DNA of 45,140 bases from Okeania sp. SIO1I7 (GTDB lineage: Bacteria > Cyanobacteriota > Cyanobacteriia > Cyanobacteriales > Microcoleaceae), in contig JAAHGF010000025.1 in NCBI GenBank assembly GCA_010672585.1, positions 1 through 45,140 on the forward strand, given 5' to 3'. Below are positions 1 to 45,140 of this stretch, piece after piece. The position numbers were made by a program, and so were the translations under genes. The notes under the pieces are model-generated. The model saw only the letters and a list, made by a program, of their open reading frames with translations, ran no database searches and was not told where the DNA came from. Within the stretch, counting starts at the first letter, position 1, and every line of letters starts with the position of its first letter.

Positions 1-864
1 CCTCCGTGTCCGTTTAACTTCTCCGAGTGCCCCTCGGCGACTTGATTAAACAGTTACAGCAATCTTCACCTTGATTTTTGGCCTGAGCAATATTTGTATG
101 TTAACAGATTATCTGTAAAACCGCTCTGATTGATTGGTTTTCCCATCTCTGTGCTCCCCTGCGGGAGAGCGCGGGTCAAGGGCCAACGTTGAGATAAATT
201 TATAAATTTAATAGATTTTTTTTCAACTTAATTAGCTAAATCTTAATTTTGCTCTTAACCCTAATCTGCTACCCCAATTTCGTGCGTAATAATAGAGGAT
301 GCGTTAATATTTTTAATTACCTATTAATATGTGCTACTGTAATTCGTAATTGATTAAGTTGACGATTATATTTTTTGGGAGCATCTCAATCCAAGGATAA
401 ATCCAAAAAATTATCGCTTTTAGGCAACAGCTCCGGAAGGGAATATATAGGAAAAGAGTATTTTTACAAATGTAAGGTGCACCCTATTTTTTATCTTCTT
501 TGGTTAACTTTTCCATTAACTAGGTTTTTTACTTAATTGAGGAATTTTGACAATTTATCAAAATAATATGGGTCTAAAACCCCGCCTTTTAAGGCGCAAT
601 ATTTTTGGAGCCTTGCTCAAATCCCCGTTACAAAAATAACTTCTGACTTCCCCTCCTGGGAGGGATTAGGGGTGGGTTGACTTCTGACTTCTGACTTCGT
701 TAACCCTCGCCTAGAATAGCAATAACTTTAATTAAATCTCCAAATTTTACTCCACTATTTTTAAACAATTTAAAATCATGATTTTTTCCTTTTTCGTTGA
801 ATAAACACATAAAAAGTTAGAGAGAGAGATAATTTTTTTACCGAAAAATTGGGTCTGTAATTTT
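1..864. other. Gene-free region downstream of the proV-like gene
   Basis: I see no credible gene here. The stretch holds a 40-bp repeat at 165-204 (second copy at 18941-18980), a member of the dispersed hairpin repeat family at 571-606, a GC-rich palindromic repeat at 650-680, and a heptamer run of GACTTCT at 679-698. No ABC-transporter permease or binding-protein gene is visible beside the ATPase. Confidence 0.7.
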
Positions 865-2037
865 TCACCCCAAACTGGTAACTACATCAGAAGCTTCTAC
901 CATACCTTTAAACTCTTTTTCTCTATCAACTACCGCCACAGGAAATCCTTCTTTGTAAAGGTGAAAAATATTTTCTAAATGAGCAGAAACATCAATTATA
1001 GGAAAATCAGTTTCTATAATCGCCATAATATCTTCGTTTTCCTGTTTGAGACTCGTTTCTAGATGTTCTTTTTTGACCAAACCAACAGGTTTATTCTGTC
1101 TATCGACCACATACATAACTTGGAGATTATGGTCTAACATTTTTTTCAGCCCAGATCCAACAGAATCTTGACCAATCTTCAGAGAAACTGTTTTATTAAC
1201 AATAGAACCCACTGTAATAAATTGGGCAGGATTTACCTCTTGGATAAAAGCAGTAATATAGTCATTTTTTGGTTGAGTGAGTAATTCTTCTGGTGTCCCC
1301 AACTGAACAATTGCCCCTGCTTTCATTACAGCAATTCGATCGCCCAGTTTCAAAGCCTCTTGAATATCATGACTAATAAACACAATAGTTTTGTGTAATT
1401 CTTTCTGGAGTCGCAACAATTCATCTTGCATCTCTCCCCTAGTCAATGGATCAAGGGCACTAAAAGCTTCGTCCATTAATAAAATTTCTGCATCAGTAGC
1501 TAAAGCACGGGCCAAACCCACTCGTTGCTGCATTCCCCCACTCAAAGAAGTCGGTTTATAATCTGCCCATTTATCTAAACCCACAACTTCTAATGTTTCT
1601 AGTGCTTTCTGGCGACGATTAATTCGTTCAACTCCCCGCACCTTTAGTCCATACTCTACATTTTCCGCGACTGTTTTGTGAGGAAATAACCCAAAACGTT
1701 GAAATACCATTGAGACTTTATTGAGTCGTATGTCTCGCATTCGTGTCTCATTAGCGTGAGCAACATCTTCATCATCAATATAAATATGTCCGCTAGTGGG
1801 ATGAATCAAACGATTAATACATCGAGCCAGGGTAGATTTTCCTGAACCGGATAACCCCATTAATACAAATATTTCCCCTTGATTAATCTCAAGAGATATA
1901 TCGGCCAATCCTAATACATTACCTGTAGATTGCAGTATATAATCTCTTGTTTTACCTTCTCGAAACAATTTAAGAGCAGCAAGATGTTTTTTGCCATAAA
2001 TTTTGATTAGATTTTTTATAATTATTTTGGGTGGCAT
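865..2037 (-). CDS. proV: Glycine betaine/proline-type ABC transporter ATPase (ProV/OpuAA-like)
   Basis: This 390-aa protein is the ATP-hydrolysing subunit of a quaternary-amine (osmoprotectant) importer on the inner face of the plasma membrane. The Walker A motif GLSGSGKST is at residues 61-69, the Q-loop near 111-116, the ABC signature LSGGMQQR at 165-172, Walker B ILLMDE at 185-190 and the switch histidine in ISHD at 211-214. The N-terminal extension before Walker A and the C-terminal region from about residue 275, which looks like a CBS-domain pair, are typical of ProV/OpuAA, where CBS domains sense ionic strength. The ATG start gives the usual family length. No permease or substrate-binding gene lies beside it, so its partners are elsewhere or beyond the left edge. 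The family is secure; the exact substrate is not. Confidence 0.92.
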   Translation of the reverse strand: MPPKIIIKNLIKIYGKKHLAALKLFREGKTRDYILQSTGNVLGLADISLEINQGEIFVLMGLSGSGKSTLARCINRLIHPTSGHIYIDDEDVAHANETRMRDIRLNKVSMVFQRFGLFPHKTVAENVEYGLKVRGVERINRRQKALETLEVVGLDKWADYKPTSLSGGMQQRVGLARALATDAEILLMDEAFSALDPLTRGEMQDELLRLQKELHKTIVFISHDIQEALKLGDRIAVMKAGAIVQLGTPEELLTQPKNDYITAFIQEVNPAQFITVGSIVNKTVSLKIGQDSVGSGLKKMLDHNLQVMYVVDRQNKPVGLVKKEHLETSLKQENEDIMAIIETDFPIIDVSAHLENIFHLYKEGFPVAVVDREKEFKGMVEASDVVTSLG

Positions 2038-2812
2038 ATCTTCACTAATGGATAATGGATAATTGATAATGGATAATTAGGGATTGCTGATTAATTCTCG
2101 CGCGTATTGAGAAATAAAGGTATTAGTCTTTTTTTTGTTCAAAAAAGTGCCAGCTTTTCGGTGCCTAGAGCTGCATAAAGCTAGTATTTTGGGCTGGCTA
2201 TGGTAGAACAATCTTGGGACAATTCTTACTCCTACCTCCTTGCTCATTCCCCTAACTCCTGAGTTCCCCTCCCAGGAGGGGAGGGGGAGGGGGAGGGGTT
2301 AGGGGTGGGTTGACTCCTACTCTCACCCATAAGACTTTTTCAACAAACCCTAATTATTAATTCTTCGGTAAAAATTCACTTTACTAAAATAATATTCAAA
2401 AACGAAAGTCAAGATTTCTGCCTAGAGATGATTTAGGCATCTAGATAATTACTCAAGCAAACTGTATTTAATATTTATATTTTTTGATACCTTTTTTTTC
2501 ATTCCACTTCCCTACTCCTTTGTTCAATAATACGAATTGAAAAGTTTTTGAGAAATGGTATCACTAATCACCCAGATAACTAAAACATTTCTCCTTCTGC
2601 ACCCGCTCGCCATGATGCGACTTAGGTTCTCTCCGCTCTTTCTTGTAGAATATTAAAGATTTAATCTCTACATTCATCAATTAGCAATTAGCGGAGAGTA
2701 TTTGTCGCTTGGGAATAAACAATTATCTTACTTTTCCCTGATTTTTTCTTGATTTTCCCAACTTAAAAATTCAAATTTTGGAATCGATCAAAAGAATAAT
2801 ATTTCTTTGATT
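2038..2812. other. Gene-free region with repeats
   Basis: About 775 bp without a convincing gene. It contains a heptamer run at 2048-2078 (units ATGGATA and ATTGATA) and the longest GC-rich palindromic repeat of the window at 2266-2312, with an expanded G-rich tract. Both flanking genes point left on the minus strand, so this is the upstream region of the proV-like gene and the downstream region of the coiled-coil gene. Confidence 0.6.
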
Positions 2813-4438
2813 TTATCTAGAAAAAGTACGATTTTGCCATCTATTAAGGATGTAATTTTCTGCAATCATAGATGTAGTTTGTAACTCAGAAATTTGCTTT
2901 CTTGAAGCCTGTATTGTCTCTACTTGCTCGTGAGATTCTTGTTGCAATTTAGTCAGTTTATTTTGGTAATCTGCAATTATTTCTTTCTGAAATTCTGACT
3001 GTTTTTCTAAGGCTTCATAAGTTTCCTGTGATACCATTGAACCAACTATAGATTCAAGATATTGCAACTTATTGAGTTGCTCCTTTAACTGGTGCTGCAA
3101 AGCTTCATAATTTTCTTTTGACACCATTAAATCAGTCTGTTCTTCAAAATTTTGCAACTTATTTTGCTGTTCTTCTGACTGACGCTGTAAAGTCTCATAA
3201 GCTTCTCTAGAAACCATTGTGGTAATTTGTGCTTCTAGATTTCGCAATTTATCTTGTTGTTCTTCTGACTGATTTTGCAAGGTCTCATAACTTTCCTGCA
3301 ATACCATTGAAGCTATCTGAGATTCTAGTTTTTGAAGTTTACTCTGCTGCTCTTGTGACTCTTGCTGAAGACTCTCATAAACTTCCTTTGACACCATTGA
3401 AGCTATCTGAGACTCTAGTTGCTCAACTTGAGTAATTTGCTCCTGTGATTGGTCTTGCAAAGAATCATAAACTTCCCTAGATACCATCGAAGCAATTTGC
3501 TCTTTAAATTGAGCTATTTGCTCTTGTGATTCTTGCTGAAGACTCTCATAAACTTCCTTTGACACCATTGAAGCTATCTGAGACTCTAGTTGCCCAACTT
3601 GAGTAATTTGCTCCTGTGATTGGTCTTGCAAAGAATCATAAACTTCCCTAGATACCATCGAAGCAATTTGCTCTTTAAATTGAGCTATTTGCTCTTGTGA
3701 TTCTTGCTGAAGACTCTCATAAACTTCCTTTGACACCATTGAAGCTATCTGAGACTCTAGTTGCCCAACTTGAGTAATTTGCTCCTGTGATTGGTCTTGC
3801 AAAGAATCATAAACTTCCCTAGATACCATCAAAGCAATTTGCTCTTCTAATTCCTTGAGTTGAGCTAGTTGTCCTTGAGATTCTTGCTCGAGAATTTTAT
3901 AACTTTCCTCAGATACCATCAAAGCTACTTGCTCTTCTAGTTGCTTGAGTTGAGCTAGTTGTACTTGAGACTCTGCAATTGCTTTTTTCTCTTCTTCTAA
4001 TTGCTTCTGTAAAGTTTCATAACTTTCTCTTGACACCATAGTAGTCATTTGGTCTTCCAAATGTTTAACCTGTGCCATCTGAGATGCCAACTCTTGTTGT
4101 AAAGCTTGATAACTTTCCGATAACTGATTTTGTGTTTCTACAGACTCAACTAATGGTTCTGGAACTGTCACTATATCCAATTTTTCATCAGATACTTCAT
4201 TTGTCTTCAGAGCATTATTTACTGCCTCCGATTGATTATCCAGATTTGCTTGGGTCTGTGCCGCCTCTCTCAAAATTGCAAGGTCTCCTCTAGCAATGCG
4301 CTCAATTAACTCAGACCTGGATAAACCAAGCCCAGTTGCTACCTCCTTTAGCCTCTCAGCGCTAGTAGGAGTCAGAGACACACCGACTTTAACCTTGCTT
4401 TCTGAATATGAGGTGGCACCACTACGTTTTCTTGCCAT
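2813..4438 (-). CDS. Ribbon-helix-helix protein with long repetitive coiled coil
   Basis: A 541-aa protein of unknown function. Residues about 16-52 look like a ribbon-helix-helix (CopG-type) DNA-binding fold: a short basic beta strand (KVKVGVSLT), a helix and SRSELIERIARG. From about residue 100 almost to the end the chain is Gln/Glu-rich, heptad-like and free of proline and glycine breaks, as in a long coiled coil. It is built from about 28-residue units ending in IASMVS(K/R)E(V/A)Y(E/D)SLQ. Residues about 186-356 consist of three 57-residue units encoded by nearly identical 171-bp DNA repeats. The ATG start is preceded by a good Shine-Dalgarno sequence, AAGGAG (4446-4451). The architecture resembles KfrA-type DNA-binding coiled-coil proteins, but no homology is claimed. 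It could be a nucleoid or segregation factor or a repressor. Confidence 0.75.
   Translation of the reverse strand: MARKRSGATSYSESKVKVGVSLTPTSAERLKEVATGLGLSRSELIERIARGDLAILREAAQTQANLDNQSEAVNNALKTNEVSDEKLDIVTVPEPLVESVETQNQLSESYQALQQELASQMAQVKHLEDQMTTMVSRESYETLQKQLEEEKKAIAESQVQLAQLKQLEEQVALMVSEESYKILEQESQGQLAQLKELEEQIALMVSREVYDSLQDQSQEQITQVGQLESQIASMVSKEVYESLQQESQEQIAQFKEQIASMVSREVYDSLQDQSQEQITQVGQLESQIASMVSKEVYESLQQESQEQIAQFKEQIASMVSREVYDSLQDQSQEQITQVEQLESQIASMVSKEVYESLQQESQEQQSKLQKLESQIASMVLQESYETLQNQSEEQQDKLRNLEAQITTMVSREAYETLQRQSEEQQNKLQNFEEQTDLMVSKENYEALQHQLKEQLNKLQYLESIVGSMVSQETYEALEKQSEFQKEIIADYQNKLTKLQQESHEQVETIQASRKQISELQTTSMIAENYILNRWQNRTFSR
3370..3880 (-). repeat. 171-bp in-frame tandem repeat within the coiled-coil gene
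   Basis: The string GACTCTCATAAAC starts at 3370, 3541 and 3712, giving an exact period of 171 bp (57 codons). Flanking bases within the units are almost identical, so the expansion is recent. Each unit contains two related 28-29 residue coiled-coil sub-repeats. The period preserves the reading frame. Confidence 0.9.
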
Positions 4439-4468
4439 TATAAATCTCCTTGGCCACCATACTTTTTC

Positions 4469-4513
4469 TAGTATACCGTTGAATGGTATTCCTTAATTAA
4501 TTATGGTATTCCT
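4469..4513 (-). promoter_or_regulatory. Putative promoter/operator of the ribbon-helix-helix gene
   Basis: Just upstream of the minus-strand start, the plus strand reads ATGGTATTCCT at 4483-4493 and again at 4503-4513 (20-bp period). An inverted half-site GTATACC lies at 4471-4477. On the minus strand TATACT (4470-4475) could be a -10 box overlapped by this cluster. Repeated short half-sites at a promoter fit autoregulation by an RHH protein; this is inference. Confidence 0.35.
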
Positions 4514-4559
4514 AATAATAGTTCATAAAAATATGGTCAAATATGACATATCCTTATTT

Positions 4560-4700
4560 TGCAGGTGTTATTCTGACGCTCGTGTTAGCGTAGCTCCTCC
4601 GGAGGAGGCACTACAACACCACGCCAGTTGCTTCAAGTCGGGGGACCCACCCAACGCACTGGCTTCTCTATCCCATGGTCAAAGACAAAAGGGAGCTGCT
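4560..4700 (-). ncRNA. Remnant of IS200/IS605-type right end, possibly omega-RNA region
   Basis: Directly after the tnpB remnant (reading on the minus strand) lies a GC-rich block unlike its surroundings. It contains a strong fold-back at 4582-4619: GTGTT/AACAC, GTAG/CTAC and the perfect palindrome CTCCTCCGGAGGAG. In this transposon family the tnpB 3' end and right end encode the guide (omega) RNA. The block is assigned by position and structure only; activity is doubtful because tnpB is broken. Confidence 0.35.
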
Positions 4701-5858
4701 TTTTTCATTATGTTTAGAGAACCGTTGACGTAACTCATTGATTAATCCAATGCTTGCGGTACAATTGCATTCCTCTTTTTATTCTTTTTCCTGAGAAAGT
4801 GACTTGATTATTCTGACCTTTGTTGTAAACAGGAATCAAATCATTATCTATAAAACTTGATGCGGAGGTATAAGATTCTTCTGTAATAATTACATTTATG
4901 CCTACCATCTTGGCTTTATAAGATAACATTTCAATTAACAAGTTAATAGGGAACACAGACAAAATTTTGATTGTTTCTTTTCCCTAAACTTATCTTCTGC
5001 TTCCACTCTTGATTGTGCCCTATTATCAATGTTCCTATTTTCTGATTAATGAGAGTATCAATAATTAAACGAGATGCAATACGCAAGATAGTCATTGATT
5101 TTAAATTCTCTTTTATTGCAAAGTTTTTTCAGTCTTTTGCTCGATCTATTTTCCTGGAGTTGAGATTGTAGAAAGCTTTTAACTTTATTATAGTATTGAT
5201 TTATAGATTTTAACGGTCTGCCATTTATCAAGAGTGGTTTGATTTCGGCTTGATTAAAACTTAATGTAGCTAAATTGTTTAATCCTATATCAATACTTGC
5301 GCAACGATTTTTTTCTAGCTCGTATTGTTTTTCGCATTTCTCATAAATCACCTCAATTACATAATGGTTAAGTCTAGGGACGATACGAACTTGTTTAATT
5401 TGTGCAGTAGGTACTAAAGTTTTTAGATAAATCCCTGTTTTACTAGGATTAATAATTCCTTGTTTTAATTGCCTCTTGCTGATAGCTTGTGTCGTATAAA
5501 CTACAATATTTCTTCCTGTTATTTTATTTTTATATCTCGGAAGACGAGGACGAGCATTAAACTTTGATGGCTTGGTGTTTATAAACTTCATTCGCTGCTA
5601 AAAAACTCTTCGGTGTTTCTATCTAATATCATCAATATTTGTTGAGATACTTTAGCTGGTATTGCTTGATAATCTGATTGAGTAGAAAGTCTTTTTTGTA
5701 GATCATAATAAGAAAGATAAGTCTTTTCAAATATAAAAGACTGACGAACTAAATAATTAGAATAGTTATAGAGATTTTTAGACAAGAAACACAGTCGGTC
5801 AATTTCAGGATAAAACCGATGATTTTTTGTATGGGATATGTCTCTGAACTAACCTCAT
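4679..5858 (-). pseudogene. Decayed tnpB (IS200/IS605-type RNA-guided nuclease)
   Basis: The TnpB protein can be followed through all three minus-strand frames, so it is broken by several frameshifts and at least one stop. The N-terminus starts near 5856 with residues like MRLVQRH, then shifts to a frame reading HRFYPEIDRLCFLSKNLYN. The middle (5058-5591) contains a RuvC-I-like motif, SIDIGLNNLATLS. A further frame around 4960-5058 gives IGTLIIGHNQEWKQ and the next segment (4735-4962) gives EESYTSASSFIDNDLIPVY. Remains of the C-terminal VNGSLNIMKKA follow to about 4679. The zinc-ribbon cysteines are absent, as in the TnpB branch with a YTSxASF motif. No tnpA transposase is seen. It cannot make a complete protein. 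Confidence 0.88.
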
Positions 5859-6856
5859 AAATCAAGGGGTTAAAATTATATTAGGATTCGAGGATTTCGG
5901 GATTGTTCTGATTATTTAGTCTGAAACTCAAGTGCCAATTTCATTATACTATTAAACCTTGGGCCTTGGAGTTATTAAATTTTGTCAAATATTTAGTAGC
6001 TCTTTTGTATAAATCAACGAAGATATTTGACGTTACTTGACTATATATGACTATATTTATGTATAACTTTTATTATACCAATTTGATAAATGTTTGCTAC
6101 AAATAGCTAGGCTATTTCTTAGGATTCAGGATTCAGGAGGACCGAGTCAGGAGTCAGGAGTAAGAATGAATTGCTTCAATACCAGTTTTTAGGTCGTAAA
6201 TTCTCTTTTTCTCCTGGTGCGCTACCAGGTGCAACTGGCGTCGTTGCGGGTCGTACTGCTCTCTTGAACGAGGGATATTTCCTACACTTGTCTTTTTATC
6301 ACACTTATTATTCGTAACATTCTTTTTTCAAATTAGTATTAAGACATCAAAACAAACAATTAAGGTTTAAAATAAAAAACCTGGTTAATTTCTGATTGAT
6401 TAATTGTTATGGTCGTTTAACTTAAGGATGAGAAACTTTTTTAGCTGAAACTCTTTGAAAGTAAGAAACTCTCGCCTCAATCTCAACTGAAATGATTATA
6501 CTTTTGACTTCTGCAAAGCACTTTACTTATACCAATTCACTTTAAGGATATCACAAATAGTTTCGTTCCTTTAAATTCAAATAATTGCCTGAAACTATTG
6601 TATAGTTAAAGTTTTTAACCTATCAAATCGCGCCTTCTAACTTCTGACTTCCCTGAAACGGTATTATACCAATTCCCAAAAATAATGCTATACTTCCGAT
6701 GCTACTTCAGCTATTAAATAATAATAATGCTTCAGTAATGTTTGTAAAGATTCTCAGCATTAAACCAAGATATATTATGTCTTTGAACCCTACTCCCTAC
6801 TCCCTACTCCCTAATCTCAAGGAGATGTAGCAAGAATTTTGAGATTTGGTATTATT
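5859..6856. other. Gene-free region between the tnpB remnant and cpeR
   Basis: About 1 kb with no supportable gene. Two adjacent GC-rich hairpins sit at 6213-6229 (CCTGGT/ACCAGG) and 6231-6247 (GCAAC/GTTGC). The motif TTATACCAATT recurs near 6073 and 6664, with a shorter match near 6530. A heptamer run of CTACTCC is at 6788-6813. An inverted repeat AATCTCAA/TTGAGATT at 6813-6846, just past the end of cpeR, could act as a weak transcript end, but it lacks a U-tract. Confidence 0.6.
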
Positions 6857-7162
6857 CTAGCCCCGTTCATCAAACCTTGTATAAAAACCGCCGTTCTTGA
6901 CCCAGTATTGTTTCAAATCGTGGTGAGGTGTATGGAGACTTGCTCTTGCTTGATAAAGAACTACTTTTCTATGATTACCAATCCAAATCTTCTTGATAGG
7001 TTTGACAGATATCAAACTCCCACCCAATGTTTCAACACATTCTGTAAATCTATCAACTGTAGAATATTCTACTGTCTCAAACAAGAAAAAGTTTCCTGAA
7101 CAGATTAAATGTCTGGTTCTAATCCAGCTTTGCATTTTTTTTTCTGCTACTGGTGGCAACAT
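6857..7162 (-). CDS. cpeR: Phycoerythrin operon activator CpeR
   Basis: This 101-aa protein matches what I know of CpeR, the small cyanobacterial regulator needed for expression of phycoerythrin genes. The recognisable features are the start MLPPVAEKKMQSWIR, the segment RHLICSGNFFLFETVEY and the C-terminal LHTPHHDLKQYWVKNGGFYT. The start codon is preceded by GGGAGGAC, a good ribosome-binding site. It lies 44 bp after cpeT and closes the minus-strand cpe gene group, the same order (cpeS-cpeT-cpeR) as in the classical cpeCDESTR operon of Fremyella. In such strains CpeR activates cpeBA; those genes are not in this window. It has no obvious DNA-binding motif by eye. Confidence 0.9.
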   Translation of the reverse strand: MLPPVAEKKMQSWIRTRHLICSGNFFLFETVEYSTVDRFTECVETLGGSLISVKPIKKIWIGNHRKVVLYQARASLHTPHHDLKQYWVKNGGFYTRFDERG

Positions 7163-7206
7163 TTTCTATTAGTCCTCCCTCAAGACTGTTTCATAATTTG
7201 TTGCCT

Positions 7207-7827
7207 TCAATTTTTTATCGGTAATTCATCAGCAAAACTTATTTTTTTTTCAAATTTTAACTTTCCTGCTTTAGACCCCCAAACCTGTTTGTGTTTCTTA
7301 ATATCCTTTCCTATATCTAAACTTTCCCATGTTTGCTCAGTTAATTCTACTTCACTAACTAGATAAGTCTCACATCCTCTCTTATTAATTAAACATTTAT
7401 TTCCAGGTTCAACACTCCCTAAAAATTTTTCTCCATCTCGTTTAAAAACCATTGAGCAATGATAACGACGTTCTATATTTTCTGGAGTAATAGTATGTAA
7501 AATATCAAGTTCTCTTGCTGCACCTGCATAAAGAATAGGGTCTTTGAGGCGATAATTTTCTATGTAAATATGGTCGCCTTTATCTATAAGTTTATGAACT
7601 CCTTGACGATATGGACTCCAAAGGTCATAATCATAAACTTGCTCTGAATAAAAACCTATGCCAGAAAAAAATTGATATGGCAAAGGTCGGAAATAAACAT
7701 GAATATGAGCATAAAGAACTGGATTTGTAGAAGCTTGTTTTTGATTACTAAAACCTCCTGCCATCCAACTAGCTAGAGTAATAATATTGTTTGATGTTGT
7801 CTGATTTTCTGTATGGGAAATAGTCAT
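7207..7827 (-). CDS. cpeT: Phycobilin lyase, CpcT/CpeT family
   Basis: A 206-aa member of the CpcT/CpeT family, which attaches or helps attach bilin chromophores to cysteines of phycobiliprotein beta subunits. The family pattern is clear: LASWMAGGFSNQKQA near the N-terminus, YAHIHVYFRPLPY, a G-x-GFYSEQVYDYDLWSPYR segment, and later SVEPGNKCLINKRGCETYLVSEVELTEQ and WGSKAGKLKFEK. The position between cpeS and cpeR identifies it as CpeT, acting on phycoerythrin, rather than CpcT. The start has GGGAAGG upstream. An unusually long gap (878 bp, filled with a fold-back repeat) separates it from cpeS, so it may have its own promoter with cpeR. Confidence 0.92.
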   Translation of the reverse strand: MTISHTENQTTSNNIITLASWMAGGFSNQKQASTNPVLYAHIHVYFRPLPYQFFSGIGFYSEQVYDYDLWSPYRQGVHKLIDKGDHIYIENYRLKDPILYAGAARELDILHTITPENIERRYHCSMVFKRDGEKFLGSVEPGNKCLINKRGCETYLVSEVELTEQTWESLDIGKDIKKHKQVWGSKAGKLKFEKKISFADELPIKN

Positions 7828-8705
7828 ATCTTGCCTTCCCTTTTTTTATTCATAATTCTTTTTTTATTCGATCGCCAACATTGACTAAGGAGTCATGTAA
7901 GAATAAGTTGTACAAATTTTATCTACGATAAACTGTGAAATATAGCTTCCATCAAAAAAACTGTTCAAGTTATTTTTACACGGCTACTAACTGAGTAAAA
8001 TTATATTTTTTTAAGTATAGCACTCGAAGGAAAGGGCGCGGACATATCAAAAGCTTAAAACTAAGATAGCTTCATTAATGGATAATTGATCATGGATAAT
8101 TGATAATTACCTCTGGTTAAAACCGCTACGGAATTGAATATCAGGAAATATTATTTCTTCTCTTGGTTGATTGGATATGGCGAGGGGACTAGCTCTTGAC
8201 AAAGCCGCTCCGAAGATCGCCATCCCTCAACCGCTTTTTTCCCCTTAAAAGGGTCGGCTTTAAACCAGAATTATTTAATTATTAATAATTAATAATTAAT
8301 AATTCGGTAAGATTTTTCCTTCTTCCTTCTTCCTTCTGCTATATGTATAATCTAAGTATAGATATTAAACATTAAGTATCTGGGCAAATTAAATTACAAA
8401 TGACTTTTTGGCAAATCTCAAAAACTTAGATAAATTTTGTTTAAATCTATTTAACCGCAAAATTGTGGTTGAAAACCTCCTCTTTTAAGAGAATAAAAGC
8501 GGTCGATCTTCGCAGTTTCCCCTAGGGTTGGATGGCGAGGAAACCTACACCATATCCAATCGACCAAGAGAAGAAAAATTTTCATTATTAGTCAATCCTA
8601 TCCGTTTTAAAGGAGAGGTAATTATTAATTATTAATTATTAATTATTAATTGTTGAACAACCTACTTATTCTGATTTTTAGCCACTTAACTGTAATGGAT
8701 GAGAC
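7828..8705. other. Long repeat-filled gap between cpeS and cpeT
   Basis: No gene is supportable in these 878 bp. They contain the large inverted repeat 8157-8266/8467-8573, two members of the hairpin repeat family, two runs of the TAATTAT heptamer (8276-8304 and 8630-8652) and a sequence at 8591-8652 that recurs at 35621-35691. The 17-bp string ATATCAAAAGCTTAAAA at 8044-8060 is shared with the tandem array at the right end of the window. Confidence 0.75.
8157..8573. repeat. Large imperfect inverted repeat (fold-back element)
   Basis: The 24 bases at 8157-8180 pair with 8550-8573 with one mismatch (CTTCTCTTGG(T)TGATTGG type). Inside the arms, further pairing continues through CGAAGATCG and the hairpin-family copies at 8231-8266 and 8467-8502, which are in opposite orientation. 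The arms are roughly 110 bp and the centre roughly 200 bp. Transcribed, it would give a long stem within the cpe transcript. Confidence 0.75.
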
Positions 8706-9248
8706 TCATGATTCTTCTTCCTTTGACAAAGAACGAATTTCTGATGAAAAAGAAGCAGTTAATACACCATTACCATCACTGGTTTTAATCAAGGATACTC
8801 GAAACCTGAGATTGGGAGTACCAAACCAAATTTTTTCTTCTGCAGCAGCACGGTCATATTCTGTATGTAGAATAAAAGTACCATCTTCAGTAATTTGATA
8901 CTCTCCCACAGCAGCAATAGTTTCTGCATAACCTTGGGAACGTAATAATTTTCCTTTTTTGAGATTATCCAGCTCGGGTATTGGCACTAATACACAACTA
9001 CCTTCAATAACTTCATCATCATCCCAGTCAGATTCTCCTTGCCAACTCATCTGAAAAGGAGAAACAGCTTGAGCAATATCTACTTCACTAGACTTACACA
9101 ATTCTATAACTTCTGGAGCCGTTTTTGCTAAAGAGACAATATCTATCGTAGACCGGACTTCCTCAAAATGACTAAATGCTAAATTATGGCCACTACGTTG
9201 CGATCGCCAGCGTCCTATAGAGCGTTCAACAAATTCTACAACATCCAT
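8706..9248 (-). CDS. cpeS: Phycobilin lyase, CpeS/CpcS family
   Basis: This 180-aa lipocalin-like protein belongs to the CpcS/CpeS bilin lyases, which attach bilin to the Cys-82-equivalent positions of phycobiliproteins. Family hallmarks are MDVVEFVERSIGRWRSQRSGHNLAF at the N-terminus (the GxWxSQRxxHxL signature), SWQGESDWD, the GSCVLVPIPE strand, and the C-terminal EKIWFGTPNLRFRVS. Among the cpe genes it is taken as CpeS, specific for phycoerythrin, although sequence alone does not separate this from CpcS. It carries a HIP1 octamer at 9200-9207. It lies 252 bp after the second linker gene and 878 bp before cpeT. Confidence 0.92.
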   Translation of the reverse strand: MDVVEFVERSIGRWRSQRSGHNLAFSHFEEVRSTIDIVSLAKTAPEVIELCKSSEVDIAQAVSPFQMSWQGESDWDDDEVIEGSCVLVPIPELDNLKKGKLLRSQGYAETIAAVGEYQITEDGTFILHTEYDRAAAEEKIWFGTPNLRFRVSLIKTSDGNGVLTASFSSEIRSLSKEEES

Positions 9249-9500
9249 TATTCCTACATTATTCCTATCTTGAATAATATTTAATTAGGAACCTGTTAGT
9301 TTAAAACAGGTCCCTCTTAAAATAGCAGTTAGCAGTCAGCGGTCAGCGGTCAGCTTTCAAGGCGTATTATAGGAGATACTTAAGAGTAGACGCTCCGCGT
9401 CTACAAACCCCCAGAACACGCACACCACGCGCTTTTTCAAATAAGCGTGGGGGACGCCTAACCTGCCGATTTTAGCTGATAGCTGATAGCTGATAGCTTG
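9249..9500. repeat. Hairpins and heptamer repeats between linker gene and cpeS
   Basis: This gap holds a heptamer run AGCAGTC/AGCGGTC at 9324-9354, a perfect hairpin GTAGACGC-TCC-GCGTCTAC at 9386-9404, a second hairpin with arms CCACGC/GCGTGG close behind it, and a GATAGCT heptamer run at 9473-9498. In the cpe transcript these would be strong secondary structures and could affect readthrough or RNA processing. Confidence 0.75.
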
Positions 9501-10262
9501 TTAACCAACTTCAGTAATTTTCAGGATTTTACCACCTGTTCTCTGAATGCTGTTGATTTTTGAAGTTAGCTGCTCGTAAGATACTGTATAAGTTGTTTTA
9601 CTCCGCTTTACAGTAGGACCAATACCATTTTTAGTAACTAAGATTTGGAAACGTTTGATTCTGTTGTTATAAGGTCCACTTAAATATGGAGGTGGAACAA
9701 TTTCCGTAGCAAGGTTAGTAGCTAAATCTGAAGTTAGTCGGGAAGATTTATTTCTGTCACTTGTAGCATATCCTCTTTCCAGAGCAAATGTCCGATTGAA
9801 TGTAACATTTTTCATTCCAACTAGAGTGCTATTACCCCGTGGGTATGGAACAATGTTTTCCCCAAAGTTTTCAGTATACTCTTCGCTGTCTATATAAGAA
9901 TCAATTTCTGCCTCATATCCTTGTTCATTGTATATAAGGGTATGTTCAGAAATTTCTGCTTGGTCTTCGGGAGAGCGACCTAATAAATGCTTAAAGTTTA
10001 GTTCTATGAATCCATAAGGAGAAGATGATTCAAAAAACAAGGAGAAATATAGGTCGGATTTAGCAACCATACTAACAAATTGACGGACAGAAATATCTCC
10101 ATTTCGGAGTGATGATTCCCCGCTAGTTAGACGTTGACTCTCCATTACATGGATATTTCCCAAAACTTGCTTATAAACAGCTCGAATCACTACTTGTATT
10201 TCATCTTCTGTAGCATTAGAACGTAGTTCTATTGGATCTACTGTGTCTACCCAAAGTGACAT
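9501..10262 (-). CDS. cpeD/cpeE: Phycoerythrin-associated rod linker (CpeD/CpeE type)
   Basis: A 253-aa phycobilisome rod linker. Residues about 10-150 form the PBS linker domain, with VIRAVYKQVLGN, FIELNFKHLLGRSPEDQAE and IDSYIDSEEYTENFGENIVPY. The C-terminal 60 residues (RFQILVTKN to ILKITEV) form the small CpcD-like domain that caps a rod disc. The protein sits inside the phycoerythrin hexamer on the thylakoid surface. It follows the CpeC gene by 269 bp. The start has AGAGGAG about 8 nt upstream. Classical operons carry cpeC, cpeD and cpeE; only two linkers occur here, and I cannot decide between CpeD and CpeE from sequence alone. Confidence 0.88.
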   Translation of the reverse strand: MSLWVDTVDPIELRSNATEDEIQVVIRAVYKQVLGNIHVMESQRLTSGESSLRNGDISVRQFVSMVAKSDLYFSLFFESSSPYGFIELNFKHLLGRSPEDQAEISEHTLIYNEQGYEAEIDSYIDSEEYTENFGENIVPYPRGNSTLVGMKNVTFNRTFALERGYATSDRNKSSRLTSDLATNLATEIVPPPYLSGPYNNRIKRFQILVTKNGIGPTVKRSKTTYTVSYEQLTSKINSIQRTGGKILKITEVG

Positions 10263-10531
10263 TCTTAACTCCTCTAATTAAAAGATTTTGATTTTTTCTA
10301 TTGATTATGATTGCAGTTTTCATGGTTAATAGCCATTAGTTGAACAAGTATAAACATCATAGCCATCAACCACGAATCACTGCAAAATTCTTGAAAAATT
10401 TTACCCTTGACTTATCCTTAATATTGCTAAATTATCACAACTTTAATTGTGTTAATTTAACTTTTAGTTATTAGGAATCTAGCAACTAAGCTATTCATGG
10501 AAAAGAGTAAATAATTTTCTAATTTTAAGCC

Positions 10532-11401
10532 CTAGCTAACAGGAGTAATACTGGAAATTACACCACCCTGCTGATGAATCCTTTGGTACTCTTGGGAAAG
10601 TCGATCAAAAGGCACCAAAAATACTTGATTACTACGGCGGAATCTGGAAACACGATTTACTACTTTTGAGCGGTAAGCTGTTACTTCAATGCGGTAAACT
10701 TTACCATCAGAATCAGCTCCTACTCCCTGTCTAGTTCTAGCAGCTAAAGGTGTATCTTGGAATGACCAACCATCTGAACCACCAGAAGGAGGAACTACCG
10801 CTAAAGGTGTTTCTTGAATCACATATTTATTCAAAGCAGGGCTTTTTCCAGACAAACTTCCTTTTAAATCGCTGCTGGAAGCACCTCGTAATAGTTGGAA
10901 CATATGAGTAAAACCAACCATTTTTTTGCCTGTTTGGGTTTTATAGCCTCGATAATAAGGAACTATATTTTCCCCATAAGCACTATCATATTCCTCACTA
11001 TCAATGTAGGAATCAATATCAGCTTCAAAACTTCCTTCGTCAAGGATATTGCTGTGAAACTTCATATCATCGTAGCCATCGGGAGCTCGACCTAAAAAGT
11101 GCTTAAAATTTAATTCAATTGCACGATAGCGGGGGCAACTTTCAAAGAACCGAGAACGATACAAGTCAGAACGTCCAACTTGACGTACAAATTCACGGAC
11201 AGTAATTTCGCCTTCTTTGAGTTGGGACTCTGGTACAGAGAGTCTTTCACTATCCATGACGTAAGCATTACCCAGAACTTGTCTATAGACAGCTCGAATC
11301 ACAGTTTCTTTTTCTTCTGATGAGCTTCCGGGTAAAAGTTCCACGGGTTCTGTATCTTCAAAAAGGCCAACCCCTAATTGAGATGCTGGTCCAAAAACCA
11401 T
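10532..11401 (-). CDS. cpeC: Phycoerythrin-associated rod linker CpeC
   Basis: A 289-aa linker beginning MVFGPASQLGVGLFEDT, a start I associate with CpeC. The PBS linker domain spans about residues 20-155 (VIRAVYRQVLGNAYVMDSERL, AIELNFKHFLGRAP, DSYIDSEEYDSAYGENIVPYYRGY). It is followed by the GFTHMFQLLRGASSSDLKG segment and a C-terminal CpcD-like domain from about residue 230. It joins phycoerythrin hexamers within the phycobilisome rod. The start has a TAGGAGA ribosome-binding site. It is the first gene of the minus-strand cpe group, so the main promoter should lie in 11402-12111. The length, about 32-33 kDa, fits CpeC. Confidence 0.9.
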   Translation of the reverse strand: MVFGPASQLGVGLFEDTEPVELLPGSSSEEKETVIRAVYRQVLGNAYVMDSERLSVPESQLKEGEITVREFVRQVGRSDLYRSRFFESCPRYRAIELNFKHFLGRAPDGYDDMKFHSNILDEGSFEADIDSYIDSEEYDSAYGENIVPYYRGYKTQTGKKMVGFTHMFQLLRGASSSDLKGSLSGKSPALNKYVIQETPLAVVPPSGGSDGWSFQDTPLAARTRQGVGADSDGKVYRIEVTAYRSKVVNRVSRFRRSNQVFLVPFDRLSQEYQRIHQQGGVISSITPVS

Positions 11402-12111
11402 TTGAACTATCTCCTAGGTAAAATCTGGTTTGCTGAAAAAATGTATTTTTTAGTTACAAAACTGAAAAATTTTGGCTCATTGCTACAATCTATTCCTGAA
11501 CCAGGAACTTAGATTTTATAAACTTATGAGCTTATTTCTTTTAGTTTTATACTTTTTTGGAATATACACTGCTAGCAAGCTCTTAATTATAAAGAATTAT
11601 AAAGTTTTGTAAATATATAGAAATATATACTAGATTTCTTCTCATTAAAGTTAAGCTAGCAATTACAGCAGTTATCAAGTTGATGAGGTACAAAGTTTAT
11701 TTTTCTAGGGAACAGGGAACAGGAAATACAGAAATAATATAGTCTTATCACTGTACTTCATGCTTCCTCAAAAATGCTGTAATATCAAAAATTGTTCAGG
11801 AAAAATATATCAAAACTTTTTAACTATTAGATTTTTGGCGATGCAATATTTAATTGAAAAAACTTATGAAAAATATAGATTATTGTAGAATTTTTTTTAA
11901 ATTATCAAGTCAAAAATTGTTCTGATTATCTGTCCGGCAATATCGTGCAAAGTTCAACTCTAATTTATGTTAAATGTATTGAATTTGCCTCAAATAAAAA
12001 TAAATATAGCTATATCTAAAAGCCTTTTTTTTATAGTACAATAGTAAATCATTTTTATTGATGATTTACTCTGCAAGACTTTAGAACAAACCTAATTTAA
12101 TTTAGCTTGTA
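11402..12111. promoter_or_regulatory. Divergent intergenic region upstream of cpeC and the beta-CASP gene
   Basis: About 710 bp between divergent genes, very AT-rich. It must contain the promoters of the cpe group (minus strand) and of the metallo-beta-lactamase gene (plus strand). A TATAAA-like sequence on the minus strand near 11546-11552 is a possible -10, but no convincing -35 is visible. A short direct repeat AATTATAAAG lies near 11585-11605. No known light-responsive box could be confirmed by eye. Confidence 0.4.
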
Positions 12112-12114
12112 TTG

Positions 12115-13824
12115 ATGAAGTACTCTACTGATAAGTCTTGCAGCTCAAGATCACCAAATTTTCAAATTCTTGATAATCAAAATATTCCTGAATGTAAGCA
12201 ATTAACCCTTGTCATGAATTTAGAATGTTTAGCTTACAGTGTAGGTCATGGAGATGATGGAATATGTCTGCTCGTCCGGATAGGTCCACACCGGATTTTA
12301 TTAGATTGTGGTATTGCAGATATTTCATTATTAACTAATACTAATGAAAATAAACAACTGGTCCCAGCAGATATTGTCCTATGTACTCACGCACATTCAG
12401 ACCATGCTCAAGGACTATTTGCACTTCATCAAGCTTTTCCACAGTTACCAATATACGCTAGTGAAGCAACAACTAAACTTTTACCTCTCAATTGGTCAAA
12501 ATTTGCTGCTTCTGAAATCCCTGACTTCTGTCAACCTTTGCCTTGGCACTCACCAATAGAACTTTGTAGCGGTCTAACTGTAGAGCTTTTTCCTGCTGGT
12601 CATTTACCTGGAGCAACAGCTTTTCTTCTAACTTATATAGCTGAAGATAATCGAACCTATAAGCTTTTATACACAGGAGATTTATTTTTATCCAATAGTC
12701 GTTTAGTCGAAGGTTTACCTCTAGGAGATTTACGGGGACTCAAACCAGATGTATTAATAATTGAGGGTAGTTATGGTACAGCTCGTTATCCACATCGCCG
12801 ACAGTTAGAAAATCATCTTGCAGAAAGAATATATCAAGCTATTACTTCTGGAAAATCGGTTATTTTGCCCACTCCTGCTTTAGGATTAGCACAAGAATTA
12901 TTAATGCTCCTGCGCAGTCATCACTATTTCACAGGTCGCGATCTGGACATTTTAGTTGATGAACAAGTTGCCCAAGTTTGTGACCTTTATTTACAACTAT
13001 TATCCCAATTTCCTCCAGCAGTTAAAAATTTTGCTCAACATCAACCTTTATTTTGGGACGAAAAGGTAAAACCGCGTGTGCTGAGGCAGTTGCCAGGAAA
13101 AATTCCTTCTGGAGAAAAGCCTTATATTCTCATTGCTGCTCGGGATACGGATTTAAGTCAATATGTTATGAATCAAGATAATTCTTTTGTTGTATTAATA
13201 CCTGAAACACCAGGAAAAATTTCACAAGAGTTGAATTTTGTTCATACTGAAACATATCTTCTGACCGATCATTGCGATGGACTGGGAACCACACAGTTAA
13301 TTCACAACCTACGTCCTCAACATATAGTTTTTGTTCATGGCAATCCTAGTTATTTAGCTGACCTTACTAATCTGGAAGAGTTACACAACCGTTATCAACT
13401 CCACTCTCCAGGTAATGGTGTTTTGGTAGAGTTACCAATTGGTGATACATTTATAGTACCTACATTAACTGAAACTAATTATGAGGGAGAATTAACTGAA
13501 TTGGACACAGAGGTAATAGTTTCTTTACCTCAGAGCATTACAAATGATAGTCGTTGGCCAATTTTTGCGGATACAGGTATTGTGGAAGTTCGTTGGCAAG
13601 GAGAAGAGCTAGTTATGAGAGGAATTTCTCAACGACAACTTCTTTATCAGACTGGCGATCGCTTTATTTCTCCTGAGTTAGATTGTTGCGGTAATTGTTT
13701 ATATTATCGAGGACAACGTTGCTCAAATCCTACTTCAGCTCTATATGGATTTAGGGTAATATTTGATGGGTACTGTCCTATGTTTAAGTCCCTTCATTTT
13801 CCTTCTACTGAAGAAATAGAATGA
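12115..13824 (+). CDS. Metallo-beta-lactamase/beta-CASP-type hydrolase with C-terminal Cys cluster
   Basis: A protein of about 569 aa of the beta-CASP branch of the metallo-beta-lactamase fold, usually RNases or DNA nucleases. Counting from the in-frame TTG at 12112, the zinc ligands are in THAHSDH (H93, H95, D97, H98), AGHLPGA (H164) and YTGDLF (D190). A later FVHGNP (H409) is a candidate final zinc ligand. The middle region (KSVILPTPALGLAQELL) fits the beta-CASP insert. A distinct C-terminal part carries C525, C526, C529, C537 and C555, a possible metal-binding or disulfide cluster. TTG-ATG begin the frame; an ATG at 12214 (MNLECLAYSVGHG) is also plausible because the conserved fold begins there. 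The substrate is unknown. It is monocistronic and divergent from cpeC. Confidence 0.82.
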   Translation: MKYSTDKSCSSRSPNFQILDNQNIPECKQLTLVMNLECLAYSVGHGDDGICLLVRIGPHRILLDCGIADISLLTNTNENKQLVPADIVLCTHAHSDHAQGLFALHQAFPQLPIYASEATTKLLPLNWSKFAASEIPDFCQPLPWHSPIELCSGLTVELFPAGHLPGATAFLLTYIAEDNRTYKLLYTGDLFLSNSRLVEGLPLGDLRGLKPDVLIIEGSYGTARYPHRRQLENHLAERIYQAITSGKSVILPTPALGLAQELLMLLRSHHYFTGRDLDILVDEQVAQVCDLYLQLLSQFPPAVKNFAQHQPLFWDEKVKPRVLRQLPGKIPSGEKPYILIAARDTDLSQYVMNQDNSFVVLIPETPGKISQELNFVHTETYLLTDHCDGLGTTQLIHNLRPQHIVFVHGNPSYLADLTNLEELHNRYQLHSPGNGVLVELPIGDTFIVPTLTETNYEGELTELDTEVIVSLPQSITNDSRWPIFADTGIVEVRWQGEELVMRGISQRQLLYQTGDRFISPELDCCGNCLYYRGQRCSNPTSALYGFRVIFDGYCPMFKSLHFPSTEEIE

Positions 13825-13933
13825 AATGATTAATTCATCAAGCTTCATTACATGAAAAAACCTATTTAAGATATGGTTTTGTATTTAACCATAATAAACC
13901 AGTTAAAGACATATTAATATCATATCTTAAATA

Positions 13934-14248
13934 TTATTCCTGCTGATTTGATTCTGGTTTGCGATCGCGAATTCGTTCAGCTTCTGGACAATCTTCAGAT
14001 ACTAGAGGGTCAATATTATTCCTTGGTACAGATGCTAATTTTTGGGTAATCGCCCCTATACTTTCTAAACGTACCATTTCTTCCCAGGAACAGATTTCAT
14101 CATCTTCATCTGTTTCATAGCGTATAGTGACTAAATCTCCCTCTATATCTAATATCTTTGCTTTTTCAATCCAACGCTGCTGATCTCGCAAAAAAATACA
14201 GACTTCACGACCATCACAACAAAGTTGATATATCTTGCGTTGTAGCAT
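13934..14248 (-). CDS. Small conserved cyanobacterial protein (DUF6679-like)
   Basis: A 104-aa acidic protein of unknown function. The first 75 residues (KIYQLCCDGREVCIFLRDQQRWIEKA, DLVTIRYETDEDDEICSWEEMV, LESIGAITQKLASVP) look like a small beta-barrel domain that I recognise as a conserved cyanobacterial family, probably DUF6679. The tail is charged and variable. A HIP1 octamer is at 13961-13968. It converges on the beta-CASP gene, 109 bp away. The coding call rests on recognised family sequence; there are no clues to function. Confidence 0.75.
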   Translation of the reverse strand: MLQRKIYQLCCDGREVCIFLRDQQRWIEKAKILDIEGDLVTIRYETDEDDEICSWEEMVRLESIGAITQKLASVPRNNIDPLVSEDCPEAERIRDRKPESNQQE

Positions 14249-15211
14249 TGGCTTTCTATACTCCCAGTCAATAAGTTTGCTCGAATATACTTACAGAAGA
14301 TTATTTACTGAAAATGTTGACAAAGACAAATTTTTTCTCTAGACTTGTTAAGTTTAGTGGACACTCAAAACTATATTAAGTTCTATGACTAGCATCACTA
14401 CCATCAACACATAACTCCCACCCAGGAATTATTAGAGGAGAAATTAATTTTTTAACTTGCAACATTAAAAGGTAATAGGAAGTGCTGTTAGTTTGTAATA
14501 CTACATTAAACATTCACTCCTAGATATATTATAGCTTAAATCTAAGTTTTTAGAACAATTTGTTGCCTTGAGCTGCAATATTAAGAATATTTACTATATT
14601 GTTATACTTGATTTTCATTATTTTTAATTCTACTATACAACAGTAATTGATAATTTAAAGTCAAACTATCCACTTCTATTTTAGTATTATTAAAGCTTTT
14701 AGCTGATTAACTCAATTAACTTTAGATAATTTTTGATTTTTTTTAGTAGTCATACTTTACAATACGAGGACAACATCGGAATATTTGGATTACTTATGGT
14801 CATCATTGTCCATACGAGCGCTAATTCCTAATTTATTTATATCTTAAAATAGATCAACTTAAAATTCATGGGCTACTATAAAACTTAAAATTTCATCAGG
14901 CATAATTCCCCAATCATCAAAGCTATAATTTATAAATTGAAGCTATATATATTTATATTATTTATATCTTTAAAGTATCTTCCTGATTTAATTCTTTAAA
15001 TATTTTTTTATTTCCATACTAAACTACAGATAATTTTTGTCATACATATTGAAATTGTTGTGTAACGTATGTCAATTTTACTTATAAAGACTTAGACAAA
15101 ACTTATGATCGGAGTCAGCATGACATACTTGTTTAGACAATATTATAGTATTGTTGATTTATTCAAACTTCTGTACCTACTACCTGAAAGCTTTAACTAT
15201 TAGGTTAAGAT
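14249..15211. other. Gene-free AT-rich region
   Basis: About 960 bp between divergent genes with no intact gene. The minus strand near 14865-14945 reads a short peptide-like fragment (DDWGIMPDEILSFIVAHEF, then stop) that could be the remains of a lost gene, but it is too short to assign. The region presumably contains the promoters for the small conserved gene and the CapA-like gene. Confidence 0.5.
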
Positions 15212-16969
15212 ATGACTTACACACCTACTTTAACTCCACCATCCCTTTTGGAATTAGCACGTTCCGGTGATTTTAAGGCGATTAGTTACTGGATAAATAA
15301 AGAATTAAAACCTCAAGGGATATCAGCTCGTGTAGCTAAAGAAACCACTGGATATTTACAAGTTTTAGTAGAGTTTCACAAAGAACCTCCAACAGAGAAA
15401 TTAATCAAGTTTATTTGTCACCAACTTTATCAACTGAATTCTCCTTTGCTAGAAAGAGTAAACATTGCAGGACGTTTTAAGGGTTCACCCAATATCCTCT
15501 GGAAACAATCTGTTAGAATCACACCAAAAAGAACATTAAATAATCAATCCAATATTCCCACCAAAAGTAATAATTTCAAATTTAAAATATTCCGCTCGTT
15601 AATATTAATAGGTTCAGTGGTGGCTACCTTTATCTTGGGTTGTTGGGTAAGTTATTATGAAGTGTTGGTGCGAAATTCAATTTCATCGGTGGAAACTGCT
15701 GCTGGAAAAGTACGAGTGATTAATGATATAAGGGTAACAAACCCAAACGACCCTACAGTAACTGTAATGTTTGGTGGAGATGTCAATTTATCTCATCCAG
15801 TTTCTGATGTAGTAAAAGAGGATTATAAGTTACCTTTTGCCAAAATGGATGAGTATAGAAAAGCCGATCTGGCAATGGTTAATCTGGAAAATCCTCTGAC
15901 TCGTTCCACTATCAACAGTACAAACAGTAGCAATAAGCTAGCAATAGATTCTAGCTATGTCAATGTCTTGACTTCTGGAGGAGTAGATCTAGTTAATTTG
16001 GCCAATGATCAAAATAAAACCAATGACCAAAAAAGCTTAGTTGAAACAATAGATATTCTAGAGCAGGCAAATATTCACTCTGTAGGAGCGGGCAAAACCA
16101 AAGATGAGGCCAGAAAACCAAAGATTATTCAGATTAAAGGCCAAAAGATTGCCTACCTAAGCTATGATGATACAGATATTCAACCAAATTCTGGAATAGT
16201 AGGAATTAACAGTCGCAATAAAGATCAGATAGCTACAGATATTCAAATTCTGAGAAAGCAGGTAGACTGGATTATTGTTAACTATCACTGGGGGGTAGAA
16301 TTATCAGAATATCCTGGAGACTGGCAGATGGATATAGCTAGGTCAACAATAGATCAAGGTGCTGATTTAGTAGTAGGACATCATCCTAAGGTATTGCAGG
16401 GAGCAGAAATTTATAAGGGTCATCCTATTATATATTCTTTGGGTAATTTGATTTCTGGAGATACTTCTAATCAAGAGAGTGATTATGAGACAGCAATCTT
16501 GAAAGTCTCTTTAAAACCAGGCAAAATGAAGATTGAGTTTTTGCCGATAGTGGTTAGCAAATATCAACCTGAAGTTGTTATAGGTAAAAAAGGAGAGGAA
16601 ATTCTCAGTCATATTGCTCAAATTTCTAGCGTTTTCCATCAACCCATGAGAACCCCTCTCAAGATAGATACGATCAATTCTTCTGTAAAGTTTGCTGGTA
16701 GTAATTCTAATCCAAGTAGATCAAACTCTAATATTTTATCAACACCAACTTTACCTGAGTTGCCACCTGAAACGACAGAAAATGAGCAAAATTCCACAGA
16801 TGATCCTCAGAATTTGTCTGAAGGAGAAGCTGGTGTAGATCGTCAGAATAGCTTTTCTCTACCACCAATATTGAATCCTGAAGCAACTGCTAAAGAAGAA
16901 ATAGAGTCTTTTATCAAAGAACCTTTTATCAAAGAACCTTTTATTGAATTACCACGTTTAAGAATTTAA
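15212..16969 (+). CDS. CapA-like membrane-anchored metallophosphatase-fold protein
   Basis: A 585-aa protein. Residues 1-110 form a small N-terminal domain seen in cyanobacterial proteins of this type, followed by a transmembrane helix at about 127-150. The CapA/PGA_cap domain, outside the membrane, covers about 180-470. CapA proteins act in capsule (poly-gamma-glutamate) synthesis and have a calcineurin-like fold. Visible motifs are FGGDVN (D190), NLENPLT (N224, E226), NYHWGVE (H359), and GHHPKVLQG (H390, H391). The usual NLANNH is NLANDQ here, with Q267 replacing the histidine, so metal binding may differ. The C-terminal 100 residues are low-complexity and end in a short repeat FIKEP-FIKEP-FIELP. 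The start ATG lies in a plausible context without a strong ribosome-binding site. Confidence 0.85.
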   Translation: MTYTPTLTPPSLLELARSGDFKAISYWINKELKPQGISARVAKETTGYLQVLVEFHKEPPTEKLIKFICHQLYQLNSPLLERVNIAGRFKGSPNILWKQSVRITPKRTLNNQSNIPTKSNNFKFKIFRSLILIGSVVATFILGCWVSYYEVLVRNSISSVETAAGKVRVINDIRVTNPNDPTVTVMFGGDVNLSHPVSDVVKEDYKLPFAKMDEYRKADLAMVNLENPLTRSTINSTNSSNKLAIDSSYVNVLTSGGVDLVNLANDQNKTNDQKSLVETIDILEQANIHSVGAGKTKDEARKPKIIQIKGQKIAYLSYDDTDIQPNSGIVGINSRNKDQIATDIQILRKQVDWIIVNYHWGVELSEYPGDWQMDIARSTIDQGADLVVGHHPKVLQGAEIYKGHPIIYSLGNLISGDTSNQESDYETAILKVSLKPGKMKIEFLPIVVSKYQPEVVIGKKGEEILSHIAQISSVFHQPMRTPLKIDTINSSVKFAGSNSNPSRSNSNILSTPTLPELPPETTENEQNSTDDPQNLSEGEAGVDRQNSFSLPPILNPEATAKEEIESFIKEPFIKEPFIELPRLRI

Positions 16970-17270
16970 TTAAAATCATACAAACATTAATAACTCTAAG
17001 AACTATGGCTATATACTATATTTTTTCTATTCAATTATTCCTGCTCAATTATTCTGAAAATATGAGGTATCGAATGACGTAGAACAAAGTGCAAAATGAA
17101 CATACTATCTAAAAAAAATTGATGGTTTTTCGGAAATTACTATACTGTAATCATATAAAAACTAGAGGTCTAAATAATTATTGGGCAAATCACCAAAAAA
17201 GTTGATTTTTATTTCTAGTTATCATCACCCAATGCCCAATATTAAATAATCAATTCCTGAATTAAAAACT
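16970..17270. other. Short gene-free region
   Basis: About 300 AT-rich bases between two plus-strand genes. Nothing recognisable is seen: no convincing terminator and no repeat. Confidence 0.5.
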
Positions 17271-18143
17271 GTGTTTGCCATCGCACTTCAACAAAAACAA
17301 TACAAGACTTATACTCTCTCTGATTTAGGATTTAATTCTAGTATAAATGTCATTCCAGAGAGAGGAGGAATAATTACAAGTTGGTGTATTAATAATCAGG
17401 AGCTACTTTACTTTGATTCCAAAAGGCTGGAAAATCAAGAATTAATAGTAAGAGGTGGTATACCTATCCTGTTTCCCATTTGTGGCAACTTGCCGAATAA
17501 TATATACAAATATAATGGTAAAAATTACTTTCTCAAACAACATGGATTTGCACGAGAACTACCTTGGGAAGTCATAGAAAAGTCTACTCAAAACCGAGCT
17601 TCAATAACTCTAGTTTTAACCAGTAATAGATTAACAAAAACTGTTTATCCCTTCGATTTTAAATTAACTTTTACTTATCAAGTAAAAGGTAATTCTCTAG
17701 AAATATTCCAAGTTTACACCAATTTGAGCAATACACAAAGGATGCCATTTTCGACAGGGCTACATCCTTATTTCTTTGCTCCAAACAAGTATCAGCTTCA
17801 CTTTGATATCCCTTCAATGCAATATGTGGAACCAAAAACAGGAACGGTCCACGATAATAATGGTAAATTTGACCTTAATCAAGATGAAGTGAATGCACTA
17901 TTTGAAAAATTAACAGGCTTGGCCACTACCGTCTATGATCAAAGTCGTGGTCTCAAGATTATTCTGAGTTATACATCTCCTTATTCTACTATGGCTTTCT
18001 GGACAGTTAAAAATCAAGAATTTTATTGTTTAGAACCATGGACAGCTCCTCCAAATTCTCTAAATACAGGTTATCGCTTGATTGATTTAGAGCCTGGATC
18101 TTCCTGTGAAATGATAGTTAGACTCACTGCACTATTTTTGTGA
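17271..18143 (+). CDS. Aldose 1-epimerase/glucose-6-phosphate 1-epimerase-like protein
   Basis: A 290-aa galactose-mutarotase-fold protein, likely a cytoplasmic aldose-1-epimerase or hexose-6-phosphate epimerase interconverting alpha and beta sugars. Recognisable segments are PERGGIITSWCINNQELLYFD, VRGGIPILFPICGNLP, KQHGFARELPWEV, STGLHPYF (candidate catalytic histidine) and FYCLEPWTAPPNSLNTG (candidate catalytic glutamate). The start is GTG at 17271 with no strong ribosome-binding site; the family-like sequence begins around residue 12. It is followed by tRNA-Lys on the same strand. The specific sugar cannot be read from sequence. Confidence 0.87.
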   Translation: MFAIALQQKQYKTYTLSDLGFNSSINVIPERGGIITSWCINNQELLYFDSKRLENQELIVRGGIPILFPICGNLPNNIYKYNGKNYFLKQHGFARELPWEVIEKSTQNRASITLVLTSNRLTKTVYPFDFKLTFTYQVKGNSLEIFQVYTNLSNTQRMPFSTGLHPYFFAPNKYQLHFDIPSMQYVEPKTGTVHDNNGKFDLNQDEVNALFEKLTGLATTVYDQSRGLKIILSYTSPYSTMAFWTVKNQEFYCLEPWTAPPNSLNTGYRLIDLEPGSSCEMIVRLTALFL

Positions 18144-18393
18144 TAGTTGCATATTATATGTATATATGAGAAGGATTGACTAATCAATATTCTTATCCTT
18201 ACATATTTAGGACTACTGTATATTTAATCCTTAGTGAGCTTAGTGTTGATTTGTCCCTTAACTATATAGAGGAAGAACTAAATTGTCCATTAAGTTTTCA
18301 CGATATCTCAAATTTTTTTTCTGAAAGCTATTGCAATATTAATTATGACTATGCTATATTTAGTATAAGTGTGAAATAAGAAATAACTAGGAA

Positions 18394-18465
<72 letters not shown>

Positions 18466-19102
18466 TTAACATTAAAAACTTAAAAATTATTAATATAGAG
18501 CTTAACAACTGCTCTATAAACTTTTTATTTTCATATAGATAAGCCATTTGGAATATTAGCCAGGGTAAAAATTTTTGAGCTACGAGTCGGGACTGGAGTA
18601 GAGGCAATACAGGAAAATGGAGTAGGAGAGTAATAATGTTTGCTACATTTTCTTGAGTGGGGGAGTGGGGCAGGGCTAACTCATTGTCGTCAGAGAATAT
18701 TTATATGGATATGAAATACAAAAAATTATGTAGATACTAAGAATATCCTCATCTCCCCATCTCCCCATCTCCCTATCAATTTTTCTCTAGTGAAAATAAA
18801 TTGACTCTGGAGGAGTGGGGGGAGTAGGAGAGTGTGGGAGAAATAAAAGAGCAGAGTAATTAACACGCTCCTAGCTCGTAATTGTCAAATTGGTTTTTTC
18901 TGGGTCATGCTACACAAACATCGTGAAGCTACCCTGGCCAGAGAGCGTGGGTCTTCACCCAACGTAGAGATAAATTTTTAGATATAAATCTAAGTATAGA
19001 TAGACAGAATCTTCAATATGTCTTAATATTGTCGTAAGATTTAAGCTTAAGTAAATCAAATTTACCGATCAGCTAATAACAAAAAATATAGGAGGACAAG
19101 GT
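18466..19102. other. Gene-free region upstream of fructose-bisphosphate aldolase
   Basis: About 640 bp. It holds a short CATCTCCC tandem run near 18750-18775 and a 40-bp repeat at 18941-18980 whose other copy is at 165-204. The aldolase promoter should lie in the last 100 bp. No intact gene is supportable. Confidence 0.6.
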
Positions 19103-20182
19103 ATGGCTATCGTACCAATGCGGTTATTATTAGACCACGCAGCAGAAAACGGTTATGGAATTCCTGCATATAATGTCAACAACATGGAGCAAATTCAGTC
19201 CATTATGCAGGCGGCTGATGAAACAAACAGTCCTGTAATTCTCCAAGCTTCTCGTGGAGCGCGTAAGTATGCGGGTGAAATTTTTCTACGTCACTTAATT
19301 ATAGCCGCCGTAGAGACATATCCTCATATTCCCATCGCCATGCACCAAGACCATGGTAATGCACCCTCTACTTGCTATTCCGCTATGCGCCATGGTTTCA
19401 CTAGCGTGATGATGGACGGTTCTCTAGAGGCAGATGCTAAGACTCCTGCTAGCTTCGACTATAACGTCAATGTTACTGCTGAAGTAGTTAAAGTTGCTCA
19501 CTCCATTGGTGTAAGTGTAGAAGGAGAACTAGGTTGTTTAGGTTCTCTAGAAACTGGTATGGGCGATAAAGAAGATGGTCATGGTGCAGAAGGCGTCCTT
19601 TCTCGCGAACAACTTTTGACAGACCCAGATGAAGCAGTAGAATTTGTAGAACGTACCCAAGTAGATGCTCTAGCAGTTGCTATTGGTACTAGCCATGGTG
19701 CTTACAAGTTTACCCGTAAGCCTACAGGAGAAATTCTAGCCATTAGCCGTATTGAAGAAATTCACCGTCGCCTACCCAATACTCACTTGGTTATGCATGG
19801 TTCTTCTTCTGTACCTCAAGACTTGTTGGAAATGATCAACAAATATGGTGGTTCAATTCCAGAAACTTATGGTGTACCTGTAGAAGAAATTCAAAAAGGA
19901 ATCCAGAGTGGTGTTCGTAAGGTAAACATCGATACAGATAACCGTTTGGCCATCACCGCTGCTATTCGTGAAGCTGCGGCTAAAGATCCTTCTAACTTTG
20001 ACCCTCGTCACTTTATGAAGCCTTCTATCAAGTACATGAAACAGGTTTGTGCCGATCGCTATCAACAATTTGGCACTGCTGGTAACGCTAGCAAAATTAA
20101 GGTTCAAACTTTGGATGAGTTTGCTGCTAAATATGCTAGTGGAGAATTAGCTGCGACTACTAAAAAAGCAGTAGCAGTGTAA
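19103..20182 (+). CDS. fbaA: Fructose-bisphosphate aldolase, class II
   Basis: This 359-aa zinc enzyme cleaves or forms fructose-1,6-bisphosphate (and sedoheptulose-1,7-bisphosphate) in glycolysis and the Calvin cycle. It closely matches the cyanobacterial class II enzyme: [15 protein letters not shown] holds catalytic D83 and zinc ligand H84 (with H81). [36 protein letters not shown] and [13 protein letters not shown] are the remaining active-site loops. The start has an excellent TAGGAGG ribosome-binding site. A strong terminator follows within 30-70 bp, so it is monocistronic. Codon choice is richer in G/C than in its neighbours, as expected for a highly expressed gene. Confidence 0.97.
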
Positions 20183-20210
20183 TTTCTGAAATATCTAATT
20201 AGTTTAGTTG

Positions 20211-20251
20211 ATGAGAAGCCCTGAAAATAATTAGGGTTTCTCATTTTTTTT
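20211..20251 (+). terminator. Rho-independent terminator of fbaA
   Basis: The arms ATGAGAAGCCCT and AGGGTTTCTCAT form a 12-bp stem with one G-T pair, separated by a loop of about 10 nt and followed by a run of eight T. It starts 29 bp after the aldolase stop codon. Confidence 0.93.
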
Positions 20252-20574
20252 AGCATTCTTAACTGCTCAATCAAGAAAACCACTACTTTAATTTAATTAT
20301 TGCTCTGCTGATTAAATCTAAAAGCATTGACATATAAAGAAAAGTGCCTTTTTGGGGTCTAATTGCAGTGCAAATTTTTCAGCTATTGATGATCAAAAAG
20401 GAGCGTATTTTAGGCTCATAGTTGGGCAGAAAAATCCCAAATTGACAATTGTTACTCCTACCTCCTCGCTCCCGATCCATTTCTCCTGTCTTCCCCTCCC
20501 CTCCTGGGAGGGGGAGGGGCGAGGGGTGGGTTGTCTCCTGTCTCCTGTCTCCTGCCTCCTGTCTGCTACAAACC
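20252..20574. repeat. Repeat-rich gap after fbaA
   Basis: Convergent intergenic region. It carries a GC-rich palindromic repeat (core CCCCTCCTGGGAGGGG at 20498-20513) followed by a TCTCCTG heptamer run at 20534-20566. No gene is seen. Confidence 0.75.
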
Positions 20575-22725
20575 CTAATTATTCGTACATTGCTCGTGAA
20601 TTCCCCCCTGTTTACAGATGTAATTAATTTGATTAGGATCTAGGTTTTTGGCAAAATTAAAATTAACTCCCCTTAAATGATCGGATTTGAATGTATCAAG
20701 TGGACTAGCCAAAAATTGATCTAATTGAGCCGGTTTTGGAGTTACTAATTTGGCTCCTTTTAAATCTGTTCCACTCAAATTTGCTCCTCGTAAATCTGCC
20801 AAACTCAAATCTGCGTTTCGTAAATTAGCATTCTGTAGTTGAGCATTCCGAAAATTAACATTAGTAAGTTGGGCTAAACTCAAATCTGCTTTTCTCAAAT
20901 TAGTTTTACTGAAATTTGCCCCTGATAAATTTGCTCCTTGCCAATTAGACTCCATTAAATTAGATGATTGAAAGTTAGCTCCTTCAGCCTTAACTTTACT
21001 TAAATTAGCTCTGCGTAAATTAGCTTCTGATAAATTAGCACTTCCTAAATCTGCACCAGTCAAACTTGCTGCTGTTAAATTTGCTCGCTGTAAATCAGTT
21101 TCAATTAACTTGGCACTGCTTAAGTTGGCCTCTGTCAGAATCGAATCAGGCATTTTTGCTTTATTTAGAATTGCCCTAAATAAATCTGCACGCTTCATCA
21201 CTACTGGGCCAAATACCGCACCCGTTAAATTGGTTTCTATCAGATTTGCTCCACTCAAATCAGCAATCAAATCGTCAAAAGTTCCTAAACGATTATCTTT
21301 TCCTGGTCCATAAAAGCGACTATTCTTAAAACTAGACTGATTAAGAATAGCGCCTCTAAATTTCACTCCAGACAAATCAGTATTTTCTAATATCAAAGTA
21401 AAGCTAGCCGGGCCAGAAGTTATCTGACCTAAATCAACCCCACTTAAGTCAGCCTCTTTAACCGACCCACTATAAACTTTGAGAACTTTAGCGATCGCCT
21501 TTTGAGTTGCTCGTAGTCGCAGAGATACTAAAAGCTGTTCTTGAGAGTTGCCTCCATAACTGAGAGAATCTAGATCATTTTTGATAGCTTGATTTAAGTG
21601 ACGCAGTTCCGGTATTACTGTTGGTCCAGCACTGACTAAAGATTGTTGAATTCCATCCAGTATACTTGGTTCATTTTCTTGCCCCAACAAATCTACTAAC
21701 AATGGTATGGCACGAGGATCTTTCGTAGAACCCAAAGCTAAAACTGCCACTCGTCGTTGCTGAGGTTTAGTAGAAGTCAGAGACAACTTATTCACAAGAG
21801 CCAGAAACATATCATTATCTTGTTGTTTAAACTCCCGGGAATTTGCTTGATTTTGAATATAAACTTGAGTGCCAAAAATTGTCCCCAAAACCGAGACCAT
21901 ACCTAAAGCAGTTATAATCAGTAAAGTCATACCTGGATTTTTTCGCATCCAAGGCCAAAGATGAAAACCTTCTGATTTTTTGTGAGTAGTAACAATTGCT
22001 GCTGTAGAAGCTTGTGTCTGAGGATCGATAAAATTAAAAGGATTAGAATCTAATTGGCCAGAAAGGGCATCTACTACAAAAGTGTCCCCTAAGCGATCGT
22101 GTCCTGTGCGACGTAGCTTATTGAAACGAATAAAATAAATATCACCTAGTAATGCTAATCCCGACAATGCTAACAGAATTACCAAAGAAGGAAATGCCCC
22201 AGTTAGATACCAAACCAAGTAGGCAGTTCCCATAGGTAGTCCCCACTTCCCAAAGCCTTCACGGACGAGGGTTTTTCTCCAGCCTGGAGAAGTGCCTAAA
22301 GCTGTGACAACTCTGATTTCAAACCAACGCTTAGGCAATGTTTGACCTGTTCTAGCTAACAAAAATAACTGCCAACCTACAATTGTGACAGGAGCCAATA
22401 ATGCTCCAGACCAAAATAAATTAGCCAGAGGCGTTACTTTCTGATAACGGTTTCGTAAAGGAATTCCTAAAGTATTGGCAATTGCTTCTGTGGTGGTTGC
22501 TACTACTGGGTTGAGAGGAACAGATTTGTTGCCTATATTATTAGCCAATTGACCAAGGCCAAATGGAATTATTCCACTAAGCACAACCAGGGATACTTCT
22601 GTAGTCCAAGCACCACATCTACGGACCCAGATAGGTAATTGCTTGGATTTTGGCTGCCACGATGCCTCTGGGTTATTACTATTATTGATATCTGAGATAT
22701 CTGAACCAAAAGTTGGGCTTGTCAT
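20575..22725 (-). CDS. RDD-domain membrane protein with HEAT-like and pentapeptide repeats
   Basis: A 716-aa multidomain protein. Residues about 30-235 form an RDD-type membrane domain with several helices (starting RRCGAWTTEVSLVVLSGIIPF and including GHDRLGDTFVVDAL). Another transmembrane helix lies near 268-292. Residues about 320-375 look like one or two HEAT-type repeats (VAVLALGSTKDPRAIPLLVDLLG). From about 425 to 690 there is a long run of A(D/N)LxxANL pentapeptide repeats, which fold as a right-handed quadrilateral beta-helix. The protein is anchored by RDD and carries a large soluble solenoid. Function is unknown; the RDD domain has been linked to transport and the pentapeptide solenoid to protein or nucleic-acid mimicry. 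A HIP1 site is at 21491-21498. Confidence 0.88.
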   Translation of the reverse strand: MTSPTFGSDISDINNSNNPEASWQPKSKQLPIWVRRCGAWTTEVSLVVLSGIIPFGLGQLANNIGNKSVPLNPVVATTTEAIANTLGIPLRNRYQKVTPLANLFWSGALLAPVTIVGWQLFLLARTGQTLPKRWFEIRVVTALGTSPGWRKTLVREGFGKWGLPMGTAYLVWYLTGAFPSLVILLALSGLALLGDIYFIRFNKLRRTGHDRLGDTFVVDALSGQLDSNPFNFIDPQTQASTAAIVTTHKKSEGFHLWPWMRKNPGMTLLIITALGMVSVLGTIFGTQVYIQNQANSREFKQQDNDMFLALVNKLSLTSTKPQQRRVAVLALGSTKDPRAIPLLVDLLGQENEPSILDGIQQSLVSAGPTVIPELRHLNQAIKNDLDSLSYGGNSQEQLLVSLRLRATQKAIAKVLKVYSGSVKEADLSGVDLGQITSGPASFTLILENTDLSGVKFRGAILNQSSFKNSRFYGPGKDNRLGTFDDLIADLSGANLIETNLTGAVFGPVVMKRADLFRAILNKAKMPDSILTEANLSSAKLIETDLQRANLTAASLTGADLGSANLSEANLRRANLSKVKAEGANFQSSNLMESNWQGANLSGANFSKTNLRKADLSLAQLTNVNFRNAQLQNANLRNADLSLADLRGANLSGTDLKGAKLVTPKPAQLDQFLASPLDTFKSDHLRGVNFNFAKNLDPNQINYICKQGGIHEQCTNN

Positions 22726-23335
22726 ATTGATGTGCTTACTCTATTATTCTCAACTTTTAGACTAATTATTGTGCACCGTAAGTATGGTATTACTGTTAAG
22801 GCTACCTGTTTTTACCCTTTTTTTTACTTTCCTAACTAGGAACATATAAGGAGCTAATATCACATTTAAACTGGTTCTATATCTATTTTCCCATACTTTC
22901 CAAACTTGTCTGTTATGTCTAAAATCTTGTTAACAGATAAAACCTGTAATCAATTCATACAGTGTTGGAAACCGATCGCAGAAATACTATATACTATTAT
23001 TGTTTTGTGGTCAAACTAATTTTCACACTTTCTTTAACACTATAGCAATCCTATTTCAGTTGTAAAAAAATATCTTTTAATTTAGGGAACATCGACTCTA
23101 GGAACATGGAACAGAGGTAAAAGTTTCAGAGCTTTTATATATCCTGAGATTTTTGACAAATCATTTGGGACTGCTATAGATAAATACTAGAACTAATCTA
23201 ATTGAGCAAATTTTACTCAAATTAATACTGCAAATAAATCTAGTATTCATCTTTATATTTATATATTTATTAATGTCTCAATGTATCTATATTTTAGAGT
23301 ATATATTATTAATATATAACAGCAATAATCATATT
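22726..23335. other. Gene-free AT-rich region
   Basis: About 610 bp between two minus-strand genes. I see no open frame with protein-like composition and no strong hairpin. It should contain the promoter for the RDD gene. Confidence 0.5.
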
Positions 23336-23674
23336 TTATTTCTGTTTTTTACTTTCATCTGTACCTGTTTCTGAATAATTAGGTAAGAATAAAAATTTAT
23401 ATCCTATATAAATCACTCCGCCAAACACAGCTATAGTAATCAACAAAGAAACTAAACTGATAATAGCCTCTAATATCTTGATTATGAATAGAGGAATAAT
23501 AATTAAACTTATGATTTTTGCCCATTGAGGAAGTTCCTGAAACCATTTTAAAAATTGGTAATAAAAACCTTGAAGTGATTTAAAAATATTAGATAGAGGG
23601 TTCAATAAGTTTGGTACATATCCTTCGTCTACTTCAGATTTTTTTTTGAAGTTATTATTGTTGTAATTATTCAT
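23336..23674 (-). CDS. Small hypothetical membrane protein
   Basis: A 112-aa protein of unknown function. After an Asn/Lys-rich N-terminus there is an amphipathic segment (LSNIFKSLQGFYYQFLKWFQELPQWAK). Then come two closely spaced transmembrane helices at about 52-72 and 74-95 and a charged tail. The hydrophobic pattern and sensible composition support a real gene. There is no recognised family, and no strong ribosome-binding site precedes the ATG. It stands alone between long gaps. Confidence 0.6.
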   Translation of the reverse strand: MNNYNNNNFKKKSEVDEGYVPNLLNPLSNIFKSLQGFYYQFLKWFQELPQWAKIISLIIIPLFIIKILEAIISLVSLLITIAVFGGVIYIGYKFLFLPNYSETGTDESKKQK

Positions 23675-24577
23675 CAGAAAAAAGTTTTACTTTAACTCAT
23701 CAACTCATCAAATTATAGATAATATTTGCTCAGGAATAATTATAAATTCTCAACAAAGCCGATATCATTCTCTACAATCTAAAATATCTAGATGATTGAC
23801 CAAGTATAAAGGAAAAGGAAATAACAAAAAATCAAATTTCCAATTTTTGGCACGGCTGTTTAATTAAGGGTGAAACGTTTTTGGGGAGTGAGTTTGGGAG
23901 GTATAGGTTAGTGGGGGATATGGGAAAGATCGAACTCCCAAACAGTTAATTCAACCATAACGGTTGTAGTTTTTTTCTACACTCCCCACATTCCCCTCCT
24001 GGGAGGGGGAGGGGCGAGGGGTGGGTCCCCAAACCTCCCACACTCTTCACACCCAGGTGATTATCAATACCCTGAATTTTTGGACTCCTCCTTACTTAGC
24101 CAAACTTAACAGCTCTCCTACCCTACTCTCCTACTTTCAGTTCAATTAGATTTTTTGATTTGGAAGCTTAAGTTAAGTATTTCACCATTCTTGCTCTTGC
24201 CGTACTACTTTATAGTATTAAAAATTTACCAAAAAAGAGGGTCTCAAGCCTCCCCTTTTAAGTGGATAAAAAAAGTAAACTTCATTATTTCAAGCCTCAT
24301 GCTTTCCTAGGTCATGCTGCGCAAACAGCGGTTGGTAATGATAACTGATAACTGAAATGGCGTACAAAATATAAAGTTAGGATAAAATTCCATGCAATTC
24401 TATCCGAATTACTTAAAGATTCCATAAAGAAGCAACCTAAAAGTTGCCATCGTTAATCAACTTATGCCAGAATAAAAAAAATTGGCTAAGGGTATAGTAA
24501 AAAAAATTACCCTCTCATAGTTAAAAACCCACTTATTGCAGCGCTTTATCAAGCTTTGAGGGTCAAGCAAAACAACT
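23675..24577. other. Repeat-bearing gap before the acyl-activation cassette
   Basis: About 900 bp without a gene. It includes a GC-rich palindromic repeat at 23993-24026 and a copy of the hairpin repeat family at 24240-24275. A fragment GGTCATGCTGCGCAAACAGC near 24311-24330 resembles the end of the 46-bp repeats at 28814 and 43019. Confidence 0.6.
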
Positions 24578-24603
24578 AAATGTGACTAAAGTTACATTAT
24601 AAT
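24578..24603 (+). promoter_or_regulatory. CRP-like palindrome with overlapping -10 box upstream of the acyl-activation cassette
   Basis: AAATGTGA-N6-TTACATTA (24578-24599) matches the CRP-type consensus TGTGA-N6-TCACA in nine of ten core positions. A perfect -10 hexamer, TATAAT, overlaps its end at 24598-24603. With that -10 the site would lie where a repressor acts. An alternative -10 such as TAAATA at 24621-24626 would place it near -44, where an activator acts. Regulation is inferred. Confidence 0.5.
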
Positions 24604-24709
24604 AGGTGTATGACTCAGGATAAATAATCTAAAGTAAAATCCTAAGTCCAATCCAGATAACTAAATAATATCTGAATAAATAAAATGAGCCAATACTTCT
24701 CCTATTCTA

Positions 24710-26524
24710 ATGAGTGAGACAGTGAAATATTCTACCCTAATAGACCTACTTCAGACTTTATCAGCAGAACAACCGGAAAAACTAGCATACACTTTTTTGG
24801 TTGACGGTAAAAAAGAAGGGGAACACTTTACCTATGCTTCACTAGAGCATCGAGTACGAGCTATTGCAGCATTGCTACAAAAACATGAAGTCAAAGGAGA
24901 GCGAGGTTTACTACTCTATCCACAAGGACTAGAAGCAATAGCAGCTTTTTGTGGTTGTCTATACTCTGGAGTTATCGCAATTCCAGTACCTCCTCCAGAA
25001 GCAGGTCGTCTCAAACGAACTTTGCCTAGACTCAGAGCGATAGTTCAAGATGCTCAAGCTTCCATAGTTCTGACAACGGCCACAATTATTTCTCTTGTAG
25101 AAGAAGTGGCTGATGAATTTCCTGAGTTCGAGACAATGCGCTGGATAGATACTGAATCTGTCGATCTAGAAATAGCTCAGGAATGGAAAGATCCGGGTAT
25201 TACTGGCGATACACTGGCTTATTTGCAGTATACCTCTGGTTCTACTTCTACTCCAAAAGGGGTAATGCTGACCCACAAAAACTTGATTCACCACTTAAGC
25301 TATTTACAGAGAGCTTGTGGGTACACGCCAGAAAGTAAAACTATTACCTGGATGCCTTTCTTTCACGATTATGGGTTAGTGGAAGGAATGATGGAACCCC
25401 TATATAATGGAACTCCATGCTACATCATGTCCCCATTCTCATTTGTGAAGCAACCTCTGAGATGGCTGCAAGCTCTGTCAAATTATAAAGGGACCCACTC
25501 TCAAGCACCTAACTTTGCTTATGACCTTTGTGTTCGCCGAGTTAAGCCAAAACAACTATCTACTTTAGACCTGAGTAATTGGGAAGCAGCAGGTAATGCG
25601 GCAGAACCTATTAACCCAAAAGTCATGGAGAGTTTCTATAGCACTTTCTCAGCTAGTGGTTTTCGCTGGAATGCCTTTGCCCCATGTTATGGACTAGCAG
25701 AGGATACTTTACTGGTTTCAGCCAAACCTAAACTCACAGAACCGGTACTTTGCACTATAGATGCAACAGCTTTAGTAGAAAAAAATAAAATTGTAGAAGT
25801 TTCTCCTGATGCAACAGGGGTAAGAGCTTACCCATCTTGTGGTCGCTTAGTTTGTGAAACTGAGGTAGCTATTGTTAATCCAGAAACTTTCGCAAAATGT
25901 GCTACTGATGAAGTGGGAGAGATTTGGGTATCAGACCCCAGTGTAGCTCAAGGCTACTGGGAACGTCCAGAAACTACTAAGGAAACATTCCAAGCTTACA
26001 TCAAAGATAGTGGAGAGGGTCCGTTCTTGCGGACTGGAGACCTGGGATTTATGAAAGATGGGGAGTTGTATATTACAGGTAGGATTAAAGATTTAATTAT
26101 TATCCGAGGTACAAATCATTATCCCCAAGATATTGAGTGGACAGTACAACAGGTTCATCCGGCACTTCGTCCAGATTATGGTGCAGCATTTTCAGTCGAA
26201 GTTCGGGGTGATGAACATTTAGTTATTGTTCAAGAGGTAGAACGTCGCACTCAAGATTTGGACGCTGAGAAAGTAATCAATGATATCCGCCAAGCTGTTT
26301 CAGAAGACCATGAATTACAAGCTTATGCTGTAATTTTGGCTAAGTCAGGAAATATTCTCAAGACTGCTAGTGGCAAGATTCAACGTCGTGCTTGTCGTTC
26401 CAACTTTTTGGCCGGAACTCTAGAGGTGATATCTGACTGGAGTGAAAATCCTCAACTAACCTCCAAGTATCGAAAGTTACAAGAAGAAGTTGAGTCATTA
26501 GCATCCCAAATGAAAAATAGCTAG
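24710..26524 (+). CDS. Fatty-acyl-AMP ligase (FAAL)
   Basis: A 604-aa adenylate-forming enzyme of the FAAL group, which activates a free fatty acid with ATP and hands the acyl-AMP to an acyl carrier protein rather than CoA. The nucleotide-binding loop TSGSTSTPKGV lies at 175-185. The FAAL-type stretch TWMPFFHDYGLVEGMMEPLYNG, then APCYGLAEDTL, RTGDLGF, and GRIKDLIIIRGTNHYPQDIEW follow in order. The C-terminal catalytic lysine is K556 in KTASGKIQRR. The ATG has no strong ribosome-binding site. It is the first gene of a three-gene cassette, 70 bp before the dehydrogenase and followed by the carrier, so the ACP at 28369 is the likely acceptor. FAAL rather than acyl-CoA ligase is supported by the FHDYGL motif and this context. 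Confidence 0.93.
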   Translation: MSETVKYSTLIDLLQTLSAEQPEKLAYTFLVDGKKEGEHFTYASLEHRVRAIAALLQKHEVKGERGLLLYPQGLEAIAAFCGCLYSGVIAIPVPPPEAGRLKRTLPRLRAIVQDAQASIVLTTATIISLVEEVADEFPEFETMRWIDTESVDLEIAQEWKDPGITGDTLAYLQYTSGSTSTPKGVMLTHKNLIHHLSYLQRACGYTPESKTITWMPFFHDYGLVEGMMEPLYNGTPCYIMSPFSFVKQPLRWLQALSNYKGTHSQAPNFAYDLCVRRVKPKQLSTLDLSNWEAAGNAAEPINPKVMESFYSTFSASGFRWNAFAPCYGLAEDTLLVSAKPKLTEPVLCTIDATALVEKNKIVEVSPDATGVRAYPSCGRLVCETEVAIVNPETFAKCATDEVGEIWVSDPSVAQGYWERPETTKETFQAYIKDSGEGPFLRTGDLGFMKDGELYITGRIKDLIIIRGTNHYPQDIEWTVQQVHPALRPDYGAAFSVEVRGDEHLVIVQEVERRTQDLDAEKVINDIRQAVSEDHELQAYAVILAKSGNILKTASGKIQRRACRSNFLAGTLEVISDWSENPQLTSKYRKLQEEVESLASQMKNS

Positions 26525-26594
26525 TGGGGCCAATGACATTTGCGTTCCGTAGAGCTACTGCTAACGCCCCTACAAAAAATTTAGGAGATTTAAC

Positions 26595-28397
26595 ATGGAT
26601 AAACTCAAGCAATATTGGGTAGCTGAAGAGTTAGAGCGTGCTCTTGGCGATCCAGAAAATCCAGACAGTACAATGTCTTTTAAGAGAGTAATTGAAATTG
26701 ATGAGAGTGAAGAATTTCCACATCAGGAAATTGAATGGCTCTATAATTGGAAGCTACAACATCACTATATCCCTGTTAATTGTGGGGGAGAGTTTACTTC
26801 TTTTGAAGAGTTTGTGGCCTTCGTTAGAGTTTTGTGTAGACGCGACCAAACAATTGGAATTGCTTTTACGACCATGTTTTGGTCTTTTATTACCTGGATG
26901 GCAGGTACAGAGGAACAAAAGCAAAAGTTAGCAACTTATATTAAAGATGAACATGGGACAATGTGCCTTGGTTACTCAGAGAAGGAACATGGTGCTGACC
27001 TGATTGGTGGAGATTTGACCGCAACAAAAGTTCCTGGAGGTTATCTACTTAATGGGGAAAAGTGGCCGATAAATCGTGCAACTATTTCTGGAGTATCTTA
27101 TATATTAGCAAAGACGGATCAAGAGGATGGAGGAGCTAGAGGTCTGTCTTTATTTATGGTAGAAAAAAGCCGACTAGACCCAGATAATTACTATAATTTA
27201 CCAAAAATTCTTACTCATGGAATTCGTGCTTCTGATATGAGTGGGATAGGTTTTAAGGATTGCTTTGTTCCCGAAGATATGTTGATCAAAGGGGAAGGAG
27301 CAGGTCTAGAAGTAGCTCTGAAAGGATTTCAAATTACTCGAACTTTATGTGCAGCTTTTTCTCATGGTGCTGCTGATACAGCTTTAAGAACTACACTAAA
27401 ATTTGCTATTAATCGGGTCATTTACAATAAAACAGTTTTTGACATTCCTCAACCTAGAAAAATTCTGGTAGATGCTTTTTTAGACCTGTTAATTTGTGAT
27501 TGTGAAACTATTGGAGCAGCAAGAGGATTTCATGTTATTCCTGAACAATTTAGTGTTTGGGCAGCAGTGGTGAAATATTTTGTTACTATTCAGTTAGAAA
27601 CAATGATTAATAATATTTCATCAGTGTTAGGTTCTCGTTTTTATATGCGAGAAGAACATGATTGGGGAATATTCCAAAAAGTGCTGAGAGATAATTCAAT
27701 TATTAGTGTATTTGATGGCAGTACAACTGTTAATTTGCACGCTCTAATTTTACAGTTTCGTCAGTTAACAAAACATCGTTCTCGACGGAATTCTGCTAAG
27801 ATGGAAGGAATTAAATCTCGTCTAGAAATCATCTTTTCCTTGGAGAAACAACTGCCTACTTTTGAACCAGAAAAACTGGAAATTACAGGGCGGGGTGCTG
27901 ATGATGCTTTACAAGGATTAGAAATTGCGTTAGAACAGTTAAAAGATTTAAAAACTGATAATTTAAACACTAAAGTTTTAGAGCAAATTACTGCACTGAC
28001 TGAGTGTGTTATTGCGGAAGTAAACGCTCACGATGAACAAATTGCTAATTCAGCATTTGAGTTTGGTCACAACCAGTCACCAGAATTATTTGAAATAGCG
28101 AAAAAATACTGTGCTTTACACGCTGCTGCTGCGTGTGTGCATATGTGGATTTATAACCGCGAAATACTGGGTGAATTTTTTGCAGGTGGTGAGTGGTTGG
28201 TACTATGTTTAAATCGTTTACTACAACCTTTTGGGCATTCACAAAAAGTAGACCAATTATATTGGGAAAAAGTTACTCAAGAAATGCTCAAACTTTATAA
28301 CGAAAATAAAGTATTTTCTATTGTTCCTTTTCAACTAGCACAAACTCAAAAACAGGAGAATAAAACAAATGCAAGTTCAGAACTCCAGCACGCTTAA
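26595..28397 (+). CDS. Acyl-CoA dehydrogenase-like flavoprotein, probably acting on acyl-ACP
   Basis: A 600-aa flavoenzyme of the acyl-CoA dehydrogenase family, expected to introduce a trans-2 double bond into the acyl chain. N-terminal, middle and C-terminal family domains are recognisable: CLGYSEKEHGADLIGGDLTATKV, NGEKWPINRATISGVSYILAKT, and the FAD-contact region RDNSIISVFDGSTTVNLHALI. The last motif normally reads YEGT with the catalytic glutamate; here the position is D374. The base may be aspartate, or glutamate elsewhere as in some subfamilies, or the activity may differ. An extra C-terminal helical domain of about 200 residues extends beyond the usual 380-400. A TAGGAGA ribosome-binding site precedes the ATG. 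It overlaps the ACP gene by 29 bp, implying coupled translation. Confidence 0.9.
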   Translation: MDKLKQYWVAEELERALGDPENPDSTMSFKRVIEIDESEEFPHQEIEWLYNWKLQHHYIPVNCGGEFTSFEEFVAFVRVLCRRDQTIGIAFTTMFWSFITWMAGTEEQKQKLATYIKDEHGTMCLGYSEKEHGADLIGGDLTATKVPGGYLLNGEKWPINRATISGVSYILAKTDQEDGGARGLSLFMVEKSRLDPDNYYNLPKILTHGIRASDMSGIGFKDCFVPEDMLIKGEGAGLEVALKGFQITRTLCAAFSHGAADTALRTTLKFAINRVIYNKTVFDIPQPRKILVDAFLDLLICDCETIGAARGFHVIPEQFSVWAAVVKYFVTIQLETMINNISSVLGSRFYMREEHDWGIFQKVLRDNSIISVFDGSTTVNLHALILQFRQLTKHRSRRNSAKMEGIKSRLEIIFSLEKQLPTFEPEKLEITGRGADDALQGLEIALEQLKDLKTDNLNTKVLEQITALTECVIAEVNAHDEQIANSAFEFGHNQSPELFEIAKKYCALHAAAACVHMWIYNREILGEFFAGGEWLVLCLNRLLQPFGHSQKVDQLYWEKVTQEMLKLYNENKVFSIVPFQLAQTQKQENKTNASSELQHA

Positions 28398-28776
28398 TAC
28401 TGAAGCAAAAACAGAAATTTCCCCCTTAGAAATCTTACAAAAGTGGATTGCTGAAAAGTTAGCAGAACAATTGAATGTTGACAAAAGTACTATCGAATTT
28501 ACCGAACCTTTAACTCGTTATGGTTTAGACTCAATTGATGCCGTAACTTTAGTTGGTGAGCTGGAAGATGAACTAGAATTAGAATTACCTTCTACTTTAT
28601 TTTGGGATTATCCAACTATAGAAAAATCTGCTGAATATTTAGTTTCTGAATTTGATATTTCTGAGGCATTAGAAAATTTGGAAAGCTCTGAAGAAAAAAC
28701 AGAAGAAGTGGAAAAAACTGCTGAAAAATCTGGTAAAGGTTGGGGTGGTTTTTGGAAGGGAGTAAGTGGTTCATAA
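28369..28776 (+). CDS. Acyl carrier protein with Glu-rich and Gly/Trp tail
   Basis: A 135-aa protein whose residues about 18-97 are an acyl carrier domain. The 4'-phosphopantetheine attachment site is S55 in YGLDSIDAV, and LELELPSTLFWDYPTI is the typical helix-III region of PKS/FAAL-associated carriers. After residue 97 an acidic, Glu-rich linker leads to a short tail GKGWGGFWKGVSGS, which could be an interaction peptide or membrane-touching segment. The start overlaps the dehydrogenase gene by 29 bp and is preceded by GGAGA. It is the likely acceptor of the FAAL-activated fatty acid and substrate of the dehydrogenase. No polyketide synthase or NRPS follows, so the acyl chain must have another destination. 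Confidence 0.93.
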   Translation: MQVQNSSTLNTEAKTEISPLEILQKWIAEKLAEQLNVDKSTIEFTEPLTRYGLDSIDAVTLVGELEDELELELPSTLFWDYPTIEKSAEYLVSEFDISEALENLESSEEKTEEVEKTAEKSGKGWGGFWKGVSGS

Positions 28777-28813
28777 AAGAACTGAAGAAACCTAGGAGAA
28801 AAGTCTTAGTTAT

Positions 28814-28859
28814 GTAAGCATTTCCTGCGGACTGCTACGCAAACAGCTATTAGCAGTCA
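28814..28859 (+). repeat. 46-bp repeat, copy 1 (inverted partner at 43019-43064)
   Basis: The sequence starts GTAAGCATTTCCTGCGGACT and ends near TAGCAGTCA. The reverse complement of 43019-43064 matches it with only two or three differences. The two copies bracket the genes from the first MBOAT to the second GT2. Confidence 0.85.
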
Positions 28860-28867
28860 GCACTTCC

Positions 28868-28908
28868 CTGCGGGATGCGCTCGCATTCAGCAATATAGCA
28901 TCCCGCAG
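28868..28908. repeat. Strong hairpin
   Basis: CTGCGGGATGC (28868-28878) pairs perfectly with GCATCCCGCAG (28898-28908) across a 19-nt loop. There is no T-tract after it, so it is not a classical terminator. It lies 92 bp past the ACP stop and may stabilise the 3' end of that transcript. Confidence 0.7.
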
Positions 28909-29269
28909 AAGGCAGAAGGCAGAAAGCAGAAGACAAAATCTTACCTGGTCTAAGTTTTAGACTCTTGAACTGTTCTAACCTTTGCTTCAACTGCTATAAT
29001 ATTCTGCTTTTGAGGGTAGGGTTGAAATTAAAATAGACTTGACAACTTTTGTTGTAAGATTTAATCTGGGCTGAATTAATACAGCTTTGAACGTTTACCA
29101 AAAGTAATAGCTAATAGCTGATAGCTGATGGCTCACGGCTGAATTTTTACTTAGTTTATACTAATGATTTTTAGTATAGATTAAGACTTTATCTTCAGAA
29201 AATTAAAAATCTTAGTTACCAATAAAAAATTGCTTTTGGTAACTAAAAAAGATTTCAATATTTCAGAGA

Positions 29270-29298
29270 TTGACAAATACCTCATACCATAATTTATT
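29270..29298 (+). promoter_or_regulatory. Possible promoter of the first MBOAT gene
   Basis: A perfect -35 hexamer TTGACA (29270-29275) is followed after 17 bp by TTTATT (29293-29298), four of six matches to a -10 box. The expected start point lies about 30-35 bp before the translation start. Confidence 0.4.
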
Positions 29299-29338
29299 GG
29301 GATAGGTCGCTATCAAGTATAGAGGAGGAAATAGTTAA

Positions 29339-30799
29339 TTGAATTTTTCTGATTTTTCCTTCTGGTGGGTGCTGCTGATTTTTAGTGTGCCTTTCTTCAC
29401 CATCCGCGCTCTAGGAAAAAGGTTAAACTTCTGGCAAGATTATTTTGATACCATTGGCTTGATGGTATTATCACTAACATTATTTTTAAATGCTAGTTTA
29501 AAAAGTTTTGCCGTATTTATATTTGAGGTAATTTTCAACTACATAATGGTGCGACTAATGTTGCAAAGACGTGGTTGGGAGTCAAGGGCGATCGCCACAT
29601 TTTTAATAGTATTTGATGTAGCGGTATTAGCATACTTTAAATATCTTACCTTTTTTGTAGAAGATGTAGTAGGTTTAGTGGTGGGAGGAATGCCTCCAAA
29701 TTGGGAACAAAGTTTTCCTTTACCAGTATTTAATAGAATTCCTCCAGGGATTTCTTTTTATACTTTTCAGATGGTGGCATTTGTTGTAGATTCTTTTACA
29801 GCTAAAAAGAAAAAGCCAATTAATTTCATAGATTACGTCAACTTTATCGCATTTTTCCCCCAAATTGTAGCAGGTCCAATCGAAAGACGTAAACAATTAT
29901 TACCCCAGTTAGAATCTTTTAAATTTCAATTTACTGTAGAAAACTTTGAATTAGGTTTGCGATGGTTATCTCTAGGTTTATTTATGAAATTTGTTCTAGC
30001 AGATAACATCACTCCATATATAGACCTACAACAAGCAACAAATGCTTTATTAGTTTGGTTTCATGCCTTTTTGTTTACTTTAAGAATATATTTTGACTTT
30101 GGTGGTTACAGCTTTATGGCTGTTGGTATCGCTAGATTTGTGGGAGTAAAACTAGAATTAAACTTTCTGGCACCCTACACTTCTGTGAGTATCCAAGAAT
30201 TTTGGCGACGTTGGCACATTACTCTGAGTAACTGGTTTAGGGACTATGTTTTTATCCCACTAATGGGTGCAAATAAAAAGTGGGCACCATTCTATTTATT
30301 TATAACTTTTACTCTTTCAGGCTTTTGGCACGGGGCAGCCTGGAATTTTATTTTATGGGGAGCTTATCACGGGGCATTATTATTGCTGATCAGATATGCT
30401 GGGAGACCTTTTCAGAGATTTGTGGGTAGATGGACCTCTAGAACTGATTTAGTGTCCTGGGCCTTGACGTTTATGTCCGTGACCCTGGGGTGTTTATTTT
30501 TTATGGAAACTAATATTAGTAGGTTGGGTACTAAGTTAGTAACTTTAGTGACACCAGGAGCTTATTCAATTTCTGGGGCGATCGATGCTTTTAGCTCTTA
30601 TAGCATAAATGAGGGTTGGGCTCTAGTTTTTACTTTAGCTGTGGCCATAGGGACATTATTTTTGGAACATTTGGCAGTTTGGCAACAGCGAGATGAATAT
30701 GAATTCTTGTTATCTCCTTGGATATCAAGAGGTCTGTTAGGTTTAACTATTTTGCTGGGGGCAACTATTCCTTCTGCATTTATTTACTTTGAGTTTTAA
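29339..30799 (+). CDS. MBOAT-family O-acyltransferase (AlgI/DltB-like), first copy
   Basis: A 486-aa polytopic membrane protein of the MBOAT family, which moves acyl groups across or at the membrane onto an extracytoplasmic acceptor. About ten hydrophobic segments are visible. Family motifs are PPGISFYTFQ, VAGPIERR, YFDFGGYSFMAVGIARFVG, WRRWHITLSNWFRDYVFIPL (H293) and the catalytic histidine H331 in SGFWHGAAWNF. Translation probably begins at the TTG, because AGGAGG stands 10 nt upstream (29323-29328) and there is no nearby in-frame ATG with such support. It is the nearest membrane acyltransferase after the FAAL-ACAD-ACP cassette, so it is the first candidate to accept the acyl chain from the carrier. 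The natural acyl donor is inferred. Confidence 0.92.
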   Translation: MNFSDFSFWWVLLIFSVPFFTIRALGKRLNFWQDYFDTIGLMVLSLTLFLNASLKSFAVFIFEVIFNYIMVRLMLQRRGWESRAIATFLIVFDVAVLAYFKYLTFFVEDVVGLVVGGMPPNWEQSFPLPVFNRIPPGISFYTFQMVAFVVDSFTAKKKKPINFIDYVNFIAFFPQIVAGPIERRKQLLPQLESFKFQFTVENFELGLRWLSLGLFMKFVLADNITPYIDLQQATNALLVWFHAFLFTLRIYFDFGGYSFMAVGIARFVGVKLELNFLAPYTSVSIQEFWRRWHITLSNWFRDYVFIPLMGANKKWAPFYLFITFTLSGFWHGAAWNFILWGAYHGALLLLIRYAGRPFQRFVGRWTSRTDLVSWALTFMSVTLGCLFFMETNISRLGTKLVTLVTPGAYSISGAIDAFSSYSINEGWALVFTLAVAIGTLFLEHLAVWQQRDEYEFLLSPWISRGLLGLTILLGATIPSAFIYFEF

Positions 30800-30901
30800 T
30801 TATGAAGTTCTAGAGCACTACGCAAATAGGGCGCGGACATTTATAAATACTCAAAGTTAGTCAGGGATTACTTTTAACTTCTAACTTCTGACTGAAATGA
30901 A

Positions 30902-30984
30902 GTGTGTCTTAGATTCTGGAGGAGCTGTGTGCGGAATTACTTCCGCACAGTAGGTGCCCCGTAGGGGACCTCAGAATTACACAC
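30902..30984. repeat. Structured element: possible three-way junction
   Basis: An outer stem joins ATTCTG(G)AGG (from 30912) to CCTCAGAAT (30969-30977), with GTGT/ACAC beyond it. Inside are two hairpins: GTGCGGAA-TTAC-TTCCGCAC (30929-30948) and GGTGCCCC-GTA-GGGGACC (about 30953-30970). The design looks like a folded RNA or a mobile repeat end. It lies between the MBOAT and sulfotransferase genes. Confidence 0.55.
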
Positions 30985-31024
30985 TCGCTTCTGAATTCTG
31001 ACTTGCGCATAGCGCTTTTGACCT

Positions 31025-31945
31025 ATGAATTTACCAAATTTCATTGTTATAGGTGCAGCAAAATCAGGTACTACCTCTGTTTGGTCATACTTGAAGCAAC
31101 ATCCTCAAGTCTTTATGTCCAAGCCAAAAGAACCGAACTTCTTCATTTTTGAAGGGGTAAAGTTACCATATTATTCAGGACCTGATGATGAAGAGACGTT
31201 GATTAGAAAGCTTTATCAAGGTACTATTACTGACTTTGAGACTTATCAAACACTTTTTCAAGATGTGGGAGAAGCTAGAGCTATAGGTGAAGCTTCGGTG
31301 CGCTACTTATATTTTCCTCAAGCTGCGGAAAGGATTAAAAAGTATATTCCTGATGCCAAGATGATTATTATGTTACGCAACCCAGTAAATAGATTATATT
31401 CTCAGTATGTGATGAATGTTCGCGACTTACTGGAACCTTTGCCACTTAGTGAAGCAATTACTGCAGAAGATGAGAGAATTAGTAAAAATTGGGATTGTGC
31501 TTGGCACTACACTAAGTTAAGTAGTTATTACAATCAGGTAAAATTTTACTTAGATTTATTCTCTCCACAGCAAATTAAGGTAATTATTTATGAGGATTTT
31601 TGTCGAGATACTGTAGGTATTATGCAGGAATTATATCGCTTTATTGATGTAGATGATAGCTTTATACCAAACTGCTCTAAATCTAATTCAGGATATTGGC
31701 CTAAAAGTTTTCTTATCCATGGTTTGCTTAAGGAACCTAATGCTATTAAATTAACTTTAGAAAAGGCTTTGCCTAGAAAAACATACAATAAAGCTTTAAA
31801 GTTTTTTCATAAATCGAATAAAGGTGCTATACCGCCTATTCCGACTACTGTTAAAGATGATTTAAAACAGTTATTTCGGAAGGATATTTTAAATTTGCAA
31901 GAGCTTTTGGGGCGTCAAATACCGTGGTTAACGGATGAGATTTGA
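31025..31945 (+). CDS. PAPS-dependent sulfotransferase
   Basis: A 306-aa enzyme of the carbohydrate/heparan-type sulfotransferase group, which transfers sulfate from PAPS to hydroxyl or amino groups of glycans or lipids. The 5'-phosphosulfate loop is GAAKSGTTSVWSYL (K13 in the loop, residues 10-23), followed by PKEPNFF. The 3'-phosphate site is MLRNPVNRLYSQY, with R118 and S126. The length is usual for the family and no transmembrane segment is present, so it works in the cytoplasm. The ATG is used; upstream is a structured repeat. Its place among acyltransferases and glycosyltransferases suggests sulfation of an envelope glycan or glycolipid precursor; the acceptor is unknown. Confidence 0.92.
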   Translation: MNLPNFIVIGAAKSGTTSVWSYLKQHPQVFMSKPKEPNFFIFEGVKLPYYSGPDDEETLIRKLYQGTITDFETYQTLFQDVGEARAIGEASVRYLYFPQAAERIKKYIPDAKMIIMLRNPVNRLYSQYVMNVRDLLEPLPLSEAITAEDERISKNWDCAWHYTKLSSYYNQVKFYLDLFSPQQIKVIIYEDFCRDTVGIMQELYRFIDVDDSFIPNCSKSNSGYWPKSFLIHGLLKEPNAIKLTLEKALPRKTYNKALKFFHKSNKGAIPPIPTTVKDDLKQLFRKDILNLQELLGRQIPWLTDEI

Positions 31946-32138
31946 TTGTATTAGACATCTCCGAAAAAGATATAGACTTTTGGAAATAGTAGGGAATAAT
32001 TAATAATTAATAATTAATAATTAATAATAGTTGAAGATTGCTTCCTAAAAATTTTTATGAAAGTTTTCATATCGGAATTTGTCTGGAGTAATTTTTATAG
32101 AATAGGTAAAAAATCAATAATTATCAACATTAAAAGCT

Positions 32139-33383
32139 GTGGAAACTGGAAAAATATCTGAAAAAGTAAAAGGAAGTAATGTACCTACAAAAATTTGTAT
32201 TTTAGGCGGTGGCTTCGGCGGTCTTTATACAGCGTTGTACTTACAAAGCTTTTGGGGGTTTAAACAGAAAAACTGTCAAATAACTTTAATAGATATAAAC
32301 GATCATATTGCATTTACTCCTTTACTTTATGAGGTGATTACAGATGAACTTCAAACTTGGGAAATAGCTCCATCTTTTGATAAATTACTCAAAAATAAAG
32401 ATATTCAGTTTTGCCAAGATGAGGCGAAAGATATTGATTTTCAAGCTCGCGAAGTTAAACTTTTAGAGGGAGGAAGTTTACCTTATGATTATTTGGTTAT
32501 TGCTGTGGGCGTAACTAATGGAAAAATGCCAAATGGTGCAGAAAATGTTTTGACATTTAGAACTTTGGCCGATCTTCAAAGACTCGAACAAAAGTTACAA
32601 AGTTTGGAAAATTCTAGCCAAGAAAAAGTTCGGGTAACTATTGTTGGTGGGGGTCCGAGTGGGGTAGAGTTAGCAGGAAAAATCGCAGATAGATTGGGTA
32701 AAAGGGGAGAAATACGCCTGATAGAAAGAGGAAAGGAAATTCTGAAAAGTTTTACTCCTGCTACTCGGAAAAATGCTCAACGTGCTTTGGATAAAAGAAA
32801 TGTTTTAATCAGTTTACAGACGGGTGTGAATGCTATTGAAGCTGACCAAGTTACTATTTTGCAAGCTGGAGAAACTGCTGTTATTCCTACGGATTTAATA
32901 TTATGGACTGCGGGAGTTCAAATGAGAGAATGGGTGAAAAATTTGGATTGTTCTCATAATTCTAGAGGTCAACTTATTTGTGAGCCAACTTTACAGTTAG
33001 TTGACTATCCAGAAGTATTTGGATTGGGAGATATTGTGGAGATTTCATACCCTAATAGTAAACAACTTCCAGCAACAGCTCAAGTTGCTTATCAACAAGC
33101 AAGTCAAGCAGCTAAAAATCTGTGGAAAAGTTTAAATAATAAACGCCCAAGACCGTTTCATTATTTACATTTGGGAGAGATGATTACTTTGGGGATGAAT
33201 ACGGCAGCTATTTCTAGTTTTGGTATTAGTTTATCTGGCTCTTTTGCTGCTTTGATTAGGTTAGGAGTTTATATTCAAAGATTACCTACTTTATCTCATA
33301 AATTTCAAGTTATTCGCCATAGATTACAAGTTTGGTGGGAAAATTTATTTGGCAAATCAAATAGTCACAAAAAATTGAGATAA
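32139..33383 (+). CDS. Type-2 NADH dehydrogenase-like flavoprotein
   Basis: A 414-aa FAD-dependent pyridine-nucleotide oxidoreductase of the NDH-2/Ndb family, a non-proton-pumping enzyme that passes electrons from NAD(P)H to quinone at the membrane surface. The FAD-binding GGGFGG is at 23-28, the NAD(P)H-binding GGGPSG at 170-175, and ILWTAGV, FGLGDIVEI and the quinone-side AQVAYQQASQAAKNL follow. The start is GTG, without a clear ribosome-binding site. In this locus it could re-oxidise or supply reducing power for the acyl-dehydrogenase step or for the DCC-domain protein downstream, or be an unrelated housekeeping gene. Confidence 0.9.
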   Translation: METGKISEKVKGSNVPTKICILGGGFGGLYTALYLQSFWGFKQKNCQITLIDINDHIAFTPLLYEVITDELQTWEIAPSFDKLLKNKDIQFCQDEAKDIDFQAREVKLLEGGSLPYDYLVIAVGVTNGKMPNGAENVLTFRTLADLQRLEQKLQSLENSSQEKVRVTIVGGGPSGVELAGKIADRLGKRGEIRLIERGKEILKSFTPATRKNAQRALDKRNVLISLQTGVNAIEADQVTILQAGETAVIPTDLILWTAGVQMREWVKNLDCSHNSRGQLICEPTLQLVDYPEVFGLGDIVEISYPNSKQLPATAQVAYQQASQAAKNLWKSLNNKRPRPFHYLHLGEMITLGMNTAAISSFGISLSGSFAALIRLGVYIQRLPTLSHKFQVIRHRLQVWWENLFGKSNSHKKLR

Positions 33384-33423
33384 GTAGATTATTTATAATT
33401 TTAATAAAGTCAATAAATATAGT

Positions 33424-33608
33424 TTTTTCAGATGATATGTCAAACAAGAGTTAGTTATTTACTAACAGTAAAAAAATCGGCAAACCTTCTTACCTGTTAC
33501 CTGTTGCCTGTTGCCTAAGCTTTTTCAAATGATATGTCAAACAAGAGTTAGTTATTTACTAACAGTAAAAAGTTCGGTAAACCTTCTTACCTGTTGCCTG
33601 TTGCCTAA
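33424..33608. repeat. 97-bp tandem duplication
   Basis: GATATGTCAAACAAGAGTTA occurs at 33434 and again at 33531, a period of 97 bp, and similarity continues through the heptamer run of CCTGTTG at the end of each copy. Each copy holds a hairpin GTTAGT-TATTT-ACTAAC. It sits in the leader region of the HTTM-DCC gene. Confidence 0.85.
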
Positions 33609-33660
33609 AAGCAACCATGTTGTTTACGCAACTCAAATTAAATTACTATAAATAATTAAA

Positions 33661-35547
33661 ATGACAGTAAGTATGGAAAAGGAAAAAAATAATTTAAGTG
33701 CCAGACTGGAAAAATTGTTTGGTTTAGATTTACGATCGCTTGCTCTATTTAGAGTAGGATTAGCATTAGTAATTATTGTAGATTTAATTATCCGTGCAGG
33801 AGATTTAAGGTCTCTTTATAGTGATGCTGGAGTTATGCCTCGGACATTACTTAAGGACATTGCAAATCCCTTTTATTGGTCAATAAATTCAATTAGTGGC
33901 GAACCTTTTGTACAGGGTTTAATTTTCTTAATTGTTGGATTAATTGCGATAGCTTTGTTGGTAGGATATCGAACTAGATTAGCAACTATTGCTATGTGGG
34001 CATTTGTTATTTCTATTCAAAATAGAAATCCAGCTTTAAGTTTTGCTGGGGATGCTGTACTGCGTGCTTTGCTTTTTTGGGCAATGTTTTTACCATTAGG
34101 AGCAAGTTATTCAATAGATAGCGCTCTTAATTCTTCACCAGAAAAATTACCTAAACGTATTGCTTCTGCTGCTACTGTGGCACTGATGATTCAAATAGTG
34201 CTGATTTATGCAGGTTCGGCAGCTTATAAGACTAAAAGTGATATTTGGTGGCCTGATGGAGATGCGGTTTATTATGCTTTGAGTTTTGATGGCTATGCTA
34301 CGCCATTTGGGCAATTTTTACTAGGTTTTCCTGAACCTATATTAAAGTTACTAACCTGGGTAGCTCTTTGGTTTGAATGGTTAGGACCTTTGATGATTTT
34401 TATTCCTGTTGGAATTACATTTTTCCGCTGCGTTTCCGTGGTTTTATTTATTCTTTTACATATTAGTTTTGGTTTATCTTTTGAACTAGGGGTATTTCCT
34501 TATTTATGTGTGGTTATTTGGTTGGCTTTTATTCCTACGGCAGTCTGGGATAATTGGGAGAAAAAAAATCAGACTAATGAACGTCAAGGATTGAGAATTT
34601 ATTATGATGCAGATTGTGGATTTTGTAAGAAAGTTGTTTATCTGTTACGCACATTTTTAATATTACCAGGAACGCCATTAACTACTGCTCAAACTGATGA
34701 ATCTATCTATGCTGATATGCAGGATAAAAATTCTTGGGTTGTTGTAGACTGGCAAGAAAATCGACATTTTAAGTGGGAAGCTTTGGTTTATGTATTTAGT
34801 TTATCTCCTATTTTTAAACCTTTGGCTTTCTTGATGGGATTATCAGCGATAATACCTCTAGGAACGAAATTTTATGAATCTATTGCTAATAATAGAAAGT
34901 TTGCTGGTAATTTTACTAAACCATTGCAATTTCGCCCTCTAAATGTAGGTTCTAATTTAGGATTAAATATTGTTGTATCTTTACTACTTTTCTATACTTT
35001 GATTTGGAATGTTAAAGGTTTTGTTCAACAAACTTATAACAGAAGAGAAGAGAAGAAACAGGATTTAATTACTAAAGCTGACAAATTATTTAAACGTCGC
35101 ACTGTACAACAGTTAGATGTATTTAGTAGGGTGACAAGATTAGACCAATTATGGAGTATTTTTGCACCTGCTCCACCGAGAGATGATGGTTGGCACGTTA
35201 TTCAGGGTAATTTAAAAAATGGGAAAGAGGTTGATGTTTTATATGAGAAAGGAGAGTCTGTAAATTGGGATAAACCGACGATGAAACAATTTAATAAGCT
35301 GTATAAAAATATGCAGTGGCGGAGTTATTTTGTGACTCTAAATCGAGCTATGGGTCGAAAACTTTATCCTTATTATGCAGAGTATGTTTGTCGTGAATGG
35401 AATAGGAAACATGAGGGTTCTGAAAAATTAGAAAGTTTGGATATTTTTTATATGGATGAGAGAACTGTACCGCCAGGAGAAACACAAACTGTGGAAAAGA
35501 AAAATATTATGCAAAAATCTTGTTCGGATGAGCAAAAAGAAAATTAG
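33661..35547 (+). CDS. HTTM-domain membrane protein fused to a DCC (DUF393) domain
   Basis: A 628-aa fusion. Residues about 20-300 form an HTTM (vitamin-K-dependent gamma-carboxylase-like transmembrane) domain, with RSLALFRVGLALVIIVDLI at the start and many later helices. From about residue 310 a DCC-family, thioredoxin-like domain begins: YYDADCGFCKKVVYLLR, with C319 and C322 in the DxxCGFC motif. A further transmembrane helix near 440 and a C-terminal soluble domain containing LWSIFAPAPPRDDGWHVI follow. HTTM proteins are membrane enzymes or redox partners of poorly known function; DCC proteins are predicted thiol-disulfide oxidoreductases. The ATG start has no strong ribosome-binding site. 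It belongs to the envelope locus by position. Confidence 0.9.
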   Translation: MTVSMEKEKNNLSARLEKLFGLDLRSLALFRVGLALVIIVDLIIRAGDLRSLYSDAGVMPRTLLKDIANPFYWSINSISGEPFVQGLIFLIVGLIAIALLVGYRTRLATIAMWAFVISIQNRNPALSFAGDAVLRALLFWAMFLPLGASYSIDSALNSSPEKLPKRIASAATVALMIQIVLIYAGSAAYKTKSDIWWPDGDAVYYALSFDGYATPFGQFLLGFPEPILKLLTWVALWFEWLGPLMIFIPVGITFFRCVSVVLFILLHISFGLSFELGVFPYLCVVIWLAFIPTAVWDNWEKKNQTNERQGLRIYYDADCGFCKKVVYLLRTFLILPGTPLTTAQTDESIYADMQDKNSWVVVDWQENRHFKWEALVYVFSLSPIFKPLAFLMGLSAIIPLGTKFYESIANNRKFAGNFTKPLQFRPLNVGSNLGLNIVVSLLLFYTLIWNVKGFVQQTYNRREEKKQDLITKADKLFKRRTVQQLDVFSRVTRLDQLWSIFAPAPPRDDGWHVIQGNLKNGKEVDVLYEKGESVNWDKPTMKQFNKLYKNMQWRSYFVTLNRAMGRKLYPYYAEYVCREWNRKHEGSEKLESLDIFYMDERTVPPGETQTVEKKNIMQKSCSDEQKEN

Positions 35548-35570
35548 GAAGAAGGTTTCCGAATAATTAA

Positions 35571-35691
35571 GGTTTAAAGCCTCTCCTTTAAAGGAGAAAC
35601 AATAAAAAGTTTTCCTTTGAGTCAATCCTATCCGTTTTCAAGGAGAGGTAATTGTTAATTATTAATTATTAATTATTAATTATTAATTGTT
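35571..35691. repeat. MITE-like element with inverted ends and heptamer tail
   Basis: It begins with a member of the hairpin repeat family (35571-35609) containing the perfect palindrome TCTCCTTTAAAGGAGA (35582-35597). CCTCTCCTT at 35580-35588 is the exact inverse of AAGGAGAGG at 35640-35648. The part from 35621 (GTCAATCCTATCCGTTTT) through the TAATTAT heptamer run is also found at 8591-8652. Confidence 0.7.
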
Positions 35692-35699
35692 TAATAGGT

Positions 35700-37181
35700 A
35701 TGTTATTTAATTCTTACGTTTTTATCTTTTGTTTTTTACCTTTAACTCTGATTATATTCTTTGGTTTAACGAGATTTGGTTTAGTTAAGGCTGCAAAAGT
35801 TTGGTTGACAGCTAGTTCTTTTGCTTTTTACGGTTATTGGAATGTTGCTTATTTGCCTTTGCTGATAATTTCAATTTTATGGAATTATCAAATGGGAAAA
35901 TTTATTGCTGAGGCTAAACCTGAAAGTAAGCAAGCAAATGTTTTACTTTGGGTAGGTATAGCTGTTAATTTAGCAATAATTTCTTATTATAAATATGCGA
36001 ACTTTTTCTTGGATACTGTTAATTCAGTAGTTTCTACAAATTTGAATGCTGGGCAAATTATTTTGCCTTTGGCTATTTCTTTTTATACTTTTACTCAAAT
36101 AGCTTATTTAGTTGATGCTTATCGTGGGGAAACAAGAGAGACGAATTATGACTTATTAACTTATAGTTTATTTGTGGTTTTCTTCCCTCAATTAATCGCC
36201 GGACCTATTTTACGCCACGATGAACTTATTCCCCAGTTTCGTCAATTGCGTAGTTATATTTTTTCCCAGAAAAATATGGCTTTGGGTTTAAGTCTTTTTA
36301 GTCTGGGATTATGTAAAAAAGTTTTGATAGCTGACACTATATCCCCTTGGGTAGCACTAGCTTTTAATAATGCTGCGGATTTGAGTTTTATTGAAGCTTG
36401 GGTGGGAGCTTTAAGTTACACTTTTCAGCTATATTTTGATTTTTCTGGTTATTCTGATATGGCGATAGGTTTGGGGTTGATGTTTAATATTAAATTACCA
36501 ATTAATTTTAACTCTCCCTACAAGGCTACTTCTATTAGTGATTTTTGGCGAAGATGGCATATTACTTTATCCAATTTTCTGAGAGATTATTTATATATTC
36601 CTCTGGGTGGAAGTCGTCGTGGAGAAGTGCGTCGTTATAGTAATCTTTTGACAACGATGCTGTTAGGTGGATTATGGCATGGTGCAGGTTGGACTTATGT
36701 AGTTTGGGGAGGGTTACATGGTGTTTATTTATGTATTAATCATGGTTGGCGAAAGTTAAATATTCCGATGCCAAAAGTATTGGCATGGGTAATTACTTTT
36801 ATTGCTGTTATTGTTAGTTGGGTTTTATTTAGAGCGCAAAATTTTCAGGATGGTCTAGATATTTTACAGACAATGTCGGGTCTGAATGGAGTAGTTATAC
36901 CAGGGGAAGCTAAAGGTAAATTATCTGTGTTAACTAATTTTGGTTTTCAACTCCAATCTTGGAAAAGTATGACTTATCTGCCGGAATTTTTAGGGAGTAA
37001 AATCTTCTCAATTTTGACTTTAATAGCTTTAACTTTTTCTGTAAGTTTCTTACCGAATACTCAGGATATTTTGGCAAAATTGAAACCTAATTGGTGGTGG
37101 GCAGTTTGGATTGGTGTTTTGACAAGTATGGCTTTATTATCGTTGAATCGTGTGTCTGAATTTCTTTATTTCCAATTTTAA
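35700..37181 (+). CDS. MBOAT-family O-acyltransferase (AlgI-like), second copy
   Basis: A 493-aa polytopic MBOAT protein closer to the AlgI type. It starts MLFNSYVFIFCFLPLTLIIFF, as AlgI proteins do, and carries LPLAISFYTFTQIAYLVDAY, LIAGPILRHDE, YFDFSGYSDMAIGLGLMF, FWRRWHITLSNFLRDYLYIPLGG (H287) and the catalytic histidine H327 in GGLWHGAGWTYVVWGGLHG. AlgI-type proteins transfer acyl (often acetyl) groups to polysaccharides together with an AlgJ/AlgX-like partner. The two SGNH-like genes immediately downstream (27 bp after the stop) fill that place. It differs clearly from the MBOAT at 29339, so the pair probably serves different steps or acceptors. Confidence 0.93.
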   Translation: MLFNSYVFIFCFLPLTLIIFFGLTRFGLVKAAKVWLTASSFAFYGYWNVAYLPLLIISILWNYQMGKFIAEAKPESKQANVLLWVGIAVNLAIISYYKYANFFLDTVNSVVSTNLNAGQIILPLAISFYTFTQIAYLVDAYRGETRETNYDLLTYSLFVVFFPQLIAGPILRHDELIPQFRQLRSYIFSQKNMALGLSLFSLGLCKKVLIADTISPWVALAFNNAADLSFIEAWVGALSYTFQLYFDFSGYSDMAIGLGLMFNIKLPINFNSPYKATSISDFWRRWHITLSNFLRDYLYIPLGGSRRGEVRRYSNLLTTMLLGGLWHGAGWTYVVWGGLHGVYLCINHGWRKLNIPMPKVLAWVITFIAVIVSWVLFRAQNFQDGLDILQTMSGLNGVVIPGEAKGKLSVLTNFGFQLQSWKSMTYLPEFLGSKIFSILTLIALTFSVSFLPNTQDILAKLKPNWWWAVWIGVLTSMALLSLNRVSEFLYFQF

Positions 37182-37208
37182 ATTTTTAGATAAATATTGA
37201 GGTAAATT

Positions 37209-38435
37209 ATGAGTATAAATAATCGACTTAGTTCGACTTATTCCCAAGCTTCATCTCCACAAAAATCAGAAAAAATTGTAGGAAGTAAAAGAAAATATCG
37301 CCGATATAATTGGATATTTTTACTGTCAGTATTTCTCCCTGTAGTTACTGTAGGAGTATTCAATATTATTGTCGATCCTTATGATGTGTTTAATACTCCA
37401 AATTTCTTGGGAATAAATCATTCAAAACCACGGAAAGATAATAGCGATCGCCTATTTAAAGCAACTGATATTATTCGGATGAAACCTGTAACGGTTTTAC
37501 TAGGTTCTTCTAGAACAAAACGCGCTCTAGATCCAAATCATCCTGCTTTAGAAAATCATCAGCCAGCTTATAATTTAGCACTTAATAGTATTAATTCTTA
37601 TGAAGTACGACGTTATTTAGAACACGCAATAGCTAATCAAAAACAGTTAGGGTTAGTTATTGTTAGCTTGGATTTTTTTATGTTCCGTAAATCTAACACT
37701 AATGAAGCAAATTTTTCTGAACAGAGATTGGAAAAAAAGCATATTTATTTCAAGGATTTAATAGATTTAACATTTTCTCTAGATGTATTATCGGCAAGTA
37801 AAGAAACCATAATTGATAGTAAAAAAACTTTGCCAGAACAACTTCGTTATGGAGAAAAAAATGGATTTATGCCTAAGCTCAATCTAGATAGAAATGAAAT
37901 TGAGTCAAGATTTAAAAAATATATAAATGTTTACTATAAATCTTACACAGAGCAGTATCAACTATCTAATCAATACTTAGATGAACTAAAAAAAATAGTA
38001 GATTTATGCCAAGAAAATCAAATTAAACTAATGTTATTTATTTCTCCATCTCATGCAACTCAGTGGGAAGCAATTAGAAGTTCAGGTAAATGGTCGATAT
38101 TTGAAGACTGGAAACGTAAAGTTGTAGAAATTACTCCCGTATTTGACTTTTCTGGATACAACAATATCACAACAGAACCTATTAGTAATGACATGAAAAA
38201 CTACACAGATAATTCTTATTATACTAAGGAAGTAGGAAATTTGGTTTTGAATAAGCTCTTATCCTACAAAGAAGAAGAAGTTCTAAAGGATTTTGGAATT
38301 TTAATTAATCCAGAAAATATTGAATCTCATCTCGCTAAAATTCGTCAAGAGCGAGAAATTTGGGCTAAAAATAATCCTGATGAAGTGAAATTGGTACAAG
38401 AAATTAAACAAAAGTATGATGCCTCACTAAATTAG
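37209..38435 (+). CDS. Membrane-anchored SGNH/AlgJ-DltD-like protein, paralogue 1 (DxxH histidine lost)
   Basis: A 408-aa protein with one N-terminal transmembrane helix (about 34-54) and an extracytoplasmic domain. GSSR (S100/S101, in LLGSSRTKRALDP) resembles the nucleophile block of SGNH esterases and of DltD/AlgJ-like partners of MBOAT proteins; FISPSHATQWEAI is a further conserved block. At the C-terminal DxxH position the sequence is D334-N-S-Y337, so the expected histidine is tyrosine. Its neighbour keeps the histidine, so this copy may be a pseudoenzyme or binding subunit. It lies 27 bp after the MBOAT gene, almost certainly in one transcript. The family is not named with certainty; the role as MBOAT partner is inferred from context. 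Confidence 0.82.
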   Translation: MSINNRLSSTYSQASSPQKSEKIVGSKRKYRRYNWIFLLSVFLPVVTVGVFNIIVDPYDVFNTPNFLGINHSKPRKDNSDRLFKATDIIRMKPVTVLLGSSRTKRALDPNHPALENHQPAYNLALNSINSYEVRRYLEHAIANQKQLGLVIVSLDFFMFRKSNTNEANFSEQRLEKKHIYFKDLIDLTFSLDVLSASKETIIDSKKTLPEQLRYGEKNGFMPKLNLDRNEIESRFKKYINVYYKSYTEQYQLSNQYLDELKKIVDLCQENQIKLMLFISPSHATQWEAIRSSGKWSIFEDWKRKVVEITPVFDFSGYNNITTEPISNDMKNYTDNSYYTKEVGNLVLNKLLSYKEEEVLKDFGILINPENIESHLAKIRQEREIWAKNNPDEVKLVQEIKQKYDASLN

Positions 38436-38493
38436 ATAAAATTTATATTGAAGATATTAAATTAACTGAAGTCTACTTACTTGGATTTATAAT

Positions 38494-39714
38494 ATGAGCA
38501 TTAATAATCAACTTAGTTCTACTTATTCTCAAGCTTCATCTCCCCAAAAATCAGAAAAAATTCTGGGAAATAGAAAAAAATATCGCAGATATAATTGGAT
38601 ATTTTTGTTGTCAGCATTTATGCCTATAGTAGGTGTAGGAGTATTCAATATTATTGTCGATCCTTATGATGTATTTAATACTCCTAATTTATTAGGAATA
38701 AATCATTCAAAACCACGGAAAGATAATAGCGATCGCCTGTTTAAAGCAAATGATATTATTCGGATTAAACCTATAACAATTTTGATTGGTTCATCCAGAA
38801 CAAAACAAGGTTTAGATCCAAATCATCCAGCATTAGAAAATGAGCAAACTGCTTATAATTTATCTTTGAATGGTCTAAATATTTATGAATTACGACGATA
38901 TATAGAACACGCGATCGCTAACCAGAAAGAATTAGATTTGATTATTCTTGGCTTAGATTTTTTCATGTTTAATACATTTTTAGAAAATCAACCGAGCTTT
39001 TCTGAAAATAGATTAGAAAAACGGCATATTTCTTTAGCAGATTTTGTCAATGTAACCTTTTCTTCAGATGCACTTTTAGCAAGTAAAGAAACTATAGTTG
39101 ATAGTCAAAAAAATCCACCAGATAATATTGATTATGGAGAAAATGGATTTATGCCATATCGAAATCCTGACCCAGAAAAAACTGAGTGGAGATTTAGAAA
39201 TAGTATCAATGTTTATTATGGATTTCATGCTAAATATGAATTACCTAGTGAGTTAACTGAATTGAAAAAAATCGTAGATTTGTGTCAACAAAATCAAATC
39301 AAATTAATCTCATTTATTTCTCCTTCTCATGCAACTCAGTGGGAAGCAATTCGAGCAACAGGTGAATGGTCAACTTTTGAAAAATGGAAACGTGAAGTTG
39401 TAGCAATTACTCCTGTATTTGATTTTTCTGGATACAACAATATTACATCTGAATCTATCCATAATGAGATGGAAAATTATACAGATAATTCTCATTATAC
39501 TCCTAGAGTAGGAAATTTAATTTTGAACCGAGTTCTTAATTATAAACAGGGAGATGTTCCAGATGATTTTGGAATTTTAATTAATTCAGAAAATATAGAA
39601 TCTCATTTAGAAAAAATTCGTCAAGACCGTGAAATTTGGGCTAAAAATAATTCTGATGAAGTGGAGTTGGTTAAAGAAATAAAACAAAAGTATGATGAAA
39701 AACTGGCAGATTGA
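38494..39714 (+). CDS. Membrane-anchored SGNH/AlgJ-DltD-like protein, paralogue 2 (DxxH intact)
   Basis: A 406-aa paralogue of the preceding gene, alike throughout, including the N-terminal helix, DPYDVFNTPN, HSKPRKDNSDRLFKA and GSSRTKQGLDPNHPA (S100/S101). The C-terminal motif is D331-N-S-H334, a complete DxxH dyad as in SGNH hydrolases. It could therefore act as an esterase or acyl-transfer partner of the adjacent MBOAT on the outer side of the membrane. The tandem arrangement (58 bp apart) and near-identical N-terminal DNA indicate gene duplication. The C-terminal 40 residues are a charged helix shared by both copies. Two HIP1 octamers fall in this gene. Confidence 0.84.
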   Translation: MSINNQLSSTYSQASSPQKSEKILGNRKKYRRYNWIFLLSAFMPIVGVGVFNIIVDPYDVFNTPNLLGINHSKPRKDNSDRLFKANDIIRIKPITILIGSSRTKQGLDPNHPALENEQTAYNLSLNGLNIYELRRYIEHAIANQKELDLIILGLDFFMFNTFLENQPSFSENRLEKRHISLADFVNVTFSSDALLASKETIVDSQKNPPDNIDYGENGFMPYRNPDPEKTEWRFRNSINVYYGFHAKYELPSELTELKKIVDLCQQNQIKLISFISPSHATQWEAIRATGEWSTFEKWKREVVAITPVFDFSGYNNITSESIHNEMENYTDNSHYTPRVGNLILNRVLNYKQGDVPDDFGILINSENIESHLEKIRQDREIWAKNNSDEVELVKEIKQKYDEKLAD

Positions 39715-39717
39715 AGA

Positions 39718-39751
39718 AGGAAGAAGTAAGAAGTAAGAAGTAAGAAGTAAG
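39718..39751. repeat. Heptamer tandem run (GAAGTAA)
   Basis: Four to five copies of the 7-bp unit GAAGTAA directly after the second SGNH-like gene. Confidence 0.9.
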
Positions 39752-39847
39752 AAAGAAGGCAGAATAATTGCAGAAAAATCACTCTTGCAATTCTCTACTC
39801 CCCTACTCAAGAAAATAATGGGGTGCTAATATATATTGTTATTTAAT

Positions 39848-40816
39848 ATGCTTTCAGAACAAGAGAAAGTACAACTGTCTATAGTTATACCTTTTTACAA
39901 CGAGGAACTAAATATTGATCGTTTATTTGAGCGACTAATATCAGTACTAGACCTTCTCGAAATGACTTATGAAATAATATGTATTGATGATGGTAGTAAA
40001 GATAATACTCTAAAGTTATTAGTTGAATATTATCAACGCAATTCCTCAATTAAAGTAGTAAACTTTTCCCGTAACTTTGGTAAAGAAATTGCTATAACAG
40101 CAGGTATTGACTATGCTTTAGGCGATGCAGTTATACCTATAGATGCCGATCTGCAAGACCCACCAGAATTAATTGGAGAACTTATAGCTAAGTGGCAAGA
40201 GGGATATGATGTGGTCTACGCAACTAGGCGATCGCGACAAGGAGAAAGTTGGCTCAAACAATTCACGGCCCAAAGATTTTATCGTACAATTCAACGTTTG
40301 ACCCCTGTAGAAATTCCGCCCGATACTGGGGACTTCAGGTTAATGGACCGAAAAGTTGTAGAAGCTCTCAAAAAGTTGCCAGAAACTAACCGTTTTATGA
40401 AGGGTTTATTTTCCTGGGTAGGTTATCAACAAACTTCAATATTATATGACCGAGGTCTTCGTTTCAAAGGTGAAACAAAATGGAATTATTGGCAACTCTG
40501 GAATTTAGCAATTGAAGGTATTACTGCTTTTAGTTCAATACCTCTCAAAATTTGGAGCTATATTGGGATATCAATTTCTTTAATTTCATTTATTTATGCT
40601 AGCTTTTTAGTGATTCGGACTTTGATATTTGGAATTGATGTTCCTGGTTATGCTTCATTAATAGTAGCGATATTATTTTTAGGTGGAATGCAGTTATTAT
40701 CTCTCGGAATTTTGGGTGAATATTTAGGTCGCGTTCATGAAGAAGTTAAGAGAAGACCTCTTTATTTAGTTAGGGAAAGCTATGGGTTTAAAAATCAGAT
40801 TACTAGGAGTGAGTAA
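39848..40816 (+). CDS. Polyprenyl-phosphate-type GT2 glycosyltransferase with two C-terminal TM helices
   Basis: A protein of about 322 aa of the DPM1/GtrB/ArnC-like GT2 group, which transfers a sugar from a nucleotide donor to undecaprenyl (polyprenyl) phosphate on the cytoplasmic face. The GT-A domain has LSIVIPFYNEELNI, CIDDGSKDNT, VNFSRNFGKE and the metal-binding DADLQDPPE (D103/D105 counted from the TTG at 39836), then GDFRLMDRKV. Two transmembrane helices near 235-295 and a basic tail (YLGRVHEEVKRRPLYLV) are typical of the group. The open frame begins with TTG at 39836, but the ATG at 39848 is the more likely start because the domain follows at once. It probably supplies lipid-linked sugar for extracytoplasmic glycosylation. 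Confidence 0.92.
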   Translation: MLSEQEKVQLSIVIPFYNEELNIDRLFERLISVLDLLEMTYEIICIDDGSKDNTLKLLVEYYQRNSSIKVVNFSRNFGKEIAITAGIDYALGDAVIPIDADLQDPPELIGELIAKWQEGYDVVYATRRSRQGESWLKQFTAQRFYRTIQRLTPVEIPPDTGDFRLMDRKVVEALKKLPETNRFMKGLFSWVGYQQTSILYDRGLRFKGETKWNYWQLWNLAIEGITAFSSIPLKIWSYIGISISLISFIYASFLVIRTLIFGIDVPGYASLIVAILFLGGMQLLSLGILGEYLGRVHEEVKRRPLYLVRESYGFKNQITRSE

Positions 40817-40882
40817 TCTCACAATTTTTGTCATTAAATAAAAAATACTAAAGCAGTAATTTTGGGTCGGAGTAGAGATGCA

Positions 40883-41584
40883 ATGTTCAATTTTAAAACT
40901 GGTATTTTTATCCTGACAATTATTTGTATAATTGCCACCGGAATAGCAGCTTATTTATTAGGTGGTTTAGCTCCAGAACAAATTCAAACTTGGCTAGAAC
41001 GAGCAGGTATTTGGGCACCAATAATCTATATAGTTATTTATACGATAGCAACTATCTTAGTTTTACCTTCTACAGCACTTAATCTGGCTGGAAGAGCAAT
41101 TTTTGGACCGTGGATAGGTACATTATGGGCAAGTGTAGCAGCTATAATTGCGGCAATTATCGCATTTTATTACTCTCGTACTATAGGTAGAGAATGGATT
41201 TCTCAAAAGTTGGCTGGAAGATGGCAAGCAATGGATGCTGAAATGCGTCAGGGAGGATTATTTTATATGTTTGCTATTCGTTTATTACCAATTATTCCTT
41301 ATGGTTTAGTAAATTTTGCTGCTGGTTTAACATCTGTTAGTTTTAAAGATTATTTGTTAGGTACTATCTTAGGAACTGTACCTGGTGTTTTGCCTTTTGT
41401 AATGTTAGGAAGTTCTGGTTTAACAGCATTAAAAACAGGTGACGTTTTACCTTTAATTGGAGCATTAAGTCTCATCGCAATGTTAGTAGGAGAGGCAACT
41501 TGGTATCGTCGCCGTCGCAGTCTACCAAAGAAAGTTATAGAAGAAATTAATAAATCATCTTCATCAGATTTTTCTAATGATTAA
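40883..41584 (+). CDS. TVP38/TMEM64-type (VTT domain) membrane protein
   Basis: A protein of about 233 aa of the VTT (DedA/TVP38-TMEM64, SNARE-associated Golgi) superfamily. It has about five hydrophobic segments with FGPWIGTLWASVAAI, the FYYSRTIGREW turn and the core FAIRLLPIIPYGLVNFAAGLT followed by FKDYLLGTILGTVPG. Relatives of this superfamily recycle polyprenyl phosphate or scramble phospholipids across membranes. Lying between two polyprenyl-phosphate-type glycosyltransferases, it may move or recycle their lipid carrier. The frame extends to a TTG at 40862, but ATG 40883, with GGAGTAGAG upstream, is preferred. Confidence 0.88.
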   Translation: MFNFKTGIFILTIICIIATGIAAYLLGGLAPEQIQTWLERAGIWAPIIYIVIYTIATILVLPSTALNLAGRAIFGPWIGTLWASVAAIIAAIIAFYYSRTIGREWISQKLAGRWQAMDAEMRQGGLFYMFAIRLLPIIPYGLVNFAAGLTSVSFKDYLLGTILGTVPGVLPFVMLGSSGLTALKTGDVLPLIGALSLIAMLVGEATWYRRRRSLPKKVIEEINKSSSSDFSND

Positions 41585-41798
41585 ATTACTGTTTGTTAAT
41601 CTCCAAAAATAACCAAATAACAAAAAATAAAAATTATTCATCAGGAAAATCAGGTGAAAAAAATTAATTAATAAAATCAATCAAATGCTCGAGTTAAAGT
41701 AATAAATAAAAATTAAAATAGATAAACTCCAAGTTTTAATCCCAGACCGTGATAAAATTATACTAAGTTTTTTGATCAAAAAGTTTAGGTACATAAAA

Positions 41799-42800
41799 AT
41801 GAGTGACTATCTATCAACTCAAGAGATGGCGTTGCAGACAAACTCTCCGACTAAAACAGATTTATCTATAGTTACACCTATTTATAATGAAGTCGATAGT
41901 ATTCCCCAATTACTAGAAACAATTTCTACTACTTTAATAGAAAATCAACTTACTTACGAAATTATCTGTATAGATGATGGTTCTCAGGATGGTTCGACAA
42001 AACTACTAACAGAATTAGCTCAAAAACGTACAGATTTAAAAGCAGTAATTCTCCGCCGAAATTATGGACAAACTGCAGCTATGGCGGCAGGGTTTAAGTA
42101 TGCTACAGGGAAAGTAATTGTCACTTTAGATGGAGACTTACAAAATGATCCGGCTGATATTCCACTATTATTATCTAAGCTAGATGAGGGTTATGATTTG
42201 GTGAGTGGGTGGCGAAAAAATAGGCAGGATGATGCTGTTACACGACTTCTTCCTTCTAAAATTGCTAATTGGATAATTGGTAAAGTTACAGGGGTAAATT
42301 TACATGATTATGGTTGTTCTTTAAAAGCTTATCGTTTGGAATTAGTTGCTGATATGAATCTTTATGGTGAATTACATAGATTTTTACCAGCTTTAGCTTT
42401 TATTGAAGGGGCAAGAATTACAGAAATACCTGTAAAACATTATGCTCGTCGCTATGGTCAAAGTAAGTATGGTCTAGGGCGAACTTTTCGAGTTGTGATG
42501 GATTTATTAACAGTATTTTTTATGAAAAAATTCCTCACTAGACCGATGCACGTTTTTGGAATGTTGGGTTTGGTTTCTGGTGCATTTGGTATATTTTTTG
42601 GGATTTATTTAACTATCCTAAAATTTGGCTTTAACGAAAGGATTGGCGATCGCCCTCTACTAATTTTAGTTGTTGTCTTATTACTTGCAGGTTTACAATT
42701 ATTTAGTTTTGGTTTATTGGCAGAATTACTGATGCGAACTTATCACGAATCTCAAGAACGACCTATTTATCGAGTTAGAGAAATTGTTGGTAGAAATTAA
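41799..42800 (+). CDS. Second polyprenyl-phosphate-type GT2 glycosyltransferase
   Basis: A protein of about 333 aa, related to the one at 39848 but clearly different. LSIVTPIYNEVDSIP, CIDDGSQDGST, ILRRNYGQTAAMAAG and the metal-binding DGDLQNDPADIP (D120/D122 counted from the TTG at 41772) mark the GT-A domain. GCSLKAYRLELVADM, RRYGQSKYGLGRTFRV and two C-terminal transmembrane helices follow, with the tail RTYHESQERPIYRVREI. It likely makes a polyprenyl-phosphate sugar different from that of its neighbour. The frame begins with TTG; the ATG at 41799 is preferred. It is the last gene of the plus-strand locus, and an inverted 46-bp repeat lies 220 bp further on. Confidence 0.92.
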   Translation: MSDYLSTQEMALQTNSPTKTDLSIVTPIYNEVDSIPQLLETISTTLIENQLTYEIICIDDGSQDGSTKLLTELAQKRTDLKAVILRRNYGQTAAMAAGFKYATGKVIVTLDGDLQNDPADIPLLLSKLDEGYDLVSGWRKNRQDDAVTRLLPSKIANWIIGKVTGVNLHDYGCSLKAYRLELVADMNLYGELHRFLPALAFIEGARITEIPVKHYARRYGQSKYGLGRTFRVVMDLLTVFFMKKFLTRPMHVFGMLGLVSGAFGIFFGIYLTILKFGFNERIGDRPLLILVVVLLLAGLQLFSFGLLAELLMRTYHESQERPIYRVREIVGRN

Positions 42801-43317
42801 TAGAAGAAGGAAGAAGGAAGAAGGCGTTTAAGTGTTGGTGATTTGATGTATGAAAGTAAGCATTCAGCAGTCAGCTATCAGCTCAGGAAGAAGGTAGAAG
42901 GCAAAAATTGATTTAATAGCAAATACATAACTTCTAGCTTCTCTGTTTGGTCAAGTTTTATCTTAAGAAAGGTGTTTATAAAGTATAGTTTTAAGAGCAG
43001 AGTTTTATTGCTGATAGCTGACAGCTAATAGCTGTTTGCGCAGCAGTCCGCAGGAAATGCTTACGTATGAAATTCAATTATTGTAAGTTTTCACCCAAAA
43101 CAATAGTGGGAATTATACCTATTTTTGACTCTAAAGTTACTGAAAAACTCTTTTCTATCTACTAACTCCTTATTCCTGATTTCTGACTCCTTATCTAATT
43201 ACAGAAATGCTACCGGATTTGATATAAATTCTCCCCCTGACAAAGGGGAAGTAATGTAATATTAAATTGATTTTTTCCAGGTACTTATCTACTAAACTAA
43301 GAAGCTTTTACTGGGGA
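42801..43317. other. Gene-free region closing the envelope locus
   Basis: About 515 bp between convergent genes. It contains a GAAGAAG heptamer run at 42802-42824, repeats of AGCAGTCAGCTATCAGC type, and copy 2 of the 46-bp repeat. No good terminator with a T-tract was seen. Confidence 0.6.
43019..43064 (-). repeat. 46-bp repeat, copy 2 (inverted relative to 28814-28859)
   Basis: Its reverse complement matches 28814-28859 almost exactly, including GTAAGCATTTCCTGCGGACT. Its inner part can also fold (TAGCTAAT- and CAGC-rich). Confidence 0.85.
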
Positions 43318-44418
43318 TTATTGATAAGTGGAAAAATCAATATATCCTTCTTTATCAAATGAATACCAAATTTTCACATCTGCAGGTGGATTAAGGGGCA
43401 AATTATTAGCAAAACGTTCTACTAAATCTGGATTACTAATAAAAGGTCGCCCAAAAGCAATTAAGTCGGTATTTCCAGCTTTAATTGCTGTTTCAGCAGT
43501 TTCTTGAGTATATCCACAATTTCCGATAAGAGTGCTGGTGAACACCTCTCTAAATTCAGCTAAAGTCATCGGTTCACCTAATTCGTGAGAACCAAAAGCT
43601 AAACCATCCATAACGTGAAGATAAGCTAACCCATAATTGTTTAACTGTTGCGCAACATAAATAAAAGTTTCCCGAAAATCTGGCGAACCCATATCGTTAA
43701 AATTACCATTAGGAGAAATTCTTACCCCAACTCTATTAGCAGGCCAAACAGTTAAAATAGACTCTACAATTTCTTTGAGAAACTGAAATCTGTTTTCCAG
43801 ACTACCACCATAGCGATCGCTCCGATGATTGGTTTTTGACTGTAGAAATTCGTCAATCAAATAGCCATTTGCTCCGTGAATTTCTACTCCATCAAAACCA
43901 GCAGACTTTGCACGTTCGGCAGCTAAACGATAATCTTCTACAATTCCTGGAATCTCTTGTGTTTCTAGAGCGCGAGGAGTTTCTAATGGTTGTTTGCCAG
44001 TGGGAGTATGAACGTATTCTTGATTCAACCTAATAGCAGAGGGAGCTACTGGCAATTGACCATTTTCGTGAAAACTACTATGAGAAGCTCGTCCACAGTG
44101 CCAAAGTTGAAGGAATATAGGAGTGCTTTTGCTATGGACGGCATCTACAACTTGTTTCCAAGCTTCTGTCTGTTCGTCTGAGTAAATGCCTGGAGTATTG
44201 AGCCAGCCATTCGCCTGTTTGGAAATGACAGTTGCTTCTGAAATGATTAAACCTGCCCCAGCTCGTTGAGCATAATATTTGGCCATGATAGCATTGGGCA
44301 TTCGTTCTGTACCTGCTCGCGATCTAGTCATTGGAGCCATGACAACTCGGTTTTTTAGGGTTAAATCTCCCATCATTAAGGGAGTTAGTAGAGTTTGTGA
44401 ATCTGTTTGAGTAGTCAT
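43318..44418 (-). CDS. Old Yellow Enzyme family NADH:flavin oxidoreductase (alkene reductase)
   Basis: A 366-aa FMN-dependent ene-reductase of the NemA/OYE class, which reduces activated C=C bonds (alpha,beta-unsaturated carbonyls, N-ethylmaleimide, nitro compounds) with NAD(P)H. Visible motifs are LKNRVVMAPMTRSRA near the N-terminus, LQLWHCGRASH, the substrate-binding pair in EIHGANGYLIDEFLQ (H and N), KTNHRSDRYGGSLENR and the FMN-phosphate region LIAFGRPFISNPDL. The length is usual for the class. It stands on the opposite strand from the acyl locus and is separated by repeats, so it is probably not part of it, although its substrates resemble the enoyl product predicted for the acyl dehydrogenase. 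Confidence 0.94.
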   Translation of the reverse strand: MTTQTDSQTLLTPLMMGDLTLKNRVVMAPMTRSRAGTERMPNAIMAKYYAQRAGAGLIISEATVISKQANGWLNTPGIYSDEQTEAWKQVVDAVHSKSTPIFLQLWHCGRASHSSFHENGQLPVAPSAIRLNQEYVHTPTGKQPLETPRALETQEIPGIVEDYRLAAERAKSAGFDGVEIHGANGYLIDEFLQSKTNHRSDRYGGSLENRFQFLKEIVESILTVWPANRVGVRISPNGNFNDMGSPDFRETFIYVAQQLNNYGLAYLHVMDGLAFGSHELGEPMTLAEFREVFTSTLIGNCGYTQETAETAIKAGNTDLIAFGRPFISNPDLVERFANNLPLNPPADVKIWYSFDKEGYIDFSTYQ

Positions 44419-44660
44419 TTTTTTAATTGCTCAGTTTCTAGGATGATAATTTGATATTCATTTGTTTATTTTACATGGAATTAATAATAGATTTAATTTC
44501 TCAAAAAATCATAATTTTGAGTGATATTTAACTATCTATAGCTATAGGTTTAGAATTAAATAATTTTGCTTAGTCAAGAGCAAGATTACGTAAACATTCA
44601 GCATTCAACAGTCAGGTATCAGTTTGATTAGAGCTTGAATTAGTATGAGTTAAAAAGTCA
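44419..44660. other. Upstream region of the OYE gene
   Basis: AT-rich, with no gene. It should contain the OYE promoter. Heptamer-like pieces (AGCATTCAACAGTCAG) occur near 44596. Confidence 0.5.
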
Positions 44661-45140
44661 AAAAGGAAAGTTGCCGAAATATCAAAAGCTTAAAATTTAG
44701 GCAATTTAAGATTTTCCTCTCTCCTAGATAACTAAAGCTTTCTTCTTCCTTTTTCCTTCTGAAAGGAAAGTTGCCGAAATATCAAAAGCTTAAAATTTAG
44801 GCAATTTAAGATTTTCCTCTCTCCTAGATAACTAAAGCTTTCTTCTTTCTTCTTCCTTCTGAAAGGAAAGTTGCCGAAATATCAAAAGCTTAAAATTTAG
44901 GCAATTTAAGATTTTCCTCTCTCCTAGATAACTAAAGCTTTCTTCTTCCTTTTTCCTTCTGAAAGGAAAGTTGCCGAAATATCAAAAGCTTAAAATTTAG
45001 GCAATTTAAGATTTTCCTCTCTCCTAGATAACTAAAGCTTTCTTCTTTCTTCTTCCTTCTGAAAGGAAAGTTGCCGAAATATCAAAAGCTTAAAATTTAG
45101 GCAATTTAAGATTTTCCTCTCTCCTAGATAACTAAAGCTT
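44661..45140. repeat. 100-bp tandem array with 200-bp higher-order period, truncated by the window edge
   Basis: The unit begins AAAGGAAAGTTGCCGAAATA at 44661, 44761, 44861, 44961 and 45061, an exact period of 100 bp. The last 20 bases of the unit alternate: TCTTCTTCCTTTTTCCTTCT at 44741 and 44941, TCTTCTTTCTTCTTCCTTCT at 44841 and 45041. So the array is built from 200-bp A-B dimers. There are no unique spacers and no open frame of note. The array continues beyond the right edge. Confidence 0.97.

Follow-up and report, generated by a model that had tools for sequence, protein, structure and literature searches.

The question raised by this locus is whether thirteen genes of Okeania sp. SIO1I7 form a single Dlt-type system that acylates the cell envelope with a fatty acid, as had been proposed from the DNA letters and their open reading frames (the sequence-only reading). 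The window, by which we mean the whole stretch of DNA analysed, is 45,140 nucleotides long, and the ORF listing places all thirteen genes on its plus strand at 24710..42800, as had been described. The accompanying statement that no gene opposes them was largely right, with one exception of at least 80 aa, an 81-aa TTG ORF at 26367..26612 that overlaps the locus. The features are as follows, with counts referring to 54 fetched loci of relatives.

24710..26524, + strand: FAAL, fatty acyl-AMP ligase, putative loading enzyme (604 aa; PF00501)
26595..28397, + strand: ACAD, acyl-CoA-dehydrogenase fold, putative acyl-ACP 2,3-dehydrogenase (600 aa; PF02770/PF00441)
28369..28776, + strand: ACP, carrier protein (135 aa; PF00550; GLDSI motif)
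29339..30799, + strand: MBOAT1, DltB-like membrane acyltransferase (486 aa; PF03062)
30779..30796, + strand: FIYFEF codons at the ORF end, C-terminus of MBOAT1, fitting FXYXXF, with Tyr as putative acyl-shuttle residue
31025..31945, + strand: sulfotransferase, local gene (PF13469; 1/54 loci on the ACAD strand)
32139..33383, + strand: NDH-2-like flavoprotein, core member (414 aa; PF07992; 33/54 loci)
33661..35547, + strand: HTTM-DCC membrane protein, core member (628 aa; PF05090 + PF04134; 26/54 loci)
35700..37181, + strand: MBOAT2, C-terminus FLYFQF (493 aa; PF03062; 16/54 loci)
37209..38435, + strand: SGNH1, optional (408 aa; motif alignment)
38494..39714, + strand: SGNH2, optional, motif intact (406 aa; motif alignment)
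39836..40816, + strand: GT2a, local neighbour (Pfam GT2; 1/54 loci)
40862..41584, + strand: VTT, local neighbour (Pfam VTT; 2/54 loci)
41772..42800, + strand: GT2b, local neighbour (Pfam GT2; 1/54 loci)

Pfam agreed with the families originally assigned for eleven of the thirteen proteins (AMP-binding, acyl-CoA dehydrogenase, PP-binding, MBOAT, sulfotransferase, Pyr_redox_2, HTTM + DCC1-like, MBOAT, GT2, VTT and GT2), the two SGNH proteins having no family match. The reported absence of PKS and NRPS was borne out by a Pfam scan of 24 of the 36 ORFs listed for the window. A promoter scan of the locus gave counts below the shuffled range and a terminator scan counts within it, neither being evidence for an operon.

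The core in relatives consists of FAAL, ACAD, ACP, MBOAT1, DLTD, NDH-2-like and HTTM-DCC, and all seven genes share a single locus in 20 of the 54 fetched relatives. ACAD and MBOAT1 lie on the same locus and strand at 42 of 54 fetched loci, and the order of core genes is kept across many cyanobacterial families. Among 388 genomes, ACAD, MBOAT1 and DLTD occur jointly in 72 of the 79 that hold any of the three, unlinked cases included; ACAD accompanies MBOAT1 in 73 genomes, one of the two being alone in 3 and 2 (a statistic that ignores kinship). The gene set is patchily distributed among cyanobacteria, the named ACAD carriers including Okeania, Hydrocoleum, Coleofasciculus, Crocosphaera, Chroococcus, Hyella and Anabaena azotica. 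In many cyanobacteria the core genes have mostly been retained or lost as a set, and several members have decayed in the same genomes. One genome (G044) has ACAD and MBOAT1 interrupted and the DLTD frame still open; another (G049) has the FAAL-ACAD-ACP cassette without MBOAT1, DLTD or HTTM.

The sulfotransferase, GT2a, VTT and GT2b, on the other hand, are local genes, being found on the ACAD strand at only 1, 1, 2 and 1 of the 54 loci, so that the idea of one thirteen-gene unit is rejected. Because these four genes are not conserved, the sulfated and glycosylated acceptor that had been put forward is unsupported as a general property. GT2a and GT2b show likeness to undecaprenyl-phosphate glycosyltransferases, with scores under the NCBIfam cut-off. 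As a separate observation, the sulfotransferase occupies the slot where relatives have DLTD.

The first three core genes would supply an activated acyl group. The ligase resembles FAALs more than it does acyl-CoA ligases: NCBIfam FAAL models scored 322-455 bits and the best CoA-ligase-named model 297 bits, the top model being an NRPS/PKS with FAAL region at 517 bits, with no model reaching its curated cut-off. Its PDB relatives at E<=1e-40 are 7r7e, 3kxw, FadD32, FadD23 and FadD28. FAAL stands alongside ACAD at 34 of 54 loci, and was present in 18 of 18 genomes when carriers, and carriers only, were examined. In the alignment to MCAD, Asp374 of ACAD occupies the usual catalytic Glu position; Asp stands there in each of the 57 copies that are 60% or more identical, the Glu of MCAD not being kept, and Asp374 may still act as the base. 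The ACP frame overlaps ACAD by 29 nt, an overlap common in relatives, and ACP was found at 52 of 54 ACAD loci (loci only counted); the gap between ACP and MBOAT1 in the window is 562 nt. Membership of the FAAL and ACAD families suggests an acyl group that is a fatty acid, α,β-unsaturated.

MBOAT1 is the candidate transferase. In a PDB sequence search its only relatives of solved structure were DltB (E about 1e-24), and it scored 183 bits against TIGR04091 LTA_dltB, whose cut-off is 375. The MBOAT catalytic histidines, His293 and His331, are conserved in 48 of 48 copies, as is a C-terminal FXYXXF, the acyl-shuttle motif defined in PMC12148441. Such motifs are common, since the other three MBOATs of the Okeania genome also end in one.

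As partners of MBOAT1, SGNH1 and SGNH2 were set aside in favour of DLTD, an SGNH protein of ~310 aa that is absent from the window and encoded on another contig of this Okeania genome. DLTD is the likely partner because in relatives its gene follows MBOAT1, with a 1-nt overlap in 15 of 31 neighbouring pairs, and because it tracks MBOAT1 across genomes. The alignment gives a conserved Ser and FADTHxHL, which reads D-T-H-x-H and not a clean DxxH; a second copy, 45% identical, reads FGDTVYHL. A fold search on the predicted structure returned an SGNH-type fold; DltD was not among the matches listed, which does not imply its exclusion. DLTD had no Pfam match, no PDB sequence relative and no match in PLSDB plasmids.

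MBOAT2 with its putative SGNH proteins is an optional extension of the core. The shuttle motif closes MBOAT2 in 17 of 17 copies, and SGNH2 is its probable partner. The description of SGNH1 and SGNH2 as SGNH/DltD/AlgJ-like holds for the GSSR...DxxH motifs, judged by eye in 26 aligned copies, and is without a Pfam or NCBIfam match; in SGNH1 the DxxH histidine is replaced by Tyr, the other 25 copies having His. A profile built on SGNH2 gave no PDB sequence match, and its comparison with DLTD was weak (probability 1.7, E 0.03).

The remaining core members are putative redox-type proteins. ETF (PF01012) was found in 0 of 20 carrier genomes, with controls positive in 10 of 14, which removes the ETF considered as electron acceptor of ACAD in those genomes. 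The NDH-2-like protein has NDH-2-like relatives in the PDB (best E 4.6e-30), and its position 196, which we take to be the usual NADH site, is acidic in 42 of 43 copies; retention of this residue weakens the proposal that the protein replaces ETF without using NADH. In HTTM-DCC, Lys190, Cys319 and Cys322 are present in 35 of 35 copies, and close HTTM orthologues occur in 45 of 291 genomes, carriers only. HTTM has no PDB relative by sequence, and a link to vitamin-K carboxylase is presumed; its AlphaFold model was poor (mean pLDDT 47.5) and was set aside.

Together, these results favour, with a probability of roughly 0.7, a carrier-fed MBOAT-SGNH pathway of transmembrane acylation, for which we infer the chemical steps, the acyl identity and the acceptor from sequence. 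FAAL would adenylate a carboxylic acid, which is probably a fatty acid, and load the dedicated ACP; ACAD would most likely oxidise the ACP-bound acyl group at C2-C3. On the cytoplasmic side, MBOAT1 would accept the acyl group borne by the carrier and hand it to the Tyr in its C-terminal FIYFEF, from which membrane-anchored DLTD would pass it to its own Ser and on to an envelope acceptor, with the NDH-2-like protein and HTTM-DCC as co-inherited, putative redox-type partners. The Dlt-type logic originally proposed finds support in, and is strengthened by, the DltB relatives, the SGNH gene after MBOAT1 and the co-occurrence; the points of difference are the likely partner, the local genes and the fused motif. 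More tentatively, the set could be a third MBOAT-SGNH class, redox-coupled, with a Dlt-like carrier and a PatA-like fused shuttle, in which a fatty acyl group is 2,3-dehydrogenated on the carrier in bacteria lacking ETF, the resulting enoyl group is exported to the envelope, and NDH-2 and HTTM-DCC form a quinone-thiol branch; if so, it would give acyl-ACP dehydrogenases a defined use in envelope modification.

The product might instead be a small acylated secreted compound or a membrane lipid, MBOAT1-DLTD acylating a lipid or small molecule and not an envelope polymer. FAALs of cyanobacteria are familiar from natural-product biosynthesis (PMC11837247) and the distribution is patchy, but the scanned window ORFs include no PKS/NRPS partner and the gene set is the same in many taxonomic families; both points remain compatible with a lipid acceptor, and we consider this reading unlikely. 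Somewhat more improbable is that MBOAT1-DLTD works as a PatA/PatB-type O-acetyltransferase fed by acetyl-CoA and that FAAL-ACAD-ACP makes a separate lipid, the two sharing only a role. A shuttle motif fused to the MBOAT has been described in systems that acetyl-CoA feeds (PMC12148441), and in the g67 genomes MBOAT1-DLTD lies apart from ACAD-ACP. The presence of the cassette is in itself no proof that MBOAT1 uses it, because elsewhere it precedes other consumers, a condensation domain or an aminotransferase-fold enzyme, the latter behind a divergent cassette in five genomes. Against this, the co-inheritance of MBOAT1 and ACAD extends to genomes in which the two are unlinked, they otherwise share a locus and strand, and acetylation would make the carrier superfluous. 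Chance adjacency in a large genome, the outcome by which the sequence-only reading proposed to be judged, fits the truly local GT2a, VTT, GT2b and sulfotransferase but has almost no chance of explaining the core, because core order is conserved and the genes co-occur even unlinked.

If correct, the carrier-fed pathway would extend MBOAT-SGNH transmembrane acyl transfer from acetyl and D-alanyl groups to acyl groups that are carrier-bound and probably fatty, and would show that loading on a carrier is compatible with a fused shuttle. It also yields a list of co-inherited genes, HTTM-DCC and NDH-2-like among them, in widespread cyanobacteria, where surface chemistry is relevant to the forming of colonies and mats. 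In searches covering mostly non-subscription literature, we found no paper on FAAL with MBOAT in cyanobacteria, none on cyanobacterial FAAL with acyl-CoA dehydrogenase, O-acyltransferase and acyl carrier protein, none on the HTTM domain with MBOAT, and none treating MBOAT, SGNH and acyl carrier protein together.

Among known systems, sphingolipid synthesis in Rhodobacteria is alike in that a ligase and a dedicated ACP supply a downstream enzyme, serine palmitoyltransferase (PMC9386255), and the divergent cassette ahead of an aminotransferase-fold enzyme in five genomes is a further likeness; enzyme and product differ from those of the MBOAT1 loci. FAAL-ACP starters of cyanobacterial lipopeptides and olefins share the loading of ACP by FAAL (PMC11837247), whereas here PKS/NRPS are absent from the scanned window ORFs and ACAD and MBOAT-SGNH stand in their place. 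The MBOAT-SGNH O-acetyltransferases PatA/PatB and AlgI/AlgJ have the fused C-terminal FXYXXF and a separate SGNH partner, and MBOAT2-SGNH2 fits the PatA/PatB type best. Unlike the MBOAT1 set, with its co-inherited ligase, ACAD and carrier, which MBOAT1 would presumably use, non-Dlt MBOAT/SGNH pathways are described as having no carrier protein and drawing on acyl-CoA (PMC12148441, Discussion). The Dlt system (DltA, DltC, DltB, DltX, DltD) has an adenylating enzyme, a carrier, a DltB-like MBOAT and an SGNH-type protein bearing a hydrophobic helix at its N-terminus, as DLTD does, and here too an adenylating enzyme and a carrier are co-inherited with the MBOAT, though the ligase is of the FAAL type and not DltA. 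That ligase, closest to FAALs where Dlt has one for D-Ala, disfavours D-alanine as the acyl group; cyanobacteria are not known to have teichoic acids. ACAD, NDH-2-like and HTTM-DCC are additional here, and the shuttle motif, on separate DltX in Dlt, is fused to MBOAT1. Because MBOAT1 has its own C-terminal motif, the system is not plain Dlt, and its best reading is a Dlt-type carrier combined with a PatA-type shuttle.

The sequence-only reading had placed thirteen genes on the plus strand, and an ORF listing of the window recovered all of them, spaced by -29 to 562 nt, in a genome of 9.48 Mb and 109 contigs. Family models bore out the families assigned, save for SGNH1 and SGNH2, which matched no model; an SGNH2 profile also found no match among solved structures. 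SGNH1 (37209-38435) has Tyr in place of the DxxH His that the other 25 aligned copies keep, which suggests a dead or repurposed duplicate, judging from the alignment. Promoter and terminator scans of the window gave nothing exceeding shuffled sequence, so these scans do not point to a single transcript for the thirteen genes.

A search with the acyl-CoA-dehydrogenase-fold enzyme (ACAD) covered 388 genomes of the order, 81 of which gave a match at E≤1e-90. Of the 81 regions around ACAD matches (own genome excluded), 60 were fetched, at ≤19.9 kb each; the unfetched ones lay mostly on short contigs, and many fetched loci were cut by contig ends. ACAD was at least 60% identical in 54 of the 60 loci, and the other six (L139-L144, 36-49%) were handled separately. 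The copy in G002, of the same genus, was 99% identical to that in the window.

Genes found in the 54 loci with close ACAD, counted on the ACAD strand only, except SGNH1/2-type copies
FAAL: 34/54, ACAD strand
ACP: 52/54, ACAD strand
MBOAT1: 42/54, ACAD strand
DLTD (SGNH-type, roughly 310 aa): 26/54, ACAD strand
NDH-2-like flavoprotein: 33/54, ACAD strand
HTTM: 26/54, ACAD strand
MBOAT2: 16/54, ACAD strand
SGNH1/2-type copies: 16/54, either strand
Sulfotransferase: 1/54, ACAD strand
GT2a: 1/54, ACAD strand
VTT: 2/54, ACAD strand
GT2b: 1/54, ACAD strand

The sulfotransferase, GT2a, VTT and GT2b fall outside the conserved set, and a single locus contained all seven core genes (FAAL, ACAD, ACP, MBOAT1, DLTD, NDH-2-like and HTTM) in 20 of the 54. 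When neighbours in the 60 loci and 20 later ones were clustered (MBOAT1 and MBOAT2 merging into one cluster), the core gene clusters each spanned 11 to 16 taxonomic families; the next widest were the SGNH1/2 type (seven families) and an FkbM methyltransferase (four families, nine genomes; assigned by Pfam on L175 only). The FkbM-type gene adjoins DLTD or MBOAT1 in L103, L114, L119, L175, L176, L178, L179 and L189. PMT_2-type glycosyltransferases lie near pathway genes in three genomes (L127, L136, L191), which may point to an acceptor that is glycosylated or lipid-linked. One Coleofasciculus genome (L066, L090) has a second DLTD, 45% identical, directly behind the first, in which the middle His of FADTHYHL is replaced.

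Members of the core, ACAD, MBOAT1 and DLTD above all, are also inherited together. Close ACAD, MBOAT1 and DLTD were found in 76, 75 and 77 of the same 388 genomes, all three in 72, any in 79 and none in 309, with five genomes having only a 44-50% identical ACAD scored as non-carriers; Fisher values for co-occurrence, which ignore kinship among genomes, were near 1e-72. Orthologues of FAAL (≥64%) and HTTM (≥54%) were present in 18/18 carriers tested. In a sample of 291 genomes, which need not include all 79 carriers, HTTM at E≤1e-180 turned up in 45, every one of them belonging to those 79. Across a phylum sample MBOAT1 was found in 18 of 386 genomes, one outside the order. Genes of the g67 group, which we take to be Microcystis, are scattered: ACAD-ACP in one place, FAAL and HTTM elsewhere, and MBOAT1-DLTD-NDH2 together, apart from ACAD-ACP (two genomes examined).

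Seven genomes were exceptions: G203, G292 and G011 are 77-83% complete, G044, G308 and G340 have broken genes, and the seventh is G049. G340 (L201) retains fragments of FAAL, ACAD, MBOAT1, DLTD and HTTM, in order, in one place. G308 (L203) has an ACAD contig that matches Crocosphaera watsonii WH 8501; its ACAD frame is open, DLTD and HTTM are each broken up into short ORFs, and a search of this genome for a close MBOAT1 found none. In G044 (L189) ACAD and MBOAT1 are interrupted, and decay is partial because the frames of DLTD and HTTM (matched over residues 107-572) are open. Several pathway genes are thus broken within one genome, all five in G340 and only some in G308 and G044.

G049 (L202) has FAAL-ACAD-ACP followed by a condensation-carrier protein, and no close MBOAT1, DLTD or HTTM was found in its genome; the condensation-carrier consumer explains this exception as a different use. 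Five genomes of group f8 (L139-L143; G126, G042, G070, G092, G216) have divergent cassettes followed by an Aminotran_1_2 enzyme, SPT/AONS-like by our reading, and a short-chain dehydrogenase (Pfam on L139 and L141; others by order, sequence start and neighbour clustering). In L141 the aminotransferase-fold enzyme lies behind ACP in one protein, and L142-L143 are similar in length. These loci have the look of a cyanobacterial sphingoid-type pathway fed by acyl-ACP. Such other consumers support FAAL-ACAD-ACP as a delivery module, and for the same reason the cassette alone is no proof of use by MBOAT1.

The ACAD residue aligned to what we take to be the position of the MCAD catalytic Glu is Asp in 57/57 close copies. 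The ETF domain PF01012 was found in none of 20 carriers (10/14 controls positive), which makes a beta-oxidation role unlikely and requires that ACAD electrons go elsewhere. The neighbouring NDH-2-like protein is a candidate acceptor, but 42/43 copies retain the acidic residue of the NADH site, so its role may instead be to produce quinol. HTTM, presumably related to vitamin-K carboxylase, has Lys190 and the cysteines of DCC conserved in 35/35 and had no sequence match among solved structures. Two further HTTM paralogues in the Okeania genome (L195, G000:C1, 59% identical; L196, G000:C43, ~45%) adjoin no other core pathway gene.

DltB proteins are the only sequence relatives of MBOAT1 with known structure (E about 1e-24). 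His293 and His331 are invariant (48/48), and the C-terminal hexapeptide is FIYFEF in 45/48 and FXYXXF in 48/48; MBOAT2 ends in FLYFQF (17/17). According to one published account, the motif Tyr of PatA is auto-acetylated and then hands the group to an SGNH partner, the Dlt shuttle motif is located on DltX, and other MBOAT/SGNH pathways are said to be without a similar carrier protein (PMC12148441). The Dlt analogy first drawn for the locus stands as a working logic, backed by the co-inherited SGNH-type partner and the motifs. Unlike DltB as described, however, MBOAT1 itself bears the FXYXXF, and because the shuttle is fused and the ligase of a different type, the system is not filed as Dlt. Nor is it filed as a carrier-less PatA-type system, having a carrier as well as the fused motif. 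Since the other three MBOATs of the Okeania genome share an FXYXXF-type ending, that motif alone is not special; its combination with a carrier is.
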